Positions 1-64,000 of a stretch of DNA of 64,000 nt are shown one piece after another; positions within the stretch are counted from its first letter, which is position 1; each line of letters opens with the position of its first letter. Origin of the DNA: Viridothelium virens (Eukaryota; Ascomycota; Dothideomycetes; Trypetheliales; Trypetheliaceae). Made by a program: the position numbers and the translations under genes. Under the pieces are notes generated by a model. The model did not search any database and was not told the DNA's origin. It saw nothing but the letters and a program-made list of their open reading frames with translations. The stretch spans positions 186,001 through 250,000 of the forward strand of contig ML991775.1 in NCBI GenBank assembly GCA_010094025.1. Direction: 5' to 3'.

Positions 1-708
1 GACGAGGCCGACGCCATGACGGCGACCGCCCAGATGGCCCTCCGCCGCATCATGGAGAAATACACCGCCAACACGCGCTTCTGCATCATCGCCAACTACA
101 CGCACAAGCTATCGCCCGCCCTCCTCTCCCGCTGCACCCGCTTCCGCTTCTCGCCCCTCAAGCCCGCCGACATCCGCTCGCTGGTCGACCGGGTCATCGC
201 CGAGGAGCACGTCGCGATCGCCGCCGACGCGGCCGACGCGCTCGTCAGCCTCGCCAAAGGCGACATGCGGCGCGCGCTGAACGTGCTGCAGGCGTGCCAC
301 GCCTCGTCGACGCCGCTGCGCCCGCCTGGCGCGCCTCCCTTGACGCCGAAGCAGCAGGCCGACCTCCAGCGCGACACCATCACCGTCGACACCGTGTATG
401 ACTGCGTGGCGGCGCCGCATCCGCAGGATATCGAGCGTATCAGGGATACCCTGCTCAGTACCCCCGATGTGGCGAGCTGTTTGAGTGTCGTTAATGCGCT
501 GAAGAAGGATAAGGGGCTGGCGCTCGCGGATATCTTGAGTGCGTTGGCGGAGGAGCTGGTGAAGTTGGAGGTGCCGAGGCAGACGCGGGTGCTGTGGATG
601 GAGGGGTTGAGCGAGACTGAGTGGAGGTTGGCGGGTGGGGGGAGCGAGATGGTGCAGACGGGAGGGTTGGTTGGAGTGGTAAGGAGTGGGTGTGAATTGG
701 CGGCGTAA
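1..708 (+). CDS. RFC3: Replication factor C subunit 3 (clamp loader), 5' partial
   Basis: Small subunit of the RFC clamp loader, which opens PCNA and places it on primed DNA in the nucleus. The window opens inside the gene in frame 1 at the Walker B box (DEAD, bases 1-12), so the P-loop exon lies upstream. Next come the ALRRIMEKYT helix, the sensor 1 segment FCIIANYTHKL and the SRC motif (LLSRCTRFRF), which supplies the arginine finger in this family. The collar domain follows, and the frame ends in TAA at 706-708. About 235 residues are present of a usual 340-350. The order and wording of motifs fit yeast Rfc3 (human RFC5) better than Rfc2 or Rfc4. No intron is seen. Base composition flips within the gene: C-rich up to about 420, G-rich afterwards (see findings). 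The next gene is convergent, 100 bp away. Confidence 0.93.
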   Translation, partial: DEADAMTATAQMALRRIMEKYTANTRFCIIANYTHKLSPALLSRCTRFRFSPLKPADIRSLVDRVIAEEHVAIAADAADALVSLAKGDMRRALNVLQACHASSTPLRPPGAPPLTPKQQADLQRDTITVDTVYDCVAAPHPQDIERIRDTLLSTPDVASCLSVVNALKKDKGLALADILSALAEELVKLEVPRQTRVLWMEGLSETEWRLAGGGSEMVQTGGLVGVVRSGCELAA

Positions 709-807
709 GAGCTTGCGTAACGTGGCGAGTTTTTCAGCGCTCGGTGAATGGTTTCTCTACACAAGCACGTGTAATGATCTCTTCGTTGTCGTTCTGGTAC
801 CAGGCGT

Positions 808-1857
808 TCAGGGACCTGTACAAAGCTTATGATGAAGTATATACCCAGATTCTAGGTGCTCGCTTCCCAGTCCCCAATCCTTTACATCACTCCTACGCCT
901 AACCTCCCTCCTTGTAGCTCCCCAGCCTTCTCCTCCCCCACGACCGTATACCGCCAGTCTGCCGGTTCTCTCCCATGGGTAAGGCCCAGTTTCTCCTATC
1001 CGCCGCGATTCGCTGCTCCTCGAGAATCTATTCCACTTTGGCGTCAGCATCAACATCAAAGCCACATCTCGAAGCTTTCCTCCGATCCCGACACAATCGA
1101 TCCCATCGTTCTCACTCACCCGTTCCGCAACCTCCTTCCGCCTTTCCCGCCTCTCCCTCTCCAGATCTTCGTCCACCCCACCCCCACCCTTCTCCGCCCC
1201 AAAATCCACCAGCATGGTGTTCTCCCTTCTCCCACTCCCTAACCCCTGTCTCACCTCCTCCGCCGTAATCCACCGCCGCGCAAGACACACCGCAGCCTCG
1301 CCTCGCCGGGTACAGCGACTGCAGGATGGCAGCGCGCGGTCGCAGGGGAGCTGAGCGACCGCGCACTGGAGGCAGGGAACGCGAGCGATCCAGGGGATGT
1401 CGTAGGGAGAGTTTCGGCTCAGAGGTTGGTGGGGAGGCGCGGGAGTTGGAGATTTCTCATGGTGTTGCTTGGTAGTGGCGGCTGGGGATGGAGCGGGATT
1501 TGGTGCATTGAGATAGTCGGAGCTCGGGTCTTGAGGTTTGGTGAGTGGATCTATGTCGATGCGATGTCTAAAGTCAAGGGGGGGATCAGGGGGAGGCGAT
1601 GAGGGGAGCGATGCGAGGTCTTGAGGCGAGCCGTCCTCGTCCCAAATCGATGATGGTGCAAAAGGTGAGAACGGGGAGGGGAAGGCCGCAGAAGGAGTTT
1701 CATAGTATTGAGTCCCATACGGATTTGTGGGATCTCCCCTTTCAACTTGTGGTCGAGCTGGTGTCTGGAACTTCGATTCCGTTGGAAGTTTTGGTAGTCC
1801 AGAATACTGGGTAGTCTCCTTGATGACCTGTTCGGAAACTGGACCATGCTTGGCCAT
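808..1857 (-). CDS. Zn2Cys6-type zinc cluster protein, uncharacterised
   Basis: Predicted 349-residue protein from an ATG at 1857 with no intron. Residues 162-191 carry Cys162, 165, 172, 179, 182 and 191, spaced C-x2-C-x6-C-x6-C-x2-C-x8-C, which fits the fungal binuclear zinc cluster (GAL4 type) that binds DNA in the nucleus. The cluster sits mid-protein, after about 150 residues rich in Pro and Ser, and lacks the usual run of Lys/Arg between the second and third cysteines. No fungal-specific transcription factor middle domain follows. The C-terminal half is Arg- and Gly-rich with no family I recognise. It may be a small regulator or a reduced zinc-cluster gene. The frame crosses a C-rich to G-rich switch near 1290. 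It is convergent with RFC3 and its 5' side faces the RNase III gene. The zinc cluster is clear; the exact gene model and function are not. Confidence 0.6.
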   Translation of the reverse strand: MAKHGPVSEQVIKETTQYSGLPKLPTESKFQTPARPQVERGDPTNPYGTQYYETPSAAFPSPFSPFAPSSIWDEDGSPQDLASLPSSPPPDPPLDFRHRIDIDPLTKPQDPSSDYLNAPNPAPSPAATTKQHHEKSPTPAPPHQPLSRNSPYDIPWIARVPCLQCAVAQLPCDRALPSCSRCTRRGEAAVCLARRWITAEEVRQGLGSGRRENTMLVDFGAEKGGGGVDEDLERERRERRKEVAERVSENDGIDCVGIGGKLRDVALMLMLTPKWNRFSRSSESRRIGETGPYPWERTGRLAVYGRGGGEGWGATRREVRRRSDVKDWGLGSEHLESGYILHHKLCTGP

Positions 1858-2434
1858 GACGAGCGAAGATTCCCGCCAAGAAATGGATCAATTCAATCAG
1901 GGTAGGAAAGAGTCAAAGAGAAGGAAAGTGAGATCGGTAAGCCCGACCCATGAGCTCCACCTTTATCTCGGGTGTTTGCATACAAACTGACAAACTGAGA
2001 CTATTGCAAGTGACGGACTTATAAAAAAAGACTAACAAAAGTGTTATCGAAAAGTGATTGCTGTATATGGCATCCGTGTGTTTCCTACTTGTTGGGCTTA
2101 TTGAAACGTGGAAAGACTTCAATACGGCAAACCAGTTTTGGTGTAAAAAAAAAGAAGATATCTGGAAATTAGCTCTGACCCAATCTCACTGAGTTCATTT
2201 CAGCTGTGTTTAACTCGAATGTGTCGAGATTTGAATCAAGCAAGCAATACCACCGTCAAACACTTCCTGCTCAGCCGGTCTAGGCACGCGGTCGTGCTCT
2301 TGTGTCAGACCGAGGCAAACGGAAGATCCTCGCAGCGCATCCCTATCATTGCAGGAGGTCTGGCAGCTCACGATGCCTGCCTCTGGCGGGCCATAGTCCT
2401 TCTCACTAGGAGAATTATTCGATCTTGCCAGTCC
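1858..2434. other. Intergenic, 577 bp
   Basis: Lies between the 5' end of the zinc-cluster gene and the 3' end of the RNase III gene, both on the minus strand. It should hold the promoter of the former and the 3' UTR of the latter. Short A-runs occur near 2027 and 2147. I see no conserved reading frame or RNA gene. Confidence 0.5.
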
Positions 2435-3521
2435 TTACGCTGTTGCCATCTCTCTTTCCTGCCTCCGCTTTTCATCAAATACAGCCTTCTGCTTCGCCAT
2501 ATCCTTCAGCAGTGCGGGCTCATTCTCCATTGCATCCTGAGCAGCATTGTTTCCTGCCGCACTCTTGCTCGTGCCCGTCCCGGTACCAAGACGCTTCTTC
2601 TCGTATCCCCATCCGGTAACGTAACAACCATAGTAGAAGTGCGACTCTCCCTTCGCCTTGTTGTACTGCATGGAACGCGTTTCCAGGTATTCGATTTTCA
2701 CCCCCGGCGACATGATCTTTCTCCGTAGCTCCTCTTTGGCATTGGCAGCCATCACCGACTTCGCTGCCGCCTTCTCAATCTGTGCAAGCTGCGGCTCCCA
2801 TAGAGCAGTAAGCCAGGCCTCGGCTATCTCAAAGCCATGCTCTGGATCGCCTAAGATGACAGCAGCAACATATGCCTCAAATACATCGGCAACAACCTTG
2901 TAAAAAGCTGGGTCATCCATCACGCTTGGCGTACATGTCACCTTCTGATCGAATCCATACTTTCGAGAAAAATTGGCGAGGGAGTTGTTGCAGACCAGAT
3001 TTTCACGAGTATTCGCTAATTTCCCCGATGGGAATTGAGGGAACCGGGAATAGATGATGCGGGTCGCGATGACTTCAATATAGGCGTCACCTAGGAATTC
3101 TAGACGTTCGTAACTAGAATCCTGGGCAGCAGAAATGCGGGAGCTGGTCACGGCGCTGTTATGAAGGAAAGGAGCAGTCGAAAGGTAGCCTGGTGGAACA
3201 GAAGGCAACTTTGGGAAAGATATGGAGGGTGAAGACGGTGTGTGGCTTGGGATTGGCCCATGCTGAGGAGTACCGTTGTGAGACTCAGGCTCGAAGTTCG
3301 ATGTCTGATCTGGACCTGCCGAGTGTGAGAGAATATTGATCGAATTTTTACTCGAGGTAAAAAACAGAGAGCTAGGTAAAGAGCTACTACGGATGGATTT
3401 TGCAGTTTGTTTTATTGATCAAGATCTGAGATGCCCTACCGGTTGGAATGATATTGGGATCTTGCTTCTTGTGCGATGATCCTGTAGTCGGCTCCGACTC
3501 GCGCTTACGCTTGTTACCCAT
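2435..3521 (-). CDS. RNT1: Ribonuclease III with C-terminal dsRNA-binding region (Rnt1-like)
   Basis: Double-stranded RNA endonuclease, by family a nuclear enzyme that processes pre-rRNA and snoRNA/snRNA precursors. Proposed model: complement(join(2435..3315, 3440..3521)), 320 residues; the intron 3316-3439 (gtaggg...ggcag) keeps phase. The RNase III signature YERLEFLGDAYIE is intact, with the catalytic Glu/Asp pair, and the second acidic site appears in DVFEAYVAAVI. The C-terminal third contains an Ala/Lys-rich helix ending in KSAAGNNAAQDAM, typical of helix 2 of a dsRNA-binding domain. The N-terminus MGNKRKRE is a basic, NLS-like stretch; an in-frame upstream ATG at 3599 is an alternative start. 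Shorter than yeast Rnt1 (471 residues), mainly at the N-terminus. Head-to-head with the mS33 gene; only 167 bp separate the starts. Confidence 0.88.
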
Positions 3522-3688
3522 GGTGAAATTCAATTCAATGGTGATTTTGTCGGTTGCGGGAGCTCTGGAAATTTTGGAGGTCGGAGACATGCACGACATC
3601 GTTCAGTCGACGTCGGCGTCGGAACCCTTCCTAGACTTGGGCAAACCCTCAATATCACACCACACTTATCCATCACCGCTGCAGCATC
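3522..3688. promoter_or_regulatory. Shared bidirectional promoter, RNase III / mS33
   Basis: Only 167 bp lie between the proposed start codons of the divergent RNase III and mS33 genes, so both 5' UTRs and core promoters must fit here. No obvious TATA box is seen. If the RNase III start is the upstream ATG at 3599, the gap shrinks to 89 bp, which argues for the internal start. Confidence 0.5.
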
Positions 3689-4130
3689 ATGGCTGTGGCT
3701 CGTTCGCGAGTACTGGACCTCATGAAGGTGATAATGCCGTCAATGAGGGCACGAAATTGAAGTATTGCTAAAACTGGGTTGCAGGTCCAGTGCCGCATCT
3801 TCAACACAACATTCAATCCAGATCGGCTTCGCACCGGAAACAAGATTTTACGCCAGCGCCTTAGAGGTCCTACACTTGCCCAGTATTACCCTCGACGAGT
3901 CGTTACTATCGGGGATCTTAGGAAGGCATATCCGGATTATGAGGTCTGGGATGAGAAGGAGGAAGAGAGATTAGAGCATGTTGGGATGCTCAAAGCGAAA
4001 GGGAAAGGGCCTCCGAAGAAGAAAAAAACTGCCGAAGGTGAGTCCTCATATAACTGATGAACTTGCGTCAATGTACACTGGCTTATCAAGAGTAGAATCC
4101 AAGAAATTCGCCGGCAAGAAAAAGAGGTGA
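3689..4130 (+). CDS. RSM27: Mitochondrial small ribosomal subunit protein mS33 (Rsm27)
   Basis: Component of the mitochondrial ribosome small subunit. Model: join(3689..3727, 3785..4037, 4093..4130), 109 residues, matching the usual length of about 110. Exon 1 encodes MAVARSRVLDLMK; exon 2 carries the family core VQCRIFNTTFNPDRLRTGNK and a block of Arg/Tyr residues (LAQYYPRRVVT); exon 3 gives a basic tail SKKFAGKKKR. Both introns (57 and 55 bp) have GT...AG borders and keep phase, and the third exon, too short to notice by itself, restores the expected Lys-rich C-terminus. The protein is strongly basic, and no separate cleavable presequence is obvious, as is common for small mitoribosomal proteins. 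Divergent from RNase III and convergent with NHX1. Confidence 0.9.
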
Positions 4131-4540
4131 TGCGGCGGGCGCGCTATTGACGAATCGTGCATTGGATCTTGAAAGACTGGTTGTACTATTGCATTCATTC
4201 GGCGTAGAAAGAGATTCTGCACTAGCTTGGGAATTTTCGGATATGGAGAGAGATATGTGTCTACGCGAGACATGGGCGATGCGTACAGACTTGCGTTCAT
4301 ACATTTGTCCAAGTGCGACTGTATCATACATGATATCCCTCGCTCGACATTGGGCGGACCCATTTTGGATCCAAGAAAATTTGGTACTGCAACGAAGCTA
4401 ACTACCTCCTGATTTCCATCCTGCACCCGAAAGAAACAAAACGCCAGCCATCTAGAAGATGCGAGTCATGCCAGGAGATCCCGTTCCGTGCCAAAGATGC
4501 TTTCGAACCCGATGTTGGAAAAATGCAGAAACCTCGACAA
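4131..4540. other. Intergenic between convergent genes
   Basis: A 410-bp gap between the 3' ends of the mS33 and Nhx1 genes; expected to hold both 3' UTRs and terminators. Short open frames on both strands overlap each other and show no family motif. Nothing else is supported. Confidence 0.5.
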
Positions 4541-6796
4541 TCATGCTGAGTTTGGTCCACCGCTATGTCCACCACTCTTGGGGTCGAGTAGTAGCTTCGG
4601 CTTGATGAAGCCTTCGTCTATCTGACTGAACCAATTTGCCGCATCCTCTGACGTTCCCGAGAACAATTGGCTGATGGCACCACTCGTTGTAAGGTTGTGA
4701 TCGCTCGTGCTCCGAGTTCCCTCTGGTCTCGTTCCCGACGTTAAATGTGATATATCGCCTTGGCTTGTCCCGCCGTCTCGGCTATCTCTCGTCGGCGAGA
4801 GCTTTCTTCTCGGCGATCGTCTCGCTGGAGGCGGCAAGTCAAGGTCAGCATCGTCATCATCATCGTCAAAGTCAATTTCTTGACTCAGTAATCCTTGTTC
4901 CGCCACGTCCATGTTTCTGCCACTCCGACTTGTATTCATCCTTCTACCAATGGCCGATCCAGGACGTTGGGGTGGACTGGCACTGATAGTCCCACTGCTA
5001 TAGATACCTGCTGTTCCGCCTTGCCGATCGCGGTCTCTACTACGGTTATCCATAGGTGAAAGTGCAACACCATTGGTACTTGATTTCGGCATGTGACCAA
5101 GACCTTTTCCTGCGTTCCTGGAGTAGGTCCCGCCAGAGACAACTTCAATATCGAATTCATCATCCGAGTCGATTTCTTCTACGACCCCCATTCGAATGTT
5201 CAGGATCTCAAGCATCCGTGCCGTCGTCCCTCCAAAAATGATTACGGTCAATACAACGACAACCAGAACCGTAGCCCTCAGAGCATTTCCGTTGGGTCCA
5301 GTTAAGCCGGCAGCAAGAGCCACTCCTACGGCCCCCCGCAAGCCTGCCCAGAAAAGCATCGCTTGATGAGGCCATGGAAGTTCTTCCACGGCTTCTTGTC
5401 CTCGACGCTGGGCACGATATCTAATGAACCAATTGATCGCCTTTGCCAGAGGGAAGACAGCTAGGTATCTGGCAATGCAGATTCCAATTACCGTAACCAG
5501 GATGAAAAGAGGCTTAAATTCCAGGCCTGTCTCTGAGAACAGGGTGAGACCCAGGTAGATGAAAATGAAATTCTCCGAAAGCTGGGCCATGATTTGAAAG
5601 ATGAATTTCGTTGTCAATTGGGTCCGTCTCGACATGTTGTGGTAGGCGTAGTGCTTCAGGCAAATCCCACAGAACAGTAAGGACACAATACCTGCGATAT
5701 GTAAACAACAGTCAGAAGGTATTAAGCGGATTGACTAACCTGATAAGTGGACAGCATTAGCAAAGAAATAGGTAGCGTATGCAATCAAGATGATCAAGCA
5801 GCTTTCGATTTTGGGAAACCGCCGCACGAGGGTGTACTTGAGTAGTAAAGACGTGCCAATGCCAACTACAAGACCAATGATCAAGCTGCCAAAGAAGACC
5901 AGCAAGAAAATGCCGATACTTTCAAACAAACTGAATATGGTCAGGTGTCCAGCCTGAGCACCTTCTTTGTACTTTTGGGCCGTTTCGAAAAGAACGATGG
6001 CAATGGCATCGTTCAGGATAGACTCCCCAAAGATCACTGTATATAGTTTTGGATCGACTTTGTAGGTATTAAAGATGGCAAGAATTGTCACAGGATCGGT
6101 GGCAGAAAGCGTGGCACCCACAGACATCGCCTCGACAAAGTCGATATTGAGTCCTTCGAGAGGTATTCTCGTCCATAGGAATAGGATAAGACCCAAGACC
6201 AAGGCTGAAATAAAGGTTCCAGCGAAGGCAAATGTGAGAATCGCCCCAATATGACGGAAGAAGTTGCCCTTCCTGTCGTTAGCCAATCCACCCAATGATG
6301 TGAAGCAGAATCCTATTCTCACCTGGTGTAGCTCGTAGCCAGAGGCTAGAATAATCGGGGGCAGAAGTAGATTGAAAAAGAATTGGTAGTCGAAGCTCAC
6401 AGCATCTAAGACGGAAGGCGCTGCTGTTAATCGCAAGACGAGACCAACCACCATGCCGGCAAATATTGACATAACCGTCTCATGTATGGCCTGGACTTTT
6501 CTTGTCTGTAACAAGTAGCTCGTGAACAAGGCTACTATGAGTAGGACGATGAGAATGAGGAGAGCCCATGATGCGAAGATCTCCTTTTGGCCAGCCTCTG
6601 GTTCTATTCAGGTATGAGTATTGTCTGAATCGCGTGAATCGCAAGCTTGGGAGGTGTAGGATACCTTCGGGGTCGTCTGGATCTGCTCCATCTCTTTTTC
6701 CTGTACAAGGCATCAGCATCCAGCACTTCAACCGGAGCAAGCAAGTTGACACGTACTCAAAACTTCGAACACAGTATTTGCTAATGCCGAAGACAT
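4541..6796 (-). CDS. NHX1: Endosomal/vacuolar Na+(K+)/H+ exchanger, Nhx1 type
   Basis: Multi-pass cation/proton antiporter (CPA1) of late endosomes and vacuoles that moves Na+ or K+ inward for protons and sets luminal pH. Model: complement(join(4541..5691, 5740..6268, 6323..6603, 6665..6700, 6757..6796)), about 678 residues. Exons 1 and 2 are tiny (40 and 36 bp); all phases close. Diagnostic segments: FFNLLLPPIIL, which in this family lines the amiloride-binding site; ATDPVTILAIF and the FGESILNDAIAIVLF block holding the acidic ion-binding residues; and WAGLRGAVGVALA near the end of the membrane domain. About 12 membrane helices are expected. The last 200 residues are cytosolic, disordered, Ser-rich, with a run of Asp residues before PPP. 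It shares a 749-bp upstream region with the divergent sucrose-type carrier. Confidence 0.95.
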
Positions 6797-7545
6797 TTTG
6801 GATTGCTATTCCTGCTTGTGTCATTCGGAACAGGCGATGTTAGACGGGAAATGTGACACTTTAGGTCGTCTTGGCGGCCACGCAAGACCGGAGTGGCCGA
6901 TGGATTGAAGCTGGAAGAGGGACCCTGGAGAATCGCAGTGCTGTTCTTTGGCGAGTTTGCAAAAGGGAATGCTTCCTAGAGACTTCGATGCCGATCGACA
7001 TCTTCTAGAGAAACATTGGATCGCACAAAAAAGTTGAGACAGGGCCAAGCTTTGAGTTTGGGACATTAATGGTGCCGCAATTCTGTCCTTCACAAGATCC
7101 TCGGTCCTTCCCCGGGCGGAATAAGCAGGTCCGCCCCACCCCGCCCCCAAAGTGGCTGATTGGTGGCCACGCCCGTGCAGAAAGCTGTCCGGGACCCTGT
7201 GACGTTGCTGAGCTGCAAGGAACCAAATTCCAAAAACAACCTGTCATTTCCTTTTCTGACCAATCTCCATCACTTTCTCCTCCGAACACCTATACAAAAC
7301 TTGTCCTTCTACATGCAGAATACAGCTCATCCTTGGATCCCGCTCTCCCTCGATATCTGTTCAAATCGCAATCCGTTTCTCCGGAAGATTCGGTCGTGCG
7401 TAGACCTGATGTCCTTGTGATTTCGAGCATCGAACATGGACATACTGTCAGCTGGGGATTACTGTGATCCCTAAGCGCAGGAGACACACCATTCAGCACC
7501 AGGTCACGAGCTATCTCATTAACCGGTCGCGCTACGCAGCAATCC
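6797..7545. promoter_or_regulatory. Divergent promoter region, NHX1 / MFS sugar carrier
   Basis: A 749-bp region between two divergent starts. It contains C- and T-rich stretches around 7130-7280 that look like fungal 5' leader sequence. The overlapping open frames on both strands carry no family motif. I see no RNA gene. Confidence 0.45.
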
Positions 7546-9729
7546 ATGGCGCACGAGGAGGTGACCGGAAACCCGTCGGACACTTCGGACTCGAACGGCA
7601 TTACCCCTCCACAGACTAGCGATGATTCTATAGCACAACATTCAAAAGCGGTAGCCTTCCGCCGCGATTCGGGGGATTCGCGCAGCGTGAGAAGTGTCCA
7701 TTCTATGGATGGGGTGAAAGAAAACAACGAGTTCTCACCGCTATTGGAACCGCAGCGCGATGGGGACGCACTACGGTTTGCATCAGTACTGTCTCCATCG
7801 ACAGATGAGAATTGGGAAGACAGAGAGGTAGGTGCTCAAGGCGAAGAGACAAAGAGCAGCTGGTATCTTTTTCTCCTTACCATAACAGTTGGTGGGTGAG
7901 TAGACCGGTGCTGGTATCCATGTTGCGCTTGGACGTAACAACTTTGCGCCAGTCGTTGACTTGATTGAGCAGCTTGCAGATCGCATGGTCTGTCGAGTTA
8001 TCCAATGGCTCTGTACGTTGCTTTTTCATTCTACTACATTGCTTGTCTCCTACTAATATTGCCGAAGCCATTTCTCCTTGGCCTCGGGCTCAGCAAATCT
8101 CTCCTTGCTCTTGTCTGGATTGCTGGACCTTTATCTGGAACACTCGTTCAACCATACGTCGGTATCAAGAGCGACAGATGTAGAATCAGTTGGGGAAGAC
8201 GGAAGCCTTTCATGATTGGTGGTGCCATCGCAACATCTATTTCACTCATGGCCCTTTCATGGACCAGGGATATCGTGGGAGGCTTTTTATCGTTATTTGG
8301 AGCAGACCCTGCATCTAAAGGCGTGAAGGTTACGGCTATCGTTTGGGCGGTTCTTTTCATTTACATCCTAGACTTTTCGATCAACGTTAGTAAGTATACT
8401 GTTATACGACGTCTATTTCTCCTCCTATGCTAACCTCACCAAGTTCAAGCCGCTATTCGAGCATTCATTGTCGATTGTGCACCAACCCATCAGCAAGACG
8501 ATGCTAACGCATGGGCTGTCAAGACCTCAGGCGTTGGCAACATTCTGGGCTATCTATTCGGATACGTGAACCTCCCAAACTACGTTCCGTTTCTTGGGAA
8601 TACCCAATTCAAATGCCTGTGCGCCATTTCGATCACCGTTATGTTGGGAACACTTGCGGTGTCATGCACGGCGATCAAAGAGAGGGATCCAAGACTCGAC
8701 GGTGATCTACCACCATATCAGAACGGAGTCATTGCTTTCTTCAAAAGCATGTCTCGCTCTGTTGCACGTCTACCTACCCAGATCAGCCGAGTGTGCCAGG
8801 TCCAATTTGCTGCCTGGATTGGATGGTTTCCATTCCTCTTCTACATTACAACCTACATTGGCGAGCTCTATGTGGAACCATTCTTCGCTGAGAACCCGAA
8901 CATGACTCCTGAAGAAATCGACAAAACCTGGGAGCACGCAACTCGAATCGGCACATTTGCTCTTCTCATCTGGGGCATCACCACCTTCGTCGCCAGCGTC
9001 ATTCTCCCCTGGCTTATCGTCCCCGCCTTCGAGCCTCCTCCGAAACCAAGCGCCACTCCTCTCACTCCCACCAGCATGACCACCTCCAGCTACTTCAACC
9101 TGCCCTCCCCCTCCGCCAAACCCTCATCCTCCCGCTCCACCTTCTTCCACACCCACTGGGCCCGCCTCACCCACCTCACCAGCTCCCTCCGCATCCCCTC
9201 CCTCACCCTCCGCCGCCTATGGCTCCTCTCGCACCTCCTCTTCTTCGCCTGCATGTGGCTCACCTTCCTCGTGCGCTCCACCGCGGCGGCCACCGTGCTC
9301 GTCGGCCTGGTCGGCATCCCCTGGGCCATCACCAACTGGGCGCCCTTCGCCCTCATCTCCGCCGAAATCTCCAAGCGCGACGCCATCCGACGCGGCGTCC
9401 TGCGCGCCCCACCCACACGCGATGGCGAGCGGCTGGCGCGCGGCGAAGACGACGCCCACGGCGCGGATCAGGCGGGTGTCGTGCTCGGGATTCATAATGT
9501 TGCGTTGGCGGCGCCGCAGGTCATCGCGACGTTGGTCAGTTCGGCGATCTTTAAGGCGTTGCAGAAGCCGAGGGGCAGTGTCGGGGATGAGAGCGTCGCG
9601 TGGGTGTTGAGGTTTGGTGGGGTTTGTGCGTTGCTTGCGGCGTGGTTGACGATGAGGGTGGGGGAGGAGGCGGAGGATTTGAGAGGGGATGCTGGGGAGG
9701 GGAGGGAGGGGGCGGGTCGTGTACATTGA
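7546..9729 (+). CDS. MFS carrier of the sucrose/GPH family (SLC45-like)
   Basis: Proton-coupled sugar carrier, probably plasma membrane, related to plant SUT and animal SLC45 proteins. Model: join(7546..7895, 7973..8012, 8068..8389, 8444..9729), about 665 residues. A disordered N-terminal tail of about 105 residues precedes the first helix. Exon 2 (40 bp) encodes LQIAWSVELSNGS, the conserved end of helix 1, and exon 3 continues with WIAGPLSGTLVQPYVG and the family loop RISWGRRKPFM (R-x-G-R-R/K-R/K). Further helices and a Pro/Ser-rich central loop follow. The substrate is not proved; sucrose, maltose or glucose are possible. The third codon positions change from C-rich (about 8950-9420) to G-rich (9440-9720) inside exon 4. 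Divergent from NHX1. Confidence 0.88.
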
Positions 9730-10305
9730 ATGGGATTCCCTTTGCATTATTAGCTAGATGGTTGACTGGGTCTGGATAGGTATTCGTTCGGCTTCATGGC
9801 GGAAGGTGTGCTTTCCGGCGTTAAGGCTGACGGTGGCTTACGTCCAGCATAGATTACGAGCATTTGGGAGGCAATCTACTCTATCGCTGCTTCTACAGCT
9901 ATCATACCCTCAGCTTATCGAGCTTCACAGTTTTGAAGGAACTAAGTTATATTTTTAGATTTGCGCTTTCTGTTTTCGTGATGTACTTTGTATAATTATG
10001 ATTAAATACAGGAGGAGAGAGCGTCGGCATGTCGCCGAAACAACCTCGGCCCAGCAACCTCAAAAGTTTCGCATGCGCGCTGTATGCATGTATTACCTTA
10101 CTTCAAATATCCAATGCCTCGAGAAGGTCGGAAGCGAGCTTCGCAGTTGCATCGTCCAGAGTGCATAGCCTTTCATAGATGATATCCTCAAGATAGATTA
10201 CTTCCCTTTCGTTGCAAGCGTTTGCTTCCCGTTTTATCCATAGATATCACCTTGCATTTCTGTCTTGTGCTTTGACGAAAGTCCGATTTTGAGCACAGCA
10301 TCACG
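9730..10305. other. Intergenic, 576 bp
   Basis: Between two plus-strand genes: 3' UTR of the sugar carrier and upstream region of the thioesterase. The sequence becomes AT-rich after about 9940 and contains short A/T runs. No frame or RNA gene is supported. Confidence 0.5.
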
Positions 10306-11165
10306 ATGAGTGAAGCACGAGAAACAAGGCGAAAAGCCTTGCTTGCAGTTCAATTTTCCATAGAAGCGTATGTCCTTATGGTTTCGTTCACTCGCCACTT
10401 TCAGTCTGCGCTAAAGTCTCGCCATTAGTGCTGAGACCTATTATCGTTCAAAACCAGAAGCCGACAAGGTGTGTAAGAGATAGTACTTCTTTCTGTCAAT
10501 CAATGCAGTCTTCTGACAGGTAAATACAGCATTTCGATTGGGCGTTCTTGGAAAACTTGAGACTGGTGGATGCAGATCCGACGGGCATGGCGGAGTTTGA
10601 ATTTGAGGTCTTGGAGCAATACTGTAACCTTGCTGGTAATTCAGAATGAATTTGTATTCTGGTTCCCCTGAGAAGCCAAAGTTGACATGCTCAAGATAAT
10701 TTGCATGGTGGAGCGGCGGCTCTAATGTTCGGTTAGGGAGCGTTCTACATGAGTCATGGCTTACCCTGCTAATCGTGTCCAGATGTCTGTACGTCTTTAG
10801 CCATCAGCCCCTTGGCCAAGCCTGGTTTCTGGGAGTAAGTTACTTGCTATTCGCTCTTTGAAGTCTTTCCGAGGCTGACAATGAGCAGATTTGGTGACCA
10901 TGTCTCTCGTACAATCAATGTCTCCTACCTCCGGCCGGCGCCATCTGGTACTACTGTGAAGCTGAGATGTCAAGTCGCAGCGATTGGAAAACAGATGTGT
11001 TTGATTAGGGCGGAATTGAAGTCTCAAGATGGCAAGCGAATATACTGTACAATGGAACATCATAAAGTCAGGACGCCAAAGAGCAAGGAGGCTACGCAAG
11101 CCCTGGATTTTATGAAGGATGAGTGGAACAAAAGTGCGGAGAAACGTGTGAAAGCATTATTATGA
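10306..11165 (+). CDS. Hotdog-fold acyl-CoA thioesterase (PaaI/ACOT13-like)
   Basis: Model: join(10306..10367, 10429..10468, 10530..10635, 10696..10731, 10783..10834, 10889..11165), 190 residues, six exons, four of them under 65 bp. Each junction is GT...AG and phase is kept throughout. The conserved hotdog core is HGGAAALMFD in exon 4, with preceding Asn (DNLHGG), the region that in this family binds the CoA and places the catalytic residue. Exon 6 supplies the long beta strands (VSRTINVSYLRP, TVKLRCQV). Such enzymes hydrolyse fatty acyl-CoA or aryl-CoA thioesters; cellular site is not evident, since no targeting peptide is clear. Only the last exon stands out as a long frame, so the gene is easily missed. 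Function beyond thioesterase fold is inferred. Confidence 0.85.
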
Positions 11166-11869
11166 ACTTAGGCGAAGTTACGAATATCTGAAGGCCGGCA
11201 CTTGGATTTGGATGTCTAATACCTTATGCCTGGGCCCTAAAGCCGTTTCCAATTGTCTAGCATAGGTGAGTGGATGGCTAAGAGTCTCGGCATTGGACTG
11301 ATACTGTCAGACCTAGGAGCGAGAGATAACAAGGAAGAAGAAGGCACTAGCTAAGTTGGCAAAAGATTGCACAAAAGCCTAGCTAGATAGAGCTGCAGCG
11401 TAGCGATTATGTACACGTGTGTACACAAAGGTAAAATGAGTGCGCGTATAGGCGAAATGAATGTGTGTAACGTAAGACCACGTGCCAGACCATGACATTG
11501 TTTGCCTTCTTTCCCTCCTCAGAGATGTAGTTCCCAACAGTCCTGCTCGGGGTAGCCTAACTCTGTGGAGGTCAAATGGATGGACCCCCTCTAGAGCTCT
11601 CTAAAGCAGGGGGTCAGAGCTGCCCTGAGAGATCGGCGGCGGGAGTGTCGATCAAACGCGAACCACCTCACCAATGGCGAACTCATCGCCTCGGAGTTGT
11701 TTCTCGTTCATTTTTCCTGTTTCGTAACCTCCCTGGCTTCCGGACGTTTCGCCCTCAGTTTTGCTTCTTGTTCTTGTATAAGTACGCGCTGGACGGTGCT
11801 CATTTGCGCGACGATATCCCATATCCGATACTCCCCTGGACTTCTAGAAACTTACAGTAACCGTCCAAA
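11166..11869. other. Intergenic / promoter of the MFSD10-like gene
   Basis: A 704-bp gap between two plus-strand genes. An alternating GTGTACAC-like stretch (11411-11427) and C/T-rich leader sequence near 11700-11780 are visible. No gene is supported. Confidence 0.45.
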
Positions 11870-13287
11870 ATGGCTGCGCCGGACTTTCGCAAAAGAGTTT
11901 TAAGAGTTATCTTCGTATCCTTACTATTAGATCTAGTACGTCAATTCAAAACCTTTGCTACGAAGCTTTCTGACTATCTAAACAGATATCGTTCACGTTC
12001 ATTCTGCCCCTCTTTCCCAAGCTTCTCGAATTCTACCGCAATCTCGATGCCGAAAGTGGAAATACAAACACCGTGTTGAACCAGGTTCTCCGTGGTCTCA
12101 ATACCTACAAAAACTCCTTCGCCCGCCCGATCAACGATCGCTACGATATCGTCCTGCTTGGTGGGGCACTCGGCTCTCTCTTCTCTCTGTGCCAGGCGAT
12201 TGCAAGTCCTATCATCGGCACTCTGTCGGATACATACGGAAGAAGAACAGCGTTGATGTGGTCAATGGTTGGCAATATCTTATCGGTCGCTTTGTGGGTC
12301 GCTGCAACGGACTTTAGAACATTCCTGGCAAGCCGCGTTGTTGGAGGTTTGAGCGAAGGAAATGTACAATTGGCCCTCGCGATCGCGACGGACATTAGTG
12401 ACGAAAAGCAACGTGGATCCACCATGGCGCTTGTCGGCGTGTGTTTCAGTATAGCCTTTACCTTTGGTCCTGCCCTTGGAGCTTACCTGGCAAACATTAC
12501 AACTGTTGCCGCGAACCCCTTCGCTACCGCCGCAGCTTTCTCGCTCTTTCTTATCGTGACAGAGACCCTGTATCTCTACTTCAGTCTTCCGGAAACCCAC
12601 GTATCCAGCTCCTCCAGCAAGCCTACAGACTCCACACCAACTACGAACGGTCACGCCAAGTCTGCCGCCAACATCAAATCTCCTCGCACTCCAACCACGA
12701 AAGAGCAGCCCCACCGAACCAACTCCCATTTCCTTCTCAACTTCACCCACTTCGCTTTCATTCTCTTCTTCTCCGGCATCGAGTTCTCCCTCCCCTTCCT
12801 CACTTATAACCTCTTCCAATACGACTCCCGCCGCAACGGTAGCCTCCTCGGCTTCATTGGCCTCATCGCCTCTCTCCTACAGGGCTCGCTCGTCCGGCGC
12901 CTTCCACCTCTTCTCAACGTCCGGATCGGCGTTCTCAGCTGTTGCGTCGCTTTCTTCCTACTTTCGCAGATCACTAGCCGAGCGGGTCTCTACGCCGCGG
13001 CGACAGGCTTGGCGGTCACGAGCAGCACGGTGGTCACGGGGCTGACGAGTCTCAGCAGTTTGGAAGCGGGGCAGGAGGAGAGGGGTGGAAAGCTGGGGAA
13101 TCATCGGAGTTGGGGCCAAGTCGGTAGGGCGCTGGGTCCGCTGGTGTTTTGCAGTTTGTATTGGTGGACGGGGCGGGACTTGGCGTATAGGATTGGTGGA
13201 GCGGGGATGATCGGGGTGGCGGGGATTGTATGGGGATTCTTGAGGCAGCCAAAGATTGTTGAAGGTAAGACGGAGAAAGCTGCTTGA
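11870..13287 (+). CDS. Major facilitator carrier, MFSD10/DHA1-like
   Basis: Twelve-helix MFS carrier of the branch that includes human MFSD10 (once called tetracycline-transporter-like). Model: join(11870..11935, 11986..13287), 455 residues. Exon 1 gives MAAPDFRKRVLRVIFVSLLLDL and the intron 11936-11985 joins it to ISFTFILPLFPKLLEFY, completing helix 1. Motif A is present as GTLSDTYGRRTAL between helices 2 and 3, and a long Ser/Thr-rich loop separates the two six-helix halves (about residues 205-245). Substrate unknown: efflux of organic anions or drugs is the usual inference. The coding sequence flips from C-rich (12480-12990) to G-rich (13020-13260). The downstream gene is the convergent subtilase. 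Confidence 0.85.
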
Positions 13288-13814
13288 AGGTAAGCTAGCT
13301 TTGTAAGAGCTGTTTTTATTAGAGGAATCTTTCTCTTTGATTATTGCTATCTTCTTTTGATCCTTAATCTATGAAATATATTCCTTTATGGTGAAAAGCC
13401 TTTATACCATTACAAAATGTGTATCCGGCTTATGATGCGATGTTGCTTAGGGTCCCTTCCGAGGGTTGTTCGACAGGGCAAGCGGGTTGAGAGGGGAGTG
13501 GGAGGGATGAGAAGTAGAGTAGTTTAGCAAGTTTTAAGAGGAAGTAATTACGGGTAATACAGAAGGTCTATTCTTTCTGTCTGTTAAAATATATACAATC
13601 ATTAATGTCTTGATAAGGAATGAATCAAATGTTTTCCTTGCTTAGTTCCCATCCCCTTTCCTATTGCCTAATCCTCCGATTCATACGCACACCATTCATA
13701 TCTCTCGCTGCCTTTGCACCACACTATGACTATTACTACCATAACAGAACGCAACCACTTCCACTACAGTGCTAGACAGAATAAGGAATTTCCAGGACTT
13801 TCGCTCTCAAAGGA
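13288..13814. other. Intergenic between convergent genes, AT-rich
   Basis: A 527-bp gap separating the MFSD10-like carrier and the subtilase, with T/A-rich runs around 13310-13400 and 13540-13640. It marks the start of the AT-rich block that leads into the gene-poor island. No gene is seen. Confidence 0.5.
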
Positions 13815-15363
13815 CTAGCGATGAATGGCTCGGCGATTTGGAGCACCAACGTAAGGCTGAGTATCTAGTTTATCCGGGTTTTGGAATCCATTACTAATGA
13901 GAGTGTTTGGCGTCTCTGGCGTTACTAAGAAACCTTCCAGAAGTCCAGTGTTCCAATTATCTTTCATTCGTTTTATTACTAAGTCGGTATTCGACCGGAT
14001 TCTCTCGTAGCTGATGAAATATGCAAGGACTCCAGATACGTAGGCTGCTGCGATAGAAGTTCCACTGTGAACTCCATACTCATAGACCCCAGCCGCGCAT
14101 TCAATATCATGGCCTGGAGCAGAGACGGCTATTTTCGGTCCATAGTTTGAATCCCAATCTCTTCGATAATAGTTGTCCACCCCTGCAACACACACTGTGC
14201 TTGTCATGTTGCAGGGAAATATATCTCTCGCATCTCGATTTTCATTCCCAGCCGCAACAACAATAGGAATACCAGACTGTTTTGCTCTCCAAATTGCTAG
14301 TTGAACCGCGCGACTATTTGCGTCTCCGCCGAATGACATATTAATAACAGATCCTGCGAAAAATTGGCGAGCAGATGGACTGAATTTCTTAGTATTATGG
14401 GTTTTCCTAATATCACTATTTTATTAGAGAGAAAGAATTAGTACATTAGTATAAAAGCTCACATCCAATTCAGACACTCTAAACTTACTTAAGCGCTCTA
14501 AGAATACTCAGATAGTTGATTGGAGTTGAACCTCCCGTTCCAACTTTGACATTGATAATATTTGCATATTTGGCTGGTCCAAGGTGTGCACCACCAGCAA
14601 CAGACGCGAGACAAGTGCCTAAGACTTATTAGAATAGAAGGATAGAATGAAATAATGACAAAAATATCATTATACCATGAGAATCTTCATCGGTATCCGC
14701 CATCTCGTTCAGCTCACCATCGATGTATGGTGAAATCGCCCAGTTACGAAAGTTGTAAGCTCGGCCCCTAAACTCAATATGGTTGATATTGATCCCTGTG
14801 TCCAAAATATAAATATCCACGTCAAGGCCAGTATTTTTCCAGTGCCAAAATCTGTGTGCATTAGTTGAGCGTTGGGCAAGTTTTCCAGTGGTTGACAGCA
14901 TCGCTAATGAAAAAGGTGCATCATCGTCCACAATCGCTTCAAATCTTTTCGATTGTTTTGACTGCCGTGGTATTGTCATATTCTTCTTAACTCCAAATGA
15001 TTTTACTGAACGTTTATACAGATAAACACTGCCAGTCTCTTCAACCCACTCAACTCCATTATCTTTTCTAACTAGATTATCAATCATAGATTGGTTCGTC
15101 TTAATCGAATATCCAGGAAGAATTTCTAGAGAATGAAAATTATAATTCATAGAAGAAATATTTAGTCCAATATGGATAAGATGATCGTTTAAGGTATAAT
15201 GATCCTTGAGTTTAATAACATAATTGTGTAAGACTGGTTTTGATGAGTTGGAGTAGTTTATGTATGGAACGGAAACGGAAGGGGATGATGCCATGGTCAA
15301 TGCCAATGCCATAGTTGAGGCCATTAGAAGACTTATAAAGGAATATTGAGAAATAAACATCAT
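13815..15363 (-). CDS. Secreted subtilisin-like serine protease (S8, proteinase K type)
   Basis: Model: complement(join(13815..14415, 14489..14618, 14676..15363)), 472 residues. The N-terminus is hydrophobic (FISLLMASTMALALTM) and looks like a secretion signal. Residues about 46-115 fit an inhibitor I9 propeptide (HNYVIKLKDHY, YSIKTN). The catalytic triad is complete: Asp188 in DIYILDTGI, His229 in EDSHGT spanning the first intron, and Ser393 in HSGTSIAAAYVSG; Asn330 in AAGNEN is the oxyanion residue. Both introns keep phase. Base use is AT-rich and unlike the neighbouring GC-rich genes, with many A/T-ending codons. The gene sits at the edge of the 9-kb gene-poor island, so it may be accessory or recently acquired. 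Extracellular proteolysis is the likely role; the substrate is unknown. Confidence 0.88.
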
Positions 15364-16160
15364 TTTGATGTAATAAAAACAAGAAACTTATGCGCTTTTA
15401 GAGTGGAAATCAATGATATTCCGGATGAAATAGCTTTAATGTTAGTCATGTATTTGGAAAAGAATCGTACTATTGTGTTTCCAAATAGAGACAGAGTTCG
15501 CGCTTGTAGTAGAACTAAAAGGGAAAATATTAAGCAAAGGACACTCTCACCAAAAGTGACAGATAGAGGTAAACTGTGTATAAGCAATGTGGCAAAAGTT
15601 GGCTTCCAAAGCTTCTGATACTCTGCCGGTGACGACAGCGGCGTTCTCCGCAGGAGTTTCAGAACAGGTCGCAGAATGACGTAACATAGTATCACACCAC
15701 ATAAACTGCTTTTTCGCATACGTAGAGTTAATCTCGCTCAAACGCAAATATAAGCCCCAGATTCCATTTAAAATAAATAGGCCTAATAATTTGTTTTTTT
15801 TTTTGTTTTCACCCTTTGATCGGGCAAAAGACGGAGATGTAGCACTCTGCTAGACCGTCGGGACTCGAACCCTCATACCGCTCCTCCTTGTATTGGATAT
15901 CTCGACTTTAATTCACTTTAACTTTAACCATCGCTGGTCAGCACGTGATGTGCAAAAGTTCAGAGATTTGTAACACTGGTAGAACACCCTCAGAACGTTT
16001 CCCCTATTAAGGGGATTATAGAGTTTCTCTTTTACTGTTTTGTTCGGGTCTAACGGGTGGACTACCTTATTCGCTGGTAGAGGCAGAGAGTATGCCCTAG
16101 GGGACGCGAAGCCCTTCCACAAAATGACCTTGTACTTCCCTTTAGCTGAGGGAGCATCAG

Positions 16161-16222
16161 CACCCAGTGGGGTAATCTACTTCATGCGGTTCCCTCTGTC
16201 TCAACCACGCTCACCACTGGGA
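16161..16222. repeat. Imperfect hairpin with 8-bp terminal stem
   Basis: CCCAGTGG near 16161 is answered by CCACTGGG near 16215, a perfect 8-bp inverted pair enclosing about 46 bases. It lies in the part of the island that resembles organellar spacer DNA. Role unknown. Confidence 0.45.
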
Positions 16223-17350
16223 GGGGAGGAGGACTCTGCCGCTCCCCCAGTACACGATTTTTACTCAACTTGTTTGTAGGACATAAATTCAGTAGCCCAG
16301 GCAACCCCCCGCTATCAATCTACTCCAGTTTATCGTTCGGAGGATGAACTCTCCCTGGCGGGCTTATTCAACACATCCACGACTGAAGGAGATTTTGACC
16401 GTTCATTTGCTCACTCGCCGTAGAACTGTACAGGACCCCCGAATCACCCCCGTAATGGAGCGAGCCCAGCCCTTCTTGGAGATCAGATAGTGTCCTTTAC
16501 CCCGGATAATTAAAGATCTCCTCAACCCCCCATCTAATAATGAAAGGTTTTGTAAAGACTCTCAATTCAATTCCACAGAACATTTCTGTCCCATTTCATT
16601 GATAACAGCGTCTTTGCCCGTTAGGGCTAATATATAGTCTGTGGAATTCTCTTAGTTGGAACGTTTTCTTTGGGTTGCAAGAGCCGATGCTACCATTACG
16701 TTCGTAAGCCCCCAATGGACATCTCGTCAAGATGGAACTCCATGTCCTTTGTTGCGACAATCCGACCAAGATCGATCGCTCAGAGGGTGGCCCTAATTTA
16801 GTTACAGGCTGATCAGAGTCAGAAATTCAGGAGGAGATACCCAACACAGCTCGAACTAAATCCCCTCGGGGGAAGAGATTGTACCTTGTACAATCCCTTT
16901 CAAAAAGGCCGTGACATAAGAACACACACTCAATTCAGCATCAGCATTCTAGGATTCTAGAAGAGCTTGGTTTAGTTCATCAGGATTTCCTTTCCCTTAT
17001 TCTCTTTTCAAGAAACGAATAAAGTGATAGAAAAAACCCCAATTTAAGCCCACAAACCCACGTCAAGGTACAAGCTCATTTGTGGGGCCCAATCCCCTAT
17101 GCAGTGGGGGGGGACCGCGTCCGAGATCAATCATTGGGAGCTATTTTAAGGGCACTCTAGTGTGTCCTCCCTCAGAAAGATCGAAGACACGTCCCGCTTT
17201 TGTGCATCACTGGGAGCTGTTTATTCAACGACTTCAGCCTATCATTCTTAAAACTAAATCCTTAGCCAGTGGTCCCTGGAAAATGGGGGTTCCGGTATCC
17301 TTAGTGGCCCCTGGATAAAAGGCTCCGGTATCCTGCGTCCTTGGAAGCCA

Positions 17351-17650
17351 GTTTTAACGACTCCAGCCTGTCGACCCGCTGCCAGACAAAGTCTACCTTC
17401 GACCGCGAGCGAGCCCGTCGGCGCTTGGGGCTCTCTGCCTCGAGGCAATGGGTTAGCCGCGACCCATGTCAGCTAGTTTAACGACTCCAGCTTGTCGACC
17501 CGCTGCCAGACTAAGTACAGCTTCGACCGCGAGCGAGCCGTCGGCACCTTGGGCTACGAGGTTGGCCGCGACCCAGGCTCGCTACCAGACAAAGTCTAGC
17601 TTCGACCGCGAGCGAGCCGTCGGCACCTTGGGAATGGGTTGGCCGCGACC
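17351..17650 (+). repeat. GC-rich tandem repeat, three diverged units
   Basis: Three related units begin near 17351, 17475 and 17577 (the last truncated at its 5' end). Shared words are TTTAACGACTCCAGC, CAGAC(A/T)AAGT, TTCGACCGCGAGCGAGCC and TGGGTT(A/G)G(C)CCGCGACC. The units differ by short substitutions and gaps, so the array is old. It is strongly GC-rich against an AT-richer background. No coding sense is evident in any frame. Confidence 0.75.
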
Positions 17651-18042
17651 GCGACCCGGAGAGGCATACCACACTTGTTTCGTTCTAGAGACTTGATTCG
17701 CTTTTCAGCTTGCCCAACTATCTTCTTCAGAACCCATGGACTACTTTTTTGCCAACCTGTATAGATCAATAGTAAATAATGTTCAAAATATTTCGAGATG
17801 TATTTAACCAAAATGATTGCAGATAAAGAGGATATTATGTCATTTGTATATCGTTTCGATTCTGATCAATTAAATTTTGATCAAAATGACTTTGTTGGAT
17901 GTGCCGCATTAGACTGGTGTCTTCGATCCTTGTGTACCAATTGCTTGAATATATGGAGTTCGCTTAGTTCAATCTGCAGTCCAATCTATAACCAGTGGCC
18001 AGTGGTATAGATTGTGCATGCATCGACATACAGAATGTTAAG

Positions 18043-18078
18043 CCCCAACACCGCGGCAAGGTGGAACTCCCGTTGGGG
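18043..18078. repeat. Hairpin element copy 1 (covarying stem family)
   Basis: Outer stem CCCCAAC (18043-18049) pairs with GTTGGGG (18072-18078), 7 of 7. The interior keeps the family word ACCGCGGCAAGGT. See the other four copies at 18282, 18720, 19027 and 19176. Confidence 0.75.
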
Positions 18079-18144
18079 AAAGTTCAGGCATAAAGCCCTA
18101 TGAAAAACCCCTTACTTCCGTGAACCAACCAACGTCATTGCATA

Positions 18145-18232
18145 GATGGGTGCTAAGACCCCGATTACTAGTCAGAAGGCGGAGTTTTCTCTGGCGCGTC
18201 TTACCACTAGACCACCGAAGTAGCTTTCATGG
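18145..18232 (-). other. tRNA-like relic
   Basis: On the minus strand the words TTCGGTGGTCTAGTGG and TAAGAC look like a tRNA D arm with an A box, and about 60 bases later GGGGTCTTAGCACCC occupies the place of a T arm, but its loop is not TTCGANT. I cannot draw a full cloverleaf. It is more likely a decayed tRNA or tRNA-derived fragment than a working gene. Confidence 0.3.
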
Positions 18233-18281
18233 CCGCAGATTTGGTGGATCCCGTTGGTCCCCCTCCTTTCGGAGGCTCAAG

Positions 18282-18317
18282 CCCCGGCACCACGACAAGG
18301 TCGAACCCAGGCCGGGG
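18282..18317. repeat. Hairpin element copy 2
   Basis: Outer stem CCCCGGC (18282-18288) pairs with GCCGGGG (18311-18317), 7 of 7. It is preceded by GTTGGTC and by a second small hairpin CCTCC-TTTC-GGAGG. The interior holds CGAC-AAG-GTCG, a possible inner stem. Confidence 0.78.
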
Positions 18318-18442
18318 AAAAAAACAAATTCAGACATTCAAAAAAGTTTCCAACATCATGTTTTGTTCGGGCCTAACAGATACGGTAGCCCTACCTATAG
18401 TGTCGTTATCACCAATAATAACCGCCATCGGTGTTAAAGGAA

Positions 18443-18525
18443 ACACTACCCACCCTATCACCTTACAGGGGGTCGGATAGTAGACACTTCCCACTCTACT
18501 ACCTTACAGGGGACTGGGGTAGTAA
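18443..18525 (+). repeat. Two tandem hairpin-forming units of about 41 bp
   Basis: Two adjacent units share ACACT(A/T)CCCA at the start and ACCTTACAGGGG in the middle. Each can close a short stem of different sequence: CTATC with GATAG in the first, CTAC with GTAG in the second. They lie between copies 2 and 3 of the larger hairpin family. Confidence 0.6.
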
Positions 18526-18539
18526 TTCCAACATTTCAA

Positions 18540-18690
18540 CGCAATAACTTATGCCAACCATCTTCAAATGCTGCCAAATCCTAACAAACGGATTATCTTG
18601 ATCTTGATCCTTGCGGATCAGATCATAGTCTTCAAGACTGTTCCCCTCAAGACGAAGTCTAGGGAGTTAGATCCTGTTGGTCCACCTCGT
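18540..18690 (+). other. Possible group I intron remnant
   Basis: The words ATGCTGCCAAATCC (near 18568) and, about 80 bases later, a TAGTCTTCAAGACTG / AAGACGAAGTCT segment resemble in order and spacing the P3-P4 and P7-P8 core of fungal mitochondrial group I introns. I could not draw the full core, so this is a suggestion only. It would support an organellar origin for this part of the island. Confidence 0.25.
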
Positions 18691-18719
18691 AAGGGCGTCC
18701 CCTATACGAAGGCTTCAAG

Positions 18720-18759
18720 CCCCAGCACCACGACAAGGTCGGATCTAAATTCGCTGGAG
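18720..18759. repeat. Hairpin element copy 3
   Basis: Outer stem CCCCAGC (18720-18726) pairs with GCTGGAG (18753-18759), 6 of 7. It is preceded by TGTTGGTCC and a longer side hairpin (CCTCGTA with TACGAAGG). The interior CACCACGACAAGGTCGGA matches the family. Confidence 0.75.
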
Positions 18760-18975
18760 TAAAAACCTCATCAAAGCGTTCCCCGCGTCCGGGTCACCCT
18801 TCTACGAAAAACCCTCGCAGCCGTCCTCAGCATAGCCTGCGGCCCTGCCAGCTACTGATATGCACCTACTGGGGCCCCAGCACAGTACACACCAGTCCAG
18901 TCTATGCCTCCTGCTCCGTGGTTTGTTTAAGGATGGGTCCTGTCAGTTGGCCATGGCTCATAAGGTGCAAGAGAT

Positions 18976-19003
18976 GGGGGCCCCCCGGGGGGGCCCCCTC
19001 TCA
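18976..19003. repeat. Near-palindromic G/C block
   Basis: Alternating blocks of G and C (GGGGGCCCCCC then GGGGGGGCCCCC) form a self-complementary stretch just upstream of hairpin copy 4. It takes the place of the side hairpin seen before copies 2, 3 and 5. Confidence 0.6.
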
Positions 19004-19026
19004 AACCCCTTATGCCCAGGAGCAAG

Positions 19027-19063
19027 CCCCGGCACCGCGACAAGGTCGGACCCTTCGCCGGGG
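19027..19063. repeat. Hairpin element copy 4
   Basis: Outer stem CCCCGGC (19027-19033) pairs with GCCGGGG (19057-19063), 7 of 7. The interior CACCGCGACAAGGTCGGA matches the family, with CGAC-AAG-GTCG as a possible inner stem. Confidence 0.78.
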
Positions 19064-19175
19064 GATTATTAGGAATCTCTTTTCAGAGGTTCCGAATAGA
19101 AATAGATCGCAAGCAAGCGAGCTTACATCGCTGATCCTTTTCAATGAGTTCTGTTGGTCACCCTATTGGGTTAAG

Positions 19176-19214
19176 CCTCGACACCACGGCAAGGTCGAAC
19201 TCAAATCGTCGAGG
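19176..19214. repeat. Hairpin element copy 5
   Basis: Outer stem CCTCGAC (19176-19182) pairs with GTCGAGG (19208-19214), 7 of 7, with three positions changed on both sides relative to copy 2. It is preceded by TGTTGGTC and a small CCC-TATT-GGG hairpin. Confidence 0.78.
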
Positions 19215-19439
19215 GAAAAAAACATTGGAACTTATAAAGCTCCAATCGAAAACTCAACCAATCACAGTACTGATTCAGTCTGGTTTTTATACTACGCACC
19301 CCACAAAGCTTTCAGTGTAATGATGATTATTTTTTTCTATGTAAGTTATAGCTCTTTCTAAGTGATAATTTTGTGATACATGAATTTGGGGTGTGATTCA
19401 TGAACTTGATGTGCTGTGTGAGTGTAGGGATATGTCAAA

Positions 19440-19745
19440 ATGAATTTGGTGCTGGGGGTTGACATGAATTTGGTGTTAGGGAGAGGGGTGATATGAATTT
19501 GAGGAGAGGGGGAATACAAATTTGGGGAGACGGGAGAGCGGGGATATGAATTTGGGGAGAGCGAAGAAGGGGGATATGAATTTGGGGAGAGGGGAGAGGG
19601 GAGAGATGAATTTGGGGAGAGAGCGAAGAGAGAGGATATGAAGATTTGGGGAGAGAGCGAAGAGAGAGGATATGAAGATTTGGGGAGAGGGGAGGGATGA
19701 ATTTGGGGAGAAGGGGAGAAGAGAACAGGGGTGATAAGAAACTGG
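19440..19745 (+). repeat. Polypurine minisatellite, ATGAATTTGGGGAGAG-type units
   Basis: About ten diverged units each begin ATGAATTTGGGGAGA or ATGAAGATTTGGGGAGA and continue with variable runs of GAG and GGGA; unit length is about 25-36 bp. The plus strand is nearly all purine. Two adjacent units (about 19618-19690) are almost identical, which suggests recent slippage. Related words (TGAATTTGG) continue upstream to about 19380. Confidence 0.8.
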
Positions 19746-20036
19746 GGGTAGACAAAAAGAAAAACTCTACCACTCTAACCCCCCATCCTTGCCTCCACTA
19801 CCACTACCACACACTCCTCCCCATCCCAGGGATTTGATGTCAAAAGCCAATTGCCAAGAGTTAGGGAGAACATCGGCTGAAGTTTTGAACAATGTCGGGT
19901 TTGGGGACAAGCAAGGAGAGATTTGCTCCTCGCAGTTGAATCCCAAAACCCACAAAAATCACAACGCAAAGATGGAAAGCACAAACAGGGAAGAAAGTCA
20001 GTCCGTATTTTAACACAGAACTGACTTATAACGTAA

Positions 20037-20220
20037 AAAGCAGTACCATCTAAAGGGGCATACAGGGGCATACAGGAGGTACGGATGCAGGAGGTACGAA
20101 TGTAGGAAGCGTAAAAAGCAGTACATATGAACGGGCATACGGGAGATACGAACATAGGAAGCCTAAAAAACAGTACATCTGAAGGGGCATACAGGAGGTA
20201 TGAACGTAGGAAAAATCAAT
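20037..20220 (+). repeat. Diverged tandem repeat with CAGTAC and GGCATACAGGAGGTA words
   Basis: At least three units start with TAAAAA(G/A)CAGTA (20034, 20109, 20164) and continue with GGGGCATACAGGAGGTACG and a TAGGAAG tail. Unit length varies from about 54 to 75 bp because the GGCATACAG and AGGTACG words are themselves duplicated in the first unit. Confidence 0.7.
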
Positions 20221-20278
20221 GTTCTCCCAGCTCCACCAGAGCAAAGCGTAATGACCATCAAATCCCCCCAAACCCACC

Positions 20279-20323
20279 GGAGGTCCAGTCCAGAGGTCCA
20301 GTCCAGAGGTCCAGTCCAGAGGT
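20279..20323 (+). repeat. 13-bp direct repeat, three exact copies
   Basis: AGGTCCAGTCCAG occurs three times in a row and is followed by a partial fourth copy. The period is not a multiple of three, so it is unlikely to be coding. Confidence 0.85.
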
Positions 20324-20799
20324 GGAAGAGTTTCTCAACCACACAGACACAAACACAAACAAAAACTGAAGCCAAAGCACCACTGCCTTCGGCAACGCAG
20401 GCTCCAATTCCAACCCCACAAGAGAACCTGAGGAGCCTCCCCGTATGTCCCCCACAATTTCCCCCGTCCACACTTCGAATCCTCATAACGTCATCCCCCA
20501 AAGAACCTGCGTATATCCCAACTTCCAGCCCAATTTCCAGCGCACAACTTCTGCGCCCCACAAAGTTTTCCCCCAAGAACACCTGACACCACCCTGACAA
20601 CGTCATCCTCCAAGACGTAAGACAGCTCGCCGTCCTTCAGTCCTCAGCTGAGACTTTTTAAAAGCGTCTCATTTCCTCCAAATGCCCCCCAGATCCCACA
20701 ACTTCATAACTTCAAGCTCTCTGACGCCAGCCAAACCTCCACCATCGAAGACAGTTCCCACTGATGGGCAAATGGATCGTAGGCTCTTTTGACTTTCGG

Positions 20800-21090
20800 C
20801 CTTCGTGATTCTTCTGTTTTTCTTTTCGTTTCTTTTCTTCGAAACTTTCTTTTCATTTTCTTTTCTCTTTCAAGATATTTCATTTCTTTTTTCATTTTCG
20901 AGACTTTGTCTTTTTCGCCCGCATTGCTCGAGACTTTTTTTTTTTGGCCTGACCCGCTGCTCTAGACTGTTTTTCTTGGAGTTTTTTTTTTACTGAGGCT
21001 TCAAATTCTTCAAGGCTTTTTTTCTCGGGCTTGCTCGAGGCTCCTTTTTTTTGCTCAGGCTTGATTTGCTCGAGGCTCTTTTTTTCTTGC
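20800..21090 (+). repeat. T-rich degenerate repeat tract
   Basis: Runs of T up to about 11 alternate with the words CTCGAGGCT, CTCGAGACT and GCTCAGGCTT at irregular spacing. The tract looks like a decayed, slippage-prone repeat. It explains the low-complexity open frames seen on both strands. Confidence 0.6.
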
Positions 21091-21859
21091 TGGAATAAAT
21101 GTACTGTGCAGCCGTTTTTTGCTGTGTGGCTGCTGGAAAGATGTGATCTTAGCAGCCTTTTTGGTGTTGGCTGCTTAGTCGGCATCTTCCCCCCCCCCTG
21201 TCAAAGTTCCTTCATACATACAAGTAGTTTCGGCTGGGAACTTCGCCCAGGGGCTCTCCTTGGGTTTTGCCCTCTCCCCGAAGTAGTTTAACGTCTTGCT
21301 TAAGGACGGGGGTAAGTTTAACCAGAGTTGCGCTGGGAGGGTTCCTTCGTCCTCTCCGGTGAATTTGATCCGTCATGCAGCCACACCCTCTACACCCTCC
21401 TCCTCTCTTGCTGCCCTTGTCCTTCAACCCTGAATCTCGACTCGACTCGCGCCCCCTTCGCCATCCTCCCTGCCCTCCGAGAGAGAAACTCATCCAATTT
21501 CAGTGGGACATGCCGTCTTGCTCCAGACTTGCCGGTAGGATTGTTGCTCAGCTGAGCTTCCAAAAGCCCATTGATTCATCATGCCAAATGTTTCGAGTAG
21601 CGAGGTGAAACAGATGCTTGTTATTCTCATAGCAAAAGTTGTTGGTCCCGTACTTTCCATGAAGCCAGGGATGAGCGTCTTCGTCTTGATTCAGCTCGCA
21701 CAGTGACAAGTGATATTTGGGGAGGAGGGGAGGATGTCTGTGCATATCCAACTGCTGCTTTCTGCCTCGTTTGATGTCATCGTAGCTTGAATCTTGTGTG
21801 ATCGCGGTGTGAAGTCCATAGAGGGACTTGAAATAGCGTGACGGGACCTTTTTGATGTG

Positions 21860-22060
21860 AAAGGGTATTCCCCGTTCGAACCGCGAGAAATGAGTGAGGT
21901 CGATAGGAAGAGACCTTTGCTGATGAAGCCCGTTGTAGGACTTTATAATGCTTTCGTGATGCTGATGGAGCCCGTTCCAGTTGATCATGACCTTGTGATG
22001 CTGATGAAGCCCGTTCCAGTTGATTATGACCTCGTGATGCTGATGTAGCCCCCCGTACCA
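21860..22060 (-). repeat. 39-bp tandem repeat within an open frame (GLHQHH units)
   Basis: On the minus strand, 39-bp units encode the 13-residue pattern NGLHQHHxVIINW: two full, adjacent units and partial ones on either side. They lie in a 194-codon frame (21548-22132). Weaker GLH and HIKKV words downstream suggest that more of the frame grew from the same unit. No known family; coding status unproved. Confidence 0.6.
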
Positions 22061-24353
22061 GGACTTTATGATGACCTTCGTGATGTGAGAAGCCATATCG
22101 GGATTGCTGCCTTTCGTGATGGTAAAGGCCATATTAGGGTTTTCTGATGCCCTTGATGTAGAATCCTGTTGATCTGTCGACGTAGAATGATGACGTAAGA
22201 AGACCTTTTGGATGCCTCTGAGGCGAGGAGCCGTAGCATGACTTTTGGGATGATGTCAAGGTCAAGGTCAAGGTCCGTGGTAGGATCCACCAGATCGGCC
22301 AAAAGGAAGTCACACAAGTCCAATCCAGTCCACCGTACGCCAGCATGTTTGTTGTTGCTGGCGGGCCACACCCATCCCGGCGAAAAGCCGAGATGGGGCC
22401 GTAGCTTTCCTCATGCGTGAAGCAGGGGGAAAGACGCGCGCCATCACAACTCGCGTTGCTATGTGACAGAATGTGACTAACCCATTTTGGGCTTCTCACC
22501 AGACTAACACATCGTCAACACAGTAAACAAGTAAACAATTGAATCTCAATTAGTTAAGAAACTGAGCTACTGCTGCTCTGCGCAAACCAATTTGATTCAC
22601 ATCAGTTCAGTAGCTGCTGCTCAATTTCCAACCGACTTTTGTTCTAATTGCTCTTTTTCCATGAGAGGCCGATTCTTCGCGCCATGCACAACCGCAAACG
22701 ATCGTTTCTCGTGTCTTCCTTCTGCTTGTTGAAATGGTGACATACTCTATTGTTCCACAGCGGTCTTTCGGTTTGCTATGCTCTTTTGCTCTTTCCCTGA
22801 TAGGATGTAGATTTTCTCCCTGTCCGGCCTGAGAGGACTTACCGCTCACGCTCCGCCGGCCCCGGTGACTGCGGTCCGTAGCCCATCACCATCACTCCCA
22901 GTGCAGCATGGCATCACTCTGCGAAGAGCTCCGCAACATGTGACCTAGACGGATAGTCGCGTTTGTTGTTTCTGTCGGCGCGCCTCAATGACCAAACGCT
23001 CCCACAACGGGATATGATCTTCAAGGACTTACCAAGTCGAAGAAGAGGGAGCATGACATTGCATGAAGGACAAGACATATTGTGCACGTCGCTGATATTA
23101 TGAGATACCGAACAGGATGGACGAGGGGCCGTAGTGCACAGAAATCGCATCCTTACCGTTATCCATCCAGACTTTCGAAAACCCGTCCAAACTTCACGCG
23201 CTCACAGGTCCACGTCCACGTCCATGTCCATGAGCAGAATGGCGGAACCGGTGAGAAGGGCCTTCAGCTTCCGCCTAATCAAGAGAAGCTATTGCGAAGA
23301 CCGCTTCATTCAGATCTGACGCCGAGTCGAGAATGCTGCCATCGATCCGCATCACGATTGACCGTGCCCTTATCCATGCTGAAGCCGCCGTCCATATGAG
23401 TTCAGGCGGTACCTCTCCTAGACGTAGGCGGTAATCCTCAGAAATGTATATCGTTACCTTCGGGAAGGTCATGTTCATTCGCCGCATATCAGGTCCGGTA
23501 CTTTTGCCAGCTTTCAACCGGTCACGTCCGAGTGGATGACTGTATGCGACCATGAAGCAGCAGGCGCATGTCTTTCTCCATTCATTTCGCAATCGCTCGA
23601 GTGAAAGATCGACCACGCAACGTTGGTTTACCCGCGACAAGAATACCCTGGGCTCCAATACCGGCGCCATTGGCAAGTAAACCTCTTTTAATGTTATCAT
23701 ATGTGTGCAGCAGTCACCTGCATCCTGATTTCTGCATTCTGAGTTAGCCATGAACTGTTGCCTCAAGCAGAAGTTCGCCGCTATCGCAAGCAAGACCAGT
23801 GTTTCGTTCACGGTACGCTTTTATCTTTCTTCAAGTAGAGAAGAACAGAGCCGAAAAAGGTCTCATTCATAATCGTTCTTGCTGTTAAGGGCTCAGAAGA
23901 CAAGGCGCAAAATGTTTGCCAGCATCGAGTTCACGGAGAGAATAGGATGGGAAGTCAGTGCCATCACTGCAGACAAGACGAAAGGGTGAGGTTGTGAGAA
24001 AAAGAGGGACCTGCCAGGGGTCCCGCGTGCACAGACGCTACTAGTACAGGGGGTGTGGGGACTGCTCCGGGCGCTACTCCGCTTTTCCCGGGGTTATCAG
24101 TCACTTGTGTGTCTCGAACAAAACAAAACTGTATTTCACAGTGCACCTGCATTCAGATCTCACCCTCAAGCAATTTTACAACTAATCTCACGCTGAGATT
24201 TCAGTTACAAATTTGATGAATTCAAGCTAAATTTATCATATGAGGCTGCAAAGTTGGACAGAACTCGCTCTGAACCTCAAAACCGAACCTAATGAAGGGA
24301 GTGAAATCAATCTGGCGCACAGACGAGGCCATTGCACGATGCGACCTTACTCC

Positions 24354-25713
24354 TCACAGCCCAATAGCATTCCTCACGGAGTCCATTGTCTGCTGAGCAC
24401 TTTGATTTGCTTTGTTGGTTCCCAGCATCATAGCCTCATCTAGTCTCTTCCTGTCCGACCCCCTGACGAGACTGGCAAATGCATCTCGAATACCTCTTAA
24501 GTGGTGCTCAATGCATCCGGACACCTGCTCCTTAAAAGCTCTCATACTGAGAGCTTCGTAAATTTTGGCCAATTCCTGCGGAGATGCTTGATCATGGTCG
24601 TCTTGGAGATGAAACAAGATTTCCAAAAGGTTTGAAACCCCAGGTCGCCCAGTGGGATCATACGAAATCCCGGATACTGAATCGGTAAGAGCGCTCTTAA
24701 CTTTCCTCTCAATTTCTTCGCGGCTGTCAGTGATCATAATGCGCGATTTCGGATCCGTGTGAGATTTGGACATCTTTAGATGAGGTCGTGTGAGGGACAT
24801 GACTCGTTTTGCAGGAGCTTGATGAAAAATTGTCAGTCGCAATGAAGCCTCACAACGACGAGTGAGTCCATACACAGCAATGTGTCCGGCGCAACCAGCA
24901 CTGGGCCATAATTGTGGTTGAAGCCATTAGCACAGTCCCGCGCGAATTCAAGATGCTGGCTTTGGTCAGATCCAACAGGCACATGAGTAGCCCTGCAGTT
25001 GGCGAGTCAGACAGTTTCTGAAGCAATTCAGAAGGGGAATGTACCGATGCACCAAGATGTCCGCAGCCTGGAGGACGGGGTATGAGAAGAGACCTAATTT
25101 CAACTTCATTTTTACTGCCGCATCGAAGGGCGACGAGTCATCAGGTAGATCCAGCTTGCTCTAAAGTCCCGTGAGTCCATACGTAAGTGTGACGAGATCG
25201 AAAGGCACATTGCGCACCTTCCACTGGGTCATCCGAGAAAGGTAGCCCATCGAAGCATTAGTGCTTAGAATCCACATTAGTTCAGTGTGTGCAGGCACCT
25301 AGGTTCAATGAGTAAAGTTACTGTCAGGGCGCAAGATAGCAGTGTACTTTGGATTGATAGAAGATTATGGATCTGTCAGGGTTGAGTCCTACAGCAATGA
25401 GCGCCGCAAGCATATCTCGTCGCCATTGTCGCAATTGATCTGGGTCCTCTTGCGTCGTCAGAGCATGGAGGTCAACTAGGGAGTAGAGCAAGGTAGTATC
25501 AGGGCTTGCATCGTTCTGAAGCTTGACCCATTGTTTTAAAGCTCCGAGATAGTTCCCTAGATGTGGGATTCCTGTCGGTTGGATACCAGAGAAGATTACT
25601 GGTGGAGCCTTGGGACGGGTACTGTAGAATTGAGATCGAATTCTGTTCGCCAGAGTACAATGATCACGCAGCGAAACGCTTAATTCTCTCCATCTCGACC
25701 GTCCCCGGATCAT
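24354..25713 (-). CDS. MSW1: Mitochondrial tryptophanyl-tRNA synthetase
   Basis: Class I aminoacyl-tRNA synthetase that charges mitochondrial tRNA-Trp. Model: complement(join(24354..24817, 24874..24992, 25045..25160, 25218..25298, 25348..25713)), 381 residues, close to the usual 370-380. The HIGH-type motif is [10 protein letters not shown] and the KMSKS loop is [10 protein letters not shown]. Between them lie [12 protein letters not shown], the Trp-site segment SQHLEFARD and GSDQSQ, all preserved across five exons with correct phase. Residues 1-37 after the ATG at 25713 are Arg/Ser-rich without acids in the first stretch, fitting a mitochondrial presequence; an upstream in-frame ATG at 25818 is possible. 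Divergent from the Hob3 gene, 320 bp apart. The bacterial-type small TrpRS form distinguishes it from the cytosolic enzyme. Confidence 0.94.
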
Positions 25714-26033
25714 TGAAAGGTGATGTACGCTTAGGCGGGAGATATGCACCTGAAAAGAAGGAGAGGGACGGAGCCAATACAGAGTGGAGTAGCAGAATGC
25801 GGACAAACACTGCCTCATCCCCCATTCCCGCCCTGTCCGCTGGATCTAGGAACCACCACGTTTACTCCGTACTATCGTCGCCACCATCACGGCACGTCTA
25901 ATTATTGCAAACCCTTAGAATTGAGCACTCTGAACTCATCCATACCTGCGTATAGCTACTCGTCATCTTTTGAATCGACAAAAGCACACAGTCTATCTCG
26001 AAATCCGACTCTGCATAACCCTGGGCCGCTACC
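25714..26033. promoter_or_regulatory. Bidirectional promoter, MSW1 / Hob3
   Basis: A 320-bp region between two divergent starts. It contains CCCATTCCCGCCC and CCACCATCACGGCACG words but no clear TATA box. Shorter if the upstream MSW1 start is used. Confidence 0.45.
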
Positions 26034-27110
26034 ATGTCGTGGGCGGGTACGAACAACTCTCCTAGCATGAGCATCGGCTTGATCAGACTTGCTGACCGTA
26101 TCTAGGCTTCAAGAAGAATGTCAATAGGGCGACGACTCAGGTCATGATGAAGACTGGTAAGTCCACTAATACCCCTCCTGGTGGGGCTACAGTTGATGCA
26201 AATACAACATAGGGCATGTTGAGAAGACCAATGACCGAGATTACGAGGTGGAGGAGAGGAGGTTTCGCACAATGGAATCAGCAGCAAACAGACTACAGAA
26301 GGAGGCCAAGGGCTATTTGGACTCATTACGAGGTTCGGAGATCCAGTCCCTGTTGCGGACAAACGTCTAATTTTAACCATTAGCAATGACCGCCTCCCAA
26401 ATGCGCATTGCTGAGACCATCGACGCTTTCTATGGAGATGCTGGTACAAAAGACGGCGTTAGTAGGAGCTACAAGCAGGCAGTGGAAGACTTGGACGCGG
26501 AAACGATCAAAGCGCTTGATGGTCCGTACAGGTATGCGTGACGGGTCGAACCATCCAAATCCAGAAACTGATAATATAAAGAACCACAGTGCTTGAGCCC
26601 ATCTCCAGGTTCTGCGCATATTTTCCAGACATCAACGAATGTACGTTGCCTATAGTCATTCCTTCCTGGTGTTGATTTCCCCGTTGCCGCTAATGCAATC
26701 TCATCGATGACACAGGCATCAAAAAGCGCAATCACAAGCTTCTTGACTACGATGCGACGCGTGCCAAGGTCAAAAAGCTCGTCGAAAAACCCGACAAGGA
26801 TCCCTCGAAGCTACCCCGGGCCGAGAAGGAGCAGGACATGGCCAAGGAAGCCTACGAACGCCTCAACGAACAATTATTCACGGAGCTGCCTCAGCTCATT
26901 GATCTCCGTGTTCCGTACCTCGATCCTTCCTTTGAAGCACTCGTGAAGATTCAACTCCGGTTCTGTGCGGAGGCATACTCGAGAATGGCACAGGTGCAGC
27001 AGTATCTGGATGCGGACACGAGGGAACAGTATGCGCAGGGACATCTAGACAGTAAGGTGGAGCAGGTTCTGCAAGAGATTCGAGACTTGAGCATAGCTGG
27101 TACGGTTTAG
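26034..27110 (+). CDS. hob3: BAR-domain protein Hob3/Rvs161 (amphiphysin-like)
   Basis: Membrane-bending BAR protein working at endocytic sites and, in fission yeast, with Cdc42 at the division site. Model: join(26034..26046, 26106..26156, 26213..26332, 26384..26531, 26582..26640, 26716..27110), 261 residues, the family length. Exon 1 is only 13 bp (MSWAG) and all six exons keep phase. The protein is a single BAR domain, with conserved words FKKNVNRATTQVMMK, DAFYGDAGTKDGVS, PDINECIKKRNHKLLDYD and DLRVPYLDPSFEALVKIQ; no SH3 domain follows, which separates it from Rvs167/Hob1. The gene is split by five short introns, so only the last exon shows as a long frame. It is divergent from MSW1 and convergent with AOS1 (235 bp). 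Confidence 0.95.
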
Positions 27111-27345
27111 GCATTGACTACATCATCGGCGGTATTAGAGCTGATAGGGATGTCGAGAAATTGGCATGGGCGTCTGGCTTGTACGTCTTGCAGCGGGTAA
27201 ATCTTCTATTGACATGTATAGTGCTAAACCTCCCACTTATATCTAGTATGCCTTTGCAACTTTTGCAAGATGGGTATCTATGAGGTCATCCTACTCGAGG
27301 CACTTGGACCACTACCACAACGCCCACACGCAGCCTCCTTTCCTA

Positions 27346-28764
27346 TCATGCAATACCTAGAGAGCTCCCGGAAAGTGTTGGAGCGTTCTGGTTTTGCATC
27401 GCAGAAATTGGGACTTCAGGAGTTTGGACATCAGTGACTGGGGCTGCGGGGATTGATATTGCGGTCGGATCGATGTCTGCCGTAAAGATGGGATGCAGCG
27501 CGTAGATTGGACCTTTGGACTCTTCTCCATCAAACAATGAAAAGTTCTGTAGAGGCTGTTCTCTCTTTCCGAGCACATTGATGACATCCTGTGCGACCTG
27601 ACCACCTAAGAAAGCAGATACCGGCGCGAGCTCGCTTCCAAGGTTTTGGAGAAAACTCCGTAGAAACTCGCTCCTAAGCATTTCCGTAGGTAGCTGCAAT
27701 TCCTTGTGCTTCTCGGTGGCCAGAGTTGTGAAGAGTTGCAGATCAACATGGGAGTAGGTTGGTAGTCGCTGAGTACCAGTCTCGAAATCCCAAAGAGCCC
27801 GGAAGCATGTTAGGAGCGGGGTCACTTGACCAAGCTTCCGAGGGCTAGCAACGATATCAATGGGAAGGGGAGAAGTGTTTGCAAGTAGAAGGGGGGAGTA
27901 GAGCTCCCGCTTAGTGACCATCTCAACGACCTTCCCGTTTTCCGTCTTTGTTGTGGCTGCCAAGACTGAGCGCGTGGCCGACTCCGGTCCTAGCACTGTG
28001 TCTCGGTTGCCTTTTTCTCTCTCAATAACGTATTCGTGTTGAATCAGGTCTGCAAAAATGTAGCCGTAAAATCCATGCATTCCTGCCGCATAGAAGGGTC
28101 GTGACGCAAGCCTTGTAGAAGCGTTGATGGTGGATAGCGTTTGGTAATCTTGATTGGTCGCTACTATGACGTCGAACGGTCCATAAAGTTCAGGCCCTTG
28201 GAGAAGAATGTTGTCCGTAATGGTGTTCACCGTAACTCGAGGATTAAGTTTACGGATTTGGATGGCTGCTGCTTCAGCTCGCTGCATGATGGTTAGTTGT
28301 TACCACGACCATTCAATGTAGTTTTGCTTCACATTTCGGCCAACATCGGCCTCAGATACAAGAAATTGAGAGCCCAAGTCATCTTGTGTCACCGCCTCAT
28401 GGTCGACTAGTGTGATGGAATGAATGCCAGCGAGGACGAGATTCTTGGCGATCTCATTTGCAAGCGCGCGGATCGATACAAGGAGGACGTTGGCTGAGCG
28501 GATTCTAGAACAAAAACATAAGCCTTCTGAAGAGCAGGACTCCAGTGAAACAACGCACTTCTCCTGTGCTTGCACACCCCAGAGACGGATTTGACGATCG
28601 TAGAGGGCTATTTCATCTTGAGAATCATGTTAGCGTTATCCGTGCATTTGTACTCGATAGGAGCTGATTTATGCAATACCAGCACTGATAGCTTGGGCTT
28701 GAGCTATAGAAGCAACTGTATCGCCCGCATTATCCTCTGTCAGGAGGGTGCCATTTGTTGTCAT
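27346..28764 (-). CDS. AOS1: SUMO-activating enzyme E1 subunit Aos1
   Basis: Half of the heterodimeric SUMO E1 (with Uba2), which adenylates the SUMO C-terminus in the nucleus. Model: complement(join(27346..28281, 28333..28504, 28559..28616, 28680..28764)), 416 residues. The N-terminal E1 signature ALYDRQIRLWG lies in exon 2 and is followed by SANVLLVSIRALANEIAKNLVLAGI and LVDHEAVTQDDLGSQF of the Rossmann-like ThiF domain. No catalytic cysteine domain is present, as expected for Aos1. The intron after VGRN (gtgaag donor) was chosen because it restores the conserved junction GRN-RAEAAAIQIRKLNP. The last 50 residues are Pro/Ala-rich and variable. It is divergent from the discoidin-like gene (263 bp). 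Confidence 0.92.
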
Positions 28765-29027
28765 GGTGGTGGCACGAATTGTAGGTAGTCGTGGTAGTGA
28801 ACGTGATATCGGAGGTGTCGTTCGGAGGTGACGGGTGACGTCGGAGGTCAGAGGTCTGACGCCAGGCTGGAGAGTCACTGCACTGCATCTGTCTCTCACT
28901 TCACTCCTCCTCCCCTTGCAGAGGCCCATCTTCTCTTTGAGCCATTCTATACTCCTTTGCTGCGTTTCAAATGCTTCTCCAGTGACTGAAAGTAGTGCCA
29001 TTAGTACGTTTCAGCTGGCAGTCGCCA

Positions 29028-30891
29028 ATGACTAGCCCTCGTCCTTTGTCTACTGTGGTACGGTCTATCTATGCTCGTCTTTACATCCATCTAACAAGGC
29101 TAGACTGGTCATTTCGACTTTCCTCCTGCCTCTTCATCTCGCTGGTCAGATCCTGATATCTCCGAAGACATCCAGACCAGGCTACAAAACATTCACCGGG
29201 ACCTTATCGAAGAACGTCAGGATCGCCGACTTGCCGCAGAGACAGCCTCCTTTGAACGCCGTCGAAATTTCCAGGCCTACTCAATGCCTCCATCCGCCAA
29301 CTTGCGTCGTCTTCGAGCAACTCAGCGCAGTGGAGGACCAACCAGCGCGAGTGAAGGCACAAACAACGAAGGATCTGGTACCTCCAGTAATAGCAACCCC
29401 ACTATTAACGTAAGGAATCGGCCCCGAGCTACACCGAGCGGACGCTACAATCGATCTCATCGACGTCGACAAGAGGCGGAGAGCATTCTTAGCGGAGGTC
29501 TACAAGGCCTCCAAGAGGCCGGAGTGCGTCTTGCCCAGATTACCTCCAACATTGAAGAGATACTAGACGGACAGAACCCCTCGAATCTCTCCAGGAGTTT
29601 GCATCACAGTCTCTCACCAGAAATAGATCACCATCAGCATCGTACAAAGCGTCGGAAACTCGATGCAGGCAAAAGCGATGAATTTACGCATCACAAATAT
29701 GGGTGGTATGGTCAAGTGGAGCCCACGCGGTTGAAAATGGAGATTGCCAGCTGTGATGGAGGGCATTATGCTGAAGAGAAAGATAGCATGCAATATCGAC
29801 CCGAGAACGTCCTCAGGAAGAACAAAAGGGTATACTGCACGAAACGATCTACATGTGATATGGTACTTCGGCATCAGGGCGAGACACCATTTAGTGTCGA
29901 GAAGATCTTAATCAAAGCGCCCGATCGTCATTTCACCGCTCCGTAAGTAAAATCGACTGCTGTGATCTCTTAGTAGCAGGGCTAACCAAAGAGAACAGAG
30001 TCCAGGAAGGAATGATTTTCGTTGCGATGACTTCGGACGACCTCTTACGCCGAACTGCAGACTACACCGCTGAGAATGCGACACCTCGCGCGGTCACGCC
30101 CTTAAGCCCTTCGGCCAACGGCCGTAGCCGGGAACAACTTACGCTTCTAGAATCTCTCCATGATCCCGTGGTGTCTGAAGCGGCTCGTCGCCAGAATGGC
30201 GAAGACGTTCCCCCACATGCCTTGCGCATGGCCACTCGAGAGCGCCCTTTTGCAACTAACAACAGTGAAGACGGCGTCGCTGACAATTGCGATCCTCCAT
30301 TTGATGACGGTGACGCACCGACTGGCCGCGCCGCAGTCACGACAAGCATAGACCCTCCCACAGCTTCATCCGATAGTAAGGAGGATTCGAGCGAAGAGGA
30401 AGGAATGAGTCCAGTGTACCTGGCTGATCGCCTGAGGCGAGAAGGGAGATGGCCCCCAACAAATGAAGAAGATGAAGCTTTTCAGTACCAAGTAATCCGC
30501 GAATGGCGAGAGGCGCAGCGGCAAGCACGAAGCGGACCTCGTGCTCGGACGCGTAGGAGAAGCAGTCCACCACGCGCCGAGACGGAGGAGCCGGTCCGTG
30601 GATCAGGAAGACGTCGTCCCATTATATCCCGGGAAGATATGATTGTTCCTAACGCAAGATTCCGGATGAAGGATAGAAGCCACCAGGTTACGATCAAATT
30701 CGATCCTCCACTGTAAGTTACATGCTCTTGTGCAGAAGCTGGAATCCTGCTAACGTTGAGCTTCTAGGTCAGGCAAATACATACTCATTAAGTTGTGGAG
30801 CCCAACAGTCAATGGGAATATCGACATCCAAAGCATCACTACTTACGGATACTCTGGGCCGCGATTCATTCCAGCATTTGAAGCGAGATGA
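29028..30891 (+). CDS. Conserved unknown with a split discoidin-like (galactose-binding-fold) domain
   Basis: Model: join(29028..29057, 29104..29942, 29999..30712, 30768..30891), 568 residues. The N-terminal 130 residues are Arg/Ser/Asn-rich with a possible coiled coil (SILSGGLQGLQEAGVRLAQI). A conserved block runs from GWYGQVEPTRLKMEIASCDG through VYCTKRSTCDMVLRHQGETP to APVQEGMIFVAM. About 200 residues of acidic, low-complexity sequence follow. A final short block reads QVTIKFDPPLSGKYILIKLW and ends SITTYGYSGPRFIPAF. The two blocks together look like the two halves of a beta jelly-roll as in APC10/discoidin domains, interrupted by a disordered insert; this is an inference from pattern only. 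Role unknown; the low-complexity middle suggests regulation or scaffolding. Intron phases are all consistent. Confidence 0.7.
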
Positions 30892-31244
30892 GCAAAGCGA
30901 CTAAACAATCTAACATTGCATGGTAGTTTTTGGGAGTACTGTAGCGCTTAAAGGTTCTTTCTCCAAACCTTTAGCGGTGGCCAAGCAGCTCAACGCGAAA
31001 TTTGGAGCCTCTTTGCACGATAGCAACTATTCTGGCCTGGTGCCATGTACGACCTTCTTGAGCACGACTATGGATATAAATAGAAATAGTCGAGCGAGGA
31101 TAGAGCATAAATACGGAGCTTACCTAGAACTACACCAATGATAAGCTCACTCTTTCCAATGATCACTATGACCAACCCGAGCAGACGACTCCTAAAGTAA
31201 TGTCCGTAGAAGGGCCAATTCAAATCTTCCGCATTCGAACCCCT
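30892..31244. other. Intergenic between convergent genes
   Basis: A 353-bp gap for two 3' UTRs (discoidin-like gene and PBN1). It holds a TATAAATAG-like word near 31074 and AT-rich sequence, and no supported gene. Confidence 0.45.
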
Positions 31245-33046
31245 TCACTCCCCTTTCACCCCCTGCGCACGCTCACCCTCCTTCCCCCCTACAGCCAACA
31301 ACTTCCACACCACCCATGCAAACCCCACCACCACCGCTACCACCGTGCCCAGCTCCACATACCTCGCTCGCCCCAAGTCCAACACCGGCACCGGCACCCT
31401 CTCGACCAGCGCCGCCGCCTGTACGGCAGGCGGCACATGATAGAACATCGTCCTCGTCCCGAACAACCCATCATACCCCAGATTCGTGCGATCGAACGGG
31501 TTCATCCCCATCTTCGTCCCTTCCTCCGCTGCACACGCCCAGAACACAACGGGCCACGGCACGTCTACGGCGCTCATCCCCGACGCGTTCGCGCGCGGCT
31601 CAAGGTACCGAAGGTGCAGCGGGATGGAGACGGTCCAGTCTGCTGCTGCTGCTGCTGCTGCTGTCTCAGCGCCGGCTCCGGCTTCAGCTCCGGCTGTAGC
31701 ACCGTCCTGAGGGGTTGAGGGAGGGGCGGAAGGATGCGCGAGCTCGAGCAGGACGGCGGAGCCCCAGCGTGAGATGGCCCAGTTGGGGGCTTCGAGGTCG
31801 GTTTCGCCGGCAACGCTGTGGAGCCGGCGGAGGCGCTGGGAGGAGAGGAAGAGTGGGTCTTGGAGTTGGTATTTGTCGATGAGGAGGGTGGAAGGGAGGG
31901 TGAGGTGGGCGTGAAGGGCACAAGAGGGGTTGGGGGGTATGAGGGATTTGGTGCCGGAGGGGAAGGTGAGCTGGAGGGTTGGGTGAAGACCTGCTGGAGA
32001 TTTGATGTGCGTATAGAAATAAGTGGGAAGGTCTGATGCTGGGACTGGGTGATGACGAGAGGGGAACGAGAATTTGGTGGCTTCTGTGGATGGGTTAGCG
32101 TATCTATCACTGGACGAGATGGAGGTGAATAGGTACTTGGTCTATCATCCTCTCCGACAACTGCCAAGACTCCGCTCAGAGAGAGCTCTTCGGGCTCAAG
32201 TGGCTTTTCGTTAGTCAAGATCCCGACTTCAAGAGTACCGCTTGTTTTCTTAGTCTCAATAAGTTCTTTCCAATGTTTGTTCCCGGTTGGCTCAGCCCAA
32301 TAGGCATTCAGGATACAAGCATGAGATATAATGTCACAGTCTACATCGAGCTGGTTGACATCCAGAAGCGACCGTATCTTAGCTTGCTGTGATTCGTGGA
32401 CAGCGTGCTCGACATATGTCACAAATTTCTTCAAAGAGGGCCATAGGGAATAGTACTGAAATGAGGCGGTGGATGAAAAGCGTTCAGAAAGAATTGGCAC
32501 GTTGATGAAGCTACGCTGTTTTCGGAATTTTTCAGTTTCAGGCGTTGGAGGGGATATATGGAACAGAGGGATACCTCAACGCTCTCGCAAGCTAGTTCAT
32601 TCCCAAAGACTCTTCCCAACAATTGACAAATTTGGGCACTAGTTCGCGGGTTCAGTATTGCAAAAGTGATTACAAGATACTTTTCTTACTCATGTCCTTT
32701 TCGCCGTGGCGTATAGAAGACATGCAATCCTGGGCTTACTCGAGATGTAAAGGGCGAAAGTCCAGCATACAGGAATTGGGATGCCCATCGGATGCGTAAT
32801 TCATGGCATTGGTTTAGTACAAGTCGTAGCTAGCATGAGTCAGTGCAGTTATAATAAGCATAGGTCGGCCTCACAGCTGTTAGCAGTAATTACCTCCTGG
32901 GGCAGTTCGTCCAATCCCAAAGTAACTCGATGCTCTTTGGCGCCATAGAGATCATGAATTGAAAGAGAGTTATCTTGGACTTGGATCTGTTCTGGACCGA
33001 CTTCTGCATCGTTCTCCTCTAGCAAATATGTGATACGTTGCTTCAT
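31245..33046 (-). CDS. PBN1: GPI mannosyltransferase I stabilising subunit Pbn1 (PIG-X)
   Basis: ER membrane protein that, with Gpi14/PIG-M, adds the first mannose to GPI precursors; yeast Pbn1 also acts in ER protein quality control. Model: complement(join(31245..32083, 32137..32515, 32575..32638, 32690..32829, 32894..33046)), 524 residues. The N-terminal half carries SPGLHVFYTPRR and FINVPILSERF; the PIG-X domain begins near YTHIKSPAGLHPTLQLTFPSG and ends with NLGYDGLFGTRTMFYHVPP, followed by one membrane helix (TVVAVVVGFAWVVWKLLAV) and a short Lys-bearing tail. The intron 32084-32136 shifts the reading frame between exons; without it an unrelated proline-rich frame seems to continue. A seven-Ala run sits at the C-rich to G-rich switch near 31650. 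Confidence 0.9.
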
Positions 33047-33278
33047 GATCCGCCTGAATGAGGCGTGATCTGGATTTCAATTGAGATGAAAGTACCTAGG
33101 ACTAGATGGAGTGCGGAGTACTGTAGTCCTTAAGAGCACATGGCGCGCCGACGCGTGCAGCTCCGCACTTTGATGCCCTCACTCTCAGGCTCACTTCGCT
33201 ACTGAAACTGCAATGTAGCCCGAATCATCCACAGCCTGCTGGGCTTTCCCACGAGTCTCATCTAAGTTTTCTTTGACA
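33047..33278. promoter_or_regulatory. Bidirectional promoter, PBN1 / SARAF-like
   Basis: A 232-bp region between divergent starts of two ER membrane protein genes. It contains GGCGCGCCGACGCG (33143-33156), a GC-rich word that could be a factor site. No TATA box is evident. Confidence 0.5.
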
Positions 33279-34302
33279 ATGCGTTACAGAAACATCTTTG
33301 CCAAATTATTGCTCGCCATCTTCGCTCTTTCTACTGCCGCTAACGCAGCCCGCAAACCAGCCGACAGCGTACTTCTTTCTAATGTAAAGACTTTGACGTT
33401 GCGTGCCGGTCTAAAAACTTCGCATCGCCGAGTGTCTGCTGTTCCGCAGGTATGATCTTTTATCTCGGTCTTAGCGACTCAGTATAAAACTGATAGCCTC
33501 AGTTGAAATGCGTTGGTGGCAATGCGAAGGGACTCTACGATGTGGATGTGATGCGGTGCAAGAATCAAGGAACCGATTACGACGATGACAATGTTCAATG
33601 GACTTGCACCGCTGCTCTCCCTGCCGAATTCAAACTTGGAAGTACCGATGTTATTTGCGAAGGTTACGACTCATCGAGCGATCCCTACGTGCTCAAAGGT
33701 AGCTGCGGAGTTGAGTACCGTCTCATTCTTACGGAGCAAGGAGAAGAAAAGTACGGTCGACAAAAAGGCACCAGCTCGAGTTACGATGGAAGCAGCTCAA
33801 ATGTGCCGGCAACACTCTTTTGGCTACTCTTTGTAGCGGTAATTCTTTGGATGCTGTATTCAGCATTCATCCGTGATAACGGCCCTCGTCCAAGAGGACC
33901 ACCACGTGGACCTCGATGGGGAGGTGGAGGAGGAAATGGAGGTGGTGATGGTAAGTTGCTCATGACGACTCAAATAGAATGCGATGGCTGATCCGGGACA
34001 CAATAGATGACGATCCCCCACCCCCTTACGATTATCACCCGCCACGGAAACCCCGGACAAATATTAGTTTCGACGCGCGACCAGCTTTCAACAATTGGAG
34101 GCCTGGATTCTGGACTGGAGCTGCGGGAGGAGCCGCGGCAGGTTACCTTGCTGGTAGGCGAAATGGAGGGACCAATCCGGCGGCAGGCAACGGCAACTTC
34201 AGAAATAACGATCCTGGCGTGGGCAGTTCTACCAGACCGGCAAGTAGCTCCTCAACGTCTCGTCACGAGAGCACTGGATTTGGCACATCAAGTCGGAGGT
34301 AA
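33279..34302 (+). CDS. SARAF-like ER calcium-entry regulator (TMEM66 family)
   Basis: Model: join(33279..33449, 33503..33950, 34007..34302), 304 residues. The first 23 residues form a signal peptide (LLLAIFALSTAANA). The luminal domain has the family cysteines and words LKCVGGNA, VMRCKNQGTDYDDDNVQWTC, VICEGYDSSSDPYVLKGSCG. One membrane helix (TLFWLLFVAVILWMLYSAF) follows, then a cytosolic Pro/Gly-rich tail with a PPPPYDY motif, a candidate WW-domain ligand, and a Gly/Ala-rich segment. In animals SARAF turns off store-operated calcium entry; most fungi lack STIM/Orai, so the fungal role is open. The start was moved to the ATG at 33279. It is divergent from PBN1. Confidence 0.88.
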
Positions 34303-34716
34303 GACATTGGCAAAGGCGTCATACTGGTCCATCAGTGTACACGTACTGGTCCACCAATTTACAGTCAATTACGAAGATGGCACAACGCGTGGACCCTTGA
34401 TCTGGTTCAATGCTCATAAGCAACGATAACACATGGCGGGCACCCCGGTGGATAAGAGTATCCATCCTGTATGCGCTACTTCGATGGAGTTGGCCAATTG
34501 TTGAGTTCACCGGCTCAGTTAAGCAAGCCTGGTACAGAATGTAATCGATTTTTGAGATAATTATGGTGCATGAGCCATAAAAGCCCTAATAGGAAATGTT
34601 TTGCTAGGCAAGAGCATTGGACACTATTTTGTCAGAGTCGGGAGGGAGCAGCAGACCGTTAGCCGATCCAGATCGCCGCTCAAATGCTTTTTCTAAGCCT
34701 CTTCGAGATCTTACCT

Positions 34717-34726
34717 TATATAAAAG
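34717..34726 (+). promoter_or_regulatory. TATA box-like element without an obvious long gene
   Basis: TATATAAAAG is a textbook TATA word. The next ATG (34773) starts a 27-residue frame, so this may drive a small peptide, a short RNA or be fortuitous. Confidence 0.35.
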
Positions 34727-35530
34727 GGATGGACCATCCCTCCTTCCCAGCGTAGCCAACCTCATCACACTCATGGGAGCCATGCATGATAATCTCGACG
34801 GAGCGTCAACCACCTGGAACCATCTCAGCCACCGATTTCTCGAAATTGCGAGCTGACAACACAGCTACTCCCCTTTGCCGAGGCTTAATACCATTACCAC
34901 CCTTAAAACAATCGGTGACTCTTGTATACCCACGTGGTACCTTTGACCGCTGTTTTGGTTCTTGCAGTGGTTTTGCCGAACTCCGGCTGGCATGTCTTCG
35001 GAGATGACAAAGATACGCGGTTGGCGAAATAATGGTAGTGGCACCGTGGCACAGTTTTGGGTACTGTTGGTTCTACAATTGGCTGGTCTGACGAACAACT
35101 CATTCTTAGAAAGGTAATGCGCTAGCCACGCGTCGTAAAATCAGTATTATATCTTAGTTGGGCGCGCTATCATTTTAGTGACGCCATAGATTCGGAAAGA
35201 TCCAAGATGCCAGCTGGAATGCTTAATTTCGGAATCCGAGAGACAGCACCAAACAGGAAGACTGCTAAAATGTCTTCTCAAGTTTCTCCAGAAACCATAA
35301 ATTTCAAGGGTTCAACAACACGATAGCGTTCAGACGGTGTAGGAGTAGCGTTGAGACGGCGCGGCACAGATCTACGACCCTGAAGAACAACAGTTGTTAA
35401 TAATCTTGAACAGGCAAAACAAGATGAGCACGGCTCCAGAGCTTGGGGCAAGGGCTGACTTGATACGGCTACTGGCATAGTGCGTCGCCTAGCGCCCGTG
35501 CCTGGTGGTGCATTGGAAATAGTCCAAGAA

Positions 35531-35541
35531 ATATATATGTA
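35531..35541 (+). promoter_or_regulatory. TATA-like element upstream of the MDR reductase
   Basis: ATATATATG lies about 85 bp before the proposed ATG at 35623, and CT-rich leader sequence (35575-35618) follows, the usual arrangement of highly expressed fungal genes. Confidence 0.5.
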
Positions 35542-35622
35542 GCTCCCTCTCTCGGGACGATAGCTTTGGTCAGCTTTTTATCTCCCTCCAGTCTCTCACC
35601 TACTCTCACATTCTCTTTCAAA

Positions 35623-36666
35623 ATGGCCGAGAAACCAAATGTCCCCTCCAAGATGAAGGCGGCTGTCTTCACCAGCGCCTCAGGAGGTATCGAGAAAAAC
35701 ATGAAGATCGACTCAAACTATACCACACCCTCAACAGCGGTCAAGCCCGATCAAGTTTTGGTTGAGGTCATTAGTACTAGCTTAAATGTCGTCGATTACA
35801 ACCTTGCCGAAATGCCAATGATGGGCAAATACACTGTAGCGCCACCCGCGGTCACCGGCCTTGACTTTGCCGGAAGAGTGGTCGCCGCTGGTAGCGAATA
35901 CTCCTCGCGTCTAAAGCCTAGTCAGCTGGTTTATGGCAGACTAACACCCCCAACAAAGGCTGGTGTCTTGGCCCAATACGTTGTTGCGCCAGGTGTAGGG
36001 ACACGTCCACTCCCTGAAGGCATTGACTTTGACCAAGGAGCTGCTGTGGGTACAACAGCAATTACCGCATACCAGTCCGTCGTCCACAACTGCAAGAGCG
36101 GCGACAAAGTGTACATCCACGGTGGCTCTGGTGGAACTGGTACCTTTGGAATCCAGTTCGCTAAAGCCAATGGCTGCCACGTTACGACTTGCTGCTCAAC
36201 ACCTAATGTGGAGCTGTGCAAGGAGCTTGGCGCCGACGAAGTGATCGACTACAAGACAACAAATCTGCTCGAGGCACTTAAGGCCAAAGGCTCAGGATAC
36301 TTCAACCTAGTCGTCGACAATATCGGAACGCCCGACAATCTTTACAAAGCCGCTGACTCGTTCTTATCTCGGAATGGGAAATACGTCCAGGTCGGTGCTC
36401 CCCTGACCATGGGCGGAACACGGACCATCATGTCCAGATTCATGCGACCTGGTCTCCTTGGCGGTGGCAAGTCTAAATACGAGTTTTACGGGGTCAAGAT
36501 GGAGGGCAAGGACTTTGACAAGATTGCAGAATGGTTTGGTCAAGGCAAATTCAAGCCGGTCATCGATTCTACCTACGAGTTCAATGATGTGGCCAAGGCG
36601 TTTGAGCGACTGAAGACAGGCAGGGCCAGGGGCAAAGTTATCGTGCACGTACAAGAGAAGCCGTAA
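35623..36666 (+). CDS. Zinc-independent MDR oxidoreductase (quinone reductase-like)
   Basis: Intronless 347-residue member of the medium-chain dehydrogenase/reductase superfamily. The GroES-like N-terminal half has DQVLVEVISTSLNVVDY and GLDFAGRVVAAG; the nucleotide-binding loop is HGGSGGTGTFGIQFAK (G-x-x-G-x-x-G/A type, typical of NADPH-linked members). The structural and catalytic zinc ligands of alcohol dehydrogenases are absent. The end AFERLKTGRARGKVIV is the usual MDR C-terminus. The start chosen is the ATG at 35623 (MAEKPNVPSKMKAAVF) rather than an upstream in-frame ATG at 35566 in the leader. Probably cytosolic, reducing quinones or enones; the true substrate is unknown. No membrane or sorting signal is evident. 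Confidence 0.88.
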   Translation: MAEKPNVPSKMKAAVFTSASGGIEKNMKIDSNYTTPSTAVKPDQVLVEVISTSLNVVDYNLAEMPMMGKYTVAPPAVTGLDFAGRVVAAGSEYSSRLKPSQLVYGRLTPPTKAGVLAQYVVAPGVGTRPLPEGIDFDQGAAVGTTAITAYQSVVHNCKSGDKVYIHGGSGGTGTFGIQFAKANGCHVTTCCSTPNVELCKELGADEVIDYKTTNLLEALKAKGSGYFNLVVDNIGTPDNLYKAADSFLSRNGKYVQVGAPLTMGGTRTIMSRFMRPGLLGGGKSKYEFYGVKMEGKDFDKIAEWFGQGKFKPVIDSTYEFNDVAKAFERLKTGRARGKVIVHVQEKP

Positions 36667-36874
36667 TGCTTTTGAGCGGAGAGGTTGGAAATACCAGTGT
36701 ATTAGTACTTCTTCAACATATACCAAATTGCTGCAATCGAGATTTTTGTCTTCCTTGCTTTTGTTCCCAAAGTCTCTTGCTACAGAACGATGTGACTTCG
36801 GCCCCCGCTAGAGGGCAGCTCCAACTTTTTTTCCCTCGCGGGATGTATTCCGCACCAAATCTGGAGACAACAGC

Positions 36875-38140
36875 ATGCTCCCATTGAGAGCAGTCCAACG
36901 TGTGCGATCCAGAACTCGCCCCTCCACTTTACTCTCCTCATTCTATTCCTGCCGATTCCGGGGCCTTGTTACTCTCGCATATGAACTTCATGAGCCTCCG
37001 GCTACTTCGGAGCAGAGTACCTCTCGAGGCACCCCAATCATAGTACTACACGGTCTTTTTGGCTCCAAGAGGAACAACAGGAGCATCAGTAAGTAAGGAT
37101 TAGTCCACAGGTCTGTATGAGCTTGTGCTAATGTCTCGCACTTGAACAGAGTCCTTGCTCGCGACCTTAATCGCCCAGTATACAACGTCGTACGCACCTC
37201 TAAAAACTTAATTCACACGCATTAGCTGAACCTTCTCCCAGGACCTAAGAAACCATGGCGACTCTCCACATGATCTCCAACACGACTACACAGCGCTGGC
37301 GGAAGATGTTGAGGGCTTCATGGACCAGCATGCGCTGAAAGACCCCACCCTTATCGGACACTCGATGTAGGAACACCCTTTCTCTCGTCAGAGTCAAGGT
37401 CGCCAAATTGCTGATGAAGAGGCAACGCAGGGGCGCCAAAACCGCCATGACCGTCGCCTTGCGCTCTCCCGAGCGAGTTGCAGCCCTCATTCCTGTCGAC
37501 AATGCGCCCGTGGACGCAGCGCTGAAGAGCGATTTCGGGAAGTACATACAGGGGATGCGGAAGGTGGAGGAAGCACACGTTTCGACACAGAGCGAGGCGG
37601 ATAGTATAATGAAGGAGTACGAGGAGGTGAGTGATGCAATTTGTGTGCGAACCCCCAACCACCCATCCTAGATCCATTCCTGTAACCTTGGCCCTGGTCC
37701 TAGTCTCTTCCATCTCTTTACTAACAACCATCTCTTCCAATCTCCCAGTCCCTTCCTATCCGCCAATTCCTCCTCACAAATCTCATCCGCGACCCTCCCA
37801 CCTCCCCCCACCTCCGCTTCCGCATCCCTATCTCCATCCTCGCCAACGCCCTCGACAACATGGGAGACTTCCCCTTTACCGATCCAGACACGCATCGTCA
37901 TGAAGGGCCAACGCTCATCGTGCGCGGCTCCCATAGCCACTACGTTGCCGATGAGACGCTGCCTGTGATTGGACGGTTTTTCCCAAGGTTTGAGGTCAGG
38001 GATGTGGAGGCGGGCCACTGGCTGATTTCGGAGAAGCCGGAGGAGTTTCGAAGAGGTGAGTTGGGCCACTTGTTTGACCGCGTGAATGATTGCTAAAAGT
38101 AGGGCTAGTTGTTGTGGAGTTCTTGCAGGATAAGGATTAA
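36875..38140 (+). CDS. Mitochondrial alpha/beta hydrolase, ABHD11/Imo32-like
   Basis: Model: join(36875..37092, 37150..37189, 37242..37366, 37431..37626, 37749..38055, 38103..38140), 307 residues. The first 30 residues are Arg/Ser-rich (MLPLRAVQRVRSRTRPSTLL), a likely mitochondrial presequence. The fold shows the oxyanion segment VLHGLFGSKRN, the strand NVDLRNHGDSPHD, and the nucleophile elbow GHSMGAK split by the third intron. The catalytic His is in VEAGHWL, and the acid probably in the DNMGDFP to GSHSHY stretch. The last intron (gtgagt at 38056) restores the expected end VVVEFLQDKD. Yeast Imo32 is a mitochondrial intermediate-peptidase substrate; human ABHD11 protects lipoylated 2-oxoglutarate dehydrogenase. 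Substrate here unknown. Crosses a C-rich to G-rich switch near 37930. Confidence 0.9.
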
Positions 38141-38635
38141 AGGGAAAGAACGGGAAAGCACGGGAAGCAGGTGATGAAGGGAAGGGAAACGGGGGCTTGA
38201 ATTTGTATTGTAGTTTGAAGCTGAGCTTTTCATTCGAGCATTCACATGGGTAGGATAGAGCGATAGTACAGGGCAACCTCATAAGGGCCATGTAAGGTGC
38301 ACGAGACATCAGATATCAGGACTTCCGCCAGAAAGACTAGCCTGATAGAGTACACATGCACTAGAGGATAGTCATTTCTCATTGACGAAGCACCGCTCTG
38401 ACTTATGCCAGGCGGATCCATCTTTACCAGGTCTGCAATTCCCAATGACAATGCTGTCTTGCTGACATCTCGGTTGAGTGCCCATCTTCTGCTAAAGCAG
38501 AGCTAAATCAGAGAGTATTCGATGGAATATGTCGACTTTGAATATTCTTCATTTCAATTCAGTCAGACTAGCTTCCACTATACGCCAGAGAAGAATGCAG
38601 AGCCAACAAATCATTCCCATCTTGCCACTGCAACA
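38141..38635. other. Intergenic between convergent genes
   Basis: A 495-bp gap between the hydrolase and the eS1 gene. It begins G- and A-rich (38120-38200) and then turns AT-rich. No gene is supported. Confidence 0.5.
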
Positions 38636-39599
38636 CTACACGCTCTCCAGCGGAGTCGGCTCCTTGAACTCCCGTTCAACCTGGATGATATATATTAGCC
38701 AAAGCTCGTACTCCTTGAAGGCCGTCACTTGGACATGTGCTTACCTTTTGTCCTGACTCATCAGTGGTGGACTCGCCGTGGAGGGAAAGGAGAGCACCAA
38801 GGTCAAACTTGGGCGACTTGAGAAGCTTCACCTTGCGAACGTGGACCTAGCCCATGTTAGATACGCATGTCCAATGTTGCCTGAGTCCAAATAGGAGGGT
38901 TTCTACAAAAACATACGTTCTGGAGAGGATATATGCCCTGTGTGGACTTCTCAATCTCACGGCCAATGACTTCAGGGATCAACTTGGTGACAAGCTGAGT
39001 CAAAGTACAACTTGATGCCTCGCGCGAGATGATGTCAACCATCTTCTTCCTGATAGATCTGATCTGTGACGAACGTGCGTATGTGGTCTTCTTGACTTGA
39101 TTTGGTCGTCGCTTGGTGAAGGCAATGGCGAAAAGGCGAAGGAGGTAGTCATCGGTGGTCCTGACGATCACATTGGCTTCAATTAAGGATTGCCACTTGC
39201 GCACCAATGATCGAAGCTTGTCCGAGGTGAAATCGAGGCCGTGGAAGTTGGTGAGGCAATTTCGTCCTTGTACTTCGTCCACCCTCAATTTGACTTTTCT
39301 GAACGAGTGGTCTTCGTCCTTCTGAAGATCTGCTAGCGATACCTCGAATATTCGGCCCTTCAAAGAGTCGTTCGCGTTCTTAAGACCAGTGGTCCGGTTG
39401 ACTAACGTCTTGCCAACACTGCCGAACAGTTAGCATCTCGTCGATGAATCTACTCGGAGGTTACGGCTGTATCGTACTCTCGGATGGCAAAGGTCGACGG
39501 GGCTTTCACTGAATACCAGTCTTTCCTTGCGAATGGATCTTGCTTCTTCTTGATACCTTTCTTGCCCTTTGAAAGGCGTTTGTTTTTGCCAACCGCCAT
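38636..39599 (-). CDS. RPS1: 40S ribosomal protein eS1 (Rps1/S3a)
   Basis: Cytosolic small-subunit ribosomal protein. Model: complement(join(38636..38680, 38745..38846, 38917..39418, 39478..39599)), 256 residues, the standard eS1 length. The N-terminus [15 protein letters not shown], the junction [14 protein letters not shown], the block [18 protein letters not shown] and the tail [11 protein letters not shown] are all family-typical. The four exons keep phase, and the last exon is 45 bp. More introns may lie in the 5' UTR, as fungal ribosomal protein genes often have. The 330 bp upstream separate it from the end of URC1 on the same strand. Confidence 0.96.
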
Positions 39600-39929
39600 G
39601 ATAATAGACCTGTTGTCGCAATATCGTCACTTAGGTTGGCTGTTTGTGCAGTCACAGATTCGGCTCGCTTCAAGGATCAACTTTTTCCCGAAGTGCCGCG
39701 ATGACGCACAGACCATTTACGCGCCACAATGAATACAACAGATACGCTCACACTTACATTGCAGTCTTTGATTCAAGAGATGATTCTTGAGTTTAATGAT
39801 GACTTCGGACACAGCGTAAGTTACAGTTGAATGGACAGTTGATACGACCAAGCAAAATGCTGGTTGAGCTGCCGCAATCGAAATTCTCAACGTTACCATG
39901 CTGAATAGCGGGGCATATCTATCCATACC
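39600..39929. other. Upstream region of RPS1
   Basis: A 330-bp stretch between the RPS1 start and the 3' end of URC1, both minus strand. It must hold the RPS1 promoter and URC1 3' UTR. No reading frame of note. Confidence 0.45.
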
Positions 39930-41816
39930 TTACCGTACGCGCGCCGACTGGAAGAACTTCCTGAGATTCAATGCTGCGGTCTAATTAGCTTGACATGCAA
40001 AATTCGAGACTAATCACTCACGTCAACGTCCTCCCACGGCCGTCCTTGAACATTGTTCAATTCTTCCGTGGTCATGATCTCTCCATTCGTGACTTAAAAG
40101 AATCAGTACCCGAGCCAAAAGTTGAGTTGTCATTGCTCTTACAGTAACCTGCGTGGATCTTTGCATCAATTTCCACCCGGCTATCCTCCGGTATCATCTC
40201 GTCTGGAATCGGTACTCTTTCATGGATTGGGATGCCCTGTTCTACGATTGCATCATGTTTCATGTTGGACATGCTGAGCATCCTATCGATCTTTGTAATA
40301 CCTAGCCAGTGCAGGATGTCTGGCATCAAGGCCTGGAAGCGCATATCCTTCACGCCTGCAATGTTTTCTGTACGTTTGAAGTAGTCGCTTGCTCTGTCAG
40401 CGCCTCGTTTCCGAGCGTTGTAGACGAGATACTTGGTAACTTCGCCAAGTGCTCGTCCTTCCTTTCTGAAGTAAATGACGACGCCGCTTCCGCCTTGTTG
40501 GGCTTCTTTGACAGCCTCCTCGATTCCAAAGATAAGATAGGGTCGACAGGTGCATATGTCAGAGCCGAAAACATCACTTCCATTGCATTCGTCGTGCACA
40601 CGAAGCGCAAGGCGAACGTTCGGGTTTGACATCTTGGCAGGATCACCAAAGCAGTAGACGGTGAGACCGCCAATCGGAGGCAAGAACAGCTTGATATCGC
40701 CTCGAGTAATTAGCTCAGGGTAAGATCCACCTGTATTTTCAAACAATGATCGGCGAAGGGTCCCCTCGTCTACAGGACACTCAAATTAGTTACCAATTCC
40801 GAAGTCGAGTCACATATCATTGGGACTTGTACCTATACCAAACCTTTCTGCCACCCCTGGAAGATACCAGACTGGCTCTACTGCGAATTTCGTCACAGCA
40901 AGCTCTCCCGAGTCATTCAAGCAGATCTTGCCATCCGGCCTGAGCCGTCCCGACTTGACACTGTTCTCGAGCTCTGGAACCTTCATATGGGCCTTTGTCA
41001 CGGCAATTGTGGGTCGGATCTCTACATCCTCACTATTAATGATTTCCTTGAAAAGCCAAGGAGCGAGGTGACCAAGGGGATCCATCGCCACAATTTTCTT
41101 TGGGTCATGCCATTGTGGGAATGGGCCAATCTTGGCAGCTGGCTCCGTATTGGTAAAGTCTGGTTTGTGATCTAGTGTGAGGTTTTTGCTGGCAACAGCT
41201 AAGGCGTAATAGATCGAGTAAGAGCCTCCATGAGCACCGATAGCTGGAATTGAACGTTAGAGACTCAGTCAAGGGCGTGTTCAAAGACACGTAGCTTCTC
41301 CAGTCACGCACCATTCCGCCTTTTGATTGTGCTGTGGTTCCTCGAGACCACGACAGGACCCCGTAAGTTTGGATCTTTATTTCCCCAGTCCATCGGCAAG
41401 GGATCTACTCCGGACTGTCCAGGATATGACGTGAGAATGATTCTTGAGGACGAGGCACTCGATCTGCGACTACTCTCCACACCGGGCGAGGCTGGATTGA
41501 CCGATGGCGGCGACGACGGTTGGGCATCACCTTGACCATTGAGGGTCAAAGGACTCGGACGGCGCTCTCCATCTGCTGGAGGAAGGCGATGGCCTGTTGT
41601 TGAGGGTTGCGGTTTCAATGCAGGCGTGTCTTTTCCGACTTGGTCATAGACCTCCTTGATCCCTGCGAGAGTATTGACTCTTCCATTAATGGCATCCACG
41701 GCGGAGGCTAGATGTGAGTGCTCTTGCTTTAATAGTTTGACGGTCGATAAAATCTCTTGGAGTGTTGCCGTCAGGTCACCTTCACCGCCCAGCTTGGCTG
41801 ACGGAGCAGCAGCCAT
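39930..41816 (-). CDS. URC1: Urc1-type GTP cyclohydrolase II homologue (uracil catabolism)
   Basis: Model: complement(join(39930..39980, 40022..40092, 40143..40769, 40833..41243, 41312..41816)), 554 residues. The GTP cyclohydrolase II domain is in exon 3: Cys367, Cys378 and Cys380 (C-x10-C-x-C in ECNGSDVFGSDICTC) match the zinc-ligand spacing of bacterial RibA, and YFRKEGRALGEVTKYL covers the substrate loop. The long upstream domain (PEWYLPG-type motif as EPVWYLPGVAERFGI) and the tail EELNNVQGRPWEDVD belong to the Urc1 branch rather than to riboflavin Rib1. In Lachancea kluyveri, URC1 is required for the uracil-degrading URC pathway. The N-terminal 165 residues are low-complexity with a short coiled coil; the ATG at 41816 is used because frames farther upstream have no ATG. 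It is separated from uracil phosphoribosyltransferase only by ELF1. Confidence 0.9.
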
Positions 41817-42380
41817 AATATCACGATGGGGTACCACAACCGCGGTGGCTAAACCTTTATCAGATGTCGCTCGTTCAAAGATGGTGATGTCAAATTTCTG
41901 AACACCAAACTCCAATCATGCGGAGAAACAACGGGGCCTATTGTAAAGCGGTCATAGGAAATACGGAAAGAAATAGAGCAGTCCTGAAAGTAGCGCAATA
42001 ACGTTCCATGAAATAAAATGGCTTTCGGTTAAGAGGCTGGGGGATTCGCTTGCTAGGCAAACAATTCTTCTTGTTCATTCATATCTTGACAATGGGCACT
42101 GCCCTGTTTAGCCCGAGGTCGACAATAGGGAGTGAGAAACAAGGGCGGCACGGCGGTAGCGCCTCACGCTAGTGGCGCTTAGCCTTAGGTTCCGCCTCAT
42201 TAATGGCAGGCGTGGCTGGCAGGCGTGGGCACGCAAACCGATAATCGATGACTTAAGCGGAGCTTCCAGCGGAGGGCTACAGGGACACCCAACTTCCTTT
42301 GCGCCCTTCCTTTATACCCAAATCTTCCCCATCTTATCCTGGTACCCAAATAACTCCACCTCGTCTTTGACATCGTCGCG
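41817..42380. promoter_or_regulatory. Divergent promoter region, URC1 / ELF1
   Basis: A 564-bp region. GGCAGGCGTGGCTGGCAGGCGTGG (42203-42226) contains two direct copies of GGCAGGCGTGG, and a CCTTTATACCC word lies near 42306, before the ELF1 start. No gene is seen. Confidence 0.45.
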
Positions 42381-42986
42381 ATGGTAAGCGCAAGCTATAC
42401 TGATCTCCGCCGATCTCTACCAATGATTACTCACAATTTCCAAATTACAGGGTAAACGAAAGAAGTCCACTCGCAAGCCTCAAGGCCCGAAGAAGGTCTG
42501 GCCCCTCTCACATCCTTTCATTATTGACCACGCATGCTAACATGTATGCAGAAAGAGAAGCTCGCCACGTCTTTCCAATGTCTATTCTGCAACCATGAGA
42601 ACTCGGTGACCGTCAAGATGGACAAGAAAGCTGCGGTCGGACAGTTGTCGTGCAAGGTCTGCGGGCAAACATTCCAAATGGCAATCAACTGTATGTTACT
42701 TCCTGGCCTTGGCACTGCAGCCTCGCAAACTTTTGAGAGGAAGCTCTACTCATAGTGCCTCACTCCAGATCTCTCAGTACCCATTGATGTCTACTCGGAA
42801 TGGATTGATGCCTGCGACGCAGTAGCAAAGGGGAATGCGGATGAGGAAGAAGCGGTACCAAGTACATATCGGGGAACAATGATGACATCGAGAGATGACG
42901 GTGCTGGAGGCGGAGATACTGGTTATAGTGGTGAGGGAATCGTGGATGACGAGATGGATGGGGAGGCAGACTACGACGATGAATGA
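42381..42986 (+). CDS. ELF1: Transcription elongation factor 1 (Elf1)
   Basis: Small zinc-ribbon factor that travels with RNA polymerase II through nucleosomes in the nucleus. Model: join(42381..42383, 42451..42495, 42552..42690, 42769..42986), 134 residues. The first coding exon is the ATG alone: gtaagc follows it directly and exon 2 resumes with [15 protein letters not shown]. The zinc ribbon has Cys pairs CLFC and CKVC with the family words [14 protein letters not shown] and [23 protein letters not shown] closes the domain. The acidic tail (Asp/Glu/Gly-rich, ending DYDDE) is longer than in some fungi, as usual for Ascomycota. Intron phases agree. It lies between URC1 (divergent) and the uracil phosphoribosyltransferase (convergent, 184 bp). 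Confidence 0.95.
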
Positions 42987-43170
42987 ACCTGGTCGGGGAG
43001 ATGGCATGCAAACATGTGCTTGCTGGCACAAGTGATGTTTAGCATATCGAGAGATCATGGCTCAGGCAAACGGCACCCTTCTGGATTGGAGAATGTGTTG
43101 GCAACGCGGAAAAGGGGGCACAGGGAATTGGGGATGTATTGATGATCCAAAGAGTTATGACTCGTTTTCC

Positions 43171-44072
<902 letters not shown>

Positions 44073-44604
44073 TTGATCGGACGATGGACGTGGTTGAGTT
44101 CCACGAGGGAAGCTAATTATCCAATCTCTCAATTCCCCTCGCGGATTCTCTGACTTTGACAACGTAGATAGGATGGTCTAAAACGAAGGTAAGGAAGAGC
44201 TGAGTATTTGATGGAGAGACATGTACTCCGCATTTAAAGCATTCTTAATTTTATCAAGCGAGACCCCACACTTCAGGCATTAGTCGATCAATCAACTAAA
44301 AAAGTCGAGGCCACATACAAATCTACACACCTACAGATCGCGTGCTCGTAAGGGCTCGAAGCCTGAGCCTCGCAGGGGCTGCACGCTAATGCCGGTTCCC
44401 GCTGGCGGTGACCCGAAGCAAGACATTGGTGACATCGGTCGCTAATTAATGTTTTGGTCGACTCTCAACTCGTCAACAACCCACGCCCGACTCCATCACT
44501 TTTGCGCCCGCCTCGCCTCGCCTCATGTTCTTCATGCTCACACCCCACCTGACAGTACACACGTAAATACACCTTGCTGCCTGCTCCAAGGCTGCGCTTT
44601 AGTC
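44073..44604. promoter_or_regulatory. Divergent promoter region, UPRT / WAPL
   Basis: A 532-bp region between divergent starts. An in-frame ATG at 44449 lies upstream of the proposed WAPL start and would add 52 unlikely residues, so this stretch is treated as leader. No RNA gene is seen. Confidence 0.45.
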
Positions 44605-47515
44605 ATGACTGGCGCAAGCCTAATCCAACCACGTCGGAAGCAGGTGACGTACGGGCGAAGCACGCGAATGCGCAATCTCTCACTTCGCGATGATGGAACC
44701 TTGCCCTCACTTGGGACGGAAAAGGACAAGAGTCACATTATAACATCCGGCTCCAAGTCCTGGATACCTGCAGCTGCCCCGGGAAAGCTACCAGCTAGAG
44801 CTGCTAAACCGGCGACGAATGAGGACCGGGGAGTCTTCGACGTGCCCTCCTCAGATGATGAAGAATTGCAACATAACACTCATGGCAAAAAACCGGTTCA
44901 AATACCCAAGAGAAAAATACCGGAGATTGAAGATCAAAACATTGGGGAGAATTCACCGGGTGATGCTACTTCGACTGAAAGCAGTGATGGATCACGCAAG
45001 AGGAAACGCACTACTCCTTCCCAGCAATTGCAAGGAGAGCTGGATAGAGTGGCGCGAGAAGGGCAAAGAAATCTCAAAGCTTCAGTGTCGACTACTTCGG
45101 CCTCTAAAAAGCCAAGTCTTCCTGCGAGTCGTCAAGGCGCAAGGACACAACCATTAAAGAACAAGTCACTGGAAAGCAAAAAGAATGACCGTCAAGCCAC
45201 GATTAAGCCCAATGGCAAGACTCGTGGCGGTTCAACTTTTGCATCAAGCTCATCCGCACCTGCGATGCTGCAAAACATGTTAGAGAACAATTCTACGATC
45301 TCCTTACCCACGAAAAACGTGGCTAATATTGGTAATACACCTACAATGAGAAATAGAAGCTCTCCAGTAGGCGATAAGATGGAACTAGATCTCAACCCGT
45401 CTACTCCTCCGTCCCTTTCGCCTGATCGCAGCGGAACTCCTTCTCAGATGCTCTTGAACACACCAAGACAGAGCCTCCTGTGGCAGAACCTGCTGAAGGA
45501 TGATGATGATCTACAGGAGAAAACCACGCGCCCTGGAAAGCGTTCCGCCACCGGCACAAATCCAGTGGTTGAAAAAGTGAGCAGAATTACAGGACCTCTG
45601 ACGTCGATGCCTCAACCAACTGTCAAGCCAAATGCCAGCCTACCGCCTCGACGCACTAAACTTGTGCATTCATTGATTGGACACCGCCCAAGACTTGACC
45701 CGAGCTCCGAGGAAGAGGAAGAGAGTGATGATGGCTTGTCGGAATCAGAAGACATTATAATGGAAGAGCCTCCTCAGTCCCTGGCAAATGCTGAGACTGA
45801 AAGTGGCAAGACTGTGCCTACGGAAGCCTTTACTCGTCGCCCTGGTATGACGCAGATTGGTGGGCCCAAGATCACTTACGCAGAGAAGCGTTCTTTTCTC
45901 AGCGCTCCGCAAACCGACCTTGACCAGATTCTCGCTGCCCCACTCGATGACTTTGGGTTCGGCAGTCAAAGCCAACAATCGATGGCACACTCTCAGGGCT
46001 CAGTTATGCCGAACACTCAGGATCTCATGGAAGAGGAGTCGCAGGAAGAGGAAGGGCCTTCGATGCGCAGTGCCCACGAACTCCAAGCGTTGGGGAGTAA
46101 CAGAAGATTCGTCGACAAACTCGATGCACTTTTAGACGACATCAACCAGTCGCATGGAACATCAAAGTCCGCCCAGCGAAGCGCTCTTCTGGAGCTTGGA
46201 GAGAAGATGATGGCGAAGGATTTCCTAACGCGACTACTTCATCTGGACTATGACCGAAAGCTTTTCTCACACTTCACCGGTCGTGCTGATCCAATCGCTG
46301 ATTTCATCTGGACCGCCATGGTTGCAATCATTGCCAACGGTGGAGCATCTTCTCACGTCTTACAACGCATGTGCCAAACGAATCTTGCAAGCAGTCTCGT
46401 CTGTCAATTGACCTCAACACGCAGTATTGCAGCTACGTCTAAAGAGCGTAAGTTAAACATGTCGAAGATCGCTAGAGAAGACTTGATGAAGTTCCGCGAA
46501 TCTCTCTGTCAAGAAACTATTTGGGTATCTCGCCTGCCTCATTCGCTCTCTCCACGCCTAATGGCACTGAAGAGCTTGGATCTACTTATTCGCAAATCGC
46601 GCGAAAGTGATGACATGAAGGCGATCCTGCGTGACGAGCATGTGAAAAATCTAGTTTCAATCTGTTACGAGGGCACAAAACAGACGGAAGTGGCCAGTCA
46701 GTCTCCAGATAACGATCTCGAAGCTGAGCTGGCTTTGTCGATTCTTGAATCGGACAGCATTCATCTTGCCGGTGCTACTGCAGAAAGCAACTGGACTTCA
46801 GAGACGTTACGCGACTTGGCAGGTTCCACTACAGCGTTGCTCGGAGCTTCTGAGACTACCGGCGGGACCATCGAGTCTTTGCTTCTCCGCTTATTGTTGA
46901 ACCTCACAAACAACAACTCAAACGTGTGCGAGATATTTGGAAGCTCGGATATCGTAGCCGCTCTGGCGACATCCGTCACCGTGAAATTTGCAGAGCCGTT
47001 TGACAAGTTGCCCGAGGAGACGCGGGTATCTCTGCTCGATCGGCTCATACTCTGTTTGGGGACATTGATTAATCTTGCTGAGTTTAGCGAAAAGGCTAGG
47101 ATGTCTTTGGTTGCCGATGGCGATGACCTGATTCGGGGTCTGCTCGATACCTTCGCCGTCGGTCTGGAGCGATCGACACAGGTAAGTTCAAATATGCATC
47201 AGCTCGTTCGTTTGGCCCTCGCTAATCCTCATGTAGGCCGAATCAATCGAGCAGACTCAGATCAACGTCGCTTACGGATACCTCGCCGTCTATCTTGCAG
47301 ACCTCTGTGAAAGCAGAGCCCTGCGAAGGCGCATTCGTATCGGGCTCCCGGGTCAGCGCATGGAATCTCTCATTACGGCGGTTCAAGAATTCATCAAATT
47401 GAACATGATGGTAGATCGTGAAAAGTATGACGGGGATGAGGGGCAGGCGGTTCTGACGGCCTTCACGGCACGCTTTCAGACAGTATTGTCGCGGCTCAGG
47501 GCGAGTATTGACTGA
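44605..47515 (+). CDS. WPL1: Wapl-family cohesin release factor
   Basis: Nuclear protein that, with Pds5, opens cohesin rings and limits loop size and cohesion. Model: join(44605..47181, 47237..47515), 951 residues. The N-terminus has the fungal Wapl word RRKQVTYGRSTR, followed by about 400 disordered, Ser/Pro-rich residues. The alpha-helical WAPL repeat domain begins near NRRFVDKLDALLDDINQ (about residue 500) and includes ELGEKMMAKDFLTRLLHLDYD, ALKSLDLLIRKSRE, LLLRLLLNLTNNNSNVCE and, after the intron, INVAYGYLAVYLADLC. An ATG 156 bp upstream in frame is rejected because its extra residues do not look conserved. The single intron near the 3' end keeps phase. It is divergent from the uracil phosphoribosyltransferase. 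Confidence 0.9.
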
Positions 47516-48237
47516 AAAATGTCTTTTCGAGATGCACGAGCTTCACGGAATGGTCAAGGATATTTGCTCCAGGTCAGAGTGGAATAATACCGGAGGGAAA
47601 GGGGTTTCTTGGTTTACATGAGCTCTGCTTTGCGTCAGCTTGACGCAAAAGATATGAAGTATATGACTATACGGCGCTTTCATTTGTGATACCCATCCTC
47701 TGGAAAAGACGAATCGACTATCCTACTCCAACATCCGATCTCTGTTAAGTAGGTTAGATACCCAAATATTTAAATATTCCATGTGCCCGTGCCAGGACGA
47801 CTTAGGTTGTTGTCGATCAGGGTCACGCACCAACGTCTAACTATGGACCCTGGTCGAGTGGAAACGCGCCTTTCGGGAGGCATTACGCCATCGAGCTTTG
47901 CAGGAGCGAGCTCACCGAGTAGTTCCTACGTGCCATACAGCACGGCTGAATTCACATTGAGTAATAGCGGCCACCACTGCTTTCCGCTGGTCGGAAGAGA
48001 GCTTTCCTCCCGCCAATTGGCTAGGCCTAAGCCTCGTCACTGGCCCTCACGGTCCTCACACTCTCTTGGTTTATCCCCACATTTTGACCCTGCTTCAGCT
48101 CATTGCTATTCTCACCGCGAACGCTTATTCACTTCCACCCGTCATTTCACCCCTCTGGACTGAAGCAAAAGCCTTCCCGAGCTCTGCTCGACCGCAATCT
48201 CGAAATAACTCTTCGAAAATTTTTCAAGCAGTCCGTT
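47516..48237. other. Intergenic / leader of RHB1
   Basis: A 722-bp gap between two plus-strand genes. CT-rich sequence from about 47980 to 48170 looks like a promoter-leader region. The open frame at 47783-48163 has no family motif and a skewed composition, so it is not called. Confidence 0.45.
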
Positions 48238-49152
48238 ATGGCCCCGCCGGCGAAGCAGCGCAAGATTGCCATTGTCGGCAGCAGGTCAGTTGGTACGTCT
48301 CCCATTGCCATGCCTACCGTGCCCACATCAGAGAGGATTTTGAAGCTCATTGCATTGTTGCAGGCAAGTCCTCTCTGACGGTCCAATTCGTCGACGGCCA
48401 TTTCGTCGAATCCTACTACCCCACCATCGAGAACACATTCAGCAAAGTGATCCGTTACAAATCGCAAGACTACGCGACTGAAGTTATCGACACTGCTGGC
48501 CAGGTAAGCTTTCTGCTCAACCCCCTTACCCCTTTCGCCCCGGGGTAAGAATACTGTACCATATATACCAAGAACTTGTATATGACCGGTTGCGACTATC
48601 TAGTCCGCTGATGCGGAGAACTTCGTCAAGGACGAATACAGCATCCTCAACTCGAAACACTTCATCGGGATCCATGGATACATGCTAGTGTATTCATTGG
48701 CGTCGAAGCAGTCGTTCGAGATGGTGAGGATCATTCGGGACAAGATCTTGAATCATTTGGTGAGCATGCTCTTGCTCCTTTGTTTGCAGTGGTCCGCAAC
48801 GTCGTTCTGCTCTGGCAAACCCTTCACCACCCTTCGTCTCCTGCTTCTGCCGAATGTGACATTAGCGCAAACAATAAAGGCTGACAGTCAATTTTTCTCT
48901 TTCCTCTCGCAGGGTGCAGATTGGATACCCCTCGTCATTGTCGGCAACAAAAGCGATTTACGGCCTGAACAGCGTCAAGTGACAGCCGACGAAGGGAAGA
49001 GGCTCGCCGAGGAGTTTCGCTGCATGTGGACCGAGGCCAGCGCGCGATACAACGAGAATGTGACGAAGGCTTTCGACCTCATGATCGCAGAGATTGAAAA
49101 GAGTCAGAACCCGAATGAGCCGACAGGAGGGAGCAAGTGCTCGGTTATGTGA
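48238..49152 (+). CDS. RHB1: Rheb-type small GTPase
   Basis: Ras-like GTPase of the Rheb branch, which activates TOR complex 1 or, in several fungi, controls arginine uptake, and is held on endomembranes by a farnesyl group. Model: join(48238..48292, 48364..48503, 48631..48759, 48913..49152), 187 residues. The P-loop is GSRSVGKSS, with the Rheb-diagnostic Arg-Ser at positions where Ras has Gly-Gly; the first intron splits it. Switch I is PTIENTFSK, switch II DTAGQDEYS (split by intron 2), base-recognition NKSD and EASAR, and the CaaX box is CSVM. The introns lie within the conserved motifs, so the gene can look broken if read as one frame. Followed by the FAP7 gene on the same strand. Confidence 0.95.
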
Positions 49153-49609
49153 TACTCGTGATGCTGAGCAGCTGGGACATTGGATGCTGGGACAGGAGCA
49201 AGATGGAGTCTGGGAATATGGGATTCGTTACGACCACAGCATGAACACGGTCTTGACTTGAAGCTGTCATTGATGGCATTGCCTGGATCAGCGTCGGTGT
49301 TTGGTTTGATCGGTGCAGAGCTGGAGCTTTCTTTTACACTCGATCAATCTTCGATCGATCCTCGATCAATCCTGCCCCAATATATATTAGAGTAATAAGA
49401 AGCATTCGCTGAAAGAATACTATCGCAACGCGCGTAAAGGCATGTAGCTCAAGTGATTGACGCGCAAAATGAGATGCTAAGAACCACTTGCTGTGAACCG
49501 AACGACGAAAGTAGATGGATTGTGATTCCGGAGCTAACGGCTTTAAGCCATTCCTCGTAAACAATTTTGTGCGCAAGGATTCGTTTGCAACTTCAAAAAT
49601 TTATCCAGC
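49153..49609. other. Intergenic, 457 bp
   Basis: Between RHB1 and FAP7, both plus strand. It has a CGATCGATCCTCGATCAATC repeat of the word TCGATC (49341-49370) and an AATATATATTAGAG word at 49378. No gene is seen. Confidence 0.45.
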
Positions 49610-50200
49610 ATGAGGACCAATCCAAACATCATCGTAACTGGTACGCCTGGCGTGGGCAAGAGTTCACACTGCGAGGTCCTGGCGCGTGATCACGGCCTCA
49701 GGCATATCTCAATAAACGAGGTAGTCAAGGAGCGAGAGTGCCATGCCGGATGGGACGACGAGCTGAAGAGTTGGATCGTGGACGAAGACAAGGTAGGTAC
49801 TCCAACCCTCGTACTCTTTTATCTACAATGGCTAATATTGAGCGGAACGCAGTTGCTTGACAGTCTTGAAGAAGAAGTCAAAGATGGCGGTTGTCTCATC
49901 GATTGGCACGCATGCGACGTTTTCCCCAAGAGCTGGATTGATCTCGTCATTGTCATACGATGCAACTCTACTATACTCTATGACCGTCTTGTAGCTCGTG
50001 GATATTCCGGACAAAAGTTGGAGGAGAATATGGACGCGGAAATCATGGAGGTATTGCTGGCAGAAGCCCGCGAGGCATACGATCAAGAAATCATCGTTGA
50101 GCTCCAGAGCGACACGGCAGACGACATCGACAGCAACATCGAGCGCATTGACACCTGGATTGTGAATTGGAAAAAGGATCATGCCGACGCGAATGATTGA
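49610..50200 (+). CDS. FAP7: Adenylate kinase-like ribosome factor Fap7 (hCINAP/AK6)
   Basis: Nuclear ATPase/adenylate kinase that binds uS11 (Rps14) and is needed for 20S pre-rRNA cleavage in 40S maturation. Model: join(49610..49792, 49853..50200), 176 residues. The P-loop is GTPGVGKSS, the NMP-binding words are HISINEVVKE and WIVDEDK, and the strand LIDWHACDVFPKSWIDLVIV and the short LID ARGYSGQKLEENMDAEIMEV are typical of the AK6 branch, which is smaller than ordinary adenylate kinases. The intron (gtaggt...aacgcag) lies between VDED-K and LLDSLEEE, the normal continuation. The gene ends only 34 bp from the HAM1 stop on the other strand, so their 3' UTRs overlap. Confidence 0.95.
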   Translation: MRTNPNIIVTGTPGVGKSSHCEVLARDHGLRHISINEVVKERECHAGWDDELKSWIVDEDKVGTPTLVLFYLQWLILSGTQLLDSLEEEVKDGGCLIDWHACDVFPKSWIDLVIVIRCNSTILYDRLVARGYSGQKLEENMDAEIMEVLLAEAREAYDQEIIVELQSDTADDIDSNIERIDTWIVNWKKDHADAND

Positions 50201-50234
50201 TCCATGCTCTGGAGGATTATGTGGCTAGACTGTC

Positions 50235-51012
50235 CTACACATTGCTCTTCAGCCATTCGGTCAGCTTCGCCAACGCCTTGCCACGATGAGAGATTTCGTT
50301 CTTCTCCGCCTTTTCCATCTCTGCGTATGTCCGACCTTCGTACTCGAACGCGGAATCCCAGCCTAGAAATTGTCAGCATCTGCTGGATCATCACACTACG
50401 CTCGACGGACCGAAATCTGTAGGTCCACGGGACGGCACCAATTTGCCCTGTGGCCTGATCAGTCTCAGATATGAATGCATGGCGAAGGCACGGACCTTGG
50501 TTCGACCTTGGAATATGATGGGCTCGTGGCCTGGCCCCTCGGAATATGCGAATGTGCATACGGCCTGCGCAGACTTATCATCGAAACCGGCCAGTAACTT
50601 GTGGAGATCATGAGGCCCAAGGGCTTGCAGGAACCATTTGCTAGTCATGTCAACTTGCGTGAGCTGCGCCTCGGAATAGATTTGTCAAGGACAAAGCGGC
50701 TCAGGCTTACATGTAGGGTCCTGGTAGTTCTTGTAAAGCATCGAAGCAGAGGCAGGTATCTTCCACAAGTACTGGACCATCGATCTGCGAAGGAACTTAG
50801 TTAGTCATGTAAACAGAAGCAATGCTCATCAATGTTCGTACGGCATCAGCGGCACGCCTGCATTTGTCTTGAGATATTTCTTCGATCGTTCCTTGTATCT
50901 CGGGTAGATCAATCGACCGGCTTTGGATATCTACGCTCTCCCCAAGAATGGCCTTGACTTCGGCCAATTTGCTTTTGTTGCCTGTGATGAAATTAAGCGT
51001 TCGTGGCGCCAT
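50235..51012 (-). CDS. HAM1: Inosine/xanthosine triphosphate pyrophosphatase (Ham1)
   Basis: House-cleaning enzyme that hydrolyses ITP, XTP and 6-N-hydroxylaminopurine triphosphates to monophosphates. Model: complement(join(50235..50362, 50411..50447, 50496..50640, 50711..50784, 50842..51012)), 184 residues. Signature words: [18 protein letters not shown] near the N-terminus, [42 protein letters not shown] and [13 protein letters not shown]. Exon 4 is 37 bp; acceptor choice before GKLVPSRG (ccacag) restores the family order. All phases close. The gene is divergent from the P450 (441 bp) and its 3' end nearly touches FAP7. Confidence 0.93.
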
Positions 51013-51453
51013 AGCTTGACCTATTCAGGATTGACGAGGGGAAAGACGGAACAAAGCAAATCTGAGGAGCGGAGAGAATTGTCAGTTGTATGTTCGTTTG
51101 GGCAAGGATCTAATTGGGACGGTCGTGAAGCTATGTAAAGGCTTGGAAACTTAGCAGTGCAACCATCCATCTGCTTGGTGAAAGATTGATCTCGCTCTTC
51201 TCTCAATGGCATACTCTAATGCTTATCATTTTTATATAAATTTATGCTATGTCTTTTCGATTAAGCTCTTCGTTGATCGTTTCGAGGCGAGACTGTATCT
51301 GTTCAAAACGGCCTATGAAATTCAGAAGACATCACACAAGCAGAATTCGTCAAAATCAGGCACTTGTATCGTATGGTATACCTCTAGTCGAGACGGTCAA
51401 GATTGAGGACGGGATACGGTGATCTGTTTCAGGATAAGTTGGAAGGCCCAAGA
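51013..51453. promoter_or_regulatory. Divergent promoter region, HAM1 / cytochrome P450
   Basis: A 441-bp region between divergent starts, AT-rich near 51210-51270 (TTTATATAAATTTATG at 51230). The P450 frame extends upstream of its first ATG only through non-ATG codons. Confidence 0.45.
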
Positions 51454-53629
51454 ATGGCATCGGCTAATTCCTCACTCTCCGAGACGGAGCATCTTCAGCG
51501 ACATACTGGACATCTAATTACATTCATGTCAGAACATAAAGACAACTTGTCTACGACAAGCATTGCCATCTCAATCCTAGTGTTACTTGTCGCTACGCGT
51601 TTCGTGAGTGGCTGGTTGGGAAGTAGCTCTAAGGTCCAGGCCGGCTCAGCACAACGTGTACCCCTGATCCCATACTGGATACCAGTATTCGGTCACCTTG
51701 TTGACCTTTTAACATTTCCCGATCGACTGTTAAAAGGGACCAGGTCGGTAATATTTCAAGATGTCTCCATGAATTGAACGAGTCTGTGGTTATAGCTAAC
51801 AAACGTAGAGATGCATCTGGCCGCGGGGTTTTTGGACTCAACTTGGGCGGAGCCACTCACAATATCATATATTCACCTTCTCTATCGCAATCTCTCTTCA
51901 AGCAAAAATGTACCGTCGTGAGCCACAAGCCCGTGGCATGGCATATCCTTCGACGGACCTTTGGTATGCCTGCAAAGTTCAAGGATTCCTATGCGCAATT
52001 GCAGCCCGAGCTTGAGGATTCCTTCGAACATCATCTGCTTGGAGATCCCCATCTACAGGAGATGCTTGATGTCACTCTCGCCAATGCAAGTCGAGACCTG
52101 CCAAATTTAGTCTCCTTTGTCGACAGCATGGTCGACCAGACTCCCTGGGAAAGGGTTAGCAACGTCTCCGTGCCTGGCCAAGACGCTCGCGGAGCCTATG
52201 TTGAAGCCAGTCTGTAGTAAGTCTCCTTCATCAATTCCTCCCCTTCGTCTCTGCTTCTCATTCACGCGTTCTTTCCTCGATTCTATTCCCTTCTCCTCGT
52301 CCCTTCTCCTGCCTTCAGCTCCCCCCATCCCCCCTCCCTCTTCCTTCCTTCCACCCTCCTCCGCTAACAAACCAAATACTTCTCACCCAACAATCTAACA
52401 TCCCTCTCCCCCTCGCACAGCTCCCTCCTCCGCAACTTCATCGCCCACACCGCGAACCCCTCCCTCTTCGGCACCACCTTCCTAGAGATCTATCCCGACT
52501 TGTACACCTGGCTCTGGACCCTCGACGCCGCCTTCCTGCTCCTCGCCACCGGCGCCCCACGCTTCATCCCCATCCCACGCCTCACCTCAGCACAGATCGC
52601 GCGCTCCCGCCTCCTCCACGCCTTCACCACCTTCCAGCGCGCCCTCGACGCCGCGGCGACCGGTTCCCCCCCGCCTAGCCCCGAGTGGTCCGACCTCGCC
52701 GACGTCAGCCCCTTCGTGCGCACCCGCGCCGACATCTATCGCCGCCACGGCTTCCCGCCAAATGCGCGCGCCCCGCCGGAGCTCGCGCTGCTGTGGGCGA
52801 TGAACGCCAATGCGAACCCCTTGGTATTTTGGCTGCTGCTGCGGGTCTATGCGGAGTCGGCTGCGCCTGCTGCGGAGGGTGGTGGTTCGAGGAGCGGCGG
52901 AGGGGAGGAGGGAGGGAAGGAGGGCGGGACGCTTCTGGCGCGGCTGCGTAAGGAGATTGCGCCATTTGCGCGTGCGCGACAGCCGCCGATGGCGTTTGGT
53001 AGCTTCGCGGAGCCGCCGGAGATTACGTTTGATGTCCCTGGCTTGATGGCGCGGTGTCCGCTGTTGCGGGCGTGCTATATTGAGGCGTTGCGGCTGGACT
53101 CGGCGCCCTGGGCGCTGAAGAAGGTGATGCAGGATTGTGAGATCACTGAGAGTCCGGAGGATGCCGGGCTGGGAGTGGGAGGAGGAGCGCAGCAACCAGA
53201 GACGTATCGCTTGCGGAAGGGAGAGTATGCGGATGTAGCGTTTGATCTGCATTTCACGGATCCGAGGTACTGGGAGGAGCCGATGCGGTGGCAACCAGAG
53301 CGGCATTTGAAGGAGGATGGGGGGATGCCGGAGCTGGGTAGTGTGAGGGCGTATGGTGAGTAGCTGATTTTCGCATGGAGATAACATGATTGAAAGTTTT
53401 GCTAATCGAATGGATAGGAGGTGGTAAGGGCATGTGCAAAGGACGTGCCTTCGCAGAAAAGGAGTGCTTTGCTTTCGCGGCGGGCTTCATAATGCTATGG
53501 GAGATGGAACCGGCGGGCAAGAAGGGATGGAAGATTCCAGGGCATGGGAAGGCGACGGCGGTGTCAATACCAAAAAGTGATATCAGGGTGAAACTTCGGA
53601 GACGCGATTTGACTGCGCAGGAAGCGTAA
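51454..53629 (+). CDS. Cytochrome P450, oxysterol 7-alpha-hydroxylase/prostacyclin synthase-like
   Basis: ER-anchored heme monooxygenase. Model: join(51454..51743, 51809..52216, 52421..53355, 53418..53629), 614 residues, longer than the usual 500-530. One N-terminal membrane helix (TTSIAISILVLLVATRFV) is followed by a proline hinge (VPLIPYWIPVFGH). The ExxR pair is in YIEALRLDS; the heme loop GGGKGMCKGR spans the last intron, with Cys551 as thiolate ligand. Just before it stands Tyr where most P450s have Phe. A Gly/Ser/Glu-rich insert (GGGSRSGGGEEGGKEGG) in the middle of the protein adds length. Closest in style to fungal CYP7/8-like proteins with a short I-helix word (ANANPLVFWLL). Substrate unknown; a sterol or oxylipin is a guess. 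The third intron-exon block switches from C-rich to G-rich near 52770. Confidence 0.88.
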
Positions 53630-54251
53630 AATTTAACAAGTTGAATGGAAACGGGACTTCTCTGTATAGAGGGTCCGATGTGTGTGATTGAGCGAAGTAT
53701 CGGATTTGTAGAAACGGCTGTTCACATAGTGTTAAAGAATCTGATACGGGTATCTTCACCCACTGAAAATCATAACAAAGAATCCATCGACTTCTCCCAA
53801 TCCCACCATGCCCATCAGCTCTTCGATCTCTACAACTCATTTGGTGACCACGACTGTATGCGCCGCATCCTTTTCGCCCACCAGCTAAGGTCTCGGGAAG
53901 GATATCTCTTCCGCTTTTGGCTTGATGGTTCATCCGGAACCAAGAAAAATGCTAAATGGTACAAGCAACGTAAAGGCTGGTAGAGAAACCCGTGCGGCAA
54001 TGTTCCTTGGTCGTTAAAGATCCCAGTCGCGAAGATACTTTGCCAGATTTCTGTCGCGCAAGGACATACCACCTGTAGACATTTTAGTAGAGGCAAAAGA
54101 GCTCGGATTTGATATCGATATTTGGAGTGCCTGCTGGAGATTTCATACGTCGTCCCAAGCAGGAGAGGGTGGTGCAGGAGCTGTCAGCCTGTACAGAGGT
54201 TAGCTTTCGTTGCTTCTATACAAATCGTATCGGCAATGAGCCTGAAGTGAC
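53630..54251. other. Intergenic between convergent genes, 622 bp
   Basis: Between P450 and ZUP1 3' ends, a long gap for fungal convergent genes. A small minus-strand frame (54014-54082; begins MSTGGMSLRDRNLAKYL) is basic and protein-like but only 22 codons, with no clear second exon. It is noted, not called. Confidence 0.4.
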
Positions 54252-55808
54252 TTACTCTACAATCTCAAAGTCCCGATACCTACTCAAACTTGCCACGCCA
54301 CGTCGATACATCTTGAGCAGCGGGGCCGTCGCTTGTGGACGACGAACGAGACCATCCTTCAGTCGCCGCATCTCCTTGGACACGACATACATCGGGTCGA
54401 ACACCAGCAGATTCCTTGACCCATCCTTCCGAACCTCCAACCCCACAACCGTCAGCGAATGCCCCGGCCGCTGCAAATAAATTGGCGGCATCAACGTCTT
54501 CCGCACCTTCGCATCTGCCTCCTCCACTGCCGCCCGCCCAAAATACCCCTCCACATACTCGACCAACTGTCCCACCGCCGTCCTGGGCTCCCTCTTTCCC
54601 CTCTCATCATCATGAAATCCCGCTACCTCAAACTCCACTCCCAACCCCGCGAACAACGCCGCCACTTCCGGCGTCCCGACATACTTTCTCGTGCCCCTGA
54701 TCCCCCCCGTCTGCTCCCTCCCGAGCACATACAACCCCCGATCCCACGCCGCCTCGATCCCCTCCTGCAGCTCCAGCACGCCCGGCACCCGCTCTTCCTC
54801 TACCCCCCGGCCGCCACCAACACCACCACCACCACCACCAAGCGCGTCCCACCCAGGAGCCCTCGCGCCGCGCAGATACGAAATCAGCATCTGCACATTG
54901 CGATAGCCGCAGAAGCCGCCTTCGCGCGGCAGCTTGCTGACATGCAGCACGGACGGGTGGCAGAGGGACGCGGTCGCGACGCTGGGATCTGAGGCGAGGA
55001 GGCGGGCGAGGAGGGGCAAGAGTCCTGGGATTTCGTTTTCGGTCGCGCGCGTGGTGTAGAGGTGGCCGGTTGGGCTGATGCGTGTGGTCCGCGTGGTTTT
55101 GCCGCCGGTGGCGAGCTGGGCGTGCAGCCAGGCGGGCATTTGCTCTTCGAAGGCGTAGGGGCCGAGTTCGGCTTTCTGGGAGGAGGAGAGAGGGGTTAGT
55201 TGGAGGGTTTGGAGAGGGGAGCTTACGGGGAGGAGAGGAGCTCATACCCCGAGTCGGAGGTTGTTGGAGTTGGAAGGTTCATGACTTTTGTTGGATGTTT
55301 GCTGCTGTTTTTTGATGGAGCTGTTTCCTTGGATGGAGCGTCTTAGACCTGTCTTTCCATCGCAGTCGGATGGAGTCTCTGATTGGTAAGATAACGATTG
55401 CTGTTGCGAATCTTGCGATAGATGTGGAGAAGAATGTGTCTGAACGAAAGAATATGAGGAAGATGCTGAACTAGCCATGCTTGAGCGAGCGATACTGGCA
55501 TCGTCCTCTGAGCTTAATTTCTCCGCAAAATGCAGGTCGAGATGTTCATTGAGTTCTTCGAGAAGGACCTCCTCGCCGCATTCTGCTTGCGGACATTGCG
55601 CCCACTCATCTTGCGACTCCTTTAGTGAGGCGTAGGGCTCGGAAGGCTTATCAGGCTGATGCCGATCTGGAAGTTGCGATGGCGGTGAAGAGTCTTTTAT
55701 CTGGAAGGGCGAATCGTCGGTATGATACTGCTCAACATGTAATGTAATGGTGTAAGCATCTCTGGTTTCGTATCCACAGAAGGGACACGAAAGTGGCTCG
55801 GATGCCAT
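54252..55808 (-). CDS. Zinc-finger peptidase C78, Zufsp/ZUP1-type deubiquitinase
   Basis: Cysteine protease of the UfSP-like fold; in animals and fission yeast this branch cleaves K63-linked ubiquitin chains and acts in genome maintenance. Model: complement(join(54252..55175, 55248..55808)), 494 residues. The N-terminal C2H2 finger is CPFCGYETRDAYTITLHVEQYH (residues 8-29, C-x2-C-x12-H-x4-H), and a second, weaker one follows (CPQAECGEEV...HLDLH). A Ser-rich linker precedes the C78 domain. Catalytic Cys276 is in EGGFCGYRNVQML, His426 in RPGHSLTVVG and Asp447 in VFDPMY. A Gly/Val/Glu run (GGGGGGVGGG) lies after the Cys helix, an unusual insertion. Only ubiquitin-type substrates are plausible, since many fungi lack UFM1. 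The last exon crosses a composition switch near 54920. Confidence 0.9.
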
Positions 55809-56535
55809 CGAAGTAATCTCTTCGTGATTGCTATTGAAGGAGCCAGGAGAGCTCGTCGTGTGTGCTAGAAAGTTGGGATACAGAATCTATTGCCACGCTA
55901 AGCAGATACATCTTGATCGCAGGCGTTCTTTGCTTGGTGAATGTGTGCAGAAGCCAGAACAGTGCACATGTCACACTTTGATGTTGATCATTTGTATCTC
56001 CGTTTATTACAAGGAATGACCTGCTTGATGGTCATATGGTCATGCATCCACGCGTCACGTTCGCAGCATGATGGAGCTGGGCAAGTGCGCGTCGCAGTTG
56101 TACAAAGTCAGGGTTCCCATCTCTAACTAGCCAACGCCAAGCTGCACGTGGATTTTGGAAGAGTAAGGCATATTTTTCCGGCTCATCAGAGCCTGCTTAC
56201 GTTCCTCATTGTCGGGAGGGATAATAGTAATAATATTTATATCGCTAGGAGTGCCACCATAGATCTCATGGCCTCATCACGTAAACGCCCGACATGCCGG
56301 TAACGCTCTAGGGACAGAGTGACTGTGGGATAATCGCCCGCAGCTGTCTTGATGATCTGGAAGAAGAGGAAAACCGTCGCCGGTACTGAAAGGCCCAGCC
56401 CAAAAATGAGGAGGTACAAGAAATTATGCCAAACACCAGCTACTGCCGGCCTGCGCCGACGCAGCCAAGATTTCTTGTCCCATGAATAGAGAGAAGGACA
56501 GCCACATCAGAAGTAAAATTAAAAATGTGCAAAGT
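55809..56535. other. Intergenic with a small membrane-type reading frame
   Basis: A 727-bp gap between ZUP1 start and myosin 3' end, both minus strand. The minus-strand frame 56237-56506 encodes one hydrophobic helix (FLYLLIFGLGLSVPATVFLFF) and a basic C-terminal part but lacks an in-frame ATG. Otherwise ordinary sequence with an AT-rich word (AATAATATTTATATC) at 56227. Confidence 0.5.
56237..56506 (-). CDS. Possible small single-pass membrane protein (3' exon only)
   Basis: An 89-codon open frame that ends in TAA at 56237-56239 and has no ATG near its open 5' end. It contains SWDKKSWLRRRRPAVAG, a 21-residue hydrophobic helix and a charged tail (LERYRHVGRLRDEAMRS). The arrangement positive stretch, one membrane helix, helical tail resembles small mitochondrial or ER tail proteins. 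An upstream first exon would have to overlap the myosin 3' UTR or last exon on the same strand. Unknown family; may be chance. Confidence 0.3.
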   Translation of the reverse strand, partial: CGCPSLYSWDKKSWLRRRRPAVAGVWHNFLYLLIFGLGLSVPATVFLFFQIIKTAAGDYPTVTLSLERYRHVGRLRDEAMRSMVALLAI

Positions 56536-59500
56536 CTACGCTTCGTTACCATTCACATCGGCCATGACCTGGCCGTCTATGCCATTGCCTTCGGGGTAAT
56601 CGAGCTCGTTCCTTTCCGCCTGTGCCATGGCCTGGGCCGATACTATCTCCGCTAACCGTTTGAGACGGGGAATTTGGAGCCCTGTTCGGAGAGGTTAGCT
56701 CTGCTTCGAAGGATAAATCTGGTCGAGGGAGAGCTTACAGGAAGGAGTGTACGTCTCCAAGGCAGTGATTACACGTGGCTCCGCGATCTCAAATGGTCCA
56801 CTGTCCTCCATATCTACAGCAGTAAGCAAAAGGACATCACTCTTCTCCGTGACCCGAGAGGCGACGGCTTTCATGATTTCGCCGTTAATAGGCTGTTCGT
56901 AATCGGCGACAAGATACTGATTGAGGAGCTTCTGAATCTGATTTGGTGAGAGCCTGGTGTCGCGAAAAATCAGTCACTCATCCACCATAGATATCGGGAT
57001 CAAAGACTTACATCCAACAGATGTCCTGAATGATCTCGATGTCATTCAAGGTGGCCTTCTTTAGCTGGAGAAGCTTCGTCGCTTGCTAAAAGAAAGAAGA
57101 AAGATTAGTAGTTATGGCGGGAGATAGGGATAGGTTTTCTATACCATCAGATGCTCCAATTGCAAAGTACCCTCAGGCATGTCGTGACTCTTACACCACT
57201 CCTCGATTCTTGTGATGTTGTAATTAATTTGGAGACCACGCTTCCACGAAAGGAAATTCCGACGCATAAGGAGATCGTTAAATGCTGTGACACCAACGAG
57301 CCTGAGAAGCTCTGTTAGTGCCTGCGTTACGATCGTGTCTTCCAGATGGTAAGCCTTCATAGCTTTGAAGACGTTATTCAGCAGACTGAGTAAATTGTCC
57401 ATGCTGTAAGCCGGAGTATTATTGGATTGCAGGAGTTTGCCGAGGAATCTATTGCTCTCATTCGTGACAAAGCCAGGCAACGATTGCGACTCAATGATAG
57501 CGGGTACAATCATCTTCTGCAATTTCTTCTTGAGAACTTTCATCCATGTATGATAGATGTTGAACTCAAGACTTTCGAGATCGTGTTTGACAATCTCCAG
57601 CAATCGATCGTATTCGAGATTCTCTAATTTTTGGTTCTCATACCAATCCTCTGCTAAGAAGACAAAGGACAGCATCTCGTGAACGTTCGAAAGCCAGAAT
57701 GCACCGGGATTGACAGCTTCATCGCCATCGTGCTGCATGACCTCCTGCTGGATGGATTGCATGACGTTGGCTAAGAATCGCTCCGATTCTTTGACATAGC
57801 CATTGTTCCACATCTCGGACGTTACGAGGTTGATAAGGTAGGCAGGGAACAGAACCTCCTTGTCCGCAGGAGGCGGGTTGGCACTCGGAGGGGGAACCTT
57901 GAGATTTCGGATGAGTCCTAGGGTCACTTCGTCATTGAGAGCTTCTTCCTCAGACAAAAGATCCACCAGCTCCAAGCCAATGTTATCGGGCGCTGGGCTA
58001 AACGGTGTTCCAGACAAGTTGTGCAGGTTATCGCCTGTCACCGCAAGTGAGACAGGTCGGTGGCTGTAGGCTGCGCTAAACCGGTGATCCATATCAGACC
58101 GCTCGAGGCCGGCACTTCTCCGCTTAGGCTTCTTCGACGAAACGAGGTTGATGAGCCCACTGGCTGGGACGTGGTTGGAATTTCCGTTGACCAACTCTCC
58201 ATTGACCGGTCCAGCACGCTTAGCCATGTCAAGCTGATCCTGTAAGTCAATAAGCTGTTGTCGTAGGGTGTGCTTTTCGGACTCGTGTCGGTTGCCGCTC
58301 TGTTTGGCAAGTTCGAGCTCTTGATTGGAAACACGAAGCGAGTCCCGCAGTGTCTTTGCCTCGTCCTGAAGGCGCTTGGAGCCTGATGTGGACTCCTCGT
58401 AACTCCTCTGTAGCCGTGACATCTCTTCCTGCATGGCGTTGAGTTGGGCTGTGACAATACCGGCTTGATTGGCTTCGGCCTGTAGCTCTTTGGATCTGGA
58501 TTCCAGTGCATTCTGCTTGGTCCTCATCGATTTCAACTGACCCTCGTAATTCTCCACTTGACTCGCTAGCGCCTTGTTCTCTCGCCTGACTGTTCCGAGA
58601 GTCTGGGTAAGTTCGACAACCTTGTTCTCTAATTTGTATGAGATCTGCTTGAGATCTCGAGCCTCTTCTCGGAGACCTTTGTAGGTTTTCCGAGCGCTCT
58701 TCCCTCTCCACAAACTCTGGAGTATGACAACTTTGCGACGGTACTGCCTCCATGATCGAAGTTGTCGATGTGATCGCCATGACCGTTGTATTGTTCTTGC
58801 AGCATTGCCCAATCTTGTATCGAGAATATTCTTTCGGCATAGATATCCCTTCGCTTGCGATTCGAATGCAATAATGTCTGCCCGAATAATATTGTATTTC
58901 TTCCTCTCGTTCGAGCCCTTCCAAACACGTTGAATTGTGGTTGCAGCCTTGGTGCGGCGTGCATCCTCCGCTCGTTGCCGAGCAATGACGCCTCTGACAG
59001 CTGCCTGGAAGAAGATAATGGAATCTCGAGCCTCCAAATATATTCGTCGGTAGTACTTGCACCGCAGATTCTTTTGTATCATGATAGCAGCTTCGTTCAA
59101 ACGCGTCTGCCGCAAGTTCTCAAGGAACGCAAGCATTCCTGCCCGGAAGAAGATCTTTGTCAGACCCAGCTGATACTTGTCGTGTCCATCATTCGTCGAG
59201 CCGCCCAAGGCTTTCTTCAGGATGTTGTTTGCCATATCCCGAATCTGTGAAGTCCATTCGATGGAAGGGATGAGCATGTAGTAGCGGAGCGCGAATTCTT
59301 CGTACGTCCATCGTGTCGGATAACCAGCACAGCTGATCCGGACTGTCTCGAGCACACCACAGGCACGAAGCTGGCTCAACACCATCGGGCCTTCCCACTT
59401 CCATGCGTCTTTGCTCTCATTTGGTTTGATGCATCGAATGTAATGCACATCGGTGGAATTGATGGTTTCCATCAGTTCTATCAGTGAGGCCTTGAAGATC

Positions 59501-61639
59501 CCTCCAAGCGTTGGCTTTCTATTTGCGGCAACACCTGCTCTTCGGCCTGAATTCGCAACTGCTTGGGGTTTGGATTGAGCGGCAGACCCTTCTTTGTCTC
59601 TGGCAGCAGCAGCCGCCTCCAGGACTTCGGAGAGAAAGTTGTTAGACGTAGCCTTCAGGTTCTCCATATGCTCATCAGGCACCGTGTCCCGGTTCTTTTC
59701 TATGAAACCGTCAGACTCATAGGTGACGTCGATAGCATAATGGCACACGGTGAAAGCGGATTTGCCAAATCGTGGTTTCTTGTAGAATTTATGTTTGTCG
59801 CCAGAATAATGATGGTGTAATTTGTTAACGAAGGACTCGTCTGAACCCATTGGAAGCCGGGATTCCTCATCTAATAAAGAAAGAATACCAAGTTTCCCCT
59901 CGATCAAGTCGATGCATGGTTGATTGTCGGAGAAGTCAATAAAGGTCCAATCAATCTTTTCCCGCACATATTCCTCCTGTTCCAATTTGAACACATGCTG
60001 ATTGAACTCTTGCTGTAATTTTTCGTTGGCATAGTTGATGCAGAACTGCTCGAAAGAGTTCTTAGCAAAGTGTTCAAATCCGTAGATATCAAGAACGCCG
60101 ATAAAAGAGTTGACTTGGCTCAAGATCTCTTCCTTCGCCAAGCTAGCATTGATAGTCTCTACCAACCAATCAAATAGGCTAGAATAGATGAACTTGGCGA
60201 CGGAGTCTCTTACAACAATGGCTTGTTGTTGTGTAAGATTAGACATGATCTTCTCGCCTCTGGTGATCAATTGCTTTTTGACTGTCCATTTAGCGAATTC
60301 CGAAGGGTTGATGCCAAGGAGTTCGCATGCTCGGACCAACGAAGGCTCGTCTGATGCTAGTGCTGAATCCGTACGAGTAGCAGTAATCTTGACGTTGCCG
60401 AGATGCAACAGAGCAGCCAACAACTTGAAGATCTGAGCCTGGCGGGCTTGCTCAACTCCGATTGTGCTGAGGGACTGTCTTGTGGCAGTAAACTCGGCTT
60501 TGTCATCCACTCCGTCGATAATGTGAGAACCACCCTGGTTGAGGTACTCAAAATGTTCCACGGGAACCAGTCCTAATTGCTCCCGCTCCTCATCTGTCGC
60601 TCCTGCCACTAGCTGGTAGAATATGTGGTAATTCCTCTCCTTTAGAGGCTGGAACACTAATCTCGATCGTTCCAGCAGGTATGTTCTTATTCTTGCCCCT
60701 ATGATCTCTGTGTTGTTATCGAACAATATCTCTATGTATTTTCCGAACCGAGAGGAGTTGTCATTCCGAGTCGTCTTAGCGTTTCCGAAGGCCTCCATGA
60801 TGGGATTGGTTGCCAGGATCTGTTCCTCAGTCTCGCTCATTGCATCACCTTTCCCTTTCGATCTCTTTCCAGGTTGTTCGGGAGCTTCTCGTGTGGCAAA
60901 GTATCGCATTATGTACTTGGCGCTGACTGTTTTGCCAGCTCCTGATTCTCCCGACACGACGATGGTTTGGTTCTTATTATCCCGCAACATGTCTCTGTGT
61001 TCATGTGAGCATCGTCAAATTGGTGGGGAATTATCAAAAATCGTACGTGAAAGCTTCCTCAGCAATAGCAAAAAGGTGAGGGGCTTGTGTTGACCTCTGC
61101 TTGCCAGCGTAAACTTGGACCATTCCGGGGACGTATAGCGAGTCAACTCGGGCAAATGGGTTCGTCGCGATCAACACGATGCCACTATACGTATATATCT
61201 CTTTCTGTGCATATCGTAGCTTGATAGCTTGTAATACTGTAAAGTCCATCAGTTTCATGATCTCAAGTAGCTATTGTGTTTTTATTACCGGCTGGCTCAT
61301 TAAGATGTGAAAGGTTTGTGAGATCATCGCTAGCTTCCAACATTGCCGGGTTCGCCAGAGGTGGTAAGGAGGTGGTACTGTCATCTTGAAGTGCCGCGAT
61401 GGTCGTCTTGATCTCCTTAATCTTGAAGGGTCGAAGCATGTTAGCAATAGCACAGGAACATGAGATAATCGAAGCAACTGCTTGGGGGTTTAAGAAGGTC
61501 TCACCTCTCCGTTTGCCAGCTGGAAAACCAGTTTAACATTGTCGCCGTCGACAAGTTTCTTTGTGACCTCTGAGGCGACCCAACCTTCGGTCGGATCTGG
61601 CTGCCAGGCCTGGGTCCCAACATCGTAGCTGTGCGCCAT
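56536..61639 (-). CDS. MYO2: Class V myosin heavy chain (Myo2/MyoE type)
   Basis: Actin motor that carries secretory vesicles and organelles to the hyphal tip. Model: complement(join(56536..56681, 56739..56953, 57012..57085, 57145..60994, 61047..61236, 61289..61421, 61505..61639)), 1580 residues, the normal length. Exon 1 has MAHSYDVGTQAWQPDPTEGWV; the P-loop GESGAGKT is at about residue 168, switch I NDNSSRFGKY, switch II DIYGFEHF, and the actin-binding region YIRCIKPNE. Six IQ motifs (AAIMIQKNLRCKYYRR onward) bind light chains, then a coiled coil and the globular dilute tail, including YSMDNLLSLLNNVFKAMK and, across the last exons, WMLSPNQIQKLLNQY. Seven exons, all in phase. The C-terminus DYPEGNGIDGQVMADVNGNEA is acidic. 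Confidence 0.97.
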
Positions 61640-62359
61640 TATGAATGAAGAGCAGAGACCTGTCCTGCGCAGAGGCCGACAGGTAGAGTCTTCCCTACGA
61701 ACACGAAACGAAGAAAAACCCCAACGCCAGGACTACCCAGGGAGCATTGGGTTCCAGGGGAGGACGGAGGGGAACCCGTTCAGCGTCACAGGGGCTGGAC
61801 GGAAGGGTCAATATTCATGATGGTAGGAGATGGGGGGTATGGATAAGGCACCCGAGCCACGGCAAGTAATAGATTCAATCAAGAAAAAGTGGTAGATTCA
61901 GCGGTGATCAGGGAGTCGTGGATGGCGTTTAGTTGGACATTAATGTTGGCAGCGGTGGGCCTCCGGGAGGCGTTGGCGTAACTAGGCGTAACTAAGGTTG
62001 GACCTGAACGTGAACATGCGGCTCCACCAGCTTTGGCCCGCTGCTTGCATCTGCAGGGGCTCCTGGTGCTTCCGTCCCCTTAAAAAAAATAATATCAAAA
62101 AATTCAAAATTCGACGCCGCTCAGAAGCCAACGCATCTCTTGCCACGACTCAGACCACCCGTTGCCTTGCCGATCACTTCTACATCTATCTCTAGACACG
62201 TGCACGTGAGATACAAGTGGGCATCGCACCAATTTATGAGTCCGTTGTTTCCAATCCCATATACGCCTGCGTCCGTGTTGAATGCTGCCGAAAGCCCCTT
62301 TTTACTCCTCTATGTTGAACCACCAAAACTCACAACAGAATGCAATCGCTCATGCGCAC
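61640..62359. promoter_or_regulatory. Upstream region of the myosin gene, 720 bp
   Basis: Between the myosin start and the 3' end of the dehydrogenase gene, both minus strand. It carries the myosin promoter; GGCGTAACTAGGCGTAACTA (61974-61993) is an exact 10-bp tandem duplication, and a poly-A/AAAAAATAATA tract lies near 62082-62093. Long low-motif frames are ignored. Confidence 0.45.
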
Positions 62360-63933
62360 CTAATACAATGCCCTCGTCCTGATGCAAGCTGGAAGTAGTT
62401 AGATATGCATTATCGTCTTTAAATGAAAAGCATCACTTACCGGGAAGCATTTCTAGATCTTGTACAATGTCCCTGATCTCGTTGTCATTGACATTGCTGA
62501 TGTCTGCCATCAAATATGCTATCTCGCCCCGGCTGTCCGTTGTTTGTTTGTCTATATTGTGGTTTTCAAGGATCGCGTTTACTAGTCACGAGTCAGTATT
62601 AGAGTTTTTAACCAGATCAATTCTCCCTCACCTCTGCGCAACACGCCAGGAATGTTGCGGTGGATGAAAATGATGCGGACGTGGTTCGGCTCCTCAATAG
62701 TCAACGATCTCACGCTCACTTCTGGCATGTTCACTGCGCCTGTTGTGTTTCCTTCATTGACGAACCGGCAAAGCGCACTGCTAACCTCTACTCCAATTGC
62801 ACTCTGCGCTTCTTCCGTGCTTCCGCCAACATGTGGGGTGAGAATGATGTTTTTGAGGCTCCGCAGATCTTCTGCCCATTCGTTGAGGTTATTGTGGAAA
62901 TAGTCGCCATTACCGCCAGGTTCATTCGGATACACATCGAGAGCAGCGCCGGCAAGCTTCCCAGATCTCATTGCGTTGATGAGCTCCGGGATGTCCACTA
63001 CGCTGCCACGACTGGCATTGATGAGGTAACTACCCTGCTTCATCTGCTGGAACTGCTCTTTTCCAATCATGTTAAGTGTTTCTGGTAGTTCCGGCACATG
63101 GCAGGTGACAAAATCGGCTGCATCCAACAGTTCTGCTAGCGTGGCCTTCTGGCGCGCCTTGCCCATCGACATGAGGTTGACCACATCGTAGTAAATCACA
63201 ACCATTCCCATTCCTTCGGCAAGCACTGACAACTGATTGCCAATATGTCCGTATCCGATGATGCCAAGGGTCTTGTCTCTAACCTCCCAGCAGCCAGCAC
63301 TGACCTTATTCCATATCCCCTGATGCATTTCATTTGAACGGTCCCCGAGCTGCCGCGCTAGGGAAATGATCTCAGCAATGACAAGTTCAGCGACACTTCT
63401 CGAATTACTAAAGGGCGAATTGAATACAGTGATACCCCGGTCGGCAGCATATTGAAGGTCGACCTGGTTCGTACCTATACAGAAACATCCGATGACGATG
63501 AGATTCTTGGCTTCTTGTAGGACGCGTGCTGTGAGTTTAGTCTTTGAGCGGATGCCGATGACGTGGACTTCTCTACACATACTAATCAGCCACTGCTACT
63601 ATGGACAAACTTGTCTTCTGGCTCCAATGTAACGAACCGTATCTTCTTTATGAGCTGATCTTCAGGTAACGACGACTTCAAGAACTCCACCTGATAGCCT
63701 TGTTCTTCGAGGATTTTCCGTCCTGTCTGGTTTACATTTTCTAGCAACAACACTTTTATATCTTGAGTCGCAAAAGGCTTAAGCTGCTTGGCCGCTGCCG
63801 CAGCATTCCGCGCGCCATGACTGGAAGAGAGAGAGTGGAAGGTTGCGGTCGGTGACGTTGACAGGTTCAAGGAATTGCTAACAGAGCGAGCTAGCTGGTT
63901 GTGATCACCGATATCCACAGCTGCCGACGACAT
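62360..63933 (-). CDS. SER3: D-3-phosphoglycerate dehydrogenase (serine biosynthesis)
   Basis: Oxidises 3-phosphoglycerate with NAD+, the first step of serine synthesis in the cytosol. Model: complement(join(62360..62388, 62441..62581, 62632..63572, 63638..63933)), 468 residues, as in yeast Ser3/Ser33. The N-terminal 55 residues are a fungal-specific Ser/Ala-rich extension. The NAD-binding loop GIIGYGHIGNQLS is at about residue 202; catalytic Arg in NASRGSVVD and His in LTPHVGGSTEEAQ are present. The C-terminal ACT domain (VRIIFIHRNIPGVLRRVNAILENHNI) is split by two introns and ends ACIRTRALY, in a 29-bp last exon. The first intron (gttcgt donor) is slightly unusual but restores KKIREVHVIGIRSKTKL. 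It lies upstream-to-tail with the myosin. Confidence 0.96.
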
Positions 63934-64000
63934 TTTTACAAGAAACGAGCTCGAGTGTCTAACGAGGGCATTGGAAAATCATGACTAGGGGTGTAGGCTT
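63934..64000 (-). promoter_or_regulatory. Start of the SER3 upstream region
   Basis: The last 67 bases hold the leader of the minus-strand dehydrogenase gene (CTTGTAAAAATG context before the start codon). Too short to judge further. Confidence 0.4.

Follow-up and report, generated by a model that had tools for sequence, protein, structure and literature searches.

In fungal genes, McLean and Tirosh (2011; PMC3315797) described weak GC skews of opposite sign at the 5' and 3' ends. For plant genes, Ressayre et al. (2015; PMC4684703) described steps in composition that are bounded by introns, and introns were proposed to act as barriers to conversion tracts. At human hotspots, Hinch et al. (2023; PMC7615360) described strand-asymmetric C>N and A>N mutations around meiotic breaks, with translesion synthesis proposed for the strand-asymmetric mutagenesis. 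In the Viridothelium virens DNA analyzed here (the window, meaning the whole stretch of 64,000 nucleotides), genes contain islands in which C-rich DNA turns abruptly into G-rich DNA on the plus strand. To judge from the available part of PMC3315797, the closest known relative of these islands is the weak 5'-C/3'-G skew of fungal genes.

Skew switches in the window and beyond it

The sequence-only reading of the window had named eight sites with such a switch. All eight were found, at window positions 367, 1319, 9420, 12974, 31609, 37963, 52842 and 54938, with both 300-bp arms at 0.18 or more at each; their sub-kilobase scale is borne out, and the C and G counts quoted for 60-base lines were exact on recount in four cases out of four. 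Placing the switches in GC-rich DNA was right for seven of them (GC at least 0.59 over 600 bp) and wrong for 37963, whose island alone among the eight is not GC-rich. With the arm cut-off set at 0.17, eight C-to-G switches remain in the window, whereas 100 shuffles of the 64-kb window, in which the order and strand of 90-bp blocks were randomized, average 0.32 and never exceed 2. The only strong two-armed G-to-C jump in the window, at 842, is the junction of the neighboring islands 1 and 2. The two others at 0.12 or more, 28880 and 62068, are weaker and lie at GC 0.50-0.51; the former is the G-then-C place at 28760-28950 that had been called weaker before, and a second such place, noted near 19750 as a minisatellite edge, is one edge of a minisatellite, with its jump at 19752. 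Islands are densely spaced (eight in 64 kb), with two of them 0.95 kb apart and distances of about 1-2 kb in places. As to the gene names assigned earlier, RFC3-like, MFS transporter, PBN1/PIG-X and ZUP1-like are backed by Pfam, and the ORFs labeled zinc-cluster, sugar carrier, hydrolase and P450 have no Pfam match at E <= 0.01.

Table 1. Islands and associated features, in window coordinates unless marked C5.
Feature	Position	Strand	Arms and switch	Gene context
Island 1	1-751	+	C arm from C5:185730 (270 bp before the window); switch near 367-467; G arm to 751	Last exon of RFC3-like gene; Pfam Rep_fac_C; stop codon 706-708
Gap between islands 1 and 2	751-858	.	G-to-C jump 842	Convergent ORFs
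Island 2	858-1712	-	C arm 858-1304; G arm 1304-1712; switch ~1304-1319	ORF 808-1857, no Pfam match (earlier label zinc-cluster)
Island 3	8975-9836	+	Switch 9420	ORF 8434-9726; sugar-carrier label without Pfam support
Island 4	12508-13325	+	Switch ~12974-12979	MFS transporter gene, MFS_1 E 2.6e-41; ORF end 13287
Island 5	31214-32140	-	Switch 31609	PBN1/PIG-X gene, open frame 31248-32141; Pfam PIG-X E 2.9e-70
Putative intron, 5' edge of island 5	32084-32136	-		Placed by eye
Island 6	37651-38225	-	Switch ~37943-37963; GC 0.53	ORF 37671-38315, no Pfam match
Island 7	52222-53717	+	Switch ~52777-52842; stretch 52221-52430 C 0.49, G 0.06	ORF 52368-53360; P450 label without Pfam support
Island 8	54351-55465	-	Switch ~54923-54938	ZUP1-like peptidase C78 gene, open frame 54255-55241; Pfam Peptidase_C78 E 6.6e-38
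Predicted intron, C arm of island 8	55176-55247	-	C 0.51, G 0.08	

The claim of a fixed C-then-G polarity holds for strong GC-rich switches in C5:1-260000, the region that contains the window, and does not extend to weak jumps, which are nearly balanced. With GC of at least 0.62 over 600 bp and both arms at least 0.10, this region has 19 C-to-G switches and no G-to-C switch; with arms of at least 0.2 the counts are 17 and 2. Without the GC filter, weak jumps number 42 C-to-G versus 35 G-to-C in this region and 6 versus 12 in a further 88.7 kb. In those 88.7 kb, GC of at least 0.58 and arms of at least 0.10 leave four C-to-G switches (in locus L023, twice in L030, and in L034) versus two G-to-C (L025, L029), and at GC of at least 0.60 there is one of each. 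Because weak jumps are nearly balanced and L025 carries a GC-rich G-to-C switch at its position 6199, the polarity belongs to the strong GC-rich switches of C5:1-260000; it is weakly supported in the 88.7 kb beyond. Together these sequences cover about 1% of the 30.7 Mb genome, mostly on one contig.

At arms of at least 0.12, C5:1-260000 contains 34 C-to-G switches, of which 20 entered an average profile. The 14 left out by eye are mostly weaker or less GC-rich, yet they include 184521 (arm 0.21, GC 0.55) and 92461 (GC 0.60). All of the profiled islands except 151961, that is 19, have an assigned ORF and measured edges.

Composition and boundaries of the islands

Averaged over the 20 islands, the profile shows a compact unit, about 0.6-1.5 kb long, in which C reaches 0.50 on the left and G 0.49 on the right. 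GC content rises to a bell-shaped peak of 0.68 at the midpoint, and A and T drop about equally in both arms, giving a flat AT skew. Among the 22 GC peaks of at least 0.60 in C5:1-260000, 21 have a switch (arm at least 0.10 within 200 bp), two of them barely, and the remaining one is the flank of another island. At |G-C| of at least 0.3 over 250 bp, the only arms to lack a partner are the minisatellite at window position 19471 and an L029 arm that lies about 600 bp short of the end of that locus; at a lower cut-off of 0.2, 52 of 113 arms are unpaired, some of them being second windows of one arm.

Fourfold sites were counted in 14 ORFs, 13 of them Pfam-matched and the other the carrier ORF without a match. 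In the C arm their composition is A.122, C.648, G.124, T.106 (n=1141) and in the G arm A.118, C.100, G.667, T.114 (n=787), compared with A.24, C.27, G.22, T.27 in the background (n=9017). One base displaces the other three about equally, and third codon positions flip within a single gene, as had been claimed. The proposed strand symmetry is likewise supported by the similar fourfold values from genes on either strand and by arms that are near mirror images. Synonymous, first and second codon positions shift alike, and the amino-acid content of the arms is shifted (S, P, T versus G, V, E). The predicted intron inside an arm is shifted as well (Table 1), as are four presumed 5'UTRs, taken as the stretch from the island edge to the presumed ATG (C.38-.47, G.02-.16). 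The pattern of replacement at fourfold sites, together with the shifted intron and presumed 5'UTRs, indicates a force that works at the level of DNA, includes transversions and differs from ordinary GC-biased conversion. In 12 of 14 island ORFs the jump exceeded all 300 synonymous-codon shuffles, and in 13 it exceeded all 300 shuffles of codon order; amino-acid composition thus contributes to the jumps and does not produce them alone.

No k-mer of length 5-8 at the midpoints rose above the shuffle maximum, and no common motif was found there. G-quadruplex motifs are enriched in islands (23 of 30 in 7.4% of the sequence) because the strands are G-rich, and the C arm is not separately explained by them. 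Pairing of the arms as one long inverted repeat or hairpin is rejected: over 19 islands z averages 1.1 and exceeds 3 in just two. Where the 5' edge lies free inside a long exon, the lengths of the two arms correlate (r = 0.79, n = 8; 0.90 without the 16918 ORF); across all 19 islands r is 0.13.

The earlier view that the switches are independent of transcription and genes is contradicted by their edges. The coding 3' edge lies at an exon end in all 16 genes tested, at a distance of at most 142 bp (median 43), and this tightness was matched by none of 20000 random placements. If the stop of the open frame is used for all 16, the median is 62.5 bp and 14 lie within 150 bp (P = 0.00015). Restricting the test to the 10 genes that have a Pfam match and end in a stop gives a median of 43 bp (P = 0.0005). 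The test took in four genes without a Pfam match (16918, 119248, 187319 and the carrier) and omitted PIG-P, where the contig ends, and the 223963 and P450-like ORFs, whose exon end is uncertain. Three of the exon ends are internal 5' splice sites, in the 119248 ORF and in the striatin-like and NAPE-PLD-like genes, the latter two placed by eye after the edge had been seen. Splice sites in the RFC3 and PBN1 genes were also placed by eye, outside the automatic finder, and the C arm of island 1 starts within 3 bp of a 3' splice site of this kind. Of five introns that the automatic finder predicted in island zones, four lie at an edge, a small number to which more were added by eye; the intron of the C78 gene sits inside island 8 and is itself C-rich.

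All islands examined lie in predicted genes, and 21 of 89 predicted genes, about a fifth in this region, bear one if weaker islands are included. A Pfam family was matched in 13 of the 20 island ORFs tested, and the functions are unrelated. For the islands of C5:1-260000, then, the analysis establishes the polarity and the mirror symmetry, and it shows that transversions are involved, that noncoding DNA is affected too, and that the units are compact and have their 3' edges where exons end.

Candidate explanations

We favor, tentatively, the reading of an island as the fingerprint of recurrent strand-asymmetric repair or conversion inside an exon, an idea present in the sequence-only reading as a fixed strand-biased mutation or repair center. 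A local DNA transaction, most probably homologous break or gap repair, would recur within the exon and would substitute C into the top strand left of the midpoint and into the bottom strand right of it, regardless of the prior base. Repair or conversion would be the agent, and introns and gene ends would stop the tract since homology or strand pairing ends there. Today's composition would be the outcome of many evolutionary rounds, during which selection preserved protein function. The bias could be one of mutation, through C misinsertion in repair synthesis, or of allele choice, with C preferred on the 3'-ended heteroduplex strand. A variant in which resected single strands lose cytosine around a central break is rejected, as the rise in GC looks wrong for it and the polarity of the islands appears opposite to C loss from resected 3' overhangs, the direction to which the C>N and A>N mutations at human hotspots (PMC7615360) seem to point; this polarity also counts against the repair reading as a whole.

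One match each to a Spo11/Top6A-type domain (partial), a REV1 C-terminal domain and HORMA is counted in favor of the repair reading. Counted against it are the location of all examined islands in predicted genes, a restriction that recombination by itself would not call for, midpoints without a common motif, the weakly supported polarity in the 88.7 kb beyond C5:1-260000 and the arms left unpaired at the 0.2 cut-off. The similar arm lengths at free 5' edges also count against it, because a one-sided barrier should give unequal arms. So does the weak trend of background ORFs, where skew runs from C to G at P < 0.05 in 16 of 54 and from G to C in 3 of 54: genes as a class therefore carry the polarity here, which favors a gene-linked cause.

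Such a cause, possible in our view though somewhat doubtful, is the transcription-linked skew known from fungal genes, taken to an extreme: the coding strand would gain C near the transcription start and G near the gene end, either because the two strands are unequally exposed in the phases of RNA polymerase or because antisense transcription starting at the 3' end is a mirror image of the sense direction. Besides the background trend, 36 background ORFs have a skew of -0.12 near the ATG and of +0.14 to +0.15 in the last 200 bp, the edge of the island is at the stop codon in most genes, and the strongest G bias near the stop, the flat AT skew and the amino-acid effects agree with PMC3315797 as far as its available part goes. 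However, the two arms adjoin even in genes that start farther upstream, several C arms beginning inside long exons and those of the RFC3 and sugar transporter genes beginning after an intron. The near mirror-image composition of the arms and the 3' edges at internal 5' splice sites also speak against this account. Convergent neighbor genes are rejected as a cause, as they are not significantly enriched (14 of 21 island genes versus 30 of 68 others, P = 0.085).

Recurrent gap repair on single exons is unlikely, though specific in what it would entail: both 3' ends would be extended inward by a polymerase that puts in C whatever the template, so that the top strand would gain C on the left and the bottom strand on the right. 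The borders would be given by RNA:DNA hybrids confined to the exon or by intronless copies. A Rev1-like deoxycytidyl transferase, which inserts C regardless of the template, would suit this account. If it were true, a standing gene-targeted C-insertion mutator would touch about a fifth of the genes of the region.

Selection on the transcript or its codons (splicing, export, folding, amino-acid use) could account for islands that track exon borders and for the shifted amino acids of their arms, but we consider it quite improbable, since all codon positions, the intron and the presumed UTRs shift alike, the arms are not complementary beyond composition, and genes of unrelated function are hit. 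Replication origins firing within genes, suggested in the earlier reading, are rejected: C-then-G is the polarity expected of bidirectional forks, yet skew past the islands is -0.011 on the left and +0.007 on the right (s.e. 0.007 each), of the expected sign but near zero and not significant rather than kilobases long, and islands that follow exon ends, lie 1-2 kb apart in places and show transversions as strong as transitions make origins scarcely credible. Ordinary GC-biased gene conversion at recombination hotspots would give the local, bell-shaped rise in GC and is just as implausible, being contradicted as sole cause by fourfold sites: conversion should favor both bases equally, yet C is about five times as frequent as G in one arm and G more than six times as frequent as C in the other.

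If the repair reading is confirmed, the islands would locate a strand-specific repair or conversion machine to a few hundred bases from sequence alone, and they would show that such a force can alter the amino-acid content of functional proteins. One could then also test directly whether mutation, conversion or transcription lies behind intragenic skew in fungi, a question raised in the available part of PMC3315797.

Comparison with described systems

Replication origins are marked by a switch of GC skew from negative to positive. Islands share this switch, and they differ from origins in their gene-bound edges, their close spacing and the lack of significant long-range skew around them. With the human hotspots of PMC7615360, in the part of that work available, they have in common a mirror-image strand bias about a center at kilobase scale; however, the mutations there remove C and A on one strand whereas islands gain C, and the effect is one of new mutation whereas islands are standing composition. 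With the plant genes of PMC4684703 they share composition domains that end at introns, here in small numbers, and external gene regions that differ; GC steps and gradients are reported for those genes, and no C-then-G switch is described in the available portion of the text, whereas islands have one.

The resemblance to the fungal genes of PMC3315797, again as far as the available part of that paper goes, is the closest. In both, the coding strand is C-rich first and G-rich towards the stop codon, AT skew is flat (fourfold A and T are near 0.11 in both arms here), amino-acid usage is affected and the UTR is included. The average 5'-C/3'-G skew is present in the 36 background ORFs, and the background share of 16/54 resembles the 33% given there for C. 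albicans, under a different test. Islands depart from that pattern of separate gene-end effects with an intermediate zone in the middle: they are discrete, with 100-bp skews often of 0.5-0.8, a GC peak and arms that adjoin at a sharp common switch point, and each forms a compact unit lying mostly in the 3' part of an exon.

Polarity of the composition switches

The sequence-only reading had described C-to-G switches of fixed polarity in eight genes of the window. All eight are present, with both 300-bp arms (the halves beside the switch, measured by the size of their G-C bias) at 0.18 or more, and the four quoted 60-base counts of C and G are exact; their GC-richness stands for seven (0.59 or more) but not for the switch at window position 37963 (0.53). 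At arms of at least 0.17 the window holds 8 switches, against a mean of 0.32 and a maximum of 2 in 100 runs of shuffled 90-bp blocks with order and strand randomised.

The sequence covered comprises positions 1-260000 of the contig holding the window (C5, the window being G000:C5:186001-250000) and fourteen further loci, in all 348.7 kb, or about 1% of an assembly of 30.7 Mb in 175 contigs, and mostly from one contig. Judging by its protein families, a myosin V-like open frame and the shortness of predicted introns, the genome is likely that of a fungus, probably a filamentous ascomycete. Within C5:1-260000, at arms of at least 0.10, C-to-G and G-to-C switches are near balance when no GC filter is applied (42 vs 35), the counts becoming 23 vs 1 at GC of at least 0.58 and 19 vs 0 at GC of at least 0.62. 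A C-to-G switch is present at 21 of the 22 GC peaks of at least 0.60 in this stretch, barely so at two, and the sole peak lacking one is another island's flank. Thus, the GC-rich peaks of this region are, nearly without exception, C-then-G islands. Support for the polarity is thin in the other 88.7 kb, with 6 C-to-G vs 12 G-to-C switches unfiltered, 4 vs 2 at GC of at least 0.58 and 1 vs 1 at GC of at least 0.60.

Genes without islands show a weaker form of the same trend. In 36 background ORFs skew is -0.12 close to the ATG and reaches about +0.15 over the last 200 bp. Among 54 such ORFs, a C-to-G trend is significant at P < 0.05 in 16 and a G-to-C trend in 3, with 2.7 expected by chance. The islands are thus the extreme end of a polarity common to this region's genes.

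Coordinates of individual features
Feature	Position	Remarks
Minisatellite	window 19503-19694	30-bp G-rich unit; the window's only stretch with |G-C| of at least 0.3 (250 bp) lacking a C-to-G partner
Tandem repeat	window 20280-20323	perfect 13-bp unit, 3.4 copies; adjoins C-rich stretch 20401-20600
Myosin V-like open frame	window 57139-60990	long, without strong switch; useful non-island control
GHMP (homoserine-kinase-like) C-terminus and AIR synthase	G000:C5:48315-50111 (L006 8315-10000 and beyond)	one stop-free open frame, possibly a gene fusion; island starts within kinase part
GC-rich G-to-C switch	L025 ~5950-6450 (switch at 6199)	GC 0.59, arm 0.19; clearest polarity exception
Sugar-transporter island	L034 ~1350-2200	weaker, C-to-G

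Anatomy and base composition of the islands

In the mean profile of 20 islands, GC climbs to 0.68 at the midpoint from a level of about 0.49-0.50. C peaks at 0.50 about 275 bp from the midpoint in the left arm, where G is down to 0.12-0.13, and G peaks at 0.49 about 250 bp from it in the right arm, where C is down to about 0.12, while A and T drop roughly alike in both. The islands are compact and mirror-symmetric. The median logistic scale of the switch is 50 bp, and skew past the islands is not significant (left -0.011, right +0.007, standard error 0.007). At arms of at least 0.3 over 250 bp, the C-to-G partner is missing for two only, the minisatellite at window position 19471 and one arm in L029, where the locus ends some 600 bp away. 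Lowering the cut-off to 0.2 leaves 52 of 113 arms unpaired, some being a second window of the same arm. Of the 30 G-quadruplex motifs in C5:1-260000, 23 lie inside the islands, which make up 7.4% of that stretch; they occur on whichever strand of an arm is G-rich.

At the fourfold degenerate sites of 14 island ORFs, the C arm has C 0.648, A 0.122, G 0.124 and T 0.106, and the G arm G 0.667, A 0.118, C 0.100 and T 0.114, each base being close to one quarter at background sites. A single base displaces the other three about equally, C and G not being interchangeable, and this near-equal loss indicates that transversions are as strong as transitions. Plus- and minus-strand genes give similar values when read in coding orientation. 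Noncoding DNA in the arms is acted on likewise (C 0.51 and G 0.08 in a predicted 72-bp intron; C 0.38-0.47 and G 0.02-0.16 in four presumed 5'UTR stretches). Amino acids shift too, C arms gaining S, P, T and H and G arms G, V, E and W; a match to a Pfam family nevertheless persists in 13 of the 20 island ORFs tested. Codon third positions flip within a gene, as had been said. The mean jump after synonymous shuffling is below the observed one in all 14 ORFs, and the observed jump exceeds all 300 shuffles in 12.

Anchoring to genes and exons

Our main departure from the sequence-only reading, in which the pattern was independent of transcription, is that the coding 3' edge of the islands sits at exon ends. 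With ORF-based gene models made in this analysis, the distance has a median of 43 bp and is at most 142 bp in the 16 genes for which an exon end was assigned, a fit equalled in 0 of 20000 random placements. This end is a stop codon in 13 and an internal 5' splice site in three, that of the 119248 ORF coming from an automatic intron finder and those of the striatin-like and NAPE-PLD-like genes being placed by eye after the edge had already been seen. If open-frame stops are used for all 16, the fit loosens without being lost: the median becomes 62.5 bp and 14 of the 16 edges fall no more than 150 bp away (P = 0.00015). For ten Pfam-matched genes ending in a stop the median is 43 bp (P = 0.0005). 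When 15 genes are aligned on the stop codon, mean skew drops from +0.58 to near zero over 75 bp. Of nine sugar-transporter genes from other parts of the genome, two have weaker islands, at the gene's 3' end in L030 and at the 5' end in L034; the preference for the 3' side thus has exceptions.

The 5' edges are mixed. Some coincide with an intron (RFC3, Get5, sugar transporter, PBN1), some lie shortly before a presumed start codon (PIG-P, Bmt2, PhyH, NAPE-PLD-like and 119248 genes), and the remaining class falls inside a long exon. Four of the five introns predicted automatically in island zones are at island edges; the fifth, in the C78 gene, is within the C arm and itself C-rich. Arm lengths are similar where the 5' edge is free (r = 0.79, n = 8) but not where both sides are bounded (r = -0.64, n = 9), with r = 0.13 over all 19 islands.

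Possible causes and known systems

We tentatively favour, as a cause, repeated rounds of strand-asymmetric repair or conversion within exons, with tracts that would stop at the end of homology or strand pairing. The repair step is one we infer; a polymerase putting C opposite any template base, with synthesis proceeding inward from both edges, would replace A, G and T alike by C. REV1 is known for such insertion, and its C-terminal domain has one match in the genome; since a REV1-type gene is expected across fungi generally, this match is consistency, not evidence. The main rival, which we consider somewhat less likely, is a transcription-linked cause. It explains why islands are anchored to genes and why background genes share the polarity weakly, but not why long exons carry a compact unit in their 3' part, nor why some edges lie at internal splice sites.

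A literature search by title and abstract start, covering few subscription papers, found no published account of such islands. Related patterns are described in three papers. In plant genes, composition steps occur at introns, which are possible barriers to conversion tracts (PMC4684703). In humans, strand-asymmetric mutation surrounds meiotic breaks (PMC7615360), its sign being seemingly opposite to that of the islands. McLean and Tirosh describe C-then-G polarity, on average, in most unicellular fungi, leaving the cause undecided between mutation by transcription phase and selection (PMC3315797). As described there, that gene-end skew is alike in polarity but much weaker, and the islands differ from it in strength, GC peak, compact shared switch and intron borders.
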